DNA of 64,000 bases from [Pseudopropionibacterium] massiliense (GTDB lineage: Bacteria; Actinomycetota; Actinomycetes; Propionibacteriales; Propionibacteriaceae): the NCBI RefSeq assembly GCF_900607225.1, contig NZ_LR027842.1, positions 222,812-286,811 of the forward strand, given 5' to 3'. Below are positions 1 to 64,000 of this stretch, piece by piece; the stretch's first letter is position 1, and each line of letters opens with the position of its first letter. The notes beneath the pieces were generated by a model. It was given only the letters and a program-made list of their open reading frames with translations, did no database searches and was not told the DNA's origin. The position numbers and the translations under genes were made by a program.

Positions 1-1628
1 CCTGACTTGGCTCATGTTTGGTGTTTTTGGGGTTGGAGGGGGTGTTGGCTAGGGGTTTTGGTTGGTGTGGTGTGCACTAATCGGGGGTGTTCTAGCCTGT
101 TGGGGTGAGTCCGTATGTGAGGACGGTGAAGACCGCGTCGGGGGCGACGGCGGTTCAGGTGGTGTGGTCGTCGTCTCGTGGATCGCGGTCGATGGATCAC
201 ATCGGGTCGGCACACACGCCGGAGGATGTTGAGGTGTTGAAAGCGGTGGCGCGGCAGCGCATGATCGCCGCTGGTCAGGACGAACTCGATTTCGGGGACG
301 GGCAGCCACGACGGCGGGCGCTACCGATCCGGCGGTCGCGGGCAGAGCACTTGTGGAATGCCTTGTCGGTCGGGTTTGAACGACTCGGGTTCGATACCGC
401 CAGTGGTGGTGACGAGGTTTTCAAGCAGTTGGTGCTGGGCCGGTTGATCGAGCCGGCCAGCAAGTTGGAGACCTTGCGGGTGCTCGAAGAGATCGGGGTT
501 CGGCCTTGCGGCTACGCGACGGTGAAGCGTCGGCTCGCCGTGTATGCCGAGCCGGCGTGGCGGCAGCAGATAGCGTCCGCGTGCGCTTGTCACGTCGGGT
601 TGGGGCCTGCCACTTTGGTGTTGTACGACGTGAGCACGCTCTACTTTGAGACTGATGTTGGGGACGGGTTCCGGGAACCCGGATACAGCAAGGAACGCCG
701 CTTGGAACCCCAGATCACCATCGGGTTGTTGACCGACGCGCGGGGGTTCCCGTTGATGGTGGAGGCGTTCGAGGGTAACCGTGCGGAGACGACCACGATC
801 ATCCCGTCGCTCCAGGCGTTCCAGGCCGCTCACGCCCTGCCGGAGGTGACGGTGGTGGCTGATGCGGGCATGTTGTCTGACGGGAACCTGCGGGCGTTGT
901 CCGGGGCGGGGTTGCGGTTCATCGTGGGCCAGAAGATCCCCGAGGTCCCCTACATCGTGCGGGAGTGGCTGAAGACCCATTCCGGTCAGCAGCCCCCTGA
1001 CGGGCTGACCCTGACTCAACCCTGGTCGAGGGGCCCGGCCGGGGCAGCAGTGACAGAGACGATCTACTACCAGTACCGGGCCGACCGAGCACGCCGTACC
1101 CTACGCGGTATCAGCGAGCAGGTCAGCAAGGCCGAACGCGTGGTCGCAGGGAAGATCCCGGTGAAACGGAACCGGTTCATCACCCTCACCGGCGCACAGA
1201 AATCGGTGAACCGGGACTTGGAGGCCAAAGCCAAAGCGCTGGCTGGCTGGAAGGGATACATCACGAACCTGGCTGACCCGAGGCCGGAGTACGTGATCGG
1301 CGCCTACCACCAGTTGTGGCAGATCGAGAAGTCGTTCCGGATGAGCAAATCCGATCTGAAAGCCCGCCCGATCCACCACCACTTGAAAGACTCGATCGAG
1401 GCCCACCTCACCATCGTGTTCGCCGCCCTCGCCGTCGCTCGCTGGTTGGAGGCCACCACCAAAGTCAGCTTGAAGACCCTGGTCAAAACACTACGCCGCT
1501 ACCGAACCATCGACATCCAAGCCGGCGACGCCATCGTCACCGCTGAAGACCCCATCCCCAACAACATCCAAACCTGGCTCGACGCCATCCACAACACCCG
1601 GGAACGACACTAAATGAGCCAAGTCAGG
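1..1628 (+). mobile_element. Complete IS1634/IS4-like insertion sequence
   Basis: The element begins at base 1 with CCTGACTTGGCTCAT and ends at 1614-1628 with its exact reverse complement, ATGAGCCAAGTCAGG, giving 15-bp perfect terminal inverted repeats. The right repeat starts directly after the transposase stop codon. A single transposase fills the interior. The left flank lies outside the window, so a target-site duplication cannot be checked. Confidence 0.93.
105..1613 (+). CDS. IS1634-family DDE transposase
   Basis: This 502-residue protein is the only gene of the insertion sequence and should catalyse its cut-and-paste movement. Features of the IS4/IS1634 DDE fold are visible: a first acidic position around YDVSTLYFET, the second in VVADAGMLSDGN, and a C-terminal YHQLWQIEKSFRMSK stretch that matches the Y-(x)-E-(x)-K signature. 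The length is normal for the family and the frame is intact, so the element could be active. The GTG start at 105 lies just inside the left inverted repeat region; a GGGG run precedes it but there is no strong ribosome binding site. It is unrelated in function to the transporter genes downstream. Confidence 0.92.
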   Translation: MSPYVRTVKTASGATAVQVVWSSSRGSRSMDHIGSAHTPEDVEVLKAVARQRMIAAGQDELDFGDGQPRRRALPIRRSRAEHLWNALSVGFERLGFDTASGGDEVFKQLVLGRLIEPASKLETLRVLEEIGVRPCGYATVKRRLAVYAEPAWRQQIASACACHVGLGPATLVLYDVSTLYFETDVGDGFREPGYSKERRLEPQITIGLLTDARGFPLMVEAFEGNRAETTTIIPSLQAFQAAHALPEVTVVADAGMLSDGNLRALSGAGLRFIVGQKIPEVPYIVREWLKTHSGQQPPDGLTLTQPWSRGPAGAAVTETIYYQYRADRARRTLRGISEQVSKAERVVAGKIPVKRNRFITLTGAQKSVNRDLEAKAKALAGWKGYITNLADPRPEYVIGAYHQLWQIEKSFRMSKSDLKARPIHHHLKDSIEAHLTIVFAALAVARWLEATTKVSLKTLVKTLRRYRTIDIQAGDAIVTAEDPIPNNIQTWLDAIHNTRERH

Positions 1629-1693
1629 TTTCAGGAGGGTTGCAAATGAGCTTCGCAGTACAAATTTTACTCTGCGTGTTCGATTAGGCCCGT

Positions 1694-1713
1694 TTTCGTT
1701 ATTGCTAACGAAA
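1694..1713. promoter_or_regulatory. 8-bp perfect inverted repeat (hairpin or operator)
   Basis: TTTCGTTA (1694-1701) and TAACGAAA (1706-1713) flank a TTGC loop. It lies between the IS and the ABC transporter and is followed by T-rich sequence. It could be an operator for the transporter or a weak terminator. Confidence 0.45.
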
Positions 1714-1788
1714 TTTGTTGCACTTTGCCCTAGGACCTTCGGTGACGTAGGGTAGGGTTATGAAGCGTGATGACCGAGTTCTCGACCT

Positions 1789-1832
1789 CACGTAACCACC
1801 CCTACGAGGACACGTAACCACCCCTACGAGGA
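1789..1832. repeat. Perfect 22-bp tandem duplication
   Basis: Two exact adjacent copies of a 22-bp unit (CACGTAACCACC followed by CCTACGAGGA) occupy 1789-1810 and 1811-1832, in the leader of the ABC transporter operon. The second copy ends in GAGGAG and so supplies the ribosome binding site of the small ORF starting at 1841. It may be a duplicated regulator site or a replication-slippage product. Confidence 0.9.
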
Positions 1833-1840
1833 GTTGTCTG

Positions 1841-1972
1841 ATGAGAACCTTGACAGTACACTATGAACGCCCAAGCTCGGTCCTCAACCTCGTCTTGCCA
1901 CCGCTTCGCTCAGTGAGTCCGATCCCGTGTCCTCGTGAGACGCGTGCGACCGATTGTCGTTTGGGGAGCTGA
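1841..1972 (+). CDS. Possible 43-aa leader ORF upstream of ABC transporter
   Basis: An ATG at 1841 follows GAGGAG with 8-nt spacing and opens 43 codons (MRTLTVHYERPSSV at the N terminus) that end at TGA 1970-1972. This stop overlaps an in-frame ATG of the ATPase gene at 1972. The arrangement is typical of translational coupling. The peptide is Arg/Pro-rich with no recognisable domain or signal peptide. It may be a leader peptide, a remnant gene or chance; the good ribosome binding site and coupled stop are the only support. Confidence 0.35.
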   Translation: MRTLTVHYERPSSVLNLVLPPLRSVSPIPCPRETRATDCRLGS

Positions 1973-1977
1973 TGCGC

Positions 1978-2676
1978 ATGTTCATCTCCATAAACGGACT
2001 CTCCAAGAGCTACGGTGTGGGTGCCGGGTACGTAAAAGTTCTGGACGAGATTGAGCTCGAGATTGAACGGGGCACCATCGCCGTCATTTTGGGGGCAAGT
2101 GGATCGGGGAAGTCGACACTGCTCAACTGCATCGGTGGACTTGATATACCCGACGAGGGGCGCATCAAGGTAGCTGATGAACTCGTGACAGGTAGGTCGC
2201 AGCGTGAACTGACCGAGTTTCGCCGCCGCCACTTAGGGTTCATCTTTCAATTCTACAACCTGATCCCGAATCTCACGGTGCGGGAGAACATCCAAGTATG
2301 CGAGCATCTCACCCGCGATCCCCTCGACATGAGGGAAATACTCGACTTGCTTGGGCTGGCGGAGCACGCCAACAAGTTCCCCTCTCAGCTGTCCGGCGGG
2401 CAGCAGCAGCGGTGTGCGATCGCACGTGCCTTGGTGAAACGTCCAGAACTCCTGCTGTGTGACGAGCCCACGGGCGCACTCGACTCCCAGACTTCCATCG
2501 ATGTCTTGGAACTGCTCAGCCGGGTGAATACCGAAACTGGTGCGACCATGTGCATCGTAACGCACAACGCAGGCATCGCCGCAATGGGCGATGACGTTAT
2601 TCTTCTGCAGGATGGGAAGATCACCGATCGACAGCACAACGACTCGCGGACGCCAGTGAAGGACATCTCATGGTGA
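1978..2676 (+). CDS. ABC transporter ATP-binding protein, MacB/LolD type
   Basis: This is the ATPase of a MacB/Lol-type ABC system, whose members drive lipid, peptide or antibiotic export or mechanotransmission rather than import. Walker A is GASGSGKST, the ABC signature is LSGGQQQRCAIARAL and Walker B is LLLCDEPTGALD, so catalysis should be intact. The GGGGAG at 1963-1968 favours the ATG at 1978 (9-nt spacing) over one at 1972. A TTG at 1954 would also be in frame. The gene ends in an ATGGTGA overlap with the permease, so the pair is co-translated. It faces the convergent PKS/NRPS cluster across a terminator; a role in exporting or resisting that product is possible but only inferred from position. 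Confidence 0.92.
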   Translation: MFISINGLSKSYGVGAGYVKVLDEIELEIERGTIAVILGASGSGKSTLLNCIGGLDIPDEGRIKVADELVTGRSQRELTEFRRRHLGFIFQFYNLIPNLTVRENIQVCEHLTRDPLDMREILDLLGLAEHANKFPSQLSGGQQQRCAIARALVKRPELLLCDEPTGALDSQTSIDVLELLSRVNTETGATMCIVTHNAGIAAMGDDVILLQDGKITDRQHNDSRTPVKDISW

Positions 2677-5120
2677 CCACATGGTTTCGCCGGTCGCTGC
2701 GTGAAATCAGGCAGAACGCGCTACGTTACGGGGCTATTTTCTTGCTGGTCGCAGGCGGACTTGGTGTGGTTCTTGCACTGATCACATCTTCTGATGCCAT
2801 GATCACATCGGTGAACACCTTCCGGGTATCAGCGCATCTCGAGGATGGCGAGTTCGAGGCGCGCGCCCCCCTGACTGAGGCCCAGCGTAGGTCCCTTGAG
2901 CAGCATGGGGTGACACTTGAGAAACAGCCATGGGTGGATATCTCGGGCCCTGGAGACAGCACCGTAAGACTCCAGCCCGTTCGTGGCACGATCAACACGA
3001 TCCAACTGAGTGATGGGCGTTTGCCGGAGAGCTCAGGTGACATCGTGGTCGAGAAACTCTACGCTGACGCCCACGGTTTGGTTCCGGGTTCGACCATTGA
3101 GCTTGCCGGAAAAAAGCTCATGGTGTCTGGTGTGGGTTCCACTCCCGACTACTCCTACGTAATACCCAGCGTGGCCTCATCGTCCACCGCTCCGGGGGCG
3201 TTCGGTACCGCTTTCGTCTCCGTTCAGGATTTCGAGAGCACTGCGACCGGAAGTCTTACTCCGACGTACAGCTATGCTTACCAGCTTCCTGACGACGTGT
3301 CCCAGGACCAGTTGCGGAGTTGGCTTCTCGACATGAAGGTTGACCCTGACGAGATCTCGAACCCGGCCCTGCGCACCCGTGTGAACAAGCAGCAGGAGGA
3401 TCGGCAGAAACTCATCAATGCGCTCGACGGACTGACGGAAGGAGCCCGTACGGCGGCGTCGATGGCGCCGAGCGCGGATGAGGCGTTGCAACAGGTGGGG
3501 GACGCCAACGCGGGTTTGCGTGAATACGTAGATGAAAACGCCAAGATCGAGATCCCGATTCTTGCAAGCTTTCAGTCGGCCGACACCAACCCGCGAGTCA
3601 TCACCGTGACTAACGACGCTGAGGTCAACCAGACGACGGCCCTGTTCGCGGGCTTTCTCCTGCTCGTCTTGGCTGCATACATGCTAGCGGCTTTCGCCAT
3701 CGACAACCTCGACCAGGACAGCGGGTCAATTGGTGCTCTCTCGGCCATGGGATTTCGTCGGCGAGAACTCATCTTCCAGTACCTGTTGCCACCGCTCATG
3801 GTCGTAGTGCTCGCCTGCATCGCGGGCACCGCGGGCGGGAGTTTCGGAGCACAGGCCTTCAACGAGTTCGCGCAGCTGACTTCCTTCTACTCAGTGCCGG
3901 CTCCTGAGCCTCGCATCGCCGAGGTGGCGTTGGCGACGGGTCTTCTCGCCGCACCGCTCCTGGTCGCCGTGGTGATCGCGATCCAACTCCGACGCAAGCT
4001 CTCACAGAGCCCCTTGGGTCTTCTGCGGAAAACCCCTGATCAGAAAGTGGGAGGAAGGAGTTTCTCATTCAAGGGCTGGTCGTTCGTGCCGAGGTTCCGG
4101 GTCCGTCAGGCTCTGCGTGAGTCGAGGTCGTACGTCATCATGCTGGCCGGTCTACTGCTCGCAGTGATCCTTATGGTGTTTGGTTTTGGCATGCAGACGA
4201 GCATCAGCAACTACTCGTCGCGGGTGACCGAAGACCTGAAGTTCGACTACATGTACACACTGCAGGTGTCGGACACCGAGGTGCCAGCAGGCGCCGAGCC
4301 TGTCCTCGCCACAGCAATGGCCATCGGTGACGAGTCGCAGTCGAATGTGACCATGCTAGGTCTGCCCGATAGCAGCAAGTATTTCGACTTTGATCTGGAC
4401 GGGGGGGCCAACACGGACGTCGCCGTCTCGGACGCGGTCGCAAATCGCTATGGGCTCAAAGTGGGCGACCCGATCTTCCTCACTGACCGAATCGCGGCAC
4501 ACTCCTACCGAGTGGTCGTCTCACAAATCGTGCCCTATGCGTCAGGGCTTTATATATTCCAACCGATCCAAGCCAACCGGACCCTGCTGGGACAGGCTGA
4601 TGACTACTACAATGCGGTACTGAGTGACCAGTCCCTTGAGTTTGATGAAGGGCAGGTCGAGGCGGTTATCACGCGGGCTGACATCGTCAACGGGGCGGAG
4701 AAGACGGTGGAAATAACTTCACCGATCGTCATAACCTTGGTTGCCCTCTCGGTTGTCATTATCTGCATTGTGCTTGCATTGTTCATCAGGATGATCGTCG
4801 ATCGTGACACCTACAGTATCTCCCTCATGAAGTCCTTTGGGTATAGGAAGAGTGAGGTCGCACGACTCTATCTCAACAACTACGCGCTAGTTGTTGTTCT
4901 GGCCCTGCTGCTGGGCATTCCGATCGGGCTACTTGTGTTGGCACCGGTGTGGCGTGCCATCATTGCTTCAATGCCGATGGGGGCGCCCTTCCTGCTCGAT
5001 GTTTACTCGGTGATGATGATCATTGGGATCGTCGTGGTTGCCTACACCATTGTGTACTTCGGCGCCCGGATCAAGCTCGCTAAAGTCGATGTCACCGAGA
5101 TCCTTAAGGACAGGGAATGA
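2670..5120 (+). CDS. ABC transporter permease, FtsX-like (two FtsX domains)
   Basis: This 816-residue membrane protein is the permease partner of the preceding ATPase, whose last 7 bp it overlaps. One membrane helix near residues 20-43 precedes a large outside domain (about 45-320), then a helical block (about 325-445). A second copy of the plan follows: a helix near 490-512, another outside domain to about 690, and C-terminal helices to 810. This duplicated FtsX layout is usual for Gram-positive permeases of the LolE/MacB superfamily. The substrate cannot be read from sequence. Confidence 0.9.
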   Translation: MVTTWFRRSLREIRQNALRYGAIFLLVAGGLGVVLALITSSDAMITSVNTFRVSAHLEDGEFEARAPLTEAQRRSLEQHGVTLEKQPWVDISGPGDSTVRLQPVRGTINTIQLSDGRLPESSGDIVVEKLYADAHGLVPGSTIELAGKKLMVSGVGSTPDYSYVIPSVASSSTAPGAFGTAFVSVQDFESTATGSLTPTYSYAYQLPDDVSQDQLRSWLLDMKVDPDEISNPALRTRVNKQQEDRQKLINALDGLTEGARTAASMAPSADEALQQVGDANAGLREYVDENAKIEIPILASFQSADTNPRVITVTNDAEVNQTTALFAGFLLLVLAAYMLAAFAIDNLDQDSGSIGALSAMGFRRRELIFQYLLPPLMVVVLACIAGTAGGSFGAQAFNEFAQLTSFYSVPAPEPRIAEVALATGLLAAPLLVAVVIAIQLRRKLSQSPLGLLRKTPDQKVGGRSFSFKGWSFVPRFRVRQALRESRSYVIMLAGLLLAVILMVFGFGMQTSISNYSSRVTEDLKFDYMYTLQVSDTEVPAGAEPVLATAMAIGDESQSNVTMLGLPDSSKYFDFDLDGGANTDVAVSDAVANRYGLKVGDPIFLTDRIAAHSYRVVVSQIVPYASGLYIFQPIQANRTLLGQADDYYNAVLSDQSLEFDEGQVEAVITRADIVNGAEKTVEITSPIVITLVALSVVIICIVLALFIRMIVDRDTYSISLMKSFGYRKSEVARLYLNNYALVVVLALLLGIPIGLLVLAPVWRAIIASMPMGAPFLLDVYSVMMIIGIVVVAYTIVYFGARIKLAKVDVTEILKDRE

Positions 5121-5164
5121 TGCTCGGAGGGTGCGGTGGAAAAAGGTTTCCTGCAATCCTGTGG

Positions 5165-5199
5165 ATGGGGAGGGCGGCCTCCGAGGTCGCCCTCCCCAT
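5165..5199. terminator. Strong bidirectional terminator between convergent operons
   Basis: GGGGAGGGCG (5167-5176) pairs perfectly with CGCCCTCCCC (5188-5197), and the stem extends inward through one G-T pair and outward by an A-T and a T-A pair, leaving a 3-nt loop. It sits between the permease stop (5120) and the stop of the convergent NRPS gene (5222), so it can serve both. Confidence 0.85.
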
Positions 5200-5221
5200 G
5201 TGGGGTGGGATTCCTCACCAG

Positions 5222-8200
5222 TTATGCCGCATCCCAGTCGGCCAACCTCTGGGCTAGGTCGGAAGCGAGCTGCGCAACTCGGGGTTCAAGCATGATTGAT
5301 ACGTGATCCCCTTCGATGGGGACGACCTGCAAGCCGGGCAGATAAAGCCCCCATCCGAGGTCGATGCTGGTGTCGATCTGCTCGGTGGCGCCCAGTGACT
5401 GATCCTCTGCGCGATAGAGGATCGACTCTCCGCCGAAGGACGGGGGCTCGAAGGTGCTCATGAGTTGCAGGCTTCGGCGATACGATTCCCAGAGTTTCTG
5501 CACGATGCCGGCACCCACGTCCTCAAGGTTGGCTACCGAGATCACCCGCTCGACAAAATCGTCGTCAGTTCCCTTGTCCCCCACTGCATCCCCGACCTCG
5601 GTGACGATCGGCCCCAGGCGGTGACTCAGATAGGCGGTGAACCGCGCTCGGTTCAGTCCACCGGTCACATCGGAACGTGGCACCGGGGCGTCCACGAGTA
5701 TCAAGCGGGCCTGCTGCTCCTCACGTGTCAGCTGGTCCGCCATAAGCGAAGCGACGAGACCGCCGAAGGACCAGCCCCCCACCACGTAGGGCCCGGACGG
5801 CTGGATCTCGCGGATCCGTTCTACGTAGTACGCGGCGAGATCGCGCATTGATGTCGTGGGGACATCGACGTTAGGTTCTTCGAGCCCGTAGATCTTGGTA
5901 TCGGTGGGAAGCACCTGAACTAGCGGGAGGTACGCCATGGCGTTGCCGGCGGCGGCGTGTACGAGAAATACGGGCTGTGACGTCCCATTCTTGAGCAGGA
6001 CAACTGGATCGGGGCGACGGCTCTCGCATGCGAGTAGATCACGGACCATGCCTGCCATACCTCGTGGGGTGGGATGTTCGAGCAGCGACCGAACTTCAAT
6101 GTCGACGTCGAAGTTCTCGCTGAGCTTCGAACACAACGACAGCCCGAGCAACGAGTTGCCCCCCGTGTGGAAGAAGTTGAGGTTCACGGGCAGCGGCGGT
6201 AGATGGAGAACCTCGCCGAAGATCCGTGCCGCCGTGAATTCCACAGCGTCTGCAGCGTCGACGCTTTTCTCGTGACGCTCGAATGGGATAGGAGCGGGTA
6301 GCTGTGACTTGTTCACCTTGTCATTAGAATTTCTCGGAATCTCGTCCAGCACAGTGATGCTGTCCGGCCTCATGTGCGCAGGGAAGGCCTGCTCGACGAG
6401 TTGGTGCAATTCCTCGATCACACGCGTTTCTCTGCGACGTTCCAGAGGGGAGTTCACCGTTTTTTCCTGGTTCCGGTTGTCGGCCAACCGGGCCGCCAGG
6501 CCGAGCCGTGCAGCTGCCCGGAGCTTCCGCGACGCGAGAATTCGCAATGATCCAGCCAACGGACCGGGGACTGCATCCAAGTCATAGCCGAGGCTGGTGA
6601 GACGTTCATCGATGTCCGCGACGTGCACCGGAATGCCTGCCACGGTCGGCATCGTCAGGTCGCGTGTGCACCAGTCATCGACGAGCTCCGCAGTCCGGGC
6701 GTCGCGGATGCCTTCCAGAACCACCGCCTCTGCTGAATCCGACAGCGCCGCCCAGAAAGCATCGAGGTCATAGGTCACGTGAGGTTCGGGCAGTCTGGCC
6801 GGAGGAACATCGGTCTCATGCTTGAGGATGCGGACGTCGTAACGGAACAGCGACATCTCGTTGCTGTCCGGGAGATTCTTAACGACCGGAGACACTATCG
6901 CATCAACCTTGTCCGCGGCCCAGGAAGCGAAGAACCCAGGATCTAGGACCAGTTCCTCATCGTCACGGACCGCGGCCAAGACCTGCTCGGCCGTGATGAT
7001 AGATTCGTCCTCGCAGTTCTGCTCCTTCAGCCTCGCGAGATGGAACTCGGGCAGAAGCTGCAACGCTCGGATGTCGCCGATGAAGAGTTGCCCCCCCGAA
7101 CGGAGCTTGGACCAGGCCAAGTCGAGGACATGGGAGAGGTAGCTCGCGGAGGGGAAGTACTGGATGACCGAGTTCAGGACCACGATGTCAAATGTTCCTT
7201 CGAGGCTGCCGATGGCGTCGGCTGCGCACTGTTGAAGCTTGATGTGGCCGCTGCCCGGTGGCAGCTGCAAGATGTTGCGCCGAACCTCATTGAGGGCCCG
7301 CTCGGACATGTCGAGGCCGGTGACATCGACGCCGGCCTCAGCGAGTGGAAGCAGGACGATGCCCGTTCCGCAGCCCACGTCAAGGACTGTCCCCGGCTTG
7401 GAGAAGAGGATGCGTTCGACCGTCTCCGCGCCCCAGCGATTCATCTGCTCTGCCGGGATCCTCTGGTTCGCGAACGAGTCTCGCCATCCCACAAACCTCC
7501 GGACGCCATCGCCCTCGAGGTCGGCTGCTCCGTAGGTTGACTCGTAGAGCTGGCGCCAGGACTCAACGCGCCGGGCGGAATCCTCCGAGCACTCGCTCTT
7601 CTGGGGATCGAGCACCACATATGCGCTGAGGCCACGCTCAGCCCCGGTTCCCCGGCCCACGACGACCGCGGAGGTCACATCGACGTGCCCGAGCAGAACG
7701 TGCTCGATCTCGGCCGGTTCGATCCGAAAACCACGGATCTTGACTTGGTCGTCCGTGCGGCCCTTGAAGAGAACAAGACCATCCCGGCGCCTGGTGACGA
7801 GATCGCCAGTCGCGTACAGCCGACCGCGATGGGTTTCAGGGAACGCGCGTGCGGTCACCTCGGGCTGCTTGAGGTAGCCACGCGCGAGACAGATGCCTTC
7901 GAGAAAGAGTTCGCCGGGCGTGCTGAAGGGGATTTCAGCGCGTCCGGGACCGAGAATGTGCACGGTGGTATTACGGATGGGTGCCCCGATGGGGGGATCA
8001 CCGTTCTCGAGGACGCAGTGGTGACCGAGCGTCACGATGCTCGCTTCGGCCGGGCCGTACAAGTTGAATACGTGGTACTTGCTCGCATACCGCTCAACGA
8101 GGTCGACGGACAATGGTTCACCTATGGTGCTGAGGGTCCGTAGCGTTGGCACATCCAGTGGTTCTGGAAGCGCGGCAAGAGCGGAGGGGGTGTAGATTGC

Positions 8201-10297
8201 GTGCGTGACCCCAAACTGAGACATGAACGGCGCCATGCGTTCTGTGGGTGCCACATCCTCATCGCGCCCCACCACGAGAGTCGCCCCGGCACCGAACGTG
8301 GCGAACACCTCCAGAATGAACACGTCGAAGGTAGTGGCGCAGAACTGCAGCATCCGAGCTGATCGATCCAACTCCATCCGCTCGATCTCGCTGCCTACGA
8401 CGTTGTCCAAGCCGCCGTGAGTGACCATGACGCCTTTTGGCTTCCCCGTGGAGCCAGACGTGAACACGACGTAGGCGAGTTGTTCAGGGGCGGTCGTCGT
8501 GGGTAGCTCGACCTGTTTTGGCGGCTCTGATACCGCGTCCTCGAAGATCATCACATCGGGGTCGTTGATGAGTTGTTCTGGGGCCTCGTCCCGCCGGACG
8601 AGCACCACGGCAGGGTCCAGATCCTCCCGTAGTACGTCCCAACGCAGGCTCGGCCCGTCAGGGTTCACCACGCAGAACGCAGCTCCGGAGCGGTGAGTGG
8701 CGAGCATCGCCTCGACGAGTTCCGAGGAACGCCCGATGATGATGGCCACTATCTTCTCAGACCCGGCGCCCGCATCGATCAGTCTGGACGCCAGCCGACG
8801 AGTTCGCTCCTCGACCTCGCCATACGTGAGGTCACCTCCGGGACCGGTGAGCGCCAGACGGGCAGGGTCCTCCTGCGCCAACTCGGCGAAGCGGTGGTGC
8901 ACGCCAGGCTTCCCGGCTGGCACCCCCGTGATGTTTATCCCGTCCACTAGGGCGCGTTCGGCGTCCGTGAGGATAGGTAATTCATTCACCGGGGTGTCGG
9001 GGGTATCCGCCATCGCCTGGAGCACCACGACGAAGTGGTCGAGAAAATCACGGGCCATCTCAGCCTCCACCCGATGTGGGTCGAAGATGCAGCGCATCTG
9101 CAAGCCGTTGTGGATGAAGGCCATCAGCATGATCGGGACGCCGGTGCGGACGAAAAAGTCAACGTCATTGATCTGCAGGTCCGCAAAGCGCGTCCACGCC
9201 TGCTTGTTCTGCAGGGAATTCTGAAGCACCACCGCGTTCTGCAGCAGTGGGAGATCGACGGATTTCATGTGTGGCGGGACTTGTTCGCCCGAGAAGTTGT
9301 GCGACATGACCCTACGGGACAGCTGCTGCACATGGGGCAACCACTCGCGAACTGTCATACCCTCGGGAGGCGCCAACCTCAGAGGGGCGACATCAACGTA
9401 GACGCCGACGTGCCGGAGTGATTCCGGGATTTCGCGGGGGCGGCTGGCGCTCGTCAGCCCGACAACTGTTTCCTCCGAGCCCGCGTGACGTTGAACAGTG
9501 ACGGCCCACGCCGCGGTGATCAGGGTCGACAGGGTGATCCGCCCTGCTGCGAGCCTGCATTCCCAACGCCCCAGGATATTGTCGGGAATGCTGTGCTGCA
9601 CCCAAGCGTCGGTGTCCTCATCGGCAGGTGTTTTCTGAGGTACGGTTTCAATGCCCGGGAGTGGCGAGGGAACGTAACCTTCGAGGTGCGTGGCCCAGAA
9701 GTTACTGCTTTCCTTATCGTTGCGTCCAGCGAGCCACTCGACGAACTTGTGATGGGCTGCCCCTTGAGGATCTGGCGCGGTGCCTTCGGCGTAGGCCCTC
9801 TCCACGAGTGAGACCAGCAGCCCGACGCTCCACCCATCGAGTATCAGGTGGTGATGTGTCCACACGAAGACGTGAGTGTCGGGCCCCAGCGTAAAGAGGG
9901 CGTATCGGGACAGCGGCCCCTTCCGCAGGTCGAATCCCGCCAAGCGATCCGTGATGACATGGCGCTGGATCTCGTCATCCTGTCGCTCGGCGGTAAGCCC
10001 ACTGAGGTCTTTCACGGTCCAGTTGTCCTCCACCGAGCGGAGCACCACTTGCATGGGTTGGGCGCCGCGCCAGGCAAACACGGTGCGTAGCGGTGGCAGC
10101 GCTTGTGTCACCCGCGACCAGGCTTTGTGGAAGCGTTCCTGATCAAGTGGTCCGGTGAAGCGCAGGATTGTCTGTTCGACATAGAGACTCGGGTCATCGG
10201 ATGCGAGACATTCCGACAGCATGCTCGCCTGTGAGCTCACCAAAGGGTAGGCATCCTCGATCCGGTCCACACCCGAGGGGGTGGTGCTACGTGGCAT
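5222..10297 (-). CDS. NRPS module C-A(MT)-PCP-TE, terminal module
   Basis: This 1691-residue final enzyme should add one amino acid to the polyketide and release the product. Condensation domain: residues about 15-450, with HHLILDG at 149-155. Adenylation domain: from about 465, with TSGSTGKPKG near 613-622, an Asp in FDVFILEVF that normally holds the amino group, and YGPAEAS. A SAM methyltransferase (VLDVGCGTG at 971-979) interrupts the A domain after its GFRIEP motif. The A10-like motif (NSNDKVNKSQL) reappears near 1323-1333. PCP: Ser1382 in GGNSLL. Thioesterase: Ser1510 in GWSFGG, with Asp1536 and His1665 as likely partners. My hand-aligned specificity code (roughly D-V-L-Y-S-I-L-I-V-K) matches nothing I know, so the amino acid is not assigned. 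AGGAGG precedes the ATG. Confidence 0.94.
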   Translation of the reverse strand: MPRSTTPSGVDRIEDAYPLVSSQASMLSECLASDDPSLYVEQTILRFTGPLDQERFHKAWSRVTQALPPLRTVFAWRGAQPMQVVLRSVEDNWTVKDLSGLTAERQDDEIQRHVITDRLAGFDLRKGPLSRYALFTLGPDTHVFVWTHHHLILDGWSVGLLVSLVERAYAEGTAPDPQGAAHHKFVEWLAGRNDKESSNFWATHLEGYVPSPLPGIETVPQKTPADEDTDAWVQHSIPDNILGRWECRLAAGRITLSTLITAAWAVTVQRHAGSEETVVGLTSASRPREIPESLRHVGVYVDVAPLRLAPPEGMTVREWLPHVQQLSRRVMSHNFSGEQVPPHMKSVDLPLLQNAVVLQNSLQNKQAWTRFADLQINDVDFFVRTGVPIMLMAFIHNGLQMRCIFDPHRVEAEMARDFLDHFVVVLQAMADTPDTPVNELPILTDAERALVDGINITGVPAGKPGVHHRFAELAQEDPARLALTGPGGDLTYGEVEERTRRLASRLIDAGAGSEKIVAIIIGRSSELVEAMLATHRSGAAFCVVNPDGPSLRWDVLREDLDPAVVLVRRDEAPEQLINDPDVMIFEDAVSEPPKQVELPTTTAPEQLAYVVFTSGSTGKPKGVMVTHGGLDNVVGSEIERMELDRSARMLQFCATTFDVFILEVFATFGAGATLVVGRDEDVAPTERMAPFMSQFGVTHAIYTPSALAALPEPLDVPTLRTLSTIGEPLSVDLVERYASKYHVFNLYGPAEASIVTLGHHCVLENGDPPIGAPIRNTTVHILGPGRAEIPFSTPGELFLEGICLARGYLKQPEVTARAFPETHRGRLYATGDLVTRRRDGLVLFKGRTDDQVKIRGFRIEPAEIEHVLLGHVDVTSAVVVGRGTGAERGLSAYVVLDPQKSECSEDSARRVESWRQLYESTYGAADLEGDGVRRFVGWRDSFANQRIPAEQMNRWGAETVERILFSKPGTVLDVGCGTGIVLLPLAEAGVDVTGLDMSERALNEVRRNILQLPPGSGHIKLQQCAADAIGSLEGTFDIVVLNSVIQYFPSASYLSHVLDLAWSKLRSGGQLFIGDIRALQLLPEFHLARLKEQNCEDESIITAEQVLAAVRDDEELVLDPGFFASWAADKVDAIVSPVVKNLPDSNEMSLFRYDVRILKHETDVPPARLPEPHVTYDLDAFWAALSDSAEAVVLEGIRDARTAELVDDWCTRDLTMPTVAGIPVHVADIDERLTSLGYDLDAVPGPLAGSLRILASRKLRAAARLGLAARLADNRNQEKTVNSPLERRRETRVIEELHQLVEQAFPAHMRPDSITVLDEIPRNSNDKVNKSQLPAPIPFERHEKSVDAADAVEFTAARIFGEVLHLPPLPVNLNFFHTGGNSLLGLSLCSKLSENFDVDIEVRSLLEHPTPRGMAGMVRDLLACESRRPDPVVLLKNGTSQPVFLVHAAAGNAMAYLPLVQVLPTDTKIYGLEEPNVDVPTTSMRDLAAYYVERIREIQPSGPYVVGGWSFGGLVASLMADQLTREEQQARLILVDAPVPRSDVTGGLNRARFTAYLSHRLGPIVTEVGDAVGDKGTDDDFVERVISVANLEDVGAGIVQKLWESYRRSLQLMSTFEPPSFGGESILYRAEDQSLGATEQIDTSIDLGWGLYLPGLQVVPIEGDHVSIMLEPRVAQLASDLAQRLADWDAA

Positions 10298-10345
10298 GTT
10301 TTCCTCCTTCTGTCGTCGTCAGTGCTCCGAGACCGGGTCAGCCGG

Positions 10346-13300
10346 TCACAGACCGAGCTCTTGCGCGAGCGCGTTTCGAAGGTCGTCCGGTACGTCGCTC
10401 TTGGCCGACCATGCGCGGAGCGTTTCCATGAAATCGTTCGCGAGTTCTTCGAGGTCTGCGTTTCCGACCTGTTCGACATCACGCCACCAAGCGATCTCGA
10501 GCTTGCCACCTTCCCGTGTCACTTCCAGCTGGATGTCGTGACCAAGGCCCGGCTGGGTGATGGCCTCCAAACGATGTGAACGGATGACTTGGAGCGGTGC
10601 ATCGTCCGGAGGAGGCTGGATGGCCCGGTAGTACAGCAGGATGCCGCCATGCCCGGAACTCTCGGGGCGGCGAACGTGCGAGAGTCGTGCAGCGTCGTAC
10701 CCAAAGCCTTGATGCAGCGGGGTCTCGATGCCCTGCTCCTTCAGCCAGGCCACCGGGAAGACGGTGGTGAACCACCCGACCGACCGTGACAGATCGACAC
10801 CCTTCAGCCGGACCGAGCGCATGGTGCCTGCCATCTCGAAGACGGGCACCGAGCCGGGTAGGCGATGAACGAGGGCCTCGCCAAGTGCTTCGGCGAGGAT
10901 CGTTTCCAAGGGCACACGGTTCGTTTGCTGTGCTGTCAGTAGGTCCGCGGTGAGGGCTGGCTCCATCGTCGAGGTGAGTCGTTCGTATCGCCGCCGCCTT
11001 GACATACCTTTGGGAGCCCCGGGCCCTTTGGGAACCCCGGGCGCAGGCAGCTGGTTCTGTGTCACCAGCGGGTTTCGAGACAGCTGCGAGGCAACGCGGG
11101 TCCACTCGGCCCAGGTCGACGACGTCGGAGGCAGGTCGTCGGAGCCCCCCAGGAGCCGTGAGAGCTCATCGACAATGAGGTGCTGGGATGTGGCGTCGAC
11201 GAACGCGTGTGGGACGATGATCCCCAGCAGAGTCCCGGATCCGCCATCGTCCCAGACGTGTACCTGCACGAGTGGTTCGTCCTCGGTCGCGTTTGTGATC
11301 GCACTGCCGAGGATGCTCTCGGCATCGTCGAGCGTTCCGGTGCCGTGGAAGGTGATTGGCATCTGACGCTCTGCAACCAGACGCCCCGAGACGGGTAGTG
11401 TGGTTGCGTCGATGGTGAGGCGTAAGATGTCGTGGCGTTCAAGAAGTATTGAGAACGCTCGCTCGATGGTGCTGCTGTCGAGTCTCGTTCGGCTCTGCAG
11501 TAGGAGCGGGATCCGCCACGCGTGCCAAGGCAGTCCCCCCTCGTGCACGAGCCGGAGCTGTGTGGGGACCAGATCGACGATCACGTTGCCGTTCTCGTCC
11601 ATCTCGGGATCGATGAGATCCTTACCGAGTCGGGCGGCGAGGTCGCCGATGCTTTCTGCCTCCAGCACATCTTCGGGGTTGAGCGGCCAACCCTGCTGTG
11701 TCATCTCGGCGGCCAAGCGAATGGCGACCACCGAGTCGCCGCCCAGGGCATAGAAATCGTCCTCGGCAGTGACGCCGGTCACCCCGAGCGTTTGCTCAAT
11801 GAGGTCGATGAGCAGTTCGGTGACGCCGAATGAACGCGGGCCCTGCTGCCGTGAACTCGCCACGTCAGGGGATGTACTCAGGGAATCAGCTGCCGGAATG
11901 ACTCGGTGATTCGTCTTTGCCCAGTGCCTGGTGCGCTCGAAGGGGTACCCGGGCAGGTGGACTGCTTGGGCTGTGGCACGTGTTGGGTCGTCGATCTGGA
12001 GGCCACTGGCCCACAGGTCGCCGAGGCAGCGGGCCAAGTTCATCCCGTCCTGAGGTGCACTTTCGGGGCCGAGTGTCAGAACCGTGTGGTGACGGGATTC
12101 GTCCCACGACACAGACGACCTCGCCGCAGAAATCAACGATCTTCCGGGGCCCACCTCGACAAGAATTGCTGGTCCTCTGCTCAGGACGAGGTCGACGTCG
12201 TCAGCAAATTGCACAGTACGTCGAATGTGGTTTCCCCAGCGTTGCGGGTCCGCCGCCTCACTGGCCGTGAGCCAGCTTCCCGTAATGTTGGAGGCCATCG
12301 GGATCTGGGGAGCGCGCAGGGTCGTTGTCGCCATGAGATCGGTAAACCGGGGGACGACTGGGTCCATGGCGGCGGAGTGGAACGCATGGCTCGTGATGAG
12401 TCGGCGTCCGGTGATTCCGGCAGACGACAGAGAATTGGTGATGCGTTCAAGTTTCCTGTCGCTCCCTGCGAGTACGACGTCAATCGGTGAGTTGATCGCG
12501 GCCACGTCCACGTTCTCGGTCCTGGCGGCGTCGATGACCATTTCAGCAACCCCATGGAACGAGATCATCGTGCCGGTGGGGCAAGCGGCCATGAGACGCC
12601 CGCGCTCACAGACGAGGAAGGAAGCAGTGTCGAGATCCATTATCCCCGCGGCGACAGCGGCCGCGAATTCACCGATGCTGTGTCCCAACACCACGTTGGG
12701 TGTCAGGCCTCGGGTTTCGAGAGCTTTCGTCCACGCGTATTGGACGGCAAAAAGCAGGGGCTGAGCAAGGTCGGTGCTGTTGACCCGCTTTCGGCCGGTG
12801 AGCAACGCCCCAAAATCGGTGTCTGATACCTTGCTCAGGCTGGTGAGCGCTTCCTGCAGTGGGCCATCGAAGTCGGGCTCGGCCTTGGCCAGCGGTATCC
12901 CCATGCCCGGGAACTGAGAACCCTGTCCGGTGTACAGGAAAACCAAGTCGTAGCAATCATTCTCGGTGAGGGCAGTCCGCTGTTGGACGGTGCCCCCATG
13001 AAGCAGCGCCGTCGCATCCTCCACGGTACGAGCCGAGACCGTGCAGCGGTACAGGTGCGTGCGGTTGCGGCGCACAAGGGTGGACTCGACTGCCGCGAGT
13101 GAGGGCTGCTTCGCAGCCAAGTGGTTCGCGAGCGCGAGACGTGAGCGTGTGAGCGCCTCAGGGCTCGCGGCGCTCAACCGCAGCGTCGTAATCCCGTCAT
13201 GTGAGGCTTTTGGATTCGGAGGGGTGGTGGATTGAAGGACAACGTGCACGTTCGTGCCTCCGACACCGAGCGAGGTCACTCCCGCAATGCGGGTCGGCGT

Positions 13301-14539
13301 ATCCCACTCGGTGGACTCGGACGTGATTGTGATCCGGGTACCGTCCAGTCGGAACTCAGGGTTGGGGGAATCGTAGTGGCATGTCCCCGGTATGATCCCG
13401 TACTCCAAGGCCAGGACGGTCTTGATGAGCGAGGCCATGCCGGCGGCCGCCTCGAGGTGACCGACATTGCCCTTGACGGAACCGAGGTAGCAGGGGGTAG
13501 TGATGGAGCCGGTGAACCATTCTGTGAGCGCTTGCACCTCCACCGGGTCACCGATAGGGGTCCCAGTTCCGTGCCCCTCGATAAAGCCCACTTGGGAGGG
13601 GGCCACTCCGGCGATCGCCAAAGCGTCCGCGACGACCTGCGCCTGCTGTTCCACGCTCGGTGCGCTAAACCCCATCTTGAGATTGCCGTCGTTGTTGATG
13701 GCGCTGCCGCGGATGATGGCACGGATGGGGTCCCCGTCCGTGAGTGCAGCGAGGTACGGCTTGAGGATCACTGCGCCGACCCCGCTGCCGAAGATGGTTC
13801 CATCGGCCGCCGCGTCGAACGGGCGACACCGGCCGGTCGGAGACATGATCGACCCGGGCTCGGCGAAGTAGCCGACATCCTGTGGAACACGCACCGAGAC
13901 TCCACCCGCGACCGCGATGTCACAGTCACCCACGAGAAGTGACTGACAAGCCAGATGCAGCGCAACGAGCGCGCTAGAGCACGCCGTTTGGATACTGATG
14001 CCAGGGCCGGTCAGGTTCAAGGTGTGCGATACCCGTGTGGCGATGTAATCCTTGTCATTGCTCAAGGCAAGCGAGACGGCCTGCATGTTCGCCCCATAGG
14101 CCATGGAGTCGTACGGACTGCCGCTCATCAGAGCGTTCAACAGGTAGGTGCTGGTTCCTGTGGCGGCGAAAACGCCTGTTCGTGCAGAGACGGCCCATGG
14201 ATCGAGGGCAGCGTCCTCCAGCGCGTGGTGCACGGTCTGGAGGAAGAGTCGCTGCTGGGGATCCATGAGTGTGGCCGCGGCGGGTGTGAATCCGAAGAGC
14301 CCGTCGTCAAACTCGTCAACGCCGTCGAGTCTCAACGCGCGTTTAACGTACTGCGGGTCCGAGATCACCGCGTGTGGTACGCCTGACTTCGCGAGAACGG
14401 AGGTATCTAAGTCAACGCAGGCGTCCCGGCCTCCCACAAGCAGGTCCCAGTACGAGTCCAGGTCGGGTGCGCCGGGGAACCGGCCTGCCATGCCCACTAT
14501 TGCGATCCAAGAGTTGGCTGCGTCGTACTCATCAGTCAT
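10346..14539 (-). CDS. PKS module KS-AT-carrier with C-terminal epimerization-like domain
   Basis: This 1397-residue protein carries the last polyketide extension. KS: residues about 12-435, Cys187 in TACSSA. AT: about 530-830, Ser621 in GHSIGE and an HAFH motif at 718-721, typical of malonyl-CoA. There is no KR, DH or ER, so the added unit should stay a beta-ketone. The carrier domain (Ser936) reads LGGDS, the form common in carriers that precede epimerization domains. Residues about 985-1390 form a condensation-superfamily domain with PHAFVDA at 1110-1116 (the second His of HHxxxDG retained) and DLSRSVGWFTTVFPV at 1249-1263, which resembles epimerization domains more than condensation domains. 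The next protein has its own C domain. GGAGGG within the preceding gene is the ribosome binding site. Confidence 0.93.
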   Translation of the reverse strand: MTDEYDAANSWIAIVGMAGRFPGAPDLDSYWDLLVGGRDACVDLDTSVLAKSGVPHAVISDPQYVKRALRLDGVDEFDDGLFGFTPAAATLMDPQQRLFLQTVHHALEDAALDPWAVSARTGVFAATGTSTYLLNALMSGSPYDSMAYGANMQAVSLALSNDKDYIATRVSHTLNLTGPGISIQTACSSALVALHLACQSLLVGDCDIAVAGGVSVRVPQDVGYFAEPGSIMSPTGRCRPFDAAADGTIFGSGVGAVILKPYLAALTDGDPIRAIIRGSAINNDGNLKMGFSAPSVEQQAQVVADALAIAGVAPSQVGFIEGHGTGTPIGDPVEVQALTEWFTGSITTPCYLGSVKGNVGHLEAAAGMASLIKTVLALEYGIIPGTCHYDSPNPEFRLDGTRITITSESTEWDTPTRIAGVTSLGVGGTNVHVVLQSTTPPNPKASHDGITTLRLSAASPEALTRSRLALANHLAAKQPSLAAVESTLVRRNRTHLYRCTVSARTVEDATALLHGGTVQQRTALTENDCYDLVFLYTGQGSQFPGMGIPLAKAEPDFDGPLQEALTSLSKVSDTDFGALLTGRKRVNSTDLAQPLLFAVQYAWTKALETRGLTPNVVLGHSIGEFAAAVAAGIMDLDTASFLVCERGRLMAACPTGTMISFHGVAEMVIDAARTENVDVAAINSPIDVVLAGSDRKLERITNSLSSAGITGRRLITSHAFHSAAMDPVVPRFTDLMATTTLRAPQIPMASNITGSWLTASEAADPQRWGNHIRRTVQFADDVDLVLSRGPAILVEVGPGRSLISAARSSVSWDESRHHTVLTLGPESAPQDGMNLARCLGDLWASGLQIDDPTRATAQAVHLPGYPFERTRHWAKTNHRVIPAADSLSTSPDVASSRQQGPRSFGVTELLIDLIEQTLGVTGVTAEDDFYALGGDSVVAIRLAAEMTQQGWPLNPEDVLEAESIGDLAARLGKDLIDPEMDENGNVIVDLVPTQLRLVHEGGLPWHAWRIPLLLQSRTRLDSSTIERAFSILLERHDILRLTIDATTLPVSGRLVAERQMPITFHGTGTLDDAESILGSAITNATEDEPLVQVHVWDDGGSGTLLGIIVPHAFVDATSQHLIVDELSRLLGGSDDLPPTSSTWAEWTRVASQLSRNPLVTQNQLPAPGVPKGPGAPKGMSRRRRYERLTSTMEPALTADLLTAQQTNRVPLETILAEALGEALVHRLPGSVPVFEMAGTMRSVRLKGVDLSRSVGWFTTVFPVAWLKEQGIETPLHQGFGYDAARLSHVRRPESSGHGGILLYYRAIQPPPDDAPLQVIRSHRLEAITQPGLGHDIQLEVTREGGKLEIAWWRDVEQVGNADLEELANDFMETLRAWSAKSDVPDDLRNALAQELGL

Positions 14540-14542
14540 GGT

Positions 14543-15325
14543 TCACATCCCTCCGGTGTATGATTCTGTGCCATTCGTCACCGGGGCGCACAGCTTGCTG
14601 AGAATTTGCTCTGTGGCGTCCCAGAGAAAGAAATGACCGCCTCGGAAATGGTGTATCCGGAGTGGACGAGTGAAATTGGAAGCCCACATCTCCAATGTTC
14701 CCGGGAGCACCATTTGGTCAGCGCAGCCCGAGAACACCTCGGGGATCGGTTTCGTGAGCGGGGATAGTTCTTTGAACTGATACTCGTCGGAAAGCCGCAG
14801 ATCCTCGACCAAGGGCTCCATCAGGAGCATTAACAGTTCCTCGTGTGCGAGGATCTCCTTCGGCATTCCTCCCAGAGCAGTCAGCACCCTGAGGAGCTCA
14901 TCGTATGGCAGCTTGCTGAGTTTCGTCGTCGACTGGTGCTGAGGCGCCGACCGCGCCGACAGGCCCAGGCGCAGGGGCCCGAATCCGAACTCATGCTCCA
15001 GGTTGCGAGCAACGAGAAAGGCTACCAATGCCCCGAGCGAATGACCGAAGAACACGAACGGTCGGTCGTCGTGCTCGTCGAGGAAATCCCTTGTGAGTGT
15101 TTCTACTAAACGCTCCATGCACGAGGGGTGGGCCTCGCGGTACCGGTCATGGCGGCCTGGCATCTGACATGAGACCACCTCTACGCCGGAGGGAGCTCGA
15201 AAGGCCCAGGTGCGATACGCGGCGGCGCTTCCCCCCGCGTAGGGAAAACAGTACAGCCTCCACGCTGCGTGAGGCCGCGGTTGGAACGCGAGATAGCGTG
15301 CGGCGTGGCTGTGGCTACTGGTCAT
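14543..15325 (-). CDS. Type II thioesterase (editing)
   Basis: This 260-residue alpha/beta hydrolase resembles GrsT/RifR-type external thioesterases, which clear misloaded or stalled acyl groups from carrier proteins. The N-terminal LYCFPYAGGSA, the nucleophile elbow GHSLGA (Ser96) and the C-terminal GGHFFLWD with the likely catalytic His are all present. It sits inside the assembly-line operon. Its start overlaps the end of the upstream PKS gene by 11 bp, and it stops 3 nt before the ATG of the next PKS gene, so it is made with the synthases. GAGGAGG precedes the ATG. Confidence 0.93.
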   Translation of the reverse strand: MTSSHSHAARYLAFQPRPHAAWRLYCFPYAGGSAAAYRTWAFRAPSGVEVVSCQMPGRHDRYREAHPSCMERLVETLTRDFLDEHDDRPFVFFGHSLGALVAFLVARNLEHEFGFGPLRLGLSARSAPQHQSTTKLSKLPYDELLRVLTALGGMPKEILAHEELLMLLMEPLVEDLRLSDEYQFKELSPLTKPIPEVFSGCADQMVLPGTLEMWASNFTRPLRIHHFRGGHFFLWDATEQILSKLCAPVTNGTESYTGGM

Positions 15326-18300
15326 GGTCGTTCCGCCTCCTCAAACGGTTCAAACGTGCGGCCCGGTTCTTCGCGCGCACTTCGGCGATCTCGACCCCGA
15401 GGGTCGGAGGCTTCTTCGTGGGTGATGCATCGAGGAGGATCTCTTCAGCGATTTGCTGCGTAAGATCGGCCGTGGTGGCACCTTGGAGGAGAGAAGCGAC
15501 GCCTAGTTTTACGTTGAAAATGCGTTTGATGCCTTGGATGATGCGCAACACGAGGAGCGAATCGATCCCCAGAGTGGTGAGTGGACGATCCCGTGGTATC
15601 TCGGAGTCCTCGTAGCCCATGAGTTGTGCGACCACGCGGGTGACGCCGTTGTGGATCTCGGTGAGTGCTTTGGCGCGGGGCATGGCGCGCAGCACCTCCG
15701 GGCTGATCGTGTCGTGGGTCTCACCACCGATGACGAGCGCCTGGTAGAACGGGTTGGTCATGATCTGGGGGAAATTGGCCAGTAGCACCGGTTCATTGAG
15801 TCGGGCGGCCACGGTCTCCGGGCGATCGGCGGCCACGAGCCGACGGAGGATGGCCAGACCTTTGTCAGGGGGGATGGGATCCATCATCCGGTCGCGTGCA
15901 CCGGCTGCGAGCCCCACTTCGCCCCACCGGCCCCACTGAACGATTGTGCCAGGTAAACGTCGGCCGCGACGATCGGAGATCACTCCCTCCATAGCGGCGT
16001 TGGCCGTCGCATACCCGGTCTGACCCGGTGACCCCAGGACCGTTCCAGCAGTGGAGAACACCACGAAGAAGTCGAGTGGGTCGTTCACGGTGACCTCGTC
16101 GATCCGGCGGGCCCCAACCACCTTGGGACGCCACATCTGGTCGACCGCCGCGATGTCCAGTGTCGCGAGGGTCTGATCAGCGACTACACCTGCGGCATGG
16201 ATGACGCCTCGCAATGCGAGTTGGCGTTCGTCGGCGACGGTCCGGCACCTGCTCGCTGTATCCTCGTCAGCGATGTCACCGAGAACGATCTCAACTCGGT
16301 CGTCGGCGAGGAAATCGTCAAAGTCCGTGCTCATCCCTTGCTCGGGACGACTTCTCCCGTTGAGAATCACGCACCCGGCGCCCTCGTGGTGCAGGGCTTC
16401 AGCCACCCGGAGACCGAGTCCGCCCATACCTCCCGTGACAAGGTACGCACCGTCGGGACGGGTGATCCGTCCATCTACCGTCTGCGGGGGTGGAACCCGG
16501 ACGCACGTCGCCATGAGCGGTCCGTCACCGGTCAGTCGTAGTGAATCTCCACTCCATGCTCGGGCGAGCGCAGTGTCAAGTGCATCTGATGGTGTGGGAG
16601 CGGAGATGGTGCGAAGGGGGAGACCGGGTACCTCCAGTTTCGCGCAGCGAACCAGCGCCCGTGCGGTGCGGGCTGCAGCGTCGTCGTGGTCTCCCAGTGT
16701 CACGATTGTGACGAGATTCTGGGTCGTCTTGTCCGCGACCATGGCCGCTACGGCTTCGACAAGCTGACGTGCTGCTCCCTCAGGTCCGCCCTCCGCTCCG
16801 CTGTTGGTCACGAGGATGAGGTGTACAGCGTCGTTTGTCACATGTCCGTCTTTCAGTCTTTGCGCGACCTGCTGGGATGCCTCGGTCGTGTCGAGGACCC
16901 TGATTTCTGGGTGCCCCGAGACCGTTTCGTCCGAGAAGGTCTCGGGGACCCAGGCTACTTCGTAAAGCGCGTTCGCCCATGAGAAAGGAGCTTTCTCCCG
17001 ACCTAGCGGTTGTGCCCGGAGCCCACGGACACTGATCGCCGGTTCGGCCGCATCCTCGGCCCAGAGATCGAGGTCGATCAACCAGTCGCGGCCGGTTTGT
17101 CGTCCGTACCCGATTGCCCGGACGACCGTCGCGCGGGGCGTCTGCACGAAGAGTCGGTCCACTGCTACGGGCACCACGACGCCGTCAAGAGCACTTTCTG
17201 GGAGTGCCGCAGTCATCATCAGCAGAGCAGCGTCCAAAGCGCGGGGATCGAACATGTGCCCGGGGGAGTCGTCGATGGCCCGATGTAGAGACCCTGTCAG
17301 CCATCCCTCGCCGTGGTCAAAGGTCTCGCCGAGAAGCTGGAAGTTGGGGCCGTACTCTTGCCCTGACCTACGGGCGCGGGTCAGCAACTCCTCCGGGCTG
17401 ACCGCGCGTGGCACTGCCTCGTCATCGGATATCTGCAACGGTACGGGCCGCCGCCCGTCAGTCATCCCGTCGATGCGAGCAGTGGCGTGGGTCGTTGAGG
17501 AGCCGTCGGAGGCGGTGACGACCTTGATCGTCCTGTTGTCGGGGCGGACGTGGGCAGTCACGGTGACCTTTTCCTCCACCGGGAGCATCTCGAGCAGCTT
17601 CACATCTCTGACGTCTACCTTCCCTAGTCCGGTCGCGGCGGCGGTGGCGCAGAGTTCCAGGAGAACAGCGCCAGGCGTCACCGGCGTTCCGAAGAGGCTA
17701 TGTTCCGTGATCCACGGGTGATGTCCGGAGCCGATGTCGCCCTGAAACAGATGCTCGCCGTCCGGCATCGTCACGTGAGCATCAAACAGGCTTCGCTGAC
17801 GGGGGACAGCCGACGCGGCGGGCGCGTCATACCAGAACCGCTTGTGGTTCCAGCGCGGTGGCCGCACCTGGACAGCACGCACGGTCGCTTTTCTTCCCGC
17901 AATCTGCTGCATGGACTCCTGCACGACGGGGTGGGGTGACACCTCGGTGAATCTGGTTGCGCCCTCCGCCAAGGCCCGTTCCATCGCATCGGAGAACGCG
18001 ACTGTCTCGCGCAGGTTGGCGACCCAGTGTTCGGTACCCCAGTCATCGCCCAGACTGCAGGTGCTGAACGCCGGGCACCGGGCAGATCCCGTGTCGCCCA
18101 GATCTGCCAGCCGCTCACGGAGTCGGGCGAGGACCGGCTCGACGAACTGGCTGTGGGACGCCACGTCCACACGGATGATCGACACCGCGGGTCCGTGTCC
18201 GCTGGAACAGCGTTCTGCGAGATCGTCGATTTCCTCGGACAGACCGGCCACTACGGTCTCGGCAGGCCCGTTGAGAGCGGCAATCTCGAGCGAGGTGCCC

Positions 18301-20093
18301 GATCCCATCCAGCGACGCGCATCATCGCCGTTGCACCTGACCACGGCCATGGCGCCGCCGGGGGGCAGCGTATTCAGCAGCCTCGACCGTTCCACGATGA
18401 TCCGGATCCCCTGCTCCCGTGTAAGGATCCCTGCAACCACAGCTGCCGCGACCTCGCCCATGGAGTGTCCGATCACAGCCGTGGGAGGTCCCTGGGCGGC
18501 CTCAAGCATTGCTGCGGCCGCGACCTGGAAGCCGAAAATGGCCGGTTGAGCGGTGGCCATCGTGCTCAGAGCGGTTGTGCCGTCGAGCACCTCGTGCAGG
18601 GAGAAACCCGCGATGGCTTGAAACAGCGGGTCCAGTTCGTCGATGGCAGTCGCGAAGTCTGCGTCCTCGAGCATGAAACGGCGCCCCATGCCCTCGAACT
18701 GGCCGCCCTGCCCAGGAAAGACCCAGACACTGGGCCACGGCCCAGGGGAGTGCGTTTTCAGTAACATGTGGGCGTTTGTTCCACCGAATCCGAACGCCGA
18801 CACCGCACCCACGGTGCGCATGCCGTGGCCGCTCAGCGGCGTGAGTGCTGAGGGAACGGTGAGGCGAGTGCCCTGCGGCTCCATCGCCGGGTTCCACGAA
18901 CGGAAATGCAAGTTTGCGGGGATCTGGCCATGTTGCAGACACAGTACCGATTTGGCGACGGACGCCGCACCGGCCGCCGCCTCAAGATGGCCCATGTTGG
19001 TCTTGATCGCGCCCAAGTAGCAGGGCTCGGCGCCTGACCCGTACACCTCGGAGAGTGCGCCGAACTCGATGGGGTCTCCGAGGGGGGTCCCTGTGCCGTG
19101 GGTCTCCACGAATGCCACCTCGGTGGGATCGATGTCGGTGTGAGAGAGCGCATCGCGCATCACGGCGATCTGCGAGTTCTGGTTGGGAGCGGTCAAACCG
19201 TTCGAGCGACCGTCCTGGTTCACAGCACTGTTGATGATCACAGCCATGATGCGGTCCCCGTCCCTCTCGGCTTCCTTCAACCGCTTGAGGACGAGCACAA
19301 CGCATCCTTCACCCCGGACGAACCCGTCAGCACGGGCGTCGAACGCCTTGAGTTTGCCCTCAGGAGACAGCATCGACCAAGCCCCGAGAGCCGTGGTGCT
19401 GTGCGGGTCGAGCATGAGGTGGACACCACCCGTGAGGGCCAGGTCACACTGCCTCCCGCGCAGTCCATGGACCGCGGCATCCAGCGCGACAAGGGATGAC
19501 GAGCACGCTGTATCGATCGCCATGCAGGGGCCGTGCAGATCAAAATGATATGAGACACGCCCCACCGCAACCGAGTGGGGGTTGCCCGTTGCGGTGTAGG
19601 CGTCGATTGGCTGGTCGAGCTTCGACCCCACAGTCAAGTAGTCGTTCGACGACAATCCCATGTAGACACCGGTCTTTGAGCCCCGCAGCGATTTCTCACT
19701 GAGGCCGGCGTGTGCGATGGCCTCAGCGGTGACCTCGAGGAGGTGACGCTGCTGGGGATCCATCCTCTTGGCCTCATAGGGTGAGATCCCGAAGTGGAGG
19801 GCGTCGAAGCCCGCCACATCATCGATGAAAGCACCCCAGTCACACGCGTTGGCCGGTCCGTCACGGTGACTGGGCCAGCGTCCCTCGGGCACCCGTGTGA
19901 CTACGTCACCGCACTTCGCCAGTAGTTCCCACAGGTCACCCATGGTGGTGACGCCGCCCGGCAGCCGGACCGCTGCACCGATAATTGCAGCGGCATCCGA
20001 TCCTGCCGGAGGGTCCTGCCGATCCAACTCTCTGCGCAGCGACTGGCGTGCCTGTGGAGTCAAGGCCGCCACCATGGCTGTGATCTGATTCAC
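15315..20093 (-). CDS. PKS module KS-AT-DH-KR-ACP
   Basis: One extension module of 1592 residues. KS: about 35-450, Cys197 in DTACSSS. AT: about 455-760, Ser544 in GHSMGE, with VASH at 644-647, closer to the YASH of methylmalonyl ATs than to HAFH. DH: about 770-1050, His798 in HSLFGTPVTP. The second DH motif is LDAALLMM (Asp954), lacking the usual Gln/His four residues on, so activity is probable but not certain. KR: about 1190-1400, with TGGMGGLG and a complete Ser/Tyr/Asn set (FSTAG, GYATAN). ACP: Ser1512 in GIDSLL. The GTG start at 20093 forms a GTGA overlap with the stop of the upstream PKS and has AGGAGG before it, so I prefer it to an upstream ATG at 20144. Confidence 0.94.
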   Translation of the reverse strand: MNQITAMVAALTPQARQSLRRELDRQDPPAGSDAAAIIGAAVRLPGGVTTMGDLWELLAKCGDVVTRVPEGRWPSHRDGPANACDWGAFIDDVAGFDALHFGISPYEAKRMDPQQRHLLEVTAEAIAHAGLSEKSLRGSKTGVYMGLSSNDYLTVGSKLDQPIDAYTATGNPHSVAVGRVSYHFDLHGPCMAIDTACSSSLVALDAAVHGLRGRQCDLALTGGVHLMLDPHSTTALGAWSMLSPEGKLKAFDARADGFVRGEGCVVLVLKRLKEAERDGDRIMAVIINSAVNQDGRSNGLTAPNQNSQIAVMRDALSHTDIDPTEVAFVETHGTGTPLGDPIEFGALSEVYGSGAEPCYLGAIKTNMGHLEAAAGAASVAKSVLCLQHGQIPANLHFRSWNPAMEPQGTRLTVPSALTPLSGHGMRTVGAVSAFGFGGTNAHMLLKTHSPGPWPSVWVFPGQGGQFEGMGRRFMLEDADFATAIDELDPLFQAIAGFSLHEVLDGTTALSTMATAQPAIFGFQVAAAAMLEAAQGPPTAVIGHSMGEVAAAVVAGILTREQGIRIIVERSRLLNTLPPGGAMAVVRCNGDDARRWMGSGTSLEIAALNGPAETVVAGLSEEIDDLAERCSSGHGPAVSIIRVDVASHSQFVEPVLARLRERLADLGDTGSARCPAFSTCSLGDDWGTEHWVANLRETVAFSDAMERALAEGATRFTEVSPHPVVQESMQQIAGRKATVRAVQVRPPRWNHKRFWYDAPAASAVPRQRSLFDAHVTMPDGEHLFQGDIGSGHHPWITEHSLFGTPVTPGAVLLELCATAAATGLGKVDVRDVKLLEMLPVEEKVTVTAHVRPDNRTIKVVTASDGSSTTHATARIDGMTDGRRPVPLQISDDEAVPRAVSPEELLTRARRSGQEYGPNFQLLGETFDHGEGWLTGSLHRAIDDSPGHMFDPRALDAALLMMTAALPESALDGVVVPVAVDRLFVQTPRATVVRAIGYGRQTGRDWLIDLDLWAEDAAEPAISVRGLRAQPLGREKAPFSWANALYEVAWVPETFSDETVSGHPEIRVLDTTEASQQVAQRLKDGHVTNDAVHLILVTNSGAEGGPEGAARQLVEAVAAMVADKTTQNLVTIVTLGDHDDAAARTARALVRCAKLEVPGLPLRTISAPTPSDALDTALARAWSGDSLRLTGDGPLMATCVRVPPPQTVDGRITRPDGAYLVTGGMGGLGLRVAEALHHEGAGCVILNGRSRPEQGMSTDFDDFLADDRVEIVLGDIADEDTASRCRTVADERQLALRGVIHAAGVVADQTLATLDIAAVDQMWRPKVVGARRIDEVTVNDPLDFFVVFSTAGTVLGSPGQTGYATANAAMEGVISDRRGRRLPGTIVQWGRWGEVGLAAGARDRMMDPIPPDKGLAILRRLVAADRPETVAARLNEPVLLANFPQIMTNPFYQALVIGGETHDTISPEVLRAMPRAKALTEIHNGVTRVVAQLMGYEDSEIPRDRPLTTLGIDSLLVLRIIQGIKRIFNVKLGVASLLQGATTADLTQQIAEEILLDASPTKKPPTLGVEIAEVRAKNRAARLNRLRRRNDHDQ

Positions 20094-23000
20094 GCTCGTT
20101 CCTCCTCTCCGTCGCGCAGGGCCTTGCCCAAGTTCGTGATCCACTGCGCGTCCTCATCGGAAATCACCGGTGATGTCGATTCCTCGGCAGACTCGCGGAG
20201 CAGATCTCCTCTCAAGACCCGTAGCAGGGCATCGGTCAGCTGCTCGACCGTTGGTGAGGACCAGATCAGTGTGACTGGCAGACGCACGCAGCCGGAATGT
20301 TCCAAACGGTTGCGGAGCTCAAGGGCCATCAAGGAGTCGAGCCCGAAGCTTGCGAAGGGGGCTTGGGGATCGATGGTGCAGGGATCACAACGCAGTACCG
20401 CGCCCAGTTCTCTGACCACCAGACCGTGGACACGGTCGCGGGCCTCGGCATCCGTTGTCGCTCCGGCCAGCAACAACACATCTGATTTGCTGGTGTCGGG
20501 ATCGATCTCCAACTCCGAGAAGTAAGGCAGCTCGCTCACGACCGGGTAGGACTGGAACCACTGCCTGGCGTCCATGTGGAACACTCCGGTGCGTTGAAGG
20601 CTGGAGCGGATAATCCGTTCAAGCGCGCCGAGTCCTTCAGCGTTGGTGAGGGCATGATAGCCGAGAGTCGAGAAACTGGTTGCCAAGCCGGTTTCGGCCC
20701 AAGGCCCCCAGCTGATGACTTTGACCGGGCACCCCCGCTCGGCGCGCTGCAGAGCCAGCGCTTCCATAGCGGCATTCGCTGCTGCATACGATCCTTGGCC
20801 TGGTGATCCCAGCAGAGCAGCGGCGGACGAAAAGAGAACGCAGAAGTCGAGGTCGTCGTCTGCGATGGCGTCCAGCAGCAGCCGGGCTGCGTCGACTTTT
20901 GGGCGGAAGACGCTGCGCATGGTGTCCTCGTCGATGGCGCGGATCGTCTGATCACGTACGACACCGGCACTGTGGATGACCCCGCGCAGCGGGCCGGCCT
21001 TGCGCGCGTGGCCGACCAACTCCGCAATCGTTTCTGCTTCCGTAACGTCGCCAAGGACGATGTCGATTTCTAGACCATCTGTCTTCCACTGCTCGATCGT
21101 GGCCGCGCAGGCCTTGTCAGGTCCGTTGCGCCCATTGAGTACGAGTCGTCGAGGCATCTGGGCGGCAAGCCAGGAAGTTGTCACCCAGCCGAGGCCGCTG
21201 AATGCGCCCGTGACGATGTAAGAACCACTGGGGCGCACGACTCGGTTTGCAGGTGGCTGAGCCTCGATGTTGGTGGCACCGGTAACGATGATCTTGCCGT
21301 GGTGGTCTTGATCGCTGAAGGCAGCGAGCGCATCGTCGAGCCGGGAAAGCTCGAAGCTACGTGTAGGCAGTGGTGTCACCCAACCATCCGCGACCCCGTC
21401 GACGACCTCCGTCAACAAACGGCGTGCGGCACCGATGTCGTGGTGCATCAGGTAGGCGAGGTCCACGGCGCTGAACGATCCACCCCGGGCGAGGGCCGCG
21501 AGATTCAACGTCCCGTGTCCGAAAGTGGCATTCTTGCTGAGCTCTACGAACCTCCCTTCAGGTCGCAGGACACTGAGTAGTTGATGGAAAGCAGTTCCCG
21601 TGAGGGTATTCAGGACGACATCAACCCCGCCAGTGAGTTTCTTCACACGCTCGGCAAGATCCGGAGCACGTGAGTCCAGTACGTCTTCGAATCCGAGGCT
21701 GCGCAGGTAGCTGCGTTTGGTCCGAGTGCCCGCGGTGACGATGGTTCTGGCCCCGAGGTGGCGGGCGAAGGTGATTGCCGCAAGACCGACGCCGCCCGAG
21801 GCGGATGTGACCAGAATCGTTTCCCCAGCTCCGAGACGTGCGATATTGTCAAGGCAGTGCAGGGCCGTCGCGTACGCCGTCGGCAGAGTGGCGGCGTCAG
21901 TGATTGAGAGGCCGTCCGGGACCCGGCTGAGGAGTTCTGCTCGAGCGCGAATCGTGGTGCCGAACGTACCTGTTGCCAAGCCGAAGACCCGCTCCCCGGG
22001 GCTGAACTCTGTCTGAGAACCGCAGGCGATCACCGTGCCGACGAGCTCGCCGCCCAGGATCGATGTCTCGCCCGGACGCAGGGGATAGGAACCCCTCCGC
22101 TTGAGGACGTCGGAGAAGTTGAGCCCGGCGGCTTCGACTTGTATGAGGACCTCGTTCTTATCAAGGGGTGGGTTCGGGACCTCGACCCACGTCATTGATC
22201 CGTTCTGCACCTCGGCTCGTGCGATGGTAGAAACCCCGACGGGGAGGATCAGCTCACGGGGCATCGGCTGGACCTGTTGAAGCCTGCACGTCCGCGTGGT
22301 GCCTCCTACCAGCGCGACATCCCTCTCGGGGCTGTCCGCTTGGACGTGCGAGACAACCGCGGCTTCTTCCAGGGCGTCGAACGAGACGACGGATGCTCGC
22401 AGATCGGGGTGCTCGTACGCGAGGACGCGGCAAAATGCCCGCAGAGCCGCCTCGGTCGGCTGCTCTGTCCCGGTAGCCGGTACCTTCACGAGGCAGTAGA
22501 GGCGGGGTGTGTCCCGTAGCTTCCAGCCCAGGATCCTCGTAGCAGCGCGCTGGATGGCCATGAGCACGCCCACTACGTCAAGGTCGGTAGTGGAGTCGAC
22601 AACCACGCAGACAGCCTCCGGCAAACCTGCCGGATCGGAAGTCGAAGCGATTTCAACGGCGCTGGTTCCGAACGTTGCTTCGAGCTGATCGGCGAGTTGC
22701 GTCGATGTTTCCCCGGACGAGACGATGTGGACCCGGGTGCTGCCGGGCTGTTCAGATACGTCCGGGAGATCGGTCCAGCACTGGTCAAACAACGGGACCT
22801 CCGGGCTAGCGGGAGCGTCGAGGCGGCGCAGGATGATGCCGCTGATGTCAACCCAGCCTTTCTCGGTCGTCATGCGCACGGCTCCCGTTGCCCGACCATC
22901 GTCATCTTGAATGATGCGAGCCTGTGCCGTGGCGTCGTTGCCGAACCTGCCGGTGACATGGATGCTGCCGATACGTTCCGGGAGAACCGTGTCCGTCGCT

Positions 23001-26000
23001 TCGGCTGGGGATGGAACCGCGAGTGTCTGGAGGGCGCCGTCGAGCAGTGGCGGGAAGATACGCATGCGCCGGCCCGCAGCCCGATGTGAGGTGATCCTCA
23101 AGTGTGCAGTGGCCGTGCCGTCAGAGCCGAGAGCCGCGTCCGCCACCGGGGTGAAGACCCCGGAGTGCTGCTGACCGACGCTTCGGAGTCGCTCATATAG
23201 ACGCGTCACCGGGAAGTCCTTCCAGATGCCCGGGCCATTCCAGTCAGAATCGGCCTTCGACATATCCGTGGGGGGCACCACAGTCACCTGAGCGGAGGCG
23301 TGGAGGCGCCAAGAGGGGCTCAGTGAGCCGATGCGCACCCGCCATGTGTCGGCACCTGCCGGTTCAAGGGAGGTCGTGACGTCCGTTGACTCGCCCAGCG
23401 CCAGCATGCTGTGCAGCTCAAGGTTGCTGATCCTCACCGAGGTTGGTTCGTTCTTGATCGTGTCGACTGCCTCGACGATCATGGCCACCCAGGCGGCGAG
23501 CGGCATGACGGTGATGCCGTTGACTTGATGGTCCGAGAGCCAAGGGGCTGATCCGAGCAGATCGCGTCGGGTGAACACATGCTCCCCCGATGGTGTCACT
23601 CCGTGTTGGCCCAACAGGGAGAAGTCCCCTGTGTCGCGCACGGTGGCCTCGAACCAATGCCGCTTCCGGTTCCAGGTTACCGGGGAACGCGTGGACCGAG
23701 GATTGGGCCGAATCGAGGGATCGTGGCGGCGCATGCTCGGGACGAACGTCACGTCCCGACCGGCGGCGCAGTCGAGGACTGATGCCCCGAGCAGCGGGTG
23801 GGGTGCCATCTCAACGAACTGCTTCTCGCCGTCGGCGAATGCCCGCTCGAGTGAACCCATCAGCTGGACGGGACGCCGCAGGTTGTCAGCCCAGTAGTCC
23901 GGGTCGAAAGTTGGTTGACCCGATACTGTCGACAGGAAGGGGACATCTGGTTCGTGGGGGGTGATGCCTTTCAAGACTTTTCGCAGGGTGGGGAGCAGCC
24001 GGTCCACCTGCGGGGAGTGCGATGCGACATCCACCGCGATCTCGCGTGCGAAGAGACCACGATCTTGGAACTCCTTGGTTATGGCTCGGATAGCCTCGGG
24101 TGTTCCGGAGAGGACGGTCTGCTCGGGCGCGCTCAAAACTGCGATGTCGACGTCGGGATGTTTCCGCACGACCTCGCGGGCGGTTGTCTCGGTTGCCTCA
24201 AGCATTGCCATGAGCCCGTTGCCTGAGATTGTGGAGAGCAGCTTGGAGCGCCTGGCGATGATCGCCATGCCGTCGGCGATGTCGAGAGCGCCCGCTACGA
24301 CGGCGGCAGCGACCTCGCCCATGGAATGACCAATAACTGCGGTCGGTTGAGCACCAAGAGACCGCCACATCTCGGCGAGCGCCACTTGCATGCAGAAGAT
24401 GGCCGGCTGCACCAGTTCAATTCCCTCAAGGGGGGCTTCTCCCGTCAGCAGAGGCCTGAGGGAACATCCCGTCTCCCGCTCGAAGTGGGGTGTCAAGTCC
24501 GCTACGGCCTTGGCGAAGGCCGGGCTGGTCTCCAGGAGGTTGTTGCCCATCCCATCCCACTGGGAACCTTGACCGGAGAAGAGCCAGACTCCGTTGCTGG
24601 ACGCGTTGGCAGGGCCGCTCTCGATGATGATGTGGACGTTGGTTCCGGATGCGCCAAAACTCGAAACGCCTGCGCGGGCGGGACGCCCTGCTGTCGCAGG
24701 CCACGACGTCAGGACGGACGGCACCTCGACGTGCGAGGCGCGTGGGGTGACCTGTGAGGTCAGCTTCTGGAAATGCAGGTTCGGTGGGATCTGGCGGTGA
24801 GAGATCGCCAAGGCCGTCTTGATGATCCCACCGATGCCCGCGGCAGCCTCCATGTGGCCGGTAACGCTCTTGAGCGCTCCCAGAATGATCGGATCTTTGC
24901 GGTCGCCGAAGACCTCGCCCAGCGCTTCCAACTCGATTGGGTCACCGACCGCGGTTCCTGCTCCGTGAGTTTCGACGAAGTCAATGTCGTCAGGGGTCAG
25001 CCCTGACCGGGCAAGTGCGTCCGAGATTACGGCGGACTGGGCTGCCCCGTTGGGAACGGTCTGTCCCGCGCTTTCACCGTCTTGGCCACACGAGCTCCCG
25101 CGCAACACGGCGACCACCCGGTCGCCATCCCGCAGCGCCGCCGACAGGGGTTTCAGCATGATCATGCCGCCGCCTTCGCCGCGCACGAACCCGTCGGCGG
25201 AGTCGTCGAAACTCGCGCAGAAGCCACGCGGGGACAGCATGCCCCAGCGAGTAAACGAGACAGAGGTGTCAGGGACGAGCATGAGATTGACGCCACCCAC
25301 TAGCGCCGCGTCACACGTCCCCGAACGAAGTTCCCCGAGAGCCAGGTGAAGAGCCGTCAGGCTGCTGGAGCATGCGGTGTCGACGGCCATAGCTGGACCT
25401 TGGAGACGCAAGTGATACGACACCCGGCCGGCTGCGAAGTTGGCCGCGATACCGGTCCCCGTGTAAGCGTCGACGTCCTCCGGGGAGTTGGCGCGGATCT
25501 GCAACGTCATGTAGTCGTGCGTGGTGATCCCGATGAAGGTGCCTGTACGGGTCCCCTGTAGACCGAGAGGGGGAAGCCCGGCGTCGTTGAGGGTCTCAAT
25601 TGACAGCTCCAGCATGAGACGCTGCTGCGGGTCCATAGCTGCGGCTTCGCGAGGCGAGATACCGAAGAACTCGGCGTCGAACTGGGCGGGATCCCACCGA
25701 GTCAGGAATCCGCCGCGATCGGTGCGGATGGTACCAAGGGCGGTCGGGTCGGGATCAGAGAAGCTGTCGGCGTCCCAACGTTGGGACGGGACGTGGCTGA
25801 TGGCGTCCCTGCCAGTGGACAAAGTAGTCCAGAACTCGTCGATCGTCTCGCCGCGGGGGAAGCGGCAGGCCATACCCACAATGGCGATGGGTTCCTCGGG
25901 CGCCGTCGAGGGAGTGGTCGATGCGTCTGCCGGGGCTGTCTTCTCCACGGGCTGCGTCAACTCTCGGATGTGGGCGGCGAGAGCAGTGACTGTCGGGTGA

Positions 26001-29000
26001 CTGTAGACAGCCGTTGGTGAAAGCTCGATGCCGAAGTCATTGCTCAGGGTCCGCTGGATCTGGACTCCCATGAGTGAGTCGATCCCTAGGTCGAAGAATC
26101 CCTTGTCGACGGGGAGTTGTCCCGGGTCGCTGAGGTGGATGCAGTTGGCCACCACCTGCTGTACCCAGGCCACGACTGCTCGTTCGCGATCCCGGGGAGC
26201 AGTCGCGGCCAGCGTGGCTGCCCCCTGTGCTTCTTTTGTGTGCTCGGTCGGTGGACACAGCAGGTCATCCACCAAGGTGAACGACGTCTGAGTGGAGTAG
26301 GCGGTTCGCAGGAGCTCCCAATCGGCATCGGCCACCATGACCTGTGCCTTGTCGGGCTGCGAGAGAAGCTGATCGAGTGCATGTATCGCGAGCCGGTCGT
26401 CCATGGCTCGGAGGCCTGACCCTTCAACGTGGCGCCGTTCGTGGTCGGTGGTCTCCTCAAGGCGACCCGCCCAGATGCCCCAGTCGATCGTGAGCGCAGG
26501 CAGACCTCGCTGTCTGCGCCGGTGAGCGAGCCCGTCGAGGAAGGCGCTGGCTCCCGAATAGTGCGCCAGTTGCTTCGACCCAAGGCAGCCCGTGGTCGAT
26601 GAGAACAGGGCGAAGATCGATAGGTCCAGGTCCGCGGTCAGTTCGTCAAGATAGACGGCAGCGTTCACCTTTGGGCGGTACATCTCGTCGATGTCCGATG
26701 CCGTCAGCTCGGCCATGTCGATTTGCCTGCCCGCGAATGCTGTCAGGAACACGCCGGTGAGCGGAGGTCGGTCGGCACCGAAAGCATCAATCACGTGGCG
26801 CATCTGGTCAAAATCGTCGGCGTGTGCTTGTACCCAGCGCAGATCGGCGCCCTGCTCGTTGAGCGCTGTCATGCGCTGGACCAGCTCCTCACTTGGTTCT
26901 CCTCGACCGGTCAGGGTCAGGTGCACCGCACCGCGGGCGACGAGGTGATCGGCTAGGGCGAGCCCGACAGGACCATTTGCCCCCACGATCAGGTAGCTGT
27001 GCTCGTCGTCGAGTTCTTCTGGCGCGAGCTGGGTCACCGAGTCAGGGGCGGGGAGCAGACGGGGCACCAAGCGGCGTCCTGCGTCCATGACAGTGAAAAG
27101 TTCGCCGTCTTTAGCGGTGAGGTGAGTCAGCAGTCCTTCCGCCAAGGTTTCGTCTGTATCCGCGTCGACGGCGCCGCCGAACGTCGCCCCCATCTCCAAG
27201 GCACACGCACGGGCCCATCCCCACCACGAGGAGGCGATGGGATCGACCGCCGTATTGAACCTTGGATGGGCCGAGTGCGTCGCGATGACCATCTGGTGTC
27301 CCGGGAGCTTTTCTAATCGCGTCGCGAGGCCGGCCAATTCTGCTGCCTCGTCGCGCAGACCGTCCAGGTCAGTGAGATCGCGGCCGGTTTCCGGCATAAC
27401 GATGGTGACCTGGGTTTCACCGGGCCGCCACGAGTCGATACGGCCTGACGTAACCTCTGCTCCCCGTGCGCGGAGTGCTTCGGCGAGTGCTTCGGCTGAG
27501 TTTCCCGTAGCGGAGAGCACCTCGATCGTCACGGCCCGGGGAGCTCCTGCAAGGGCAGGCAATTCCACGAGGTCAGGCACTAGGAACCATCCGTCCGGAG
27601 TAGCGCGGGAGTCGGACATGGGGAGGGGCCATGACTTCTCGTGGTTCCACGTGCGCGGTGCAGGTCTTGGCCATGCGGCGGTGCGGCTGCCCTCCTCAAG
27701 CACTACGTGCGCGTTCGTACCGCTGAATCCGAAAGCAGACACCGCTGCACGTCGTGGTCGGTCAGTCTGCCACTCGACGGCATTTTCGGCTACGCGCAGG
27801 CGGGTCGGGCGTTCACCGATGTGGGGGTTGAGTCGGTCGAATCCGGGATTGCGTGGGATACGGCCGGAGCCGACCACCATGACGGCCTTGATGAAGCCGA
27901 CAATCCCTGCGGCTGCCTCAAGATGACCGATATTCGACTTGACGGCTCCCAGAATGCAGGGCTCACCCGTCGTCGCGGGTTTGCCGTAGACCTCATGCAG
28001 TGCCTCGTATTCGATGGGATCGCCCAGCGCGGTACCGGTGCCGTGCGTCTCAATGTAACCCACCGACGTGCTTGGAATGCCTGCATTCTCTAACGCTTGC
28101 TCGATCACTGCGACCTGAGCCGCTCCCCTGGGTGCGGTCAGTCCTTGGGAACGGCCATCCTGGTTGACAGCGCTACCTCGGATTACCGCCAAGACCTCAT
28201 CGCCATCCCTGATGGCGTCCGACAGCCGTTTGAGGTAGACGGAGCCCACTCCCTCGCCACGAACGAAACCGTCAGCGGCGGCGTCGAATGGGCTGCACCG
28301 TGCGCGCGGCGACAGCATCCCCCATGAGTCCAAACTGTCGTGGGTGTGTCGTGACAGGATGACATTGACACCGACGACAATCGCCCCGTCACACTCCCTC
28401 ATGCTCAGGCTGCGAGCTGCCTGGTGGATGGCCACCAACGACGTCGAGCACGCGGTGTCGAAACTGATCGCGGGGCCGCTCAGGTCGAGCGTGTAGGCAA
28501 GCCGGCCGGCGGCAACGCTGTGGGCGTTGCCACTGGCACTGTAGGGAGTGGATTCGCTTCCCAGAGCCTCACCGAAATCATGATGGTAGATCCCGAGGAA
28601 GACTCCCGTAGTGCTGCCGCGTAGGTCGTCGACTGTACGCCCCGAGTCCTCAATGGCCTCGATCGCGCTCTCGAGGGCGAGGCGTTGCTGAGGGTCAAGG
28701 GATTCGACTTCCCGTGGGGTCAGGCCGAAGAAGTTGGCGTCGAACCGGTCGAGTCCCGAGATAAACCCGGCCCGGACGCCATGAGGGTCGCCGATCCAAC
28801 GTCGGGGTTCGGCCGGGGAGATCGGTGTGCGACCCTCCGCGAGGAGCCGGTCGAAATCGGCGATCCCATGAACGTTACCGGGTAGCCGGCACGCGACCCC
28901 GAGGACGGCGATGGGTTCGCTGCTTAGCTGTGATGACGCTGACCGAAGCGCTTCGACAAGCCGATTGCTCTGGCGGCTGTCCAGGGCGGCCAGGCGCGTG

Positions 29001-29020
29001 TACGACGACTTCTCGATCAT
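20090..29020 (-). CDS. Bimodular PKS: AT-less KS-KR-ACP, then KS-AT-DH-ER-KR-ACP
   Basis: 2976 residues. Module one: KS at about 35-450 (Cys191, His326, His366 all present), then directly a KR region (about 480-900) and ACP (Ser982 in GIDSLM); no AT motif (GHSxGE) is found. Its KR has a Rossmann loop GANGPVG, Tyr821 and a Ser, but Ser825 replaces the usual Asn and the HAAGV motif is altered, so it may be weak or inactive. Module two is fully reducing: KS (Cys1217), AT (Ser1566, VASH 1665-1668), DH (His1831 in HQVNGITVMP, Asp1994 with Gln1998), ER (about 2265-2580, TSASGGVGLA), KR (about 2600-2775, TGAFSGLG, SYAAAN) and ACP (Ser2896). The start forms an ATGA overlap with the upstream gene. Confidence 0.94.
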   Translation of the reverse strand: MIEKSSYTRLAALDSRQSNRLVEALRSASSQLSSEPIAVLGVACRLPGNVHGIADFDRLLAEGRTPISPAEPRRWIGDPHGVRAGFISGLDRFDANFFGLTPREVESLDPQQRLALESAIEAIEDSGRTVDDLRGSTTGVFLGIYHHDFGEALGSESTPYSASGNAHSVAAGRLAYTLDLSGPAISFDTACSTSLVAIHQAARSLSMRECDGAIVVGVNVILSRHTHDSLDSWGMLSPRARCSPFDAAADGFVRGEGVGSVYLKRLSDAIRDGDEVLAVIRGSAVNQDGRSQGLTAPRGAAQVAVIEQALENAGIPSTSVGYIETHGTGTALGDPIEYEALHEVYGKPATTGEPCILGAVKSNIGHLEAAAGIVGFIKAVMVVGSGRIPRNPGFDRLNPHIGERPTRLRVAENAVEWQTDRPRRAAVSAFGFSGTNAHVVLEEGSRTAAWPRPAPRTWNHEKSWPLPMSDSRATPDGWFLVPDLVELPALAGAPRAVTIEVLSATGNSAEALAEALRARGAEVTSGRIDSWRPGETQVTIVMPETGRDLTDLDGLRDEAAELAGLATRLEKLPGHQMVIATHSAHPRFNTAVDPIASSWWGWARACALEMGATFGGAVDADTDETLAEGLLTHLTAKDGELFTVMDAGRRLVPRLLPAPDSVTQLAPEELDDEHSYLIVGANGPVGLALADHLVARGAVHLTLTGRGEPSEELVQRMTALNEQGADLRWVQAHADDFDQMRHVIDAFGADRPPLTGVFLTAFAGRQIDMAELTASDIDEMYRPKVNAAVYLDELTADLDLSIFALFSSTTGCLGSKQLAHYSGASAFLDGLAHRRRQRGLPALTIDWGIWAGRLEETTDHERRHVEGSGLRAMDDRLAIHALDQLLSQPDKAQVMVADADWELLRTAYSTQTSFTLVDDLLCPPTEHTKEAQGAATLAATAPRDRERAVVAWVQQVVANCIHLSDPGQLPVDKGFFDLGIDSLMGVQIQRTLSNDFGIELSPTAVYSHPTVTALAAHIRELTQPVEKTAPADASTTPSTAPEEPIAIVGMACRFPRGETIDEFWTTLSTGRDAISHVPSQRWDADSFSDPDPTALGTIRTDRGGFLTRWDPAQFDAEFFGISPREAAAMDPQQRLMLELSIETLNDAGLPPLGLQGTRTGTFIGITTHDYMTLQIRANSPEDVDAYTGTGIAANFAAGRVSYHLRLQGPAMAVDTACSSSLTALHLALGELRSGTCDAALVGGVNLMLVPDTSVSFTRWGMLSPRGFCASFDDSADGFVRGEGGGMIMLKPLSAALRDGDRVVAVLRGSSCGQDGESAGQTVPNGAAQSAVISDALARSGLTPDDIDFVETHGAGTAVGDPIELEALGEVFGDRKDPIILGALKSVTGHMEAAAGIGGIIKTALAISHRQIPPNLHFQKLTSQVTPRASHVEVPSVLTSWPATAGRPARAGVSSFGASGTNVHIIIESGPANASSNGVWLFSGQGSQWDGMGNNLLETSPAFAKAVADLTPHFERETGCSLRPLLTGEAPLEGIELVQPAIFCMQVALAEMWRSLGAQPTAVIGHSMGEVAAAVVAGALDIADGMAIIARRSKLLSTISGNGLMAMLEATETTAREVVRKHPDVDIAVLSAPEQTVLSGTPEAIRAITKEFQDRGLFAREIAVDVASHSPQVDRLLPTLRKVLKGITPHEPDVPFLSTVSGQPTFDPDYWADNLRRPVQLMGSLERAFADGEKQFVEMAPHPLLGASVLDCAAGRDVTFVPSMRRHDPSIRPNPRSTRSPVTWNRKRHWFEATVRDTGDFSLLGQHGVTPSGEHVFTRRDLLGSAPWLSDHQVNGITVMPLAAWVAMIVEAVDTIKNEPTSVRISNLELHSMLALGESTDVTTSLEPAGADTWRVRIGSLSPSWRLHASAQVTVVPPTDMSKADSDWNGPGIWKDFPVTRLYERLRSVGQQHSGVFTPVADAALGSDGTATAHLRITSHRAAGRRMRIFPPLLDGALQTLAVPSPAEATDTVLPERIGSIHVTGRFGNDATAQARIIQDDDGRATGAVRMTTEKGWVDISGIILRRLDAPASPEVPLFDQCWTDLPDVSEQPGSTRVHIVSSGETSTQLADQLEATFGTSAVEIASTSDPAGLPEAVCVVVDSTTDLDVVGVLMAIQRAATRILGWKLRDTPRLYCLVKVPATGTEQPTEAALRAFCRVLAYEHPDLRASVVSFDALEEAAVVSHVQADSPERDVALVGGTTRTCRLQQVQPMPRELILPVGVSTIARAEVQNGSMTWVEVPNPPLDKNEVLIQVEAAGLNFSDVLKRRGSYPLRPGETSILGGELVGTVIACGSQTEFSPGERVFGLATGTFGTTIRARAELLSRVPDGLSITDAATLPTAYATALHCLDNIARLGAGETILVTSASGGVGLAAITFARHLGARTIVTAGTRTKRSYLRSLGFEDVLDSRAPDLAERVKKLTGGVDVVLNTLTGTAFHQLLSVLRPEGRFVELSKNATFGHGTLNLAALARGGSFSAVDLAYLMHHDIGAARRLLTEVVDGVADGWVTPLPTRSFELSRLDDALAAFSDQDHHGKIIVTGATNIEAQPPANRVVRPSGSYIVTGAFSGLGWVTTSWLAAQMPRRLVLNGRNGPDKACAATIEQWKTDGLEIDIVLGDVTEAETIAELVGHARKAGPLRGVIHSAGVVRDQTIRAIDEDTMRSVFRPKVDAARLLLDAIADDDLDFCVLFSSAAALLGSPGQGSYAAANAAMEALALQRAERGCPVKVISWGPWAETGLATSFSTLGYHALTNAEGLGALERIIRSSLQRTGVFHMDARQWFQSYPVVSELPYFSELEIDPDTSKSDVLLLAGATTDAEARDRVHGLVVRELGAVLRCDPCTIDPQAPFASFGLDSLMALELRNRLEHSGCVRLPVTLIWSSPTVEQLTDALLRVLRGDLLRESAEESTSPVISDEDAQWITNLGKALRDGEEERA

Positions 29021-32000
29021 TGGTCCTCAACCTCCTCCAGGAGTTGTTCGAATGCCGAGGTCTCATGTGCATGATCCGGATCCGGTATGGGCGGCGCATT
29101 CACCGTGTCGGTTACGGGGCCCAGCTCATGGGCGGCGATGATTGTGTTGATGGTGGGATGGTTCCACAGGAAGCCCACTGGAAGGTCGGCTCCGACGAGT
29201 TCATTGAGGCTGCGCAGAATACGTAGAGCGAGGATTGAGTCCATACCGTATTCCGCTAGCGGACGGTCGTACGACAGCTTATCGGTGATGCCCAGATGGT
29301 GGCGCACGATGGAGCCGACCAAACGGTGTCGCTCGGCTTCGTCGGCACGTTCCCACTCATCGGAAGTGTTGCCAGTTCGGTTGGCCCTGCCCCCCACGAT
29401 GAAGGCTTGGGGTGACTGCTGCGAGAAGGCCCAGATACTTGCTCTCAGGGCTGCTTCGGGTCGGAGCTCATTCCATCCTTGCGAGCGCAACGCCTCAGAT
29501 GCCAGTTTGGCTCGGTCATCGCCCGCCATTCCGACGGAAGCCCACGGTCCCCAGTTCACGACCCGCCAGTTGTGTCCTGACGCTACTGCGCGACGCACAA
29601 TCCCGTCGACGAGCGCGTTGGCGGCGGCATAAGCGCTCTGCCCCTGTACGCCCCTGATGGATGCAGCGGATGAAAACACTATCCCGCACGTGCCCTCGTC
29701 GCAGACATCCAGCAACTCCGTCAGGGCGCCCGCTTTGATGGCGAGGGTTCGCCCCAGTTCTGCGGTGGACAGGTCCGTCAACGCGACGTCGGGGGAATAC
29801 CCGGCCAGGTGGTAGACAAAGCCGATTCTGCGTCCCGTGTCGAGCTGCCACTGGCGTAGCCAGTCGGACAGGGCCCCGTGCTCGACGAGGTCGACGGTGG
29901 CAATCCAGACGGTGACGCCTTGTTGCGACAGCTCATCCATGAGGAGGGGATCTGGCCGACTTCGCGTCACCAACACCATGACTCGGGCTCCGTGATCGGC
30001 CAGGAAACGAACGAGAAGCCGCCCGATGCCACCAAATGCACCAGTCACCAGCACCGCGTCCTCTGTATCAAGGTCAAACGACCTGGGATGCGGTACTGGC
30101 GAGAAGGAACCGAGTTCTAGGGACCAGCCGCAAAGTTCTCCCGTCGAGGTGGACGTTGGGGAGTCGATTATTCCCAACCAGCGGTCGGGATACTCGGCAG
30201 CGATCGGGCTGGCAAGACCCCAGAGTGCACAGGCCTCGGGAGAGGCCGCAGTTGTGTTCCATAGTCCGCTGGTCGCGATCGCGAGACGCTCACCAGGCTT
30301 CAAAGCGTCTAGGCGCCGCCGGGCTTCAAGGACCAGTTTCGTCGCAGCCGCCACCGGGTTGGGGTCTGCCCGGCCGGGAGCTGGTACCGCCCACACGGTG
30401 GCCCCGGTGCGGTTTAATGTGGTCTTGCGCCACATGACCTTAGCCTGCATCGCGTCGGGTGAGCTGCCGAGGTCGTGCGCAGAGAGGTCTGTCAGGAGAA
30501 GAAGCGGAGTGTCTGCCCTATCTTTCGCGATCACTTGCCACACCCCGTCCTCGAAATGTCCAGTGACGATCGCCTCGTCGGCGGTGGAAGTGCCTAACTC
30601 CGCTACCGCACCCACGCCCACGGGTGTCATCGTGGTCCCGGCTGCGAGAGAGGGCAGCAGGCAGGCTGCGTCGAGCAGCGCAGCGAGACGTGAGTTACGG
30701 CTCTCTGGCAGTTTTATGCGTAAGGCGACGCGGGTCTCGTCGTGGAACCAACCGGTGGGGCAGCCTGGCCCTGCCAGCGCGGCCAGCACCTCGTCGGTGG
30801 GCTCCTCCCACTCGTTGGGTTCCCATCCAGTGGTGTTTGGAGGAGCCATCAAAGGCTTCTCGGATGTTTGGGCCGATGCGACCAGTGTCGCGTCAGAAGC
30901 GCCCGGCTCGGCGACATGGATCGTGACCTCGCCGCTATTCGTGGTCGTCAGTACCTCCTGCACTTTTTCCAAGCTCAGGGGCGAATGGAACAAGACCTCC
31001 TTCACGTGGCCATAACCAGCGATGAGGAGCGTGGACAGCAGCTTCCAAGCGGGTACGACGGGCCGATTGCCTAGGCGATGACTTTCCTTCTGGGGCATAG
31101 AAGTCGAGCGCCACAGCCTGAGGTCGGCCGTGCCCGGGAGGCTGAGCATGGACCCCAGCATGTGGTTCTTGCCGCAGATTGGTGCAGACGACACGGGCTT
31201 GCGCCGCCGGTGTTGGTCATGGTTGGTGTCCCGGTTCCACCGGCGTCTTGAGGGCAGGTCCTCCTGGACATCCCGGACGAGTCCGGGGCGCACGGTAATG
31301 TCCTCACCGGACGCCGTCTCGGCTATGGCTGTGAGCAGTGCGGGATGTGGGGACACCTCGACGAATGCCCGGACTCCCAGGTTGAGGACTTCCTTTACCG
31401 CCTCGGTGAAGAACACTGGCTGCCTCAAGTTCTTGATCCAGTGTGAGACGCCTTCGCTCGGATGGCTGCCGCTGACGGTGCTGATAAGCGGGATCTCGCC
31501 CGGGAGGACCTCCAAGGTCTCGACTGCTTCCCGGAAGGGGTCGAGCACCTCGTCCATCAGCGGGCAATGTGAGGCGAAATCGACGTCCAGATAACGAGGC
31601 TCGGCCGCTTCCGAACCTAGACGGTCCACGGCTGCTTTGACAGCGCCGGGCTTTCCGGAAATTAGGGTCATGGTTGGGCTGTTGTGGCCGGCGACCCACA
31701 CATCATCAAGTCCATCGATGATCTCGCCCGTACGCTGGGCGGAAGCGGAACTGATGACCATGGCTCCTTTCCCGGAAAACCTCTGGAGACATTCGGCACG
31801 TCGGCAGATGAGACGCGCCGAATCTTCCGGGGACAGAATGCCTGCGATGCAGGCTGCGGCCACCTCTCCCATAGAGTGTCCGATCACGAATGCGGGGCGA
31901 TAACCGCGCTCCAACCAGAGTGAGGCCAGCGCCACCTGGATGGTGAATAGTGCAGGCTGGACCTGCATGGGGCCTGAGGGGAGTCGACCCTCTGCGATCA

Positions 32001-33705
32001 GTTCCCGGATCGAGAAGCCGGAGTATTTGTGGATGACCGGGTCGATACGGTGGACCATCTGAGCGAAGCCCGGCTCGGCGAGGAGGTTCTGCCCCATTCC
32101 GGCCCATCGGGATGTCTGCCCAGAGAACACCCAAGCAGGGTCCACGTCCGAGCCATAGGGTGGCGGCTGCTCAAGCACCACGTGCGAATTCGAACCTCCG
32201 AAGCCGAAGGATGAGACCCCTGCCCTGCGGGGTCTGGAGCCATCCGGCCAAGGACGAAGGCCGGTCACTACCTCGAAACCGGAGAAGTCGATCATCGGGT
32301 TCGGGGCCTCGAAGTGGATGGATGGCGGCAATGTTTCCTCGGACATTGCCAACAGAACCTTGATGACACCGGCCATCCCTGCGGCGCCCTCCAGATGACC
32401 AATGTTGCTCTTGACGGAGCCGACGAGGAGAGGCGTCCCGATTCTGCGACGACCGTAGGCGTCGCCCAGAGCCTCAATCTCGATGGGGTCGCCCAGGGCT
32501 GTACCAGTTCCGTGACACTCGACATAGGAGATCTCGTCGGCGTTCACTCCCGAGTTCGCGAGTGCCTGCCGCAGAACCGCCGACTGGGCGGAGGTGCGCG
32601 GTGCCAGGAGGCCGTTGGAGCGGCCGTTCGTGTTGACGGCCGAGCCTTTCACAATGCCTCGGATACGGCTGCCGTCGCGCAGGGCAGTGTTCAATCGCTT
32701 CACTACGAGGACCCCACATCCCTCGCTGCGAACATAGCCGTCTGCCCGGTGGTCGAAGACTTTGCAGCGGCCATCGTCGGCCATTGCACCGGCATGGCTG
32801 AACGAGAGCCCACCAGCGGGTGACAGAAGGAAGTTGACTCCGGCGACGAAGGCCATGTCGCACTCACCGGCACGAATGCTCGTCGCTGCGACGTGCAAGG
32901 CCACGAGCGACGAGGAACAGGCGGTGTCGATCGCAATGCTCGGCCCGGAGAGGTCGAAGTTGTAGGAGAGTCGGTTGGCGAGCATGGCAACAGATGCCCC
33001 GGAATTGGTCCAGGCATCCACCTCGGCGAGGTCAGCGGCTGCGGTGAGGATGTGCTCGTGTCCGCTGACCCCGACAAAGACCCCGACCGCGCGTCTCGCG
33101 ATCTGGCAGGGAAGCAAACCGGCATCTTGGAGAGCGTCGCTTGCGACTTCCAGGAGCATTTGCTGTTGGGGATCCATGCGTGCAGCTTCGGTGGGCGAGA
33201 TAGCGAAGTACTGGGCGTCGAACCCGAAGGGATCATCAATAAGTCCCGCGTACCGGGGGACGCCTTCCTGTCGCAGGTGTGACGGGACGAACCCAAGCGC
33301 CGACCAGCGGGAGTCGGGGACTTCGCTGATCGCATCGGAGCCGGTGTACAACATGTCCCAGAATTCGACGAGTCCGTTCTTGGCGCCCGGGAAGCGACAG
33401 GCGATCCCCACAATCGCCATGGGCTCGTTGTCGTCTTGCGGCGGTGTGTCGCCGGGCTGCGTGAAAGGCTGTTCCCCGGCAAGCCGCTGGGCGAGCTGGC
33501 GGATGGTCGGGTAGTTCCACGCTGCTGTGGCCTCCAAGGTCTGGCCGCTCGCCTCTTCCACAGCGGTATTGAGCGCGATGAGATCACGTGATCTCAGACC
33601 AAGATCCGCCCACGTGCTCGTCGCAGGTATGGTCGCGTCGTGCTTCCCGGTCTGATCTCGGACCCAGTCCTGTAGCCAGTGTTCCCAACTGGAAGTATCG
33701 TGCAT
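29017..33705 (-). CDS. Loading PKS: ACP-KS-AT-(degenerate DH)-KR-ACP
   Basis: This 1562-residue protein probably receives the FAAL-activated starter. From the ATG at 33705: N-terminal ACP-like domain with Ser39 in an unusual GLRSRD motif; KS about 90-510 (Cys263 in DTACSSS); AT about 520-800 (Ser611 in GHSMGE, FASH at 710-713); a DH-like fold from about 865, where HRLGNRPVVP (His876) lacks the usual Gly and LLDAACLL lacks the second-motif Gln/His; KR about 1215-1415 with TGAFGGIG and AYAAAN complete; ACP with Ser1490 in GMDSIL. If the DH is dead, this module leaves a beta-hydroxyl. A TTG at 33717 is an alternative start; neither has a strong ribosome binding site. Only 24 nt separate it from the FAAL gene. 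Confidence 0.92.
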   Translation of the reverse strand: MHDTSSWEHWLQDWVRDQTGKHDATIPATSTWADLGLRSRDLIALNTAVEEASGQTLEATAAWNYPTIRQLAQRLAGEQPFTQPGDTPPQDDNEPMAIVGIACRFPGAKNGLVEFWDMLYTGSDAISEVPDSRWSALGFVPSHLRQEGVPRYAGLIDDPFGFDAQYFAISPTEAARMDPQQQMLLEVASDALQDAGLLPCQIARRAVGVFVGVSGHEHILTAAADLAEVDAWTNSGASVAMLANRLSYNFDLSGPSIAIDTACSSSLVALHVAATSIRAGECDMAFVAGVNFLLSPAGGLSFSHAGAMADDGRCKVFDHRADGYVRSEGCGVLVVKRLNTALRDGSRIRGIVKGSAVNTNGRSNGLLAPRTSAQSAVLRQALANSGVNADEISYVECHGTGTALGDPIEIEALGDAYGRRRIGTPLLVGSVKSNIGHLEGAAGMAGVIKVLLAMSEETLPPSIHFEAPNPMIDFSGFEVVTGLRPWPDGSRPRRAGVSSFGFGGSNSHVVLEQPPPYGSDVDPAWVFSGQTSRWAGMGQNLLAEPGFAQMVHRIDPVIHKYSGFSIRELIAEGRLPSGPMQVQPALFTIQVALASLWLERGYRPAFVIGHSMGEVAAACIAGILSPEDSARLICRRAECLQRFSGKGAMVISSASAQRTGEIIDGLDDVWVAGHNSPTMTLISGKPGAVKAAVDRLGSEAAEPRYLDVDFASHCPLMDEVLDPFREAVETLEVLPGEIPLISTVSGSHPSEGVSHWIKNLRQPVFFTEAVKEVLNLGVRAFVEVSPHPALLTAIAETASGEDITVRPGLVRDVQEDLPSRRRWNRDTNHDQHRRRKPVSSAPICGKNHMLGSMLSLPGTADLRLWRSTSMPQKESHRLGNRPVVPAWKLLSTLLIAGYGHVKEVLFHSPLSLEKVQEVLTTTNSGEVTIHVAEPGASDATLVASAQTSEKPLMAPPNTTGWEPNEWEEPTDEVLAALAGPGCPTGWFHDETRVALRIKLPESRNSRLAALLDAACLLPSLAAGTTMTPVGVGAVAELGTSTADEAIVTGHFEDGVWQVIAKDRADTPLLLLTDLSAHDLGSSPDAMQAKVMWRKTTLNRTGATVWAVPAPGRADPNPVAAATKLVLEARRRLDALKPGERLAIATSGLWNTTAASPEACALWGLASPIAAEYPDRWLGIIDSPTSTSTGELCGWSLELGSFSPVPHPRSFDLDTEDAVLVTGAFGGIGRLLVRFLADHGARVMVLVTRSRPDPLLMDELSQQGVTVWIATVDLVEHGALSDWLRQWQLDTGRRIGFVYHLAGYSPDVALTDLSTAELGRTLAIKAGALTELLDVCDEGTCGIVFSSAASIRGVQGQSAYAAANALVDGIVRRAVASGHNWRVVNWGPWASVGMAGDDRAKLASEALRSQGWNELRPEAALRASIWAFSQQSPQAFIVGGRANRTGNTSDEWERADEAERHRLVGSIVRHHLGITDKLSYDRPLAEYGMDSILALRILRSLNELVGADLPVGFLWNHPTINTIIAAHELGPVTDTVNAPPIPDPDHAHETSAFEQLLEEVEDQ

Positions 33706-33729
33706 GCTTTGTACCAACTTCGCGATCGT

Positions 33730-35451
33730 TCATCGAAACTGAAGCGTCTGTGCACTCAGTGCGCGAGGGTTTTCGGCCTCGCAGGCGTACCACTTGTCAC
33801 GGGCCAGAGGGCGCTGGATTTTTCCGCTGGTTGTCAGCGGAATAAACCCGGGCGGCACCAGTGCCACGATGGCCGAGGTCAGCCCGTGATGAGTTGTGAG
33901 CGCAGAGCGGATGAGCGAGGACAGCTTGTTGTCGTCTTCCTCCGTCAGGCTCCGTCGTTCGGCGATGATCAAGGGGACTTCGGTTTCGCCGGTATCGTGG
34001 GAAACCACCGCGACACGTCCTGGCCTGATTCGGGGATCAACTTGTTGAACCGTGTGCTCAAGGTCTTCGGAGTATTGGTTGCGTCCATCAATGATAAGCA
34101 TGGCTTTTAACCGGCCCACAATATGTAGATCGTCGTCAATCATCATCACGAGATCGCCCGTTCGCAGCCACGGACCACCATTGTCTTCGGGCAGGGACTG
34201 GAATGCCTGCTCGGTGTGATCGTTGTCCTGCCAATATCCTTGGGCGATGTTCGGGCCGCGGAGCCAGAGCTCTCCGACACGTTCCTGAGGAAGAGTCTCA
34301 AGGGTGGTGGGGTTGACGACCTGGTACTCCGTGCCTTCGGCAATGGGGCCGCAACTCACGAGGTCGACTGAGTCGGTTTTGTTCCGTGGCGGCTTTAGGT
34401 ATCCCTCGGACAACCCGTCGCGGGAGGCTGCGTGTACTTTGAGCCGTGATGTGCATGAGACGAACACTGTTGCTTCGGCCATGCCAAACGATGGCCTGAC
34501 TGAGCCTGCCGGAAGGCCGTACGGAGCCAAAGCTTCCTCAAATTTCTGAATGGTTGACGGTCGCACGGGCTCGGAGCCATTGAGGAGCCAGTGAATGCGG
34601 GAGAGATCGAGGTCGTCGTAGTCTTTGCCCACACCACGTTGAAGCACGTATTCGTAGGCGAAGTTGGGGGATCCGGTGATCGCAGGTTCCGGGCAGTCCA
34701 GCTCGCGGATCCAGCGGCTCGGGCGTCGCAGAAACGATTCCGGGGACATGCAGGTGGTCGGGAGGCCGACCATGACTCCTAAGCCCAGTGCGAAGATGAG
34801 GCCCATGTCGTGATGTATCGGTAGCCACGACACAACCCGGTTGTCGGGGGTGATGTCGAGGCCTGCGCAGGATTGTCTCACGTTGAATTCGAACGCAGAA
34901 TGCGTGATCATGGCTCCGGACGGGCGTGAGGTCGAGCCCGATGTGTACTGCAGATAGAGGATATCGTCAGGGCGTTCCCCAGCGGAGGCGAGGCATCTCT
35001 GAATGTCGGTGTCGTCGCTCGGTTCGCCCATCAGAGCCTCGGCATCAAGGATGAGCGTGTCGTGGCCCACATACGTACCGGCTTCGGCGAGCGATGTCTG
35101 GTTCGTGAGGATGAACCGAGGTTTGCAACTATGCAAGATGGCATCGACCCGACTGCGATCACTTTTGGCGGGCGTCGGCGCGAAAAGCGGGACGGCGATC
35201 ACCCCGCCCAAGGTGCATGCGATGAATGAGAGCCAGTAAGCTCGTGATGTGGGGAGCATGATGACGGCACGTTCTCCCGGACCACGTGACGATGTGCGAA
35301 GGACTTGAGCCAGACGACAGGCCTGCCCCGCTATGTCTTGCCATGATGCAGTTTCGCGGTGAACTGTGCCGTGTGGATAGGTCAGCCACTCGATGGATGA
35401 GGCAAGTGGATTTGTTTCCAGACGCTTAATAACTAAGTCTCTGATGGTCAT
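33730..35451 (-). CDS. Fatty-acyl-AMP ligase (FAAL)
   Basis: This 573-residue adenylating enzyme heads the assembly-line operon. Enzymes of this class convert a fatty acid to acyl-AMP and hand it to an ACP rather than to CoA. Visible motifs are TSGSTSRPSGAM (phosphate loop), WLPIHHDMGL, FGMAEATVF, LRTGDLVM and the C-terminal TTSGKIQRP with its catalytic Lys. The WLPIHHDMGLIF and EGTEYQVVNP stretches are characteristic of the FadD32-like group rather than acyl-CoA synthetases; a FAAL-specific insertion would confirm this. The partner is most likely the N-terminal ACP of the next protein. The preceding 177-bp gap should hold the operon promoter. Confidence 0.92.
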   Translation of the reverse strand: MTIRDLVIKRLETNPLASSIEWLTYPHGTVHRETASWQDIAGQACRLAQVLRTSSRGPGERAVIMLPTSRAYWLSFIACTLGGVIAVPLFAPTPAKSDRSRVDAILHSCKPRFILTNQTSLAEAGTYVGHDTLILDAEALMGEPSDDTDIQRCLASAGERPDDILYLQYTSGSTSRPSGAMITHSAFEFNVRQSCAGLDITPDNRVVSWLPIHHDMGLIFALGLGVMVGLPTTCMSPESFLRRPSRWIRELDCPEPAITGSPNFAYEYVLQRGVGKDYDDLDLSRIHWLLNGSEPVRPSTIQKFEEALAPYGLPAGSVRPSFGMAEATVFVSCTSRLKVHAASRDGLSEGYLKPPRNKTDSVDLVSCGPIAEGTEYQVVNPTTLETLPQERVGELWLRGPNIAQGYWQDNDHTEQAFQSLPEDNGGPWLRTGDLVMMIDDDLHIVGRLKAMLIIDGRNQYSEDLEHTVQQVDPRIRPGRVAVVSHDTGETEVPLIIAERRSLTEEDDNKLSSLIRSALTTHHGLTSAIVALVPPGFIPLTTSGKIQRPLARDKWYACEAENPRALSAQTLQFR

Positions 35452-35566
35452 ATCTACTTCTCGGGGGTGGAAGTGGGTTGGATAGGTGCAGGCCTTGAGG
35501 TTTACTCACGGGCGGCGCGTCTGTCGGCAAGCCCCTAGGCAAGGCGTGCTTGAGGATGGTTGTGAA

Positions 35567-35621
35567 GTAAGCCTCCTTACACGAACCTTCATCTATCAAA
35601 CATTCACTTTAGTTAAGTGAA
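35567..35621 (-). promoter_or_regulatory. Inverted repeats in the presumed promoter region of the PKS/NRPS operon
   Basis: The gap between the mshB-like stop and the FAAL start (35452-35628) contains two perfect inverted repeats: GTAAG/CTTAC with a 4-nt loop (35567-35580), and TTCACTT/AAGTGAA with a 5-nt loop (35603-35621). The region is AT-richer than its surroundings. These could be operators for the 30-kb operon; the second lies only 7 nt past the mshB-like stop and could instead act as a weak terminator. I cannot place a convincing -35/-10 pair. Confidence 0.4.
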
Positions 35622-35628
35622 GCTGTGG

Positions 35629-36384
35629 TTAAGTATAGCTGTGCACAGTGCAGCCCACCATGCCCGTTGCCGACGGGGTTTCGGGAGAGGGAAGCAGCCC
35701 GACGGAGGTCGTCACCTCCTCCGACTGGCCACCGGAGTGGGTGAGGGTGCCGTCGCCGTGGGCGGTGAGCTGGGAGGCGTGGTGTCGTAGGGCCTCCTCG
35801 ACGACGGGCTGCAGGTCGCGCAGGTCGAACCAGCGGACCCCGTCGCCCGGGGCGTGGACGACGGCTGCGAAACCCTTCCCGGTGCGCTGCGCGGCGGCCA
35901 GGGACGCGTGGTGGATGCGGACGTGGTCGGGATGTCCGTAGCCGCCGTCGGTGTGATACGAAATCACCAGGTCGGCATCCACCGCCCGGATCCAGGAGGC
36001 GACGTCCGCCACGACGTCGTCGAGGTCTGCGGCGCACAGCGAATCCGGTTCCGCGTCCTCCGCGGGCCCTGCGAGGCCTTCGCGGATCCAGCGCATCCCC
36101 GAGTCGCGGTAGCGGCGCCCCGAACCGGCGGGCGGATCCCCCAGGAAGGCGTGCCGGGACACCCCCAGCACCTTCAGGGCCCCGGCCAGCTCGCCCTCCC
36201 GGTGGGTTTCCAGGGCGGGGGTTCCGGCCAGGTGCGACAGCGGCCCCGGCACCACCTCGCCGCGTTCCCCGCGGGTGGCGGTCAGTAGGCTCACCTCGTG
36301 TCCGGAGGTCACCAGCCAGGCGATCAGCGCGCCCGTGGCGAGGGTTTCGTCGTCGGGGTGGGCGTGGATGAAGGCGATTTTCAC
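35629..36384 (-). CDS. mshB: PIG-L deacetylase, MshB-like (mycothiol synthesis)
   Basis: This 251-residue protein has the zinc-binding AHPDDE motif at its N terminus and HTDGGYGHPDH further on, the two metal and catalytic signatures of the PIG-L/LmbE family. MshB removes the acetyl group from GlcNAc-inositol in mycothiol biosynthesis; the related amidase Mca shares the fold. The neighbour upstream is MshA-like, which argues for MshB. The GTG start at 36384 gives a GTGA overlap with the mshA-like stop, and GGAGGATCCT provides the ribosome binding site. A longer reading to 37095 runs through the glycosyltransferase gene and is not real. Confidence 0.85.
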   Translation of the reverse strand: MKIAFIHAHPDDETLATGALIAWLVTSGHEVSLLTATRGERGEVVPGPLSHLAGTPALETHREGELAGALKVLGVSRHAFLGDPPAGSGRRYRDSGMRWIREGLAGPAEDAEPDSLCAADLDDVVADVASWIRAVDADLVISYHTDGGYGHPDHVRIHHASLAAAQRTGKGFAAVVHAPGDGVRWFDLRDLQPVVEEALRHHASQLTAHGDGTLTHSGGQSEEVTTSVGLLPSPETPSATGMVGCTVHSYT

Positions 36385-37592
36385 AGGATCCTCCGGTATT
36401 GCTGCAGGGTATTTTCCGCGGCGCGCTCCCAGGTCATCGCCAGCGCCCGCTGCCTCCCGGTGGCGCCCAGCAACTTGCGGCGCGGCTCGTTGGCGAGCAG
36501 CGCCTCGAGGGCCTCGGCCCACATGCGGGGGTCGTGGGTGGGGATCAGCAGGCCGGTGTGGGTGTTGCAGATGGCTTCGGTCAGGCCCCCCGACGCGGCG
36601 GCCAGGACGGGAACCCCCGAGGCCGAGGCCTCCAAGGCGATCAACCCGAAGGTCTCGGAGTGCGACGGCACCAGCATCACGGAGGCGTGCCGCACGATGC
36701 GGGCCAGCGACTCGCGGTCCTGGCCGGGCAGGAAGTGCACCTGCCCGCGCAACCCGAGGTCGCCGACGAGGGTGTGCAGCTCGGCCTCGTAGTCCGCGAA
36801 GTCCGCCGAGGTCTCGCCGACCACCGCCAGATCCGGGCGGATGGCATCGGGCAGGCAGGCCATGGTGCGGATGGCGACGTCGGGGGCCTTGAGGGGTTGC
36901 AGCCGCGCGGCGAACACGACGTAGCCGGGGCGGATCCCGGGTGGTGCCCAGGGATGGGTGGCGGGATGGAACAGGTCGACGTTGACGCCGGGGCGCACGA
37001 TCCGCACCCGCTCCGGATCGGCCCCGCAACGGCCGATGACCACGGCCGCCTCGTGCCGGGAGACGCACAGCACCAGATCGGACTGCTCCGCGCACACCAC
37101 CTCGCCGTCGACCCGGGCAGGTGACTCGGGCGGTTCCCCGTCGCGCAGCGGCGAGTTCGGGTGGGCCGCCACCGAATGGAAGGTCATCACGTGCGGCACC
37201 CCCCAGGCGCGGGCGACGGGCAGCGCCGCCACCCCCGACATCCAGTGGTGGGAATGGATCAGGTCGTGGGGTTCCAGGGCCTCCATGGCCTCCCGGAACT
37301 CCTCGACGTACTGGTCGATCTCGCTCTTCGGCAGCGGTGCCGGAGGGCCCGCGGGGAGACGCCGCAGCGTCACCGACGGGGCCACGTCCTCCCGTTCCGG
37401 CTGGCCGGGGTCGGTGCGACGGGTGAGGAATTCCACCTCCACACCGAGCCTTCCCAGCGCGCGGGCCAGCGCGGCGATGAGCACGTTCATGCCTCCCGCA
37501 TCCGCGGTTCCGGCGCGTTCCAGGGGGGAGGTGTGCATGGTGACGAAGGCGACACGAAGTCCGGCTCCCGGCAGGGAAGGCTGATGGCTCAT
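36381..37592 (-). CDS. mshA: Glycosyltransferase family 4, MshA-like (mycothiol synthesis)
   Basis: The protein has 403 residues from the ATG at 37592, which has GGAGG upstream. MshA transfers GlcNAc from UDP-GlcNAc to inositol 1-phosphate, the first mycothiol step. The N-terminal HTSPLERAGTADAGGMNV stretch resembles the MshA donor/acceptor loop; the EADS-type GT4 motif appears as PSHSETFGLIALEASASGVPV. Adjacent translation-coupled mshB-like gene supports the assignment. Some GT4 sucrose-phosphate-synthase-like enzymes look similar, so the symbol rests partly on context. Confidence 0.85.
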   Translation of the reverse strand: MSHQPSLPGAGLRVAFVTMHTSPLERAGTADAGGMNVLIAALARALGRLGVEVEFLTRRTDPGQPEREDVAPSVTLRRLPAGPPAPLPKSEIDQYVEEFREAMEALEPHDLIHSHHWMSGVAALPVARAWGVPHVMTFHSVAAHPNSPLRDGEPPESPARVDGEVVCAEQSDLVLCVSRHEAAVVIGRCGADPERVRIVRPGVNVDLFHPATHPWAPPGIRPGYVVFAARLQPLKAPDVAIRTMACLPDAIRPDLAVVGETSADFADYEAELHTLVGDLGLRGQVHFLPGQDRESLARIVRHASVMLVPSHSETFGLIALEASASGVPVLAAASGGLTEAICNTHTGLLIPTHDPRMWAEALEALLANEPRRKLLGATGRQRALAMTWERAAENTLQQYRRIL

Positions 37593-37620
37593 GGTGTTTT
37601 CCTCCGGCTCTTCTGGGAAC

Positions 37621-37656
37621 GGTGTTCCCCGCAGTGATGCTACTGCGGGGAACACC
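37621..37656 (-). terminator. 15-bp perfect hairpin after the repeat-protein gene
   Basis: GGTGTTCCCCGCAGT and its exact reverse complement flank a 6-nt loop, between the stop of the upstream membrane-protein gene (37705) and the mshA-like start (37592). It probably separates the two transcripts. The only T-rich stretch lies on the other strand's side. Confidence 0.65.
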
Positions 37657-37704
37657 GGATTGTGCTTTTTGCCGGGGAACCGAGGCTCGTGGATTACCGG
37701 GCGG

Positions 37705-38553
37705 TCACTTCCATGCCTCCAAGAAGGCCTTGCTGTTCTCGGCCACGGTGGCGGCGTCGTCGTTGAAACCCATGCCGGCGAGCACTGCTCCGTTGTAGGC
37801 GGCCGCCACACACATTGTCATGCCGCTGGTGGTGCCGCAGGTCCAGTCCCCGATGGTCTGGGTGTCCGTCATTATTCCGATCGAGGCCTGGAGCGCATTG
37901 TTCCCCTCTATGTAGGTGGCTGTGAAGACGCTCATGTCCTTGGTGTAGGTGGCCGTGCTGTTGGTCGGGGAGGAGAGGGAGTCGAACCCGTTGAACGACT
38001 TGGGCATCACGGGGGCGGTGCTGGTTTTGCCGCGGCCCACGGTGGTCTCCGTCGCGCGGGGGGTCCCGGCTGTTTCCGACGCGCTGGGACCCGATGTGGA
38101 CTCACGGCTGCTGGGGCGCTGGGACGGCGAATTCGTGGACTGGGCTGACGTACTGGTGGCGGGCGAAGGATCAGCGGCCTGCTGGTTGTTCCTGCCGAGG
38201 AACCACCAGGCTCCGAAGCCCAGGGCGATGACCAGGACCCCGACGAGTGCGACGATCAGGCCGGTGTGTTTTTTCTTCGGTGGTTGTGGGGGAGTGCCGT
38301 AGCCACCGGCGCCGTAAGGTGGCTGCCCGCCGTAGGGCGGTTGCCCGCCGTACTGGGGTTGCTGCCCTCCGTAGGGCGGTTGTCCTCCGTACTGGGGTTG
38401 CTGTCCTCCGTATTGGGGTTGCTGTCCTCCGTATTGGGGTTGCTGTCCTCCGTATTGGGGTTGCCCACCTCCTGGTTGCGTATAGGGCTGCTGCCCGCTG
38501 TAGCCGGGTTGGGGTTGCTGCTGTCCGTAGCCGGGCCACTGGTTGTTGCTCAT
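37705..38553 (-). CDS. Single-span membrane protein with Gln/Pro/Gly/Tyr repeats
   Basis: This 282-residue protein of unknown function starts at ATG 38553 behind AGGAGG. Order: conserved MSNNQWPG start; a low-complexity repeat region (QYGGQQP units, about residues 10-75); a Lys-rich turn; one membrane helix (GLIVALVGVLVIALGFGAWW); an outside Ser/Thr-rich linker; and a C-terminal domain with two cysteines (WTCG and MCVA) that probably form a disulphide. The layout suggests a cytoplasmic repeat arm and an exported sensor or binding domain. A paralog with the same plan lies at 39010-39855. Proteins of this shape are common in actinobacteria, but I know no function. Confidence 0.85.
   Translation of the reverse strand: MSNNQWPGYGQQQPQPGYSGQQPYTQPGGGQPQYGGQQPQYGGQQPQYGGQQPQYGGQPPYGGQQPQYGGQPPYGGQPPYGAGGYGTPPQPPKKKHTGLIVALVGVLVIALGFGAWWFLGRNNQQAADPSPATSTSAQSTNSPSQRPSSRESTSGPSASETAGTPRATETTVGRGKTSTAPVMPKSFNGFDSLSSPTNSTATYTKDMSVFTATYIEGNNALQASIGIMTDTQTIGDWTCGTTSGMTMCVAAAYNGAVLAGMGFNDDAATVAENSKAFLEAWK
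38401..38463. repeat. Three exact tandem copies of a 21-bp coding repeat
   Basis: The unit CTGTCCTCCGTATTGGGGTT plus G occurs three times in a row, encoding identical seven-residue QYGGQQP units. Near-exact flanking copies extend the array. Identity at the DNA level implies recent expansion and likely length variation between strains. Confidence 0.9.
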
Positions 38554-38716
38554 TCGTGCCTCCTGCTTTTCATGGTAAAGGGTGTGGGGGGTGACGTGTA
38601 CCGGGGTCATCGTCCGGCCCGGGCAACCCGCCCGGGGTCGCGGGATTGCGCCTTGCGCGAGCTGGTGGCGCATCAGTGATCCCCGAACCTCCCGGTGACG
38701 CTCCGAGCGGACCATT

Positions 38717-38886
38717 TCAGGTTTCATGGAAGGTCTTGCTGGTTTCCACGAGTTCGGGCAGCGGGGTGTTGTCACCCATGGCGGTGCTCACCATCACAGG
38801 GAGACTGTGAACAAGCCTCATCGTGGTTGCTGGGCATACGTGAAATCGAGCTGTTGTCCGTGGCCGGGCCACTGCTCGTCGCTCAT
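38717..38886 (-). pseudogene. Decayed third copy of the repeat-rich membrane protein
   Basis: An ATG at 38886 opens 22 codons beginning MSDEQWPGHGQQ, close to the MSNNQWPG start of both neighbours, and stops at 38818. About 60-100 bp on, the sequence ends in GDNTPLPELVETSKTFHET and a stop at 38717, which resembles the C-terminal FNDDAATVAENSKAFLEAWK of the 37705-38553 protein. The repeats, membrane helix and most of the outer domain are missing. The remnant shows that the family was once at least three tandem copies here. Confidence 0.7.
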
Positions 38887-39009
38887 CCTCGCATCCGGTT
38901 CTCCACGGTGTGGGGAAAGCGGACCGGTCCGTCCGGAGAGTTTGGCCCGGTCATGGATCGGGGCGCAGGTGGGGCGTGATCGTTCAGCGCTTTCTCCAGG
39001 AGCGTGTGG

Positions 39010-39855
39010 CTACCGCCATGCGTCGAGGAAGCTGTCGGAGACCTCCGCAAGTGTGGAGAATGGCTCATCGATCATGAGTGTCGCCACGGTGCCGGAATGA
39101 GCTTCGGCCAGACACATGGGAATGTCATTGGAGTTCTTGCCGCAGGTCCATTTCCCGACCTTCTCGATGTTCGTGAGCTCGGTGGAGTTCGCCTCGACGG
39201 TTTCCCCCGGACCGTGGGCGGCGACGAAGACATCCCCGTTCGAGTTCTTGTAGGTGTAGGCGCCGTCCTCTTTCGTGTCGAGTGTGAAGTTGCCGAATGA
39301 CCCGGGCATCTCCGGCGTGGTGCTGGAACCTCTGCTCCTGGTCGACGAGCTCGTGGGGTCGGTGCTCTTCTTCGTCGAGGCGGAGGAAGGTTTCTCGGAG
39401 CCCTGGGTTTCCTGTGCTGCGGTGGTCTGTGTGCTGGATGTGGGGTTCGCGGTCGGTTGGTTGTTCCTGCTGAGAATCCACCACGTTCCGAACGCGAGGA
39501 TCGCGACCAGGACGACGACGAGCGCGATGATCAGGCCCGCGTTGCCTCTTTTTTGCGGGGGCATGCCCTGACCGGCGGGGCCGTGGACGGGCTGAAACCC
39601 CTGCTGTCCGTAGCCGGGCTGCTGGTAGCTGGGTTGCTGGTAGCCGGGTTGGGGGGCGCTGAAGGATGGTTGTTGGCCATGGGGCTGCTGTCCGTAGCCG
39701 GGTTGCTGGGGAGTGGTGAAGGACGGCTGCTGGTAGCCGGGTTGCTGGGGAGTGGTGAAGGACGGCTGCTGCGGATACCCCGACTGCGAGGGGGGCTGCT
39801 GCGGGTATCCCTGCTGTGGTTGCCCTCCGGTCCCAGGCCACTGGTTGTTGCTCAT
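39010..39855 (-). CDS. Single-span membrane protein, paralog of 37705-38553
   Basis: 281 residues from ATG 39855, with AGGAGG before it. Same plan as the paralog: MSNNQWPG start, Gln/Pro/Tyr-rich repeats ([13 protein letters not shown] units), a membrane helix ([21 protein letters not shown]), a Ser/Thr linker and a C-terminal domain with WTCG and MCLA cysteines, ending FLDAWR. The repeat units differ from those of the paralog while the ends are conserved, so repeats evolved separately after duplication. Function unknown. Confidence 0.85.
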
Positions 39856-40003
39856 TCCTACCTCCTTGGTCTCACATGGTAAGAGGTTTCCGAGGCGGAC
39901 GTTGGTGGGCGGAACCTCCCGTGCGGATATCGGGGTCTCTGGATCTCGCATCGAAGCGAGTTGCGTTCCCTCCGTGCACTCGTGCTAAAGTTCGTCCCCG
40001 GAC

Positions 40004-40086
40004 GCGCGAGTGGCGGAATGGTAGACGCGCTGGCTTCAGGTGCCAGTGCCCGCAAGGGCGTGGAGGTTCAACTCCTCTCTCGCGCA
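40004..40086 (+). tRNA. tRNA-Leu(CAG)
   Basis: An 83-nt tRNA with acceptor arms GCGCGAG and CTCGCGC, anticodon stem CTGGC/GCCAG around the loop TTCAGGT (anticodon CAG), a long class II variable arm (CCCGCAAGGG) and a T arm with TTCAACT. The 3' CCA is not encoded; ACGA follows. Confidence 0.93.
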
Positions 40087-40096
40087 CGAACCCGAT

Positions 40097-40120
40097 CCCC
40101 CGTCTCGTACGAGACGGGGG
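40097..40120 (+). terminator. 24-bp perfect palindrome after tRNA-Leu
   Basis: CCCCCGTCTCG followed by TA and CGAGACGGGGG forms a perfect palindrome 10 nt past the tRNA end. It probably terminates the tRNA transcript ahead of the oxidoreductase gene, although no T-run follows. Confidence 0.7.
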
Positions 40121-40163
40121 ACAATTGCTCTCGGGGGAAGAAACCTGCGCGAAGGAGCGGATC

Positions 40164-41036
40164 GTGACGAGCATCGAGGACACCACACCGCGTGAGGTCG
40201 TCGTCCTGGCGGGTCCGGGAGCGATCGGGACGGCGATTGCCCGGAGGGTGGGGACCGGCCGGCACCTGCTGGTGGCCGACCTCTCCCCGGAGGTCGCGGA
40301 GACGCGCGTGAAGGAGCTCTCCGACGCGGGTTTCGCAGCAACCCCCGCGAAACTCGACCTTGCCAGCCGGGACGACATCGAGGCGCTGGTGGTGCAGGCC
40401 ACGCGGCTGGGGGCCGTCACCCACGTCATCAACGCGGCGGGGGTCTCGCCGTCCCAGGCTCCCATGGAAACCATCCTCAGGGTAGATCTCTACGGCACGG
40501 CGGTGCTGCTGGAGGAGTTCGGCAAGGTGATCGCCCCAGGCGGTTCCGGGGTCGTCATCTCGTCGCAGTCCGGGCATCGGCTGCCTGGCCTGTCCGTTCA
40601 GGAGAACGAGGCCCTGGCGATGACCCCCGTGGAGGAACTCCTCGGTCTGGAGATGCTCGCACCCGAAAGGATCGGCACGACGCTGCGGGCCTATCAGATC
40701 TCCAAGCGCTGCAATACCCTGCGGGTGGCCGCCCAGGCCATCGAATGGGGTAGGCGTGGGGCGCGGCTGAACTCCATCAGCCCCGGTATCGTCATGACCC
40801 CGCTGGCCGCCGACGAGATCAACGGGCCGCGGGGTGAGGGCTACCGGAGGATGCTGGAACTGGCACCCGCGGGTCGGGCCGCCACCCCCGACGAGATCGC
40901 CGCCCTCGCGGAGTTCCTGATGGGGCCGTCGGCGGGTTTCATCACCGGAATCGACGTGCTGGCCGACGGTGGAGCCACGGCTGCCTACTGGTACGGCGAC
41001 CTGCGCTACCTCCAGGGCGACTGGGCCAAGTCTTGA
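40164..41036 (+). CDS. SDR-family oxidoreductase
   Basis: This 290-residue short-chain dehydrogenase starts at GTG 40164 behind GAAGGAG. It has an N-terminal Rossmann fold with a divergent loop (AGPGAIGTAIA instead of TGxxxGIG), NAAGVSPSQ, the catalytic YQISK (Tyr-x-x-x-Lys) and a C-terminal GFITGIDVLADGG typical of the fold. Substrate unknown. An upstream ATG reading from 39816 would run through the tRNA and is rejected. Confidence 0.88.
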   Translation: MTSIEDTTPREVVVLAGPGAIGTAIARRVGTGRHLLVADLSPEVAETRVKELSDAGFAATPAKLDLASRDDIEALVVQATRLGAVTHVINAAGVSPSQAPMETILRVDLYGTAVLLEEFGKVIAPGGSGVVISSQSGHRLPGLSVQENEALAMTPVEELLGLEMLAPERIGTTLRAYQISKRCNTLRVAAQAIEWGRRGARLNSISPGIVMTPLAADEINGPRGEGYRRMLELAPAGRAATPDEIAALAEFLMGPSAGFITGIDVLADGGATAAYWYGDLRYLQGDWAKS

Positions 41037-41094
41037 AAAAGCCGGTCGTGTCGGAACCGCAACCCCACCCTCGTGCACGAGTCGCGGGAGAAGA

Positions 41095-41127
41095 ACGGTT
41101 CAACGTCGTGTGGCGACGTTGAACCGT
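41095..41127. terminator. 14-bp perfect hairpin between convergent genes
   Basis: ACGGTTCAACGTCG and its exact reverse complement flank a 5-nt loop, between the oxidoreductase stop (41036) and the convergent antiporter stop (41186). It can terminate both transcripts. Confidence 0.8.
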
Positions 41128-41185
41128 CGAACCTCTGCGATTCGTGCACGGGGAGGTGCCGTCCCCCGCTCCGGTTCGACCGGCT

Positions 41186-42169
41186 TCAGTTGCCGTCGAG
41201 CAGCCGGCGACGGTTCCGGCCCGACGCCACCCAGCGCGCCAGCGGACCGTGTTCGTTGATCAGCGTCAGCCGGTTCTGGACGCGTTCGACCAGACCGGAG
41301 TCGACGGCCAGCAGCCCCAGCATCACGAACAACCCGATCTGGGCCAGCCAGCTCACCGATTCCGTGAATCCCTCCGTCGTCGAGTGGTGGGGGAGTGCCT
41401 GGTTGCCGAGCCACAAACCGGCGATGTAGGCCGCGAGCAGCCCCGAACCTCCCGCGACCCCGGCGACGGAGTAGGCGGTTAGTGCGATGGCGAGGGTCGC
41501 CAGGGGATACAGGCCGGCGCTGGGTAGGGAGATGCGGTGCAGGAAGGCCTGCCCCACCATCGCCACCGCCGCGCCGATGAGGGCACCCGCGGTCAGTTGG
41601 AACAGCCCGTTCGCGATCATTCCCGTCACCGACATCTGGTTCCAGGCATCGGAGACCACGACGGTGACGATGATGATCGCGGGCGGGTCGTTGAAACCGG
41701 ATTCGCCCTCCAAGGTGGTGCGCACCTTCGACTTCAGGGGCAGGCGGCGCAGGATCGCGAACACGGCTGCGGCATCCGTCGACGAGACCATCGCGGCCAT
41801 CAGGATCCCGGTGCGCAGGTCGACACCCAGCACCAGCATCGCGATGGACGAGGCCACCGCAACCGAGATCAACACCCCGACGGTCCCGAGCAGCCCGGCC
41901 CGGGCCGCGACCGGCCTGAATTCCGCCCAGCGGGTGGTGAACCCGCCGTCGAACAGCAGCAGCCCCACCAGCAGCGCGGAGATGTTGTAGGCCAGCTGGG
42001 CGTCGTCGAACCGGATCCCGAGGCCCGCCTCACCGATTCCCAGTCCTATGCCGAGGTACAGCAGCAGCCCGGGCATGGAACTGCGCGACGAGATCCGCAC
42101 CGCCGCGACACCGGCCAGCAGTACCCCACATGCGATCAGGACCACCATGTCCATGTCGTGATGACTCAA
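41186..42169 (-). CDS. CPA1-type cation/proton antiporter, apparently C-terminally short
   Basis: This 327-residue protein has about nine hydrophobic helices and the STDAAAVFAIL and LEGESGFNDPPAI motifs of NhaP2/CvrA-like K+/H+ or Na+/H+ antiporters, which exchange cations for protons at the cytoplasmic membrane. It ends soon after a WLAQIGLFVMLGLL helix with a basic tail (GRNRRRLLDGN). Family members normally continue with two or three more helices and often a TrkA-C domain, so this copy looks truncated. The TTG start at 42169 has AAGGA before it; an ATG at 42154 is the alternative. Confidence 0.78.
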   Translation of the reverse strand: MSHHDMDMVVLIACGVLLAGVAAVRISSRSSMPGLLLYLGIGLGIGEAGLGIRFDDAQLAYNISALLVGLLLFDGGFTTRWAEFRPVAARAGLLGTVGVLISVAVASSIAMLVLGVDLRTGILMAAMVSSTDAAAVFAILRRLPLKSKVRTTLEGESGFNDPPAIIIVTVVVSDAWNQMSVTGMIANGLFQLTAGALIGAAVAMVGQAFLHRISLPSAGLYPLATLAIALTAYSVAGVAGGSGLLAAYIAGLWLGNQALPHHSTTEGFTESVSWLAQIGLFVMLGLLAVDSGLVERVQNRLTLINEHGPLARWVASGRNRRRLLDGN

Positions 42170-42252
42170 GGCGTGTCCTTCCTGATCGTGCGGACATTAT
42201 CCCGGGTTTCGCCTCGTAAAGGCCAGAGGCGGCGCGGATTCACCTCGAGGCC

Positions 42253-42395
42253 GGTTGAGCCGGGCTGCGACGAAGGAGCGGCCCGTGTCGAAACCACCTG
42301 GCGGCCGGTCGGCAGAACCTGACCACAAGTCCTCACGCATGGTCACCGTGGTTTCGACTCGACCTGCTCGCTGGCGCTCGCGGGTCGGCTCAACC
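42253..42395. repeat. MITE/REP-like palindromic element, copy A
   Basis: GGTTGAGCC at the left end and GGCTCAACC at the right end enclose an inner inverted pair, TCGAAACCAC and GTGGTTTCGA, in about 143 bp between the antiporter and the ABC exporter. A second copy with the same outer and inner arms lies at 46948-47092. No coding potential is seen. Confidence 0.75.
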
Positions 42396-42412
42396 ACCAT
42401 CGACCCGACCCC

Positions 42413-44407
42413 TCAGCGGGTGGGGACCTCCTCGGCGGGGGCGTTGAACTGCGACTGGTACAGGTCGTGGTAGCGACCCCTCGCCGCCAGCAGGTCGCTG
42501 TGGGTGCCCTGCTCGACGATGGCGCCCTCGTCCATGACGAGGATCAGGTCGGCGTCGCGGATGGTGGACAGGCGGTGGGCGATCACGAACGACGTGCGAC
42601 CACTGCGCAGCGCTGCCATCGCCTTCTGCAGCAGCAGCTCGGTGCGGGTGTCGACCGACGACGTGGCCTCGTCGAGGATCAGCAGCTCGGGTTCGGACAG
42701 GAACGCCCGGGCGATGGTGATGAGCTGTTTCTCGCCCGCGGAGACGTTGTTGCCCTCCTCGTCGATGACGGTGTCGTAGCCGTCGGGCAGCGAATGGACG
42801 AAACGATCCACGAACGCCGCCTTCGCCGCCGCCAGGATCTCCTCCTGCGTGGCACCCTCCTTGCCGTAGGCGATGTTGTCGCGGATGGTGCCGCCGAACA
42901 GCCACGTGTCCTGCAGAACCATGCCCATGTTGTCGCGCAACGCCCCCCGATCCACCGTCGCGATGTCCGTCCCGTCGAGCAGGATGCGACCGGAGTTCAG
43001 CTCGTAGAAACGCATCAACAGGTTCACCAGCGTCGTCTTGCCCGCCCCGGTGGGCCCGACGATTGCGACCGTTTGGCCGGGTTTCGCCTCCAGGTTGAGA
43101 CCTTCGATGAGGGGACGATCCGGGGTGTAGGAGAAGGTGACGTCCTCGAAGACGACGTGCCCGCCCTCGGCGGTCAGGCCGCGGCCCGGCTCCGGCGACA
43201 TCTCGTCGGCATCCAGCAGCTCGAAGACCCGCTCCGCGGAGGCCACCCCCGACTGCAGCAGGTTCGTCATGGACGCGAGCTGCGTCAGCGGCTGCGTGAA
43301 CTGGCGCGAGTACTGGATGAAGGCCTGCACGTCGCCGATGTTCATCTGGCCCGTCGCCACCTGGAGACCACCGAAGACCGCGACGATGACGTAGTTGAGG
43401 TTGCCGACCAGGAACATCACGGGCATGAGGATCCCGGAGAGGAACTGCGCTCCGAACGACGACCTGTACAGTTCCTCGTTGCGGGTGCGGAAGGTGTCCT
43501 CCACCTCCGACTTGCGGCCGAACACCTTCACCAGGGAATGGCCGGTGTAGGCTTCCTCGATCTCCGAGTTCAGCTCGCCCGTGGACTTCCACATGTCGGC
43601 GAACCGTTTCTGGGAGCGTCGCATGATCAGCGGCACGATCAGCATCGACAGCGGGATCGAGACCAGGGTGACCAGGGCCAGCGGCCACGAGATCCACATC
43701 ATGATGATCAGCACCCCGGCCACCGTCAGTAGCGAGTTGATGAGCTGCGGGAGGGTCTGCATCAGGGTCTGGGAGATGTTGTCGATGTCGTTGGTGACGC
43801 GGGAGAGCAGCTCGCCGCGCGGCTGCCCGTCGAAGTACGACAGCGGGAGACGCTCCAGCTTGGCCTCCACGTCGCTGCGCATCCGTCGCACCGACTTCTG
43901 CGCCGTCCCGATCAGCAGCCAGTTCGAGACGTAGGTGGCGACGGCGGAGACGACGTAGAGGCTCAGCACCACCAGCAGGATCGACCCGATGGCGCCGAAG
44001 TCGATGCCCTGGCCGGGGGTGAAGTCGACGCGCTGCAGCATCTCGACGAGGGTGTCGTTCCCGCCGCTGCGGGCCGCTTCGATGGCCTGTTCCTTCGTGA
44101 TGCCTGCGGGCATGTTCTTACCGACGATCCCGGCCAGCAGCAGGTCGGTGGCCGCACCCAGGATCTTCGGGCCGAGAGTGGACATCACGACTGCGCCGAC
44201 GGACAGCACCAACGCGACCGCCACAGCGATCCGATGCGGTTTCATGATCCCGAGCAGACGCCTCAGCGACGGCAGGAAGGCGACCGCGGTCTCCCCGGAG
44301 CCGCTGGGACCGCCGGGCCCGAAGCTGATCCTTCCCGGGCCGTGCTCGGGACGTTTGTTGGCCGCGGGTTTGGTGGCGGCCCCGGTGTTCTCGGTGGTGG
44401 TGCTCAT
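42413..44407 (-). CDS. ABC multidrug exporter half-transporter, canonical NBD
   Basis: This 664-residue subunit has six membrane helices (about residues 50-370) and a C-terminal ATPase with Walker A GPTGAGKTT, signature VSAGEKQ and Walker B LLILDEATSSVD with the catalytic Glu intact. It probably forms a heterodimer with the product of the preceding gene, as in BmrC/BmrD or TM287/288 exporters, pumping drugs or lipids outward. The ATG at 44407 gives an ATGA overlap with that gene and has GAGGAGG upstream. Other readings through 44920 are out of place. Regulated with the tetR-like gene at the operon's head. Confidence 0.92.
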   Translation of the reverse strand: MSTTTENTGAATKPAANKRPEHGPGRISFGPGGPSGSGETAVAFLPSLRRLLGIMKPHRIAVAVALVLSVGAVVMSTLGPKILGAATDLLLAGIVGKNMPAGITKEQAIEAARSGGNDTLVEMLQRVDFTPGQGIDFGAIGSILLVVLSLYVVSAVATYVSNWLLIGTAQKSVRRMRSDVEAKLERLPLSYFDGQPRGELLSRVTNDIDNISQTLMQTLPQLINSLLTVAGVLIIMMWISWPLALVTLVSIPLSMLIVPLIMRRSQKRFADMWKSTGELNSEIEEAYTGHSLVKVFGRKSEVEDTFRTRNEELYRSSFGAQFLSGILMPVMFLVGNLNYVIVAVFGGLQVATGQMNIGDVQAFIQYSRQFTQPLTQLASMTNLLQSGVASAERVFELLDADEMSPEPGRGLTAEGGHVVFEDVTFSYTPDRPLIEGLNLEAKPGQTVAIVGPTGAGKTTLVNLLMRFYELNSGRILLDGTDIATVDRGALRDNMGMVLQDTWLFGGTIRDNIAYGKEGATQEEILAAAKAAFVDRFVHSLPDGYDTVIDEEGNNVSAGEKQLITIARAFLSEPELLILDEATSSVDTRTELLLQKAMAALRSGRTSFVIAHRLSTIRDADLILVMDEGAIVEQGTHSDLLAARGRYHDLYQSQFNAPAEEVPTR

Positions 44408-46149
44408 GCCCGGGCCTCCTCGGCGCTCAGCTGGCTGTCTACGATCTCCTGGTAGGTGGAGCTGCTCGCCAGCAGCTCGTCGTGGGTGCCGCGCCCGACG
44501 ATGCGGCCGTTTTCCAGGACGAGGATCTCGTCGGCATCCCGGATGGTGGCGACGCGCTGGGCGACGATCAGGGTGGCGCGGTCCGCCGTCGCCGGTGTCA
44601 GGGCGGCGCGCAGCCGGGCGTCGGTGGCGACGTCGAGGGCGGAGAAGGAGTCGTCGAAGACGTAGACGGCGGGTTCCTTCACCAACGCCCGCGCTATGGA
44701 CAGGCGCTGCCGCTGCCCGCCCGAGACGTTCGTGCCGCCCTGCGCGATCCGGGCTTCGAGACCGCCGTCGAGTTTCTCGACGAAGTCGGCCGCCTGGGCG
44801 ATCCGCAGCGCCTCCCACATCTGCTCGACGGTGGCGTCGGGTCTGCCGTAACGCAGGTTGGAGGCCACGGTCCCGGAGAACAGGTAGGGCCTCTGCGGCA
44901 CCAGCCCGATCCGCGACCACAGGGCGTCGGGGTCGAGGCGGCGCACGTCGACGCCGTCCACCAGCACCTCGCCGCTGCTGGCGTCGTACAGCCGGGGGAT
45001 CAGGTTCACCAGGGTGGACTTGCCCGATCCCGTGGACCCGATGATCGCGGTGGTGCGGCCCGGCGCCAGGGTGAACGACACGTCCTTCAGCACCGGTTCC
45101 TCCGCGCCCGGGTAGGTGAAGGTGACGTCACGGAACTCGACGACGCCCGTCAGCTTTTCCGGGGTGATCGGGTCGCTGGGGGGAGCCACGGTGGGTTCGG
45201 TGTCCAGCACCTCCAGGATGCGATCCGCGGACACCGCGGACCGCGGCGCCAGGAACAGCAGCATCGTCGACATCATCACCGAGATGAGGATCTGGATCAG
45301 GTAGTTGAGGAAGGCGGTCATCTGCCCGATCTGGATGTCGCCGGAGTCGATGCGGAAAGCGCCGAACCAGATCACCGCAACCGAGGAGACGTTCACCATG
45401 AACATGGCGATCGGGAACAGCAGCACCATGAGACGGGAGGCTCGCAGCGTGACGGAGTAGACGTCCTGGTTGGCGCCCTCGAAGCGCCGCGACTCGTGAT
45501 CCTCGCGGATGAAGGCGCGGATCACCCGGATGCCGCTGATCTGTTCGCGCAGCACCCGGTTGAGGTTGTCGAGGTTGGTCTGCATCCGCTGGAACAGAGG
45601 GGAGGCGACGATCACCAGCAGCGAGACCGCCACACCCAGCACCGCGACGCTGACCGCGATGATCCACGACAACCCGAAGTCCTCGCGCACCGCCATGACG
45701 AAACCGCCGACCATCATGATGGGGGCGCCGACGATGATGGTCAGGGTGGTCTGGGCGATCGTCTGCACCTGTAGGACATCGTTGGTGGTGCGGGTCAGCA
45801 GCGACGAGGCCCCGAAGTCGCGCACCTCGCGGGTGGAGAACGACAGGGCGCGGTCGAATACGGCGGCCCTGAGGTCGCGGCCCAGCGACATGGCGACGTT
45901 GGCGCCGAACCAGGTGGCGCCGATCTGTGCCGTCGCCTGCACCAGCGAGAACAGCAGCATCAGGGCGCCGCTGCGCCAGATCAGGTCGGTGTCGCCCTTG
46001 ACGACGCCGTCGTCGATGATCTGCGCGTTCAGGTTCGGCAGGTACAGCGACATGGCGGTCGCCAGCACCTGGAGGACCAGGACGGCCAACAGCTCCCGCC
46101 AGTACGGTTTCAGGTGCGTGAATATCAGCCGGTTGAGTCGTGCGATCAC
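44404..46149 (-). CDS. ABC multidrug exporter half-transporter, degenerate NBD
   Basis: This 581-residue subunit has six membrane helices and an ATPase domain with Walker A GSTGSGKST and signature VSGGQRQR, but Walker B reads VYVFDDSFSALD, with Asp in place of the catalytic Glu. One degenerate site paired with one canonical site is the hallmark of heterodimeric exporters, and the adjacent gene supplies the canonical partner. The GTG start at 46149 forms a GTGA overlap with the tetR-like stop, and AGGAAGGA precedes it. Confidence 0.92.
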   Translation of the reverse strand: MIARLNRLIFTHLKPYWRELLAVLVLQVLATAMSLYLPNLNAQIIDDGVVKGDTDLIWRSGALMLLFSLVQATAQIGATWFGANVAMSLGRDLRAAVFDRALSFSTREVRDFGASSLLTRTTNDVLQVQTIAQTTLTIIVGAPIMMVGGFVMAVREDFGLSWIIAVSVAVLGVAVSLLVIVASPLFQRMQTNLDNLNRVLREQISGIRVIRAFIREDHESRRFEGANQDVYSVTLRASRLMVLLFPIAMFMVNVSSVAVIWFGAFRIDSGDIQIGQMTAFLNYLIQILISVMMSTMLLFLAPRSAVSADRILEVLDTEPTVAPPSDPITPEKLTGVVEFRDVTFTYPGAEEPVLKDVSFTLAPGRTTAIIGSTGSGKSTLVNLIPRLYDASSGEVLVDGVDVRRLDPDALWSRIGLVPQRPYLFSGTVASNLRYGRPDATVEQMWEALRIAQAADFVEKLDGGLEARIAQGGTNVSGGQRQRLSIARALVKEPAVYVFDDSFSALDVATDARLRAALTPATADRATLIVAQRVATIRDADEILVLENGRIVGRGTHDELLASSSTYQEIVDSQLSAEEARA

Positions 46150-46736
46150 AGGGAATCCTTCCTGCGGGCCCCATCGAGGGCGAGGCGCGCCAGGGTGGCG
46201 GGGGTCAAGCTGGTATCGGGAGATCTGCCGTGCGCATATCCCATGGCCAGGGTGATGACGAGATGGGTGAAGTCGTTGACCGGGATGGTCAACTCGGCCT
46301 CGTGCGGGGCCAGGCGGCCACGCATCCAGTTCGCGATGTCACAGACCCGGGCCTCCCACAGCTCCATGATCCGGAACCGTGTCTCGTCCTGGTCGCCGCC
46401 CTGGTGTGGTCGAGGGATGAAACGTCCGAAGGTGGTGACGTAGTCGGCGGCGGTGGATAGACACACCTCGGTGGTCTCGTCGACGGTCGCGGTGGGCGGC
46501 ACCGCGTCGAAGATGTCGGCGAGCCGCTCGGGGGAGAGATGGTCGGCGATGGTGGCGGCGATCAGGTCGCGCCGGGTCGGGAAAACTCTGAACAGGGTCC
46601 CCTCGGCCACCCCGGCGGCCTCCGCCACCTGCCGGGTGGTCACCTCCGGGCCGTGGTCCAGGATCAACTGCCGGGTCGCGGCGATCAGCGACGCACGTCG
46701 CTCAGCGGGCGGAAGAGGTCGGGCACGGGTCATCAC
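46146..46736 (-). CDS. TetR-family repressor of the ABC exporter operon
   Basis: This 196-residue regulator has an N-terminal helix-turn-helix (TTRQVAEAAGVAEGTLFRVFPTR within residues about 32-55), the standard TetR DNA-binding head, and a C-terminal ligand domain without close family resemblance. It is the first gene of the exporter operon and lies directly downstream of a 20-bp perfect palindrome that it probably binds, giving autoregulation relieved by an exported compound. GTG 46736 or ATG 46733 could be the start; no ribosome binding site is visible, consistent with a leaderless message. Confidence 0.92.
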   Translation of the reverse strand: MMTRARPLPPAERRASLIAATRQLILDHGPEVTTRQVAEAAGVAEGTLFRVFPTRRDLIAATIADHLSPERLADIFDAVPPTATVDETTEVCLSTAADYVTTFGRFIPRPHQGGDQDETRFRIMELWEARVCDIANWMRGRLAPHEAELTIPVNDFTHLVITLAMGYAHGRSPDTSLTPATLARLALDGARRKDSL

Positions 46737-46744
46737 GAGGCATC

Positions 46745-46774
46745 AGTGTATGAGTGAGCGCTCACTCATTTCAA
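46745..46774 (-). promoter_or_regulatory. Promoter with TetR operator filling the spacer
   Basis: On the minus strand TTGAAA (46774-46769) and TACACT (46750-46745) are 18 bp apart. The perfect palindrome ATGAGTGAGCGCTCACTCAT (46750-46769) fills that spacer exactly, so a bound repressor would block RNA polymerase. The predicted transcript start falls within a few bases of the GTG/ATG of the tetR-like gene. Confidence 0.8.
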
Positions 46775-46916
46775 GGTGGAGTGGGTTGTGCGCGGTAGGG
46801 CGCGGTCCTTCGGGCCCTTGTGAGTCTGGGTTGGTCGCTGTCCTCCCGTTCCCGGTTGGGGACTCCGTATGCATGGGGAATCCGTAAGCAGTTGAGTGCA
46901 TGTGGGGTGGATGAGT

Positions 46917-47117
46917 CCTTGAGGCTTATTCATGGCCGCTCCGAAGCTGGTTGAGCCGGACCGCGACGAAGGAGCAGTCCGAGTCGAAACCACCCCGTGG
47001 GTATCTGAGGACTCCGGGGTCCGAGTGTGCTTCTCGGCCGCCGGGTGGTTTCGACACAGCCGTTCGCTGGCGCTCACGAGCTGGCTCAACCAGCATCCTG
47101 TGAATAATCCTCCTTGG
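46917..47117. repeat. MITE-like nested palindromic element, copy B
   Basis: Outer arms CCTTGAGGCTTATTCA (46917-46932) and TGAATAATCCTCCTTGG (47101-47117) are imperfect inverted repeats. Within them GGTTGAGCC (46949-46957) and GGCTCAACC (47083-47091) pair, and within those TCGAAACCACC and GGTGGTTTCGA pair. The inner part matches copy A at 42253-42395. A 151-codon reading frame crossing this element on the minus strand has no family features and I treat it as spurious. Confidence 0.7.
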
Positions 47118-47453
47118 AGTGGATTGAGGCTGTTGGTTTCAGCCCCGACATTCTTTGGCAGGCCGAGTCGGAAAAATATGATGCCTGCATCATATGCGTC
47201 TCGGGTGACACTCCCCCTCACGCTGGATGAGCCCCGGGTATCATCACGGGGTGAATCATCGCTACGATGATGAAAGCCGCGAGTGGAAAGGCGGTTTGAA
47301 GACGCTTCACAGGTGCTGCGTCGGGGGACATGTCGATGGGCTGTTCGTGTCCGTTGGCAAACCTGATCGGCTCCTGGTGACTGGCCGCATCATGCCGCTT
47401 TCCTCTTGTGGTTGCAGTTTTTATTGGTTTTCCCAAGGGAGGGAAGAAACAAA
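47118..47453. promoter_or_regulatory. Non-coding region upstream of the cas operon with two palindromes
   Basis: No convincing gene is present. A perfect 9-bp inverted repeat, ATATGATGC/GCATCATAT with a 2-nt centre, spans 47176-47195 and looks like an operator. A second, ATCATCG/CGATGAT with a 3-nt loop, spans 47255-47271. Either could regulate cas expression; the promoter itself is not clear. Confidence 0.5.
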
Positions 47454-50400
47454 ATGGCACGTCCGTGCCCGGGGACTCCCGCCCCCGACCCCAAGGACCT
47501 GAAACCTCCGTCTTTTCCTGATCCGCAGCCGGACCTGACCGGGGCCGCCCTCTCGGAGTTGACGCTCTCCTTCTGGGCCAAGAGCGGCAAATCGGATCCG
47601 ACGACCTGGCTGTCCGTGAGCCAGCACCTGATGGACGCCGCCGATGTCGCGGGGCTGCTCTTCGACCGCTACCTGTCGGAGCATCACCGACGGCTCCTGG
47701 CATCGGTCTGGGACGGTGACGCATCCAAGGCGCGAGCCGCGCTGGTTTTCCTGGCGGGTGTTCACGACGTCGGGAAGATCTCGCTCCATTTCTGCTGCCA
47801 GCACACCGGGCTCGCGGAGTTCGTCCGTGAACTCGGCCTGCCCGTCCCGGAGAAGAGGGATGTGCAGCATCGCGAGCATCTCCCGCACGGATTCGCCAGT
47901 CAGTTCGCGCTGGTGGAGGCCGTGGCGGCCGGCGGCGGCCAAAGAGAGAGCGCCGCCCAGTGGGGTGTCGTCGTCGGCGTCCACCATGGCCGTTACCCGG
48001 ACCCGGCGGTTCTCAGGGTGGCTCGTGGCGCATATGAAGGAGGGCCCGGTTGCCAGGGACGCGAATCCCGCTGGCACGAATCCAGGCAGGAGATCATCCG
48101 GTGGATGGCCCGTCGGTCGGGTTTCCCCCTTGAGAACTGTGCCGAGACGGCGCTGCCCGAACTGCCGATCAGCGTGGCCGCCGCCTATTCCTCGGTGGTG
48201 GTCATGGCGGACTGGCTCGCCTCCAACGAGGACTACTTCCCCCTCCTGCCCCAGGAGGAACGCCGGGAGCCACTGAGCCCGGCGGAACAGCGGCAGAGAG
48301 TCGAGCGGGGATGGTCGCGGGCGAAGGTGCTGTCCCCCGTGAGAGCCCCGAGGCGTGAGGAGACGAACCCTCGCGACCACTATCGCCACAGGTTCGGGTG
48401 GGGCCCCGAGATGCAGCCGACCAGGGCCCAGCAGCGGGCGGTCGAGATCGTCAACGACGAAGATCCGGATCTCATGATCGTCGAGGCACCTCCGGGATCG
48501 GGAAAGACCGAACTGGCCTTCGCCGCCGCCGAGGGATTGATGCGCAAACGGGGGTTGCAAGGGGTGATGATCGCCCTTCCCACGCAGGCCACCACCGACG
48601 CCATGTACACCCGTTCCGTGGCCTGGCTGGAATCCATTCTGGAGGACAGTCCCCAGGAGATCGGCATCCACCTGGCGCACGGCAAGAACGATCTCAACGA
48701 GGGTTTCATCTCGCTTTTCGGCAGGAAACAAACCCCCGTGCAGGTGTACGACGACGAGCCGGGTGGCGGCGAGGGGAACGGCCTGCTGGCCAGCAGATGG
48801 ATGGCGCTTCGGTGGCGGGCCACCCTGTCCCCGGTGGTCGTCGGGACGATCGATCAGGTGTTGCTGGCCGCCCTGAAATCGCGGCACGTCCTGATGCGTC
48901 ACCTGGGGTTGATGGGCAAGGTGGTGATCATCGACGAGGTGCACGCCGCCGACACCTACATGGAGGTGTACCTGGAGACGGCGCTCACCTGGCTCGGGCT
49001 GTACCAGGTGCCTGTCGTGCTGCTCTCGGCAACGCTCCCGTCGGATCGTCGGCGCGGCCTCGTCGCCGCCTACCGCCGCGGACGCACCCGCGGCGAACTG
49101 GGCGACGATCCCGGCCTGGACGGTGACATCGGGTACCCGGTGATCACCACCGTGGGCGAGGACGGCCGCACCGTTCACCGTGAGGTGGTCTCGGGGGGCG
49201 GTGTTCACACGCCCAAACGAATCGTCCCGCTCGATGTGGCCGACGAGAACTCCCTTGCGGACCTGTTGTGGGGGAGAACGAGAAAAGGCGGCTGCGCAGT
49301 CGTCATACGCAACACGGTCAGGGCAGCCCAGGAAACCTACGACGTCCTGGCCCAGAGATTCGGCGCCGATGAGGTCACGCTGCTGCACTCGCGTTTCCTG
49401 GCCTGCGATCGGGTGGAACGCGACAAACGGATGCTGTGGCTCTTCGGCAAGGACGGCTCCAACCGTCCCGGGCGGCACATCGTGGTAGCCACCCAGGTCA
49501 TCGAGCAGAGCCTGGACGTCGATTTCGACATGATGATCACCGACCCGGCTCCCATGGACCTCGTGTTGCAACGGATAGGGCGCCTGCACAGGCACCCGGG
49601 ACGGGAACGGCCACCGGGGCTGGAAGAGGCCGTCTGCCACGTCATCGTCACCGACCGCAGCGCCTCGCCGTGGGGGTACGGGCGCGGCAGTGAGGTCGTC
49701 TACGGGGCGTATCCGCTTCTCAGATTCCTCGGTGTCCTGGCCGATCATCCCGACGGACTGGTGGTTGAGGGACCCGGCGACTACGCGGCCTACACGCAGC
49801 TCGCCTACTCGGCGGAAGAGGTCGGTCCGCGGTCGTGGGCGGAAACCATTGGGAAAGCCTGGGAAAAACAGGACGATGAGAACAAAAAGTCGATCTCCAA
49901 GGCTCGTGGCTACTTCTTGGATGGGCTCAGGCTGCCGACGTGGAAGGCGGACGCCTTGGTGTCCTCGTTCGCCGGGAACGCGGCGACGGGGGAGGAGGGC
50001 CTGAACAAGGACGGTATTTGTGCCCAGGCGGCGGTGCGGGACACGGAGGACCAGATTCCCGTGCTCATCGTTCCCATGGACCCTTCGATGGGCAACGTCC
50101 CGATCATTCCGCCGTGGCTGGAGGACGAGGACGGCCTCCCGGTGGCGTTGGACGTCGGGACCTGGCCCAGCGCCGAGCAGGTGAGGCAGGTGCGGTCCTG
50201 GAGCGTCTCACTGCCACCGTGGTCCTTCAGGGACAAAGGTGATGTCCTCGACGAGACCATCGAAAAAATTGTCAGTGCCATCTGGGATTGTGAAATCACC
50301 CAGAACTGGGAGTGGCTCGAACACCCCCTGCTCAGGGGCGAGCTGATCCTCCCGATGAGCCGCGTGGAAGCGTACTCGACTCGCCTGGAGACGGAACTAC

Positions 50401-50465
50401 ACAACCGCAAACTCGTATACACCCAGGAGAAAGGGCTGGAGGTGCAGGAACTTGACCGAATGTGA
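47454..50465 (+). CDS. cas3: Cas3 helicase-nuclease, type I-E
   Basis: This 1003-residue effector nuclease is recruited by Cascade to degrade target DNA. An N-terminal HD nuclease domain carries HDVGK (His104, Asp105) and VHHG, followed by an SF2 helicase with Walker A APPGSGKT (345-352), IIDEVHAAD (DEVH at 494-497), SATLPSD and the C-terminal helicase motifs (QSLDVDFD, QRIGRLHRH). HD and helicase are fused in the usual I-E order. The ATG at 47454 has GGGAGGGAAG before it; an upstream ATG at 47406 lacks one. It is the first gene of an unbroken cas operon. Confidence 0.96.
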   Translation: MARPCPGTPAPDPKDLKPPSFPDPQPDLTGAALSELTLSFWAKSGKSDPTTWLSVSQHLMDAADVAGLLFDRYLSEHHRRLLASVWDGDASKARAALVFLAGVHDVGKISLHFCCQHTGLAEFVRELGLPVPEKRDVQHREHLPHGFASQFALVEAVAAGGGQRESAAQWGVVVGVHHGRYPDPAVLRVARGAYEGGPGCQGRESRWHESRQEIIRWMARRSGFPLENCAETALPELPISVAAAYSSVVVMADWLASNEDYFPLLPQEERREPLSPAEQRQRVERGWSRAKVLSPVRAPRREETNPRDHYRHRFGWGPEMQPTRAQQRAVEIVNDEDPDLMIVEAPPGSGKTELAFAAAEGLMRKRGLQGVMIALPTQATTDAMYTRSVAWLESILEDSPQEIGIHLAHGKNDLNEGFISLFGRKQTPVQVYDDEPGGGEGNGLLASRWMALRWRATLSPVVVGTIDQVLLAALKSRHVLMRHLGLMGKVVIIDEVHAADTYMEVYLETALTWLGLYQVPVVLLSATLPSDRRRGLVAAYRRGRTRGELGDDPGLDGDIGYPVITTVGEDGRTVHREVVSGGGVHTPKRIVPLDVADENSLADLLWGRTRKGGCAVVIRNTVRAAQETYDVLAQRFGADEVTLLHSRFLACDRVERDKRMLWLFGKDGSNRPGRHIVVATQVIEQSLDVDFDMMITDPAPMDLVLQRIGRLHRHPGRERPPGLEEAVCHVIVTDRSASPWGYGRGSEVVYGAYPLLRFLGVLADHPDGLVVEGPGDYAAYTQLAYSAEEVGPRSWAETIGKAWEKQDDENKKSISKARGYFLDGLRLPTWKADALVSSFAGNAATGEEGLNKDGICAQAAVRDTEDQIPVLIVPMDPSMGNVPIIPPWLEDEDGLPVALDVGTWPSAEQVRQVRSWSVSLPPWSFRDKGDVLDETIEKIVSAIWDCEITQNWEWLEHPLLRGELILPMSRVEAYSTRLETELHNRKLVYTQEKGLEVQELDRM

Positions 50466-52116
50466 CTACAACCTGCTGGACGAGGAATGGATCCCCGTCC
50501 TGCTCATGGACGGCAGTGTGGAAAATGTGGGGATTCTCGGGGCGTTCGAGCGCGCCTACGACATCGAGGATCTCGCCTGCGACCTGCCGACGCAGAAGAT
50601 CGCCATCCAGCGGGTGCTCCTGGCCATCTGCTACCGGGTGGTGCCATTGGAGGACGCGAAGGACTGGAAGAATCTGTGGCTCGCGGGATTGCCGACGGAC
50701 CGGATTCGCGCCTATCTGGAGAAGTGGCGTGATCGTTTCCACCTGTTCGGTGGAAGGCATCCGTTCATGCAGGCCCCGGATCTGCGCACACCGAAGGATG
50801 CGGTGTCCGGGCTGGAGAAGATCGTCGCCGACGTCCCGAACGGCGAACAGCTCTTCACCACCCGCCACGGACGGGCCCTGAGCCGAATCACTCCTGCGGA
50901 AGCGGCCGTCTGGGTGATCCACACGCAGGCATACGATCCCTCCGGCATACGTTCGGGCGCCGTCGGTGACGATGACGTGAAAAATGGCAAGGGGTATCCC
51001 ATAGGTCCGGCGTGGTGTGGGCAGACCGGTGCCGTCTGGCTCCGGGGCGGTAACCTCGAGGAAACCCTGATGCTGAACCTGGTTCCCGCGGATACGGTAT
51101 GCCTTCAGGGACCATCCCCGCAGAGCGACGAGGCGGCATGCACATGGGAATCGCAGGCGGTGGAAACCGCGGTGCGACGCGACTACAGCAGGGATGGAAA
51201 ACCGGACCCGAACGGGATCGGCATTCCTCGGCTGCTCACCTGGCATTCCCGGCGGATGCGCCTGCACGGCGACCGCGATGGCGTGACCGGGGTGGTCCTG
51301 GCCCAAGGGGACAAGCTGGGGCCGCAGAACATGCAGCACTTCGAACCCATGAGCCTGTGGCGATACTCCCAGCCGCAGTCCAAGAAATTCAAGGAACACG
51401 TCTACATGCCCGCCAAGCACGAGCCGGGACGGGCCTTCTGGCGGAACCTGCCATCCACCCTGCCGGTGGACGAGAGAATCCCCGGCTTCGACAAGCAGGA
51501 GCAGCAGAAGTTCCAGCAGTCCGCCACCCTGTTCTTCCACGCGGGTTTGGAAACCTCGGGTCTGGAACGTTATCCGGTGCGCATCCGCCTTGAGGCCGTC
51601 GGAATGACCTATGGCCCTCAGGAAGCGGTCATCGAGGACCTCTACCACGACCAGATGACCTTGGCGAAGGTGCTGCTGGAGGAGGAACGCAAGGAATTCG
51701 CCTATTCGGTGGAGCAGCAGGTTCTTGCCATCGAAGAGGTTGCCAAGGCCGTCGGAATCCTGGGGGCCAACCTCTCCAGGGCGGCCGGGGAAAGCGGGGA
51801 TGGCGCTGGGGAGGGCGCCCAGAAACGGGCCAAGGAGAGTTTCTTCGCTCTCATCGATGATCCGTTCCGCTCCTGGCTGGCGTCGCTCGACGGGAACAGC
51901 GATGTCGAGGACAAGGAGCGGGAGTGGATTGAGACCGCCCGGAGAGTAGCGAAGCAGGTTGCCAGCGAGCTGGTCGCTTCTTCCCCCCGCTCCGCGATCA
52001 CGGGACGAGACACGGGCATGACCTACATGAGCAGCGGAATCGCCGAGAACTTCTTCACCAAGGCACTGAACAAAATACTGCCACCCACCAACTCCACGAA
52101 AGGAGAGAACAAGTGA
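50452..52116 (+). CDS. casA: Cas8e (Cse1/CasA), Cascade large subunit
   Basis: This 554-residue protein is the PAM-sensing large subunit of type I-E Cascade. The N-terminal NLLDEEWIPVL is the family signature. It begins at TTG 50452, 9 nt after GGAGG, and overlaps the cas3 end by 14 bp; no other in-frame start fits. Its stop overlaps the casB GTG. Length is normal for the family. Confidence 0.95.
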   Translation: MTECDYNLLDEEWIPVLLMDGSVENVGILGAFERAYDIEDLACDLPTQKIAIQRVLLAICYRVVPLEDAKDWKNLWLAGLPTDRIRAYLEKWRDRFHLFGGRHPFMQAPDLRTPKDAVSGLEKIVADVPNGEQLFTTRHGRALSRITPAEAAVWVIHTQAYDPSGIRSGAVGDDDVKNGKGYPIGPAWCGQTGAVWLRGGNLEETLMLNLVPADTVCLQGPSPQSDEAACTWESQAVETAVRRDYSRDGKPDPNGIGIPRLLTWHSRRMRLHGDRDGVTGVVLAQGDKLGPQNMQHFEPMSLWRYSQPQSKKFKEHVYMPAKHEPGRAFWRNLPSTLPVDERIPGFDKQEQQKFQQSATLFFHAGLETSGLERYPVRIRLEAVGMTYGPQEAVIEDLYHDQMTLAKVLLEEERKEFAYSVEQQVLAIEEVAKAVGILGANLSRAAGESGDGAGEGAQKRAKESFFALIDDPFRSWLASLDGNSDVEDKEREWIETARRVAKQVASELVASSPRSAITGRDTGMTYMSSGIAENFFTKALNKILPPTNSTKGENK

Positions 52117-52799
52117 CCGCGGAAACCCTGGATGTCACCCCGACCGATGAATCCGAGAACGCGGGCTGGAACGGCCCTCTGCGTTCAGCAGACGATGTCA
52201 AGAAACGAGTGCGCAGCGTGATCAAGCTGCGACAGGAAAAGGACTCGGCCGCAGTGGCCGCCCGCGCCCACATGCGTTCCGCCGCCGGACGGGAGGTCGG
52301 GGATGTGCCCGCCATCTGGTCCTACACCCTCGACAGCGGGTCGGAGAAAGAACTGGGACAGAAACCAACCAGAGGAGAGCGCGCCGTGCACACCGCGCTC
52401 ACCCTGTGGGCCCTGCACCAAGGATCGAACGACGCTCCCATGAACAGCACCTGGAAACACGAACGCACCATCGGCGCTTCCGTTCGCAGATTGGCGTACT
52501 CCGACATGGGAGGTCGTGAGCGAGCTGAGGAACATCCCGTCTACAAGCGGTTGTGCGCCATGATCGCGGCCCCCACCTTCGAGTCCTTGACCGTGCACGC
52601 GCGGGGCTTGGTCAGCATGCTCGGCAGCGCGGAAATCTCGATGGACTACGGACGTTTCGCGGCGGACCTCTACAACTGGCAGAAACCGGAGCGCCGCGCG
52701 GGCGTGTTGCGCCAGTGGGGCCGTGATTTCGCTCGTACCCCTGCCGATGAGGAACAAACCGGCTCCTCCACCACAACCTCTATCCCCGAACCCAACTGA
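52113..52799 (+). CDS. casB: Cas11 (Cse2/CasB), Cascade small subunit
   Basis: This 228-residue mostly helical, basic protein occupies the Cse2 position between cas8e and cas7. Cse2 dimers line the Cascade belly and stabilise the R-loop. VHTALTLWALHQG and a conserved Arg-rich stretch (SVRRLAY) fit the family. GTG start in a GTGA overlap with cas8e, ribosome binding site AAGGAGAG. Assignment is mainly from position plus these motifs. Confidence 0.92.
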   Translation: MTAETLDVTPTDESENAGWNGPLRSADDVKKRVRSVIKLRQEKDSAAVAARAHMRSAAGREVGDVPAIWSYTLDSGSEKELGQKPTRGERAVHTALTLWALHQGSNDAPMNSTWKHERTIGASVRRLAYSDMGGRERAEEHPVYKRLCAMIAAPTFESLTVHARGLVSMLGSAEISMDYGRFAADLYNWQKPERRAGVLRQWGRDFARTPADEEQTGSSTTTSIPEPN

Positions 52800-52818
52800 A
52801 TTGAAAGGAATCACTTCC

Positions 52819-53955
52819 ATGGCACGTTTCGTCGACATTCACGTCCTGCAGACCCTCCCCCCGTCCAACCCGAACAGGGACGACACCGGAGCCCCCAAGT
52901 CGGCCACCTTCGGCGGTGTTCGCCGCATGCGGATCTCCTCCCAAGCCGTGAAGCGGGCCACCCGCCAGGACTTCATCGATTCCCTTCCGGACGGAAACCG
53001 GGGAATCCGCACCAAACGGGTCGTCGAGGTGCTGAGGGACGCTGTCGTCCAGCGCGATCCCGCACTGGCCGAGACCGCCTCCGGTCTGGCGGAGATGGCG
53101 CTCACCGAGATGGGTTTCAAACTGAAGGAACCTCGTCGCAACAAATCCGAAGAGATGACCGACGAGCAGCTCAAGGAAGCCGGATTCCTGGTGTTCCTCT
53201 CCGCCAAGCAGGTCGACCACGTGGCGGACGCCATCGTCTCCGTTGCCCACGCCGACGATGCGAAGAAGGCGTTCAAGGAACTCAAACCGAGGAACTTGGC
53301 CGATGTCGACCATTCCGTCGACATTGCTCTCTTCGGGCGAATGGTGGCGGAACCCAACAGCCTCAACGTCGACGCAGCATGCCAGGTGGCGCATGCGCTG
53401 GGGGTGGGGGCCGTCGAGTCGGAGTTCGACTACTACACCGCCGTGGATGACGCGAAGAACGCCGACGACGAGGCGGACGAGGGTGCGGGCATGATCGGTT
53501 CCATCGAGTTCGCATCGGCGACGCTCTACCGCTACGCGACCATCAACCTCGAACTGCTCAAGGAAAACCTGGGTTCCGAGCAGGTGGCTGATGAGGCCGT
53601 GAAGGTCTTCATCGACAGTTTCGTGCGCTCCATGCCCACCGGGAAAATCACTACCTTCGCGAACCGGACGCTGCCCGACGCGGTCCTGGTGCAGGTGCGT
53701 GACGATCAGCCGATCAACCTGGTCGGTGCCTTCGAGAGTCCCATCGTGGCCGACCAGAAGGGCTTCGTCGAGCCGGCCGTGAAAGAGTTCGTCAGCTTCG
53801 AGAAGGAACTGCGCGAGGGCAGCGGCCTGCTGCCAGAGAAGTCCCTCGTCGCATGGACGGTCGCACGCGCCCAAGGGATCGAGGCCCTCGGGGAGCGTGT
53901 CCCGCTGGCGAACCTGGGTGAGGCAACGGTCACGGTACTTCGGGACGCTCGATGA
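52819..53955 (+). CDS. casC: Cas7e (Cse4/CasC), Cascade backbone
   Basis: This 378-residue RAMP protein forms the six-fold backbone along the crRNA spacer. IHVLQTLPPSNPNRDD and RRMRISSQAVKRATR at the N terminus are family signatures. The ATG at 52819 follows GAAAGGAA and lies 19 nt past the casB stop. An upstream in-frame ATG at 52723 lies inside casB and is not used. ATGA overlap with cas5 downstream. Confidence 0.96.
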   Translation: MARFVDIHVLQTLPPSNPNRDDTGAPKSATFGGVRRMRISSQAVKRATRQDFIDSLPDGNRGIRTKRVVEVLRDAVVQRDPALAETASGLAEMALTEMGFKLKEPRRNKSEEMTDEQLKEAGFLVFLSAKQVDHVADAIVSVAHADDAKKAFKELKPRNLADVDHSVDIALFGRMVAEPNSLNVDAACQVAHALGVGAVESEFDYYTAVDDAKNADDEADEGAGMIGSIEFASATLYRYATINLELLKENLGSEQVADEAVKVFIDSFVRSMPTGKITTFANRTLPDAVLVQVRDDQPINLVGAFESPIVADQKGFVEPAVKEFVSFEKELREGSGLLPEKSLVAWTVARAQGIEALGERVPLANLGEATVTVLRDAR

Positions 53956-54677
53956 GCAAGGTCCTCGTACTCAGGCTGGCAGGTCCCATGCAGTCATGGG
54001 GCTCCTCCAGCCGTTTCACTCGACGCTCAACGGAGGCCTTCCCGACGAAGAGCGGCCTTGTGGGACTGCTCGCAGCCGCCCAGGGGAGACGTCGCACCGA
54101 CCCCATCGAGGATCTCGCGAAGCTGAGGATGGCGGCGCGTGTGGATCAACCCGGCGAGCTGCTGCGTGATTTTCACACGGCACACCGTGAGGGAACCTCC
54201 ATGCCCCTCTCGGATCGTTTCTACCGGGCGGATGCGGTTTTCGTGGCATTCGTCGAGGGATCGGACGAACTCATCGAGGGACTGGCCGAGGCCATTCGAC
54301 GACCGGTTTTCCCGCTCTATCTGGGAAGACGGTCCTGCCCCCCAACCTTGCCCTTGTTCCTGCAGGTGCACGAGGGCAAGGCGTGGGAGATCATCACACA
54401 GTTGCCATGGCAGGCCGCTCGCTTCCGGCAGCAGCAGAACAAGTGGGAAGAACACGTCTCCCTGCGGGTGGTGGCCGACAAGGGAATTCTCCCGGATGCT
54501 GAATCGTCGTCCCACAGCCTGCAGGACGTGCCCGTGAGCTTTGACTCCACACGGCGCCTCTACGGGCTGCGTTCGGTCGATGAGACACGGGTGACGATTC
54601 ACAACCCACAATATGAAAAACCCAAGGAATCGCCGGCCCCGAAGCCCGGTGATCACGATCCCATGGCGGTGATCTGA
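53952..54677 (+). CDS. casD: Cas5e (CasD), Cascade 5'-handle binder
   Basis: This 241-residue RAMP protein caps the 5' end of the crRNA. The N-terminal RLAGPMQSWG and PTKSGLVGLLAAAQG are the Cas5e signatures. Start overlaps the cas7 stop by 4 bp and its stop overlaps the cas6e ATG by one base, so translation is coupled. Confidence 0.96.
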   Translation: MSKVLVLRLAGPMQSWGSSSRFTRRSTEAFPTKSGLVGLLAAAQGRRRTDPIEDLAKLRMAARVDQPGELLRDFHTAHREGTSMPLSDRFYRADAVFVAFVEGSDELIEGLAEAIRRPVFPLYLGRRSCPPTLPLFLQVHEGKAWEIITQLPWQAARFRQQQNKWEEHVSLRVVADKGILPDAESSSHSLQDVPVSFDSTRRLYGLRSVDETRVTIHNPQYEKPKESPAPKPGDHDPMAVI

Positions 54678-55438
54678 TGTATCTCACACGTGTGTACCTG
54701 AACCCACACCGTCGCGGCTGTCGACACCTGGTGTCGTCCCTCCAGAGACTGCACGCAGCCGTTCTCACCGGCTTCCCCCCGGGAGCTCTCCGAACGGAGG
54801 GCGAGGGCAGGGTGCTGTGGCGGTTGGACAGGCCGAGCGACAACCGTCGGGTCAGCAGAAGCACTGACACGGATGTGGGCCGTGGACTGTGCCTCTACAT
54901 TTCCTCGCCGGTGGCTCCCGATCCCGCGGCTCTCGTCGAACAGGCGGGATACGAGACGGCGGGGGGAGTCGTGGTAAAGAAACTCGACGATTTCCTGGCC
55001 AAGCTGGAGAAGGACCAGCTGTGGGGATTCCGCATCACGGTGAACCCGACCTATCGTCACACGGACGGTGATGGCAGGAAACGGCTCATGGGACACGTCA
55101 CCGTGGCTCGGCAGACGCAGTGGCTGTTGGACCGTGCGGAGGCAAACGGATTCCAGATCCCGATGTCTGCTGAGGTCGGAGGGGATCTGCCGGTTCTCGA
55201 GAACGAAGCGGGTGAACGAGTGGATGGAAGAAACCTGCTGGTTGCCCTGGTGGATCGACGTGTCGAGAACTTCGTTCGGGTGAGGAGCGGGGACAAAAAT
55301 CCTGTCACCCTCAAGTTGGCGACCTTCCAGGGAACTCTCAAGGTGACTGACCCGCAGGCTTTGCGGTCGGCTCTCGCCAATGGCATCGGGCGGGCCAAGG
55401 GCTACGGTGCTGGCTTGTTGACGTTGGCACGGCCATGA
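54677..55438 (+). CDS. casE: Cas6e (CasE), crRNA-processing endonuclease
   Basis: This 253-residue RAMP nuclease should cut the CRISPR transcript at the base of the repeat hairpin and stay bound to the 3' handle. LYLTRVYLNP-like start, LHAAVLTGFP near residue 25 with the likely catalytic His, and the glycine-rich C-terminal GIGRAKGYGAGLLTL loop fit the family. Its substrate hairpin, a 7-bp stem with GAGA loop, is present in every repeat of the adjacent array. Confidence 0.95.
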   Translation: MYLTRVYLNPHRRGCRHLVSSLQRLHAAVLTGFPPGALRTEGEGRVLWRLDRPSDNRRVSRSTDTDVGRGLCLYISSPVAPDPAALVEQAGYETAGGVVVKKLDDFLAKLEKDQLWGFRITVNPTYRHTDGDGRKRLMGHVTVARQTQWLLDRAEANGFQIPMSAEVGGDLPVLENEAGERVDGRNLLVALVDRRVENFVRVRSGDKNPVTLKLATFQGTLKVTDPQALRSALANGIGRAKGYGAGLLTLARP

Positions 55439-56388
55439 AGGACATACCGGGAGCGCGGCCTCCGGCTCCGAAGGATCTGGTTCGGATCCGGGACCGCCTC
55501 ACTTTCTTGTACGTGGAGAGGTGCACGGTGCATCGGGACTCCAACGCGATCACCGTGACCGATGCCAGAGGCGTGGCCCATGTCCCAGCGGCAGCGTTGT
55601 CCGTTCTGATGATCGGGCCGGGGGTACGTGTCACACACAGCGCCATGTCCGTTCTGTCGGAGAGCGGCGCCACCACGGTGTGGGTGGGGGAGAACGGCGT
55701 GCGTTACTACGCCCACGGTGTTCCTCCGTCGAGGTCCTCCCGTTTGTTGGAGGCACAGGCCAAGGCCGTAAGTGACCCAGTGCTGCGGGCCTCGGTGGCC
55801 AGACAGATGTATCTCATGCGATTCCAGGGTGAGAACGTCGAAAACCTGAGTATTCAGCAACTTCGTGGTCGTGAAGGGGCGCGGGTCAGGAGACTGTATC
55901 GGCGAAGCTCCAAACGCACAGGAGTGCCGTGGGACGGTCGTGAATACGATCCGAACAACTTCGACAACTCCTCTTTGGTGAATCAGGCGTTGTCTGCGTC
56001 GAACACTGCGCTCTACGGGCTGATTCACGCTGTGATAGTCGCGCTGGGATGTGCCCCGGGTTTGGGGTTCGTCCATACCGGCAATTACCGTTCGTTCGTG
56101 TATGACATCGCTGATCTGTACAAGGCTGATCTCTCCATACCTGTCGCGTTTGATGTCGCCTTGGAGAACCCTGAAGTGGGAGTTGGAACCGAGGCTCGGC
56201 GGCGGATGCGGGACGCCATCAGGGAAAGCAGAATCCTGGAACAGGCGGTTCGCGACATCAAGGCGCTGTTGAGCAAGGGAGGCGCTTCTCTTGAGGAGGA
56301 TGATGAAGACCTGATCGTCGATGACCTGCATCTCTGGGACGATCTTCTGGGAACGGTCGCGGCCGGTGTCTCCTATGCCGAGTGGTGA
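55435..56388 (+). CDS. cas1: Cas1 integrase, type I-E
   Basis: This 317-residue integrase inserts new spacers together with Cas2. Aligned by eye with the E. coli protein, the metal-binding residues are all present: Glu147 in LRGREGARVR, His214 in GFVHTG, Asp224 and Asp227 in VYDIADL. Start overlaps cas6e by 4 bp (ATGA). The intact site suggests that adaptation can still work, in line with the long, regular array. Confidence 0.96.
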   Translation: MKDIPGARPPAPKDLVRIRDRLTFLYVERCTVHRDSNAITVTDARGVAHVPAAALSVLMIGPGVRVTHSAMSVLSESGATTVWVGENGVRYYAHGVPPSRSSRLLEAQAKAVSDPVLRASVARQMYLMRFQGENVENLSIQQLRGREGARVRRLYRRSSKRTGVPWDGREYDPNNFDNSSLVNQALSASNTALYGLIHAVIVALGCAPGLGFVHTGNYRSFVYDIADLYKADLSIPVAFDVALENPEVGVGTEARRRMRDAIRESRILEQAVRDIKALLSKGGASLEEDDEDLIVDDLHLWDDLLGTVAAGVSYAEW

Positions 56389-56394
56389 GCGCTG

Positions 56395-56790
56395 ATGGTG
56401 GTTCTGGTTCTATCGGCTGTGCCGGAGGGGCTGCGCGGTCACGTGACCAGGTGGTTGCTGCAGATCTCGCCGGGTGTGTTCGTGGGTAACCTCAGCGCGC
56501 GGGTTCGGGAGAGGCTGTGGCAGATCGTCACCGAGACAATGGGAACTGGGCGGGCAATCATGGTGTTCCGCGCCAGGAACGAGCAAGGCATGTCCTTCCT
56601 GACATGGGGCGATCCATGGGTACCGGCTGACTACGAGGGGCTCACTCTGATGGTCCGCCCAGGCCCAGCAACCGATGAGCCAGACGACTCGCCGCGTCAG
56701 GATGGCGGCCGTCGTCGACGTGGGACGAGCGACTTCGAGAAGCGGAGACGTGCGAGGAGGGGGTTCCCAAGATCTGACAGATCGAGCTGA
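56395..56790 (+). CDS. cas2: Cas2e with a basic C-terminal extension
   Basis: The first ~95 residues (VVLVLSAVPEGLRGHVTRWL, SPGVFVGNLSARVRE) match Cas2e, the structural partner of Cas1 in spacer capture. Type I-E Cas2 proteins are usually about 95-115 residues; this one has 131, with an Arg-rich tail (RRRRGTSDFEKRRRARRGF). The stop is only 21 bp before the first CRISPR repeat, so the tail is encoded by DNA where the leader would normally lie. It begins 6 nt after the cas1 stop. Confidence 0.92.
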   Translation: MVVLVLSAVPEGLRGHVTRWLLQISPGVFVGNLSARVRERLWQIVTETMGTGRAIMVFRARNEQGMSFLTWGDPWVPADYEGLTLMVRPGPATDEPDDSPRQDGGRRRRGTSDFEKRRRARRGFPRSDRSS

Positions 56791-56811
56791 TAAAATCCCT
56801 TGTCAGCAAGT
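56791..56811 (+). promoter_or_regulatory. Leader-proximal end of the CRISPR leader
   Basis: TAAAATCCCTTGTCAGCAAG plus T is the only non-coding DNA between cas2 and the first repeat. The rest of the functional leader (promoter and integration signals) must overlap the 3' end of cas2. A similar sequence occurs downstream of the array at 63653. Confidence 0.7.
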
Positions 56812-59800
56812 GTATTCCCCGCGAGAGCGGGGATGATCCTATCGTGGTGACTCAGGGCTGTGGTGTGGTCACGTATTCCCCGCGAGAGCGGGGATGATCC
56901 AGTCTCCACGATTGTCGGGTAGTCGGTTTGTGGGTATTCCCCGCGAGAGCGGGGATGATCCGTCGATCATATAAAAGGATCAATTGCATTAAAGGTATTC
57001 CCCGCGAGAGCGGGGATGATCCCAGCGCCCTGAATGCGTGGCTCCTCCCGATTATGGTATTCCCCGCGAGAGCGGGGATGATCCGTGGGGCGTATGTACG
57101 AGACGTCACCCCGGTGGGTATTCCCCGCGAGAGCGGGGATGATCCATCATACAATGTCATCGTTGGGTTTGCTTTACGGTATTCCCCGCGAGAGCGGGGA
57201 TGATCCTAGAGGGTCCAGGCCGAGATTGTTCGCGAGGACGTATTCCCCGCGAGAGCGGGGATGATCCCAGGGGCGGGTAGCGGTACCAAGTCCCGGACGC
57301 GTATTCCCCGCGAGAGCGGGGATGATCCGGACCCCCCCCATCAGTTCCCATGGGGGCAGCGGTATTCCCCGCGAGAGCGGGGATGATCCGCTTGTCCCAT
57401 GTGGCACGGAACCGCGCGGGGGGTATTCCCCGCGAGAGCGGGGATGATCCGAAGATCGCGCCACCAACCTTCGGGGTGCCAACGTATTCCCCGCGAGAGC
57501 GGGGATGATCCGCATCCGCTTCCAGTGGCGGATCCCCCAGCTCCGTATTCCCCGCGAGAGCGGGGATGATCCGGACCGCGGCCTGTGGTTCAAAGCCCAG
57601 CTGGAGTATTCCCCGCGAGAGCGGGGATGATCCGCTGCCGCGAGTCGTGGCGGGAGATCGAAAGTGGTATTCCCCGCGAGAGCGGGGATGATCCGGACCC
57701 CCCCCCATCAGTTCCCATGGGGGCAGCGGGTATTCCCCGCGAGAGCGGGGATGATCCGGTGTTCCTTTCCGGTTTGGTTCGACTGTGGGGGTATTCCCCG
57801 CGAGAGCGGGGATGATCCGTGGATGCCACCGCGGGGGGTGTGGCGGATGGCGTATTCCCCGCGAGAGCGGGGATGATCCGAAACGCATCGTGACCTGCGC
57901 CTTGTGGGGCGTGTATTCCCCGCGAGAGCGGGGATGATCCCCAGCGGGCGGTTTCCGCGAGGGCGGGGATGAAGTATTCCCCGCGAGAGCGGGGATGATC
58001 CCCGCTGCGTACCCACCAGAAAGAGCCGCACCAGGTATTCCCCGCGAGAGCGGGGATGATCCCATCGAGTGCCCTACCCGTACCGTGTTCGTCACGTATT
58101 CCCCGCGAGAGCGGGGATGATCCCGCCCTACTACGGGCTTGGGAGGCCGCGGAACAGTATTCCCCGCGAGAGCGGGGATGATCCCCGCGCAGCAGAATCT
58201 CCGAGTGGCGCGGTGGCGTATTCCCCGCGAGAGCGGGGATGATCCGAACGCCAGAACGTTGTTCCACAGCGCTTCCCAGTATTCCCCGCGAGAGCGGGGA
58301 TGATCCGTCGCGCACCCACGACGGGAGTTCCAAGTTCAGGTATTCCCCGCGAGAGCGGGGATGATCCGCCCTTCGGAAGGCGCTACGTGGCGGCACGGTT
58401 GTATTCCCCGCGAGAGCGGGGATGATCCGGATGATCGTCAACGGTTCCAGAGCGGCGACCGGTATTCCCCGCGAGAGCGGGGATGATCCCCACCCCCGAC
58501 CCGTTCTTGGGGACAGCCGACTGGTATTCCCCGCGAGAGCGGGGATGATCCGTAGTCGCGCCCCGACGCGACCCGGGCGACCCGGTATTCCCCGCGAGAG
58601 CGGGGATGATCCTGTCACCAGCTCCGCCGACGTGTAGGCGTCAAGGTATTCCCCGCGAGAGCGGGGATGATCCCATCCAAAACCCGGGTCGGACTTCGAC
58701 CAGAGCGTATTCCCCGCGAGAGCGGGGATGATCCGGACGCGAACGCGGGGTTCTTCCATGTCACCTCCGTATTCCCCGCGAGAGCGGGGATGATCCGGCG
58801 CTACGTGGCGGCACGGTTTCGGATGCCCCCGTATTCCCCGCGAGAGCGGGGATGATCCCTACACGGAGGCCAACATCATGGCCGGCGTTGAGTATTCCCC
58901 GCGAGAGCGGGGATGATCCCGCCCATGGCCCGGCCGTCCAGTCCAGCACTTTGTATTCCCCGCGAGAGCGGGGATGATCCTCCGCCCAAGAGGGTGGCGG
59001 CGAGCTGGGTGATGTATTCCCCGCGAGAGCGGGGATGATCCCTGCGAAGGAAACACAACCAGGCAGAAGCGAGGGTATTCCCCGCGAGAGCGGGGATGAT
59101 CCGGGAAAACATCATGACCTACACCACACACCCGCGTATTCCCCGCGAGAGCGGGGATGATCCGGTTACCGTTTCGCAAGCCACTTGGTGGATGTTTGTA
59201 TTCCCCGCGAGAGCGGGGATGATCCCTTCCGGCCGTCACCCGCCGTGGCGGCGGACTGGTATTCCCCGCGAGAGCGGGGATGATCCCTCGACGTGCCTCG
59301 GGACGAGTTCGTCCCCGCGGTATTCCCCGCGAGAGCGGGGATGATCCCTCTCAGTCGCCTACGCAGGAGACTTGCCATGGTATTCCCCGCGAGAGCGGGG
59401 ATGATCCGTGATGGCGTTGCCGGTGAGCGGGTTGATGCGAGTATTCCCCGCGAGAGCGGGGATGATCCCGCCCTACTACGGGCTTGGGAGGCCGCGGAAC
59501 AGTATTCCCCGCGAGAGCGGGGATGATCCGGTCGCCGAGCTGATCAAGGCAGGGGAGATCGAGTATTCCCCGCGAGAGCGGGGATGATCCCCGTGCCACT
59601 GCGCTGCCGCATCGAGGCACCCAGTATTCCCCGCGAGAGCGGGGATGATCCGGTCGCCGACGAGGTCTACATCAGCCGCTACCTGTATTCCCCGCGAGAG
59701 CGGGGATGATCCTCCCGACGGCCGGATCACGCTGACATCGGCTGCGTATTCCCCGCGAGAGCGGGGATGATCCTATTGTGGTCACTCAGGGCTGCGGTGT

Positions 59801-62800
59801 GGTGACGTATTCCCCGCGAGAGCGGGGATGATCCCCGGATCACCACGATGGTCGATAAGCGGAGGATGTATTCCCCGCGAGAGCGGGGATGATCCGTGTG
59901 GAGCCGTCCGATGAGGCTGTAGAGCACGGTATTCCCCGCGAGAGCGGGGATGATCCCAACACAAACAAAGACTCCCATTCAACTCAAACGTATTCCCCGC
60001 GAGAGCGGGGATGATCCTGGGGCAAGTGCATCAACGAACACCCCAAAACCGTATTCCCCGCGAGAGCGGGGATGATCCGTTAGTTGTTGACCGAACTGCT
60101 TCAATCTCTGCCGTATTCCCCGCGAGAGCGGGGATGATCCCCACGGTATCGAACCGTTTGACAAAACTATCAGGTATTCCCCGCGAGAGCGGGGATGATC
60201 CCTATTCCACTGTCATCAACTATTCGCACGGTAGGTATTCCCCGCGAGAGCGGGGATGATCCCCGGGCTCTGGAGGCTCTGGAACCGCTCGGATCGTATT
60301 CCCCGCGAGAGCGGGGATGATCCTCTGGGATCCCTCGATGTGACGACCGATACCCGGTATTCCCCGCGAGAGCGGGGATGATCCTTGGGATGTATTCACT
60401 GATGCTGCGATGCTGGCGTATTCCCCGCGAGAGCGGGGATGATCCGTGCGGCCATCCGCCGTTTTTGCGACCGCATCAGTATTCCCCGCGAGAGCGGGGA
60501 TGATCCTCGCACCGGTCACAGCCTGATCAGGGCGACCAGGTATTCCCCGCGAGAGCGGGGATGATCCGACCGGCGGCCAGCAGGCCAATAGCGGCCACGA
60601 GTATTCCCCGCGAGAGCGGGGATGATCCTATGCCTCAAGTGCATCTTTCGGGCATTAGCCAGTATTCCCCGCGAGAGCGGGGATGATCCCGCCCCTCGAT
60701 AGCAGACAATTATGTCCGGAGTGTATTCCCCGCGAGAGCGGGGATGATCCCCTCCACAGCCGAAGGGGAGGTAGACATCTACGGTATTCCCCGCGAGAGC
60801 GGGGATGATCCGACACCCAATCGTCTGCACCACACGGTCCACAGGTATTCCCCGCGAGAGCGGGGATGATCCTGACCAGCAGGTCACCGCGCAGTTCTAC
60901 ATCCCGTATTCCCCGCGAGAGCGGGGATGATCCTCTTCCGGGCAGTCGATCCGTACAGCCAGTACGGTATTCCCCGCGAGAGCGGGGATGATCCCGTCAT
61001 AGTCAAGGCGGCGAACTCCGCTGATGAGTATTCCCCGCGAGAGCGGGGATGATCCCCAGTGGGAGAATCCAAGGCCATGACGGAAGACGTATTCCCCGCG
61101 AGAGCGGGGATGATCCCCCCGCCTGCTGGCCGCCGGGTTTCCTTCCCCGGTATTCCCCGCGAGAGCGGGGATGATCCCGTTGTCATTCCCCGGGCGCCTC
61201 AGTGGCGGGAGTATTCCCCGCGAGAGCGGGGATGATCCTCAACAGCCGTCACGCAAGCCTCGAAACGGACCGTATTCCCCGCGAGAGCGGGGATGATCCC
61301 ATCACGCCCCCTGGGAGGGTTTGATGCGGCGGGTATTCCCCGCGAGAGCGGGGATGATCCCCACCGTCCGGCTGGACCAAGTCGGCAGTGAGGGTATTCC
61401 CCGCGAGAGCGGGGATGATCCATGTGCTCCGGAGGGTAGACAGCATGGCTGTGGGTATTCCCCGCGAGAGCGGGGATGATCCGTACTCGAAAATTGGCTC
61501 CACCGTTGCCGATCTGTATTCCCCGCGAGAGCGGGGATGATCCGGCACGTCGGGGATTGAGGCCAAGAAAAAAATCGTATTCCCCGCGAGAGCGGGGATG
61601 ATCCTTCGGCCTGTGCCCCTCAGAAGCCTCAGAATCGGTATTCCCCGCGAGAGCGGGGATGATCCCCGCGCAGTTTCGACTGCGCGGTTTTTCATGTAGT
61701 ATTCCCCGCGAGAGCGGGGATGATCCTCCGTCGACAATACTCTGCCAGAGTTCTCCCAGGTATTCCCCGCGAGAGCGGGGATGATCCTATATGTGCGCCA
61801 CACCGAGTTATCGACGATACGTATTCCCCGCGAGAGCGGGGATGATCCGTCGCGTATCCGAGCTATCTCAGAGCGGAACCTAGTATTCCCCGCGAGAGCG
61901 GGGATGATCCAGCGCCGGGAAAAAGTAGCTCCGGAGCCGATGGGTATTCCCCGCGAGAGCGGGGATGATCCTTGTGGCGACTGTTCACGATAGTGTCCTA
62001 TTGGGTATTCCCCGCGAGAGCGGGGATGATCCGCCACAGCACCCGGCACAGTGTCATACCCATGTGTATTCCCCGCGAGAGCGGGGATGATCCGGACCTC
62101 GAGGCCGCCGACCAGTCGGTGATCGAGTATTCCCCGCGAGAGCGGGGATGATCCAGCCGCGGAGCAGGCCGAGGAACACGCGGCGAAGTATTCCCCGCGA
62201 GAGCGGGGATGATCCGCCGGCGCGGTTCCACTGGATACGCATGGCCTGGTATTCCCCGCGAGAGCGGGGATGATCCCCTCGGCTACGTGTCCAAGGACGG
62301 CTTGTCGTGGTATTCCCCGCGAGAGCGGGGATGATCCCTTCGCGGATGACGAGGATGAGGCGTGGCCTCAGTATTCCCCGCGAGAGCGGGGATGATCCCA
62401 CCCGGACGGAGAGCTGACACGAAAGGCCCTCGTATTCCCCGCGAGAGCGGGGATGATCCCCGCCCCAAGGTGCTGTTCGCGGACGCCGTGTCGTATTCCC
62501 CGCGAGAGCGGGGATGATCCGGCGTGGACGTTTCGGAGCCAACAATAGGTCAAGTATTCCCCGCGAGAGCGGGGATGATCCCACCTCCTGACAAACAACA
62601 GCAACAAGAACAAAGTATTCCCCGCGAGAGCGGGGATGATCCTTTGAGGATGAAACCATGATCTCTTCCGAAGGGGTATTCCCCGCGAGAGCGGGGATGA
62701 TCCGATCCCGGAGATCGTGGAGCTGATCCAGTCCCAGTATTCCCCGCGAGAGCGGGGATGATCCGTGGTGCTGTCCGGTTTGGACGGGTCGAAGCTGGTA

Positions 62801-63556
62801 TTCCCCGCGAGAGCGGGGATGATCCTGTCCCTCGGATCAATACCCACTCGTAACTCCTGTATTCCCCGCGAGAGCGGGGATGATCCCTGGGACACCGTGG
62901 TGCAGTGGCTCAATGGGGTGTATTCCCCGCGAGAGCGGGGATGATCCCACCCCTGGCTCTGGCTCAGCCACCATGCCTCTGTATTCCCCGCGAGAGCGGG
63001 GATGATCCCTGCGCGGTTTTTCCGGGTAGCACCTACTCCCTGTATTCCCCGCGAGAGCGGGGATGATCCGGGCGACACCGGACCTGCGGGCCCTGCCGGT
63101 GAGTATTCCCCGCGAGAGCGGGGATGATCCGGAGATGAGATCGTAGGCCGTCATTCTGAGCCCGTATTCCCCGCGAGAGCGGGGATGATCCAGCGTATAT
63201 TCTTGTGCAGGAGGTTCTCTAATGGTATTCCCCGCGAGAGCGGGGATGATCCTTCTGCTGTATTCTGGGGGTATGGGTAAGACAAGTATTCCCCGCGAGA
63301 GCGGGGATGATCCCTCGTAAGTGGGTGTCGGAGGCATTGGGTAAGGGTATTCCCCGCGAGAGCGGGGATGATCCCGTCCAACCCTCGCGGACCGCAGACG
63401 CTCCGCAGTATTCCCCGCGAGAGCGGGGATGATCCTGCGTCCGACTCGATACGTCGGACGTGGACGCGGTATTCCCCGCGAGAGCGGGGATGATCCTCGC
63501 CACCCGGGCCCTCGAGCGCCTCCGCCAAGGTATTCCCCGCGAGAGCGGGGATGTCC
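56812..63556 (+). CRISPR. Type I-E CRISPR array, 111 repeats and 110 spacers
   Basis: The 28-bp repeat begins GTATTCCCCGCG and ends GCGGGGATGATCC; TCCCCGC/GCGGGGA around a GAGA loop gives the Cas6e hairpin. Following each repeat start by hand gives 111 repeats from 56812 to 63530. Spacers are 33 nt except for 34 nt at spacers 4, 28, 32, 33, 39, 54 and 83, 35 nt at spacer 15 and 32 nt at spacer 42. The last repeat (63530-63556) has lost one A (GGGGATGTCC), the usual leader-distal decay. Repeat orientation and cas position put the leader on the left, so spacer 1 is the newest. Only the last repeat departs visibly from the consensus, which suggests an array kept under selection. Confidence 0.98.
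61666..61698 (+). terminator. Spacer 80 with intrinsic-terminator structure
   Basis: This spacer consists of a CCGCGCAGT arm, a TTCG loop, a perfectly complementary ACTGCGCGG arm and TTTTT. In the direction of array transcription it reads as a rho-independent terminator, probably copied from a phage or plasmid terminator. Confidence 0.75.
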
Positions 63557-63652
63557 TCACAGTAGAATTCTGGGAAGGCCGCCATGTCCCGCATTCATCG
63601 CAAAAGGAGGACGACTCCTGTGAGGCTTATGTACAGACGGCGCACGGGCCAG

Positions 63653-63685
63653 TAAAATCCCTAGTCGGGAAATGTTTGAGAGCGG
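63653..63685 (+). repeat. Decayed leader/repeat remnant downstream of the array
   Basis: TAAAATCCCTAGTCGGGAAA here matches TAAAATCCCTTGTCAGCAAG at the true leader end. It is followed by TGTTTGAGAGCGG, which resembles a repeat start with the CCCCGC block deleted. The surrounding 63557-63813 has no other convincing feature except an AGGAG/CTCCT hairpin near 63606. Confidence 0.55.
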
Positions 63686-63813
63686 CTGTGAATAAGCCTC
63701 AACGAGCGGTCAAACGGCGGTAAGGGTTGCGGGATTTATGATATCCGATATTGTTCTCTGTAAGTGCGGTCAGTCTGACAGAGACTGGCCGGTGGTTCTA
63801 AAAGGAGTGTCCG

Positions 63814-64000
63814 GTGTCCGGATCCCTCGTTATTCAGCCCACGACCGTTCGGTGGCGGCTGGAACCCACCGCCCCCTTCCGCTTCGAGGACGGCATTCTC
63901 GCCGCTCACGGGCTCCGGGGGCGCATCCTCGGCACCAAGAAGGAGAACACGGACCTGCGTGAGCAGGGCAGCGGGGTCGAGGCGCTGGCCGGGCACCACG
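63814..64000 (+). CDS. Unrecognised gene, N-terminal 62 codons (cut by window end)
   Basis: A GTG at 63814 follows AAAGGAG with 6-nt spacing and opens a frame that runs off the window. The protein begins VSGSLVIQPTTVRWRLEP and continues with FRFEDGILAAHGLRGRILG; it is soluble in character, with codon use like neighbouring genes. I recognise no family. Its position after a CRISPR array invites a defence-related guess, but nothing in the sequence supports one. Confidence 0.6.
   Translation, partial: MSGSLVIQPTTVRWRLEPTAPFRFEDGILAAHGLRGRILGTKKENTDLREQGSGVEALAGHH

What the first reader, a model, noticed from the sequence alone, without database searches (positions are those of the whole stretch)
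5222..35451. Complete FAAL-primed PKS/NRPS assembly line with collinear gene order
FAAL, four PKS proteins, a type II thioesterase and a terminal NRPS module are all on one strand with gaps or overlaps of at most about 50 bp, in the order of use. Seen: domain motifs and active-site residues. Known: FAALs load ACPs. Inferred product: a fatty-acyl-primed, partly reduced polyketide ending in one methylated amino acid. I do not recognise this exact domain order from a named pathway.
Basis: partly seen in the sequence, partly recalled or inferred. Interest (0 to 1): 0.82.

Follow-up and report, generated by a model that had tools for sequence, protein, structure and literature searches.

The report
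Phthiocerol-type lipid assembly line plus amino acid
A relative of the mouth bacterium Propionibacterium acidifaciens carries a gene set laid out step for step like the one mycobacteria use to build the waxy lipid phthiocerol, but with an extra unit at the end that should attach a methylated amino acid.

Summary
In detail: seven minus-strand genes (5222-35451) encode FAAL, four PKS proteins, a type II thioesterase and a terminal NRPS. Added detail: PKS-B's first module has no AT, PKS-D ends in a degenerate epimerization (E)-type domain, and the NRPS is C-A-nMT-T-TE. The same seven genes recur in Propionibacterium acidifaciens DSM 21887 (60-68% identity) and were not found elsewhere in the genomes sampled; in three congeners the site lacks them. 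The order is not unknown: FAAL, TEII and five PKS modules match a mycobacterial-type phthiocerol (Pps) locus position by position (5 of 5 modules score best against the same-position Pps-like protein; KS trees confirm two of five firmly). PKS-D is a full-length PpsE relative, and its dead E-type tail is shared with 9 of 9 PpsE-like proteins examined. New is the NRPS that follows: its C domain belongs to the group that normally follows E domains, and no NRPS motif was seen beside the nine PpsE-like genes. Best reading: a fatty acid is extended five times Pps-fashion, joined to an N-methyl amino acid and released by the TE, possibly as a tetramic acid. The product is inferred, not shown.

The parts
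33730..35451 (-). FAAL (fatty acyl-AMP ligase), 573 aa
   Evidence: PF00501; the closest solved structures are FadD32 and FadD23. The NCBIfam FAAL models match below their curated cut-offs (best 402.5 of 775 bits).
29017..33717 (-). PKS-A: ACP-KS-AT-DH(remnant)-KR-ACP, PpsA position
   Evidence: Pfam; best of six G564 proteins is PpsA-like, 736 bits. DH assigned by position and remnant motif only.
20090..29020 (-). PKS-B: KS-KR-ACP (no AT) then KS-AT-DH-ER-KR-ACP, PpsB and PpsC positions
   Evidence: Pfam finds two KS and one AT; best matches PpsB-like 666 and PpsC-like 1186 bits.
25913..29020 (-). AT-less first module of PKS-B
   Evidence: Against the PpsB-like protein, residues 1-463 match 20-492 and 458-1031 match 963-1528, so 470 residues with the AT are absent; same gap in P. 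acidifaciens.
15315..20144 (-). PKS-C: KS-AT-DH-KR-ACP, PpsD position
   Evidence: Pfam; best match PpsD-like, 826 bits.
14543..15325 (-). Type II thioesterase (TesA position by kind, not by place in the locus)
   Evidence: PF00975, GHSLG motif; TEII genes also lie in the G564 and G1051 loci (26-27% identity).
10346..14539 (-). PKS-D: KS-AT-T-E*, PpsE position
   Evidence: Full-length match to three PpsE-like proteins, 36.6-39.0% over 1449-1472 aligned positions; 813 bits.
10346..11587 (-). E*: degenerate epimerization-type domain at the end of PKS-D
   Evidence: PDB matches, HMM and trees; HHxxxDG and EGHGRE motifs altered in both genomes.
5222..10297 (-). NRPS: C(DCL-type)-A(nMT inserted)-T-TE
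   Evidence: Pfam; C domain in the post-E group.
6998..7585 (-). Methyltransferase domain inside the A domain, presumed N-methyltransferase
   Evidence: Methyltransf_25 and others, VLDVGCGTG, lies before the C-terminal A motif.
1954..5120 (+). ABC transporter ATPase (1954-2676) and FtsX/MacB-type permease (2670-5120), possible exporter
   Evidence: Pfam; permease found in 1 of 39 genus genomes, the own one.
105..1613 (+). IS1634 family transposase at the island's edge
   Evidence: NF033559, 355 bits, cut-off 100.

Best explanation
A horizontally acquired phthiocerol(Pps)-type assembly line with a terminal NRPS module. FAAL adenylates a fatty acid and loads it on the N-terminal ACP of PKS-A. 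PKS-A and the AT-less first module of PKS-B (extender supplied in trans) each add a unit and reduce it to an alcohol, as PpsA and PpsB do for the phthiocerol diol; PKS-B module 2 adds a fully reduced unit (PpsC position); PKS-C adds a unit left as an alkene (PpsD position, no ER); PKS-D adds a last unit and leaves the ketone (PpsE position). Instead of release there, the E* tail of PKS-D meets the DCL-type C domain of the NRPS, which couples the chain to an N-methylated amino acid; the TE releases it, perhaps by Dieckmann closure to an N-methyl 3-acyl tetramic acid. Shown: gene order, domains, conservation in a second genome, Pps relatedness, E-type tail, DCL-type C domain, insertion at this site. 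Inferred: order of use, substrates, trans-loading, docking role of E*, product, export.
For: 5 of 5 modules best match the same-position protein of the G564 Pps-like locus; PKS-D joins PpsE-like with support 1.0 and PKS-B module 2 joins PpsC-like with 0.959 among 42 KS domains; TEII and FAAL lie beside the PKS genes in G564 as well; shared degenerate E tail, 0.995; C domain of the NRPS in the post-E group, 0.972; all seven genes conserved in P. acidifaciens; FadD26, PpsA-E and TesA roles in passages of PMC3709824.
Against: KS trees do not settle PKS-A, PKS-B module 1 or PKS-C; summed bits favour equal domain content. The KR of the AT-less module has Ser for the usual Asn (YSGAS). In P. acidifaciens the AT of PKS-D has Asp for its Ser, so its last extension must be loaded in trans or not occur. 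No metabolite, expression or structure data.
Confidence: 0.7

Rival explanations
1. Pps-derived, but the AT-less module (and PKS-D in P. acidifaciens) only passes the chain on, so the product is one or two units shorter than collinearity says.
For: No AT in the module in either genome; KR with Ser for Asn; Asp at the PKS-D AT site in P. acidifaciens.
Against: Its KS keeps Cys and both His motifs; KS 80.0%, KR 70.9% and ACP 68.1% identity between the genomes, as high as in complete modules; [quoted passage not shown]
Confidence: 0.25
2. Not Pps-derived: an independent FAAL-PKS-NRPS lipopeptide line that came to the same module order.
For: FAAL, reducing PKS and NRPS meet in many lineages (recalled); three of five KS domains have no settled Pps partner; FAAL is only 34-35% identical to the FAALs of G564 and G1051.
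Against: Full-length PKS-D/PpsE homology with a shared dead E tail; 5 of 5 diagonal.
Confidence: 0.1
3. The TE does not cyclise to a tetramic acid: it hydrolyses the chain, or closes a lactone on one of the alcohols, or transfers the chain to another molecule.
For: The best solved relatives of the TE are Pks13 TE domains, which transfer a chain to trehalose (recalled); the predicted chain carries alcohols.
Against: A beta-keto amide on the last carrier is the usual precursor of tetramates (recalled).
Confidence: 0.6
4. E* still catalyses something (not epimerization) rather than docking.
For: Second His and Asp of HHxxxDG are kept in the window and in P. acidifaciens (PHAFVD); the fold has been kept since before the split from PpsE. 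Two Azotobacter E domains also lack the last Glu of EGHGRE while otherwise normal, so its loss alone does not prove inactivity.
Against: It is the least conserved PKS-D domain, 50.5% against 63-80%; a malonyl-type last unit offers no epimerizable branch.
Confidence: 0.25

Closest known systems
Mycobacterial phthiocerol (DIM/PDIM) line: FadD26, PpsA-PpsE, TesA
   Same: FAAL priming, TEII, five modules in the same order and domain content, weak DH in the first, E-type tail on the last
   Different: AT of the second module lost; modules 2 and 3 fused in one protein; AT motifs of modules 1 and 3 differ (xASH against VAPH); NRPS with TE follows; no Mas or PapA5-like gene among the seven; TEII lies between PKS-C and PKS-D
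FadD32-Pks13 (mycolic acid condensation)
   Same: FAAL feeding an N-terminal ACP on the PKS; TE of the NRPS has Pks13 TE as best solved match
   Different: Pks13 is a single condensing protein; no multi-step line, no NRPS
E-tailed PKS modules on Nostoc plasmids (L038 19992-26024, L039 7965-13994)
   Same: PKS protein ending in T-E with altered E motifs; the next NRPS begins with a post-E-group C domain; in L038 one methyltransferase gene lies between
   Different: Their tails group with cyanobacterial NRPS E domains, 0.998, so an independent origin; L038 has a KR and lies beside siderophore uptake genes
3-acyl tetramic acid PKS-NRPS lines (recalled)
   Same: Last PKS module without reduction, then one amino acid module with a releasing domain
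   Different: Cyclisation here is not shown; FAAL start and Pps order differ

Membership tests
Pps (phthiocerol, DIM) assembly line | FAAL and TEII beside the PKS genes | tested here: met
   Window genes; G564 has TEII 3038111 and FAAL 3040036 just before the PpsA-like gene
Pps (phthiocerol, DIM) assembly line | Five modules in the PpsA-E order and domain content | tested here: not met
   Order met and 5 of 5 best matches on the diagonal, but the second module lacks its AT and an NRPS follows, so it works like a Pps line and is not filed as one
Pps (phthiocerol, DIM) assembly line | KS-by-KS common descent | tested here: inconclusive
   Firm for PKS-D (1.0) and PKS-B module 2 (0.959); three others unsettled
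Pps (phthiocerol, DIM) assembly line | PapA5/Mas partners esterifying a diol | tested here: not met
   None among the seven genes or the annotated neighbours 105-5120 and 35629-42169; the rest of the genome was not searched for them
FAAL | Closest solved relatives are FAALs, not CoA ligases | tested here: met
   18 sequences at E 1e-30 or better, led by FadD32 and FadD23; names only were judged
FAAL | Curated FAAL model cut-off | tested here: not met
   Best NCBIfam FAAL model 402.5 bits against a cut-off of 775; these models are for narrow mycobacterial or PRK groups
NRPS epimerization domain | Sequence groups with E, not C domains | tested here: met
   87 and 100 bits for E against 19 and 29 for C; tree support 0.999 and 1.0
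NRPS epimerization domain | HHxxxDG and EGHGRE catalytic motifs | tested here: not met
   PHAFVDA/PHAFVDD and AGTMRS/EGTMRA
DCL condensation domain | Groups with C domains that follow E domains | tested here: met
   7 of 7 other reference members of the 0.972 node follow an E-type domain; one further reference domain (L047) joins at the 1.0 node and does not
trans-AT PKS | AT-less modules served by a discrete AT | tested here: inconclusive
   One AT-less module; no discrete AT among the seven genes; two AT matches in short ORFs elsewhere in the genome, link not tested
Tetramic acid PKS-NRPS | Dieckmann-type release | not testable with these tools
   TE present; its chemistry cannot be read from sequence

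The most novel reading that the evidence does not exclude
This line preserves the ancestral form of the phthiocerol pathway: a PKS whose last module was built on the T-E tail of an NRPS and handed its chain to a following NRPS. The mycobacterial line would be a derivative that lost the NRPS, and the condensation-like tail of PpsE would be the dead epimerase left over from that junction, now free for another use such as binding the thioesterase.
Probability: 0.3. Interest if true: 0.78.

Novelty: new variant of a known kind. Interest (0 to 1): 0.6.

Why it matters
Phthiocerol lipids are regarded as a mycobacterial hallmark (recalled). A Pps-type line in two Propionibacteriaceae genera, one an oral species, with an NRPS partner still attached, gives an outgroup for how that pathway arose and a reason for the odd tail of PpsE. 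It also points to an undescribed lipid-amino acid product that can be looked for in a public type strain.

Tried and rejected
Rejected: (a) the PKS-D tail as a second ordinary C domain, as Pfam names it: PDB matches, HMMs and trees say E type. (b) An active epimerase: both motifs are altered in both genomes. (c) E-tailed PKS as unique to this line: also in nine PpsE-like proteins and two Nostoc plasmids. (d) A-domain substrate: the pocket, read by eye against LgrA with GrsA positions recalled, is DVLISILIVK (DVLIGVLIVK in P. acidifaciens); it fits no code I recall, and 'small residue' is a guess. (e) Naming the organism: its family is that of P. acidifaciens; Arachnia is my guess, not tested.

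Led nowhere: structure prediction of the E* tail (queue full; accepted; unfinished through), so no fold search was made. A motif look at the genome's other ATs failed because the wrong frame was taken. An earlier count said all ten PDB matches are E domains; alignments were seen for the best four only. Whether the PpsE tail is already called E-derived in print was not searched for by name, and most subscription papers are not held. [quoted passage not shown] PMC11907408 and PMC10394414 were seen as passages.
Full report
What is there. The window holds seven minus-strand genes in one run from 35451 down to 5222, with gaps of 12, -4, -55, -11, 3 and 48 bp. Pfam and motif checks give: FAAL; PKS-A ACP-KS-AT-(DH)-KR-ACP; PKS-B KS-KR-ACP-KS-AT-DH-ER-KR-ACP; PKS-C KS-AT-DH-KR-ACP; type II TE; PKS-D KS-AT-T plus a tail; NRPS C-A(MT)-T-TE. 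The DH of PKS-A is not detected by Pfam and is assigned by position and a remnant motif (HRLGNRPVVP; in P. acidifaciens HLVQGRRVVP, which fits HxxxGxxxxP). NCBIfam FAAL models match below their curated cut-offs, but the best solved relatives are FadD32 and FadD23.

Where it sits. The genome (3.48 Mb, 6 contigs) is in the family of Propionibacterium acidifaciens. In three congeners the conserved MshA/MshB region that lies just upstream of FAAL (window about 35655 and beyond) is followed, after 0.06-2 kb of other sequence, by DNA that in the own genome lies beyond the window's start (G033, G022, G027). So about 36 kb or more is extra here: the cluster, an ABC transporter and an IS1634 transposase. 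GC is 0.59-0.65 over the cluster and 0.65-0.67 in the flanking and congeneric stretches. The transporter permease was found in 1 of 39 genus genomes, the own one.

Who else has it. With FAAL as query at E 1e-60, 3 of 198 family genomes match: the own, G027 (34%, a different gene) and G117 (62%). At 1e-110, 2 of 391 order genomes (own, G117) and 1 of 396 phylum genomes (own) match; only a few candidates per genome are scored by that tool. The NRPS matched over its full length only in the own genome of 39 in the genus; one other matched in part at 32%. A scan of named genomes, which used two peptide patterns and so sees near relatives only, returned one locus, P. acidifaciens DSM 21887; contig length and position show that it is G117. 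There all seven genes lie in the same order with open frames and 60-68% identity. Of 18 flanking ORFs of that contig tested against the window, one matched, and only two ABC ATPases; the contig ends 1.4 kb after the NRPS, so that side is hardly tested.

Which known line it resembles. Searching 394 class genomes with the T-plus-tail part of PKS-D, 77 have a match at 1e-12; the nine best non-self places are all from genus g43 and cover most of the query (98-126 bits), the rest score 85 bits or less. Around one of the nine (G564) lie, in order on one strand, a TEII, a FAAL and five PKS genes, then a Mas-like PKS on the other strand and a further FAAL. This is the layout of a DIM (phthiocerol) locus as I recall it, in accord with the pathway outline in PMC3709824 (passages). 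Pfam gives ACP-KS-AT-DH(weak)-KR-ACP, KS-AT-KR-ACP, KS-AT-DH-ER-KR-ACP, KS-AT-DH-KR-ACP and KS-AT-T-Condensation. G1051 has PpsA-, C-, D- and E-like genes but no PpsB-like one was seen, and the G1065 contig ends within the line. By summed BLAST bits each window module scores best against the same-position G564 protein: A-PpsA 736, B1-PpsB 666, B2-PpsC 1186, C-PpsD 826, D-PpsE 813. Equal domain content helps these sums, so KS-only trees were made. With 42 KS domains, PKS-D joins PpsE-like (1.0) and PKS-B module 2 joins PpsC-like (0.959); PKS-B module 1 and PKS-C fall in a wider group (0.828) with PpsB-, C-, D- and Mas-like and three Streptomyces KS domains, without a settled partner; PKS-A is unresolved.

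The AT-less module. Against the PpsB-like protein, PKS-B residues 1-463 match 20-492 and 458-1031 match 963-1528: 470 residues holding the AT are gone, while a WNHEKSWP motif like those after the other ATs remains. The gap is the same in P. acidifaciens, with KS 80.0% and ACP 68.1% identical, so the module is probably kept by selection and loaded in trans. In P. acidifaciens the AT of PKS-D has Asp (GAC) where the window has the active-site Ser (AGC).

The tail of PKS-D. Pfam calls it Condensation (E 4.3e-11). The 10 PDB sequences at E 0.1 or better are all NRPS chains (PvdL, bacitracin, tyrocidine and gramicidin synthases); the best four, all PvdL, were seen aligned, to a stretch with HHLVVDG and EGHGRE. 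HMMs were built from domains of ten plasmid loci: 7 E and 30 C by motif, then two Azotobacter domains were moved from C to E after their scores and VGWFT motif were seen. With 9 E and 28 C the window and P. acidifaciens tails score 87 and 100 bits for E, 19 and 29 for C (before the move 83 and 86 against 38 and 52); leaving one out, 9 of 9 and 28 of 28 references are classed right. The nine PpsE-like tails score 185-221 for E and 40-65 for C, and in all nine the last Glu of EGHGRE is Ser. Window, P. acidifaciens and PpsE-like tails form one group (0.995) within the E-type domains (1.0). It is the least conserved PKS-D domain between the two genomes (50.5% against 63-80%). The carrier before it reads GGDS, as do 10 of 10 carriers found before E domains in the reference loci and 2 of 6 found before C; 28 more had no such domain in reach and were not classed.

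The junction. The C domain of the NRPS falls in a node (0.972) whose seven other reference members each come after an E-type domain, five in NRPSs and two after the E-tailed Nostoc PKSs (with one methyltransferase gene between in L038); an eighth (L047) joins at the next node (1.0) and does not follow an E. So PKS-D and the NRPS meet as an E/DCL pair normally does. In the stretches fetched around the nine PpsE-like genes (13.6-40 kb each) no A-domain motif was found; each holds instead a 420-478-residue HHxxxDG protein (PapA-like, recalled).

Mechanism and product. Priming by FAAL, two alcohols, one reduced unit, one alkene, one ketone, one N-methyl amino acid, release by TE. The AT motifs FASH, VASH and VASH of modules 1, 3 and 4 match PpsD-like and Mas-like (VASH; methylmalonyl users, recalled); PpsA-C-like have VAPH; module 5 has HAFH, as PpsE-like does. 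Methyl branches from units 1, 3 and 4 are thus likely. Phosphopantetheinyl transferase matches exist elsewhere in the genome (3 of 4 over the cut-off). All chemistry is inference.

Verdict.

Noticed in passing
50452-61300: Type I-E-like CRISPR-Cas genes (Cse1, CT1975-like and a CRISPR_assoc protein) followed from 56812 by a long array with a 28-nt repeat at 61-nt spacing, at least 65 copies listed in one family.
   Followed up: partly
G000:C1:678433-702559 and G000:C1:2758533-2771803: Further PKS regions in the same genome, including a 5344-residue frame with two KS but only one AT match in the first region, and a FAAL-like match beside a KS in the second.
   Followed up: no
L044 (Azotobacter chroococcum plasmid pAcX50f), 8800-24852: Two E-type domains whose EGHGRE motif ends in Ala instead of Glu while HHxxxDG is intact.
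   Followed up: no
G117:C17:47726-51904: In P. acidifaciens the AT of PKS-D has Asp in place of the active-site Ser, although the rest of the domain is 63% identical.
   Followed up: partly
G1051:C1:1686215-1722045: A Pps-like line (PpsA-, C-, D-, E-like and TEII) facing a FAAL and a 2317-residue PKS frame on the other strand; layout differs from G564.
   Followed up: no
L038 19992-26024 and L039 7965-13994: Two Nostoc plasmids carry PKS proteins ending in an E-type domain with altered motifs, followed by an NRPS with a post-E-group C domain.
   Followed up: partly
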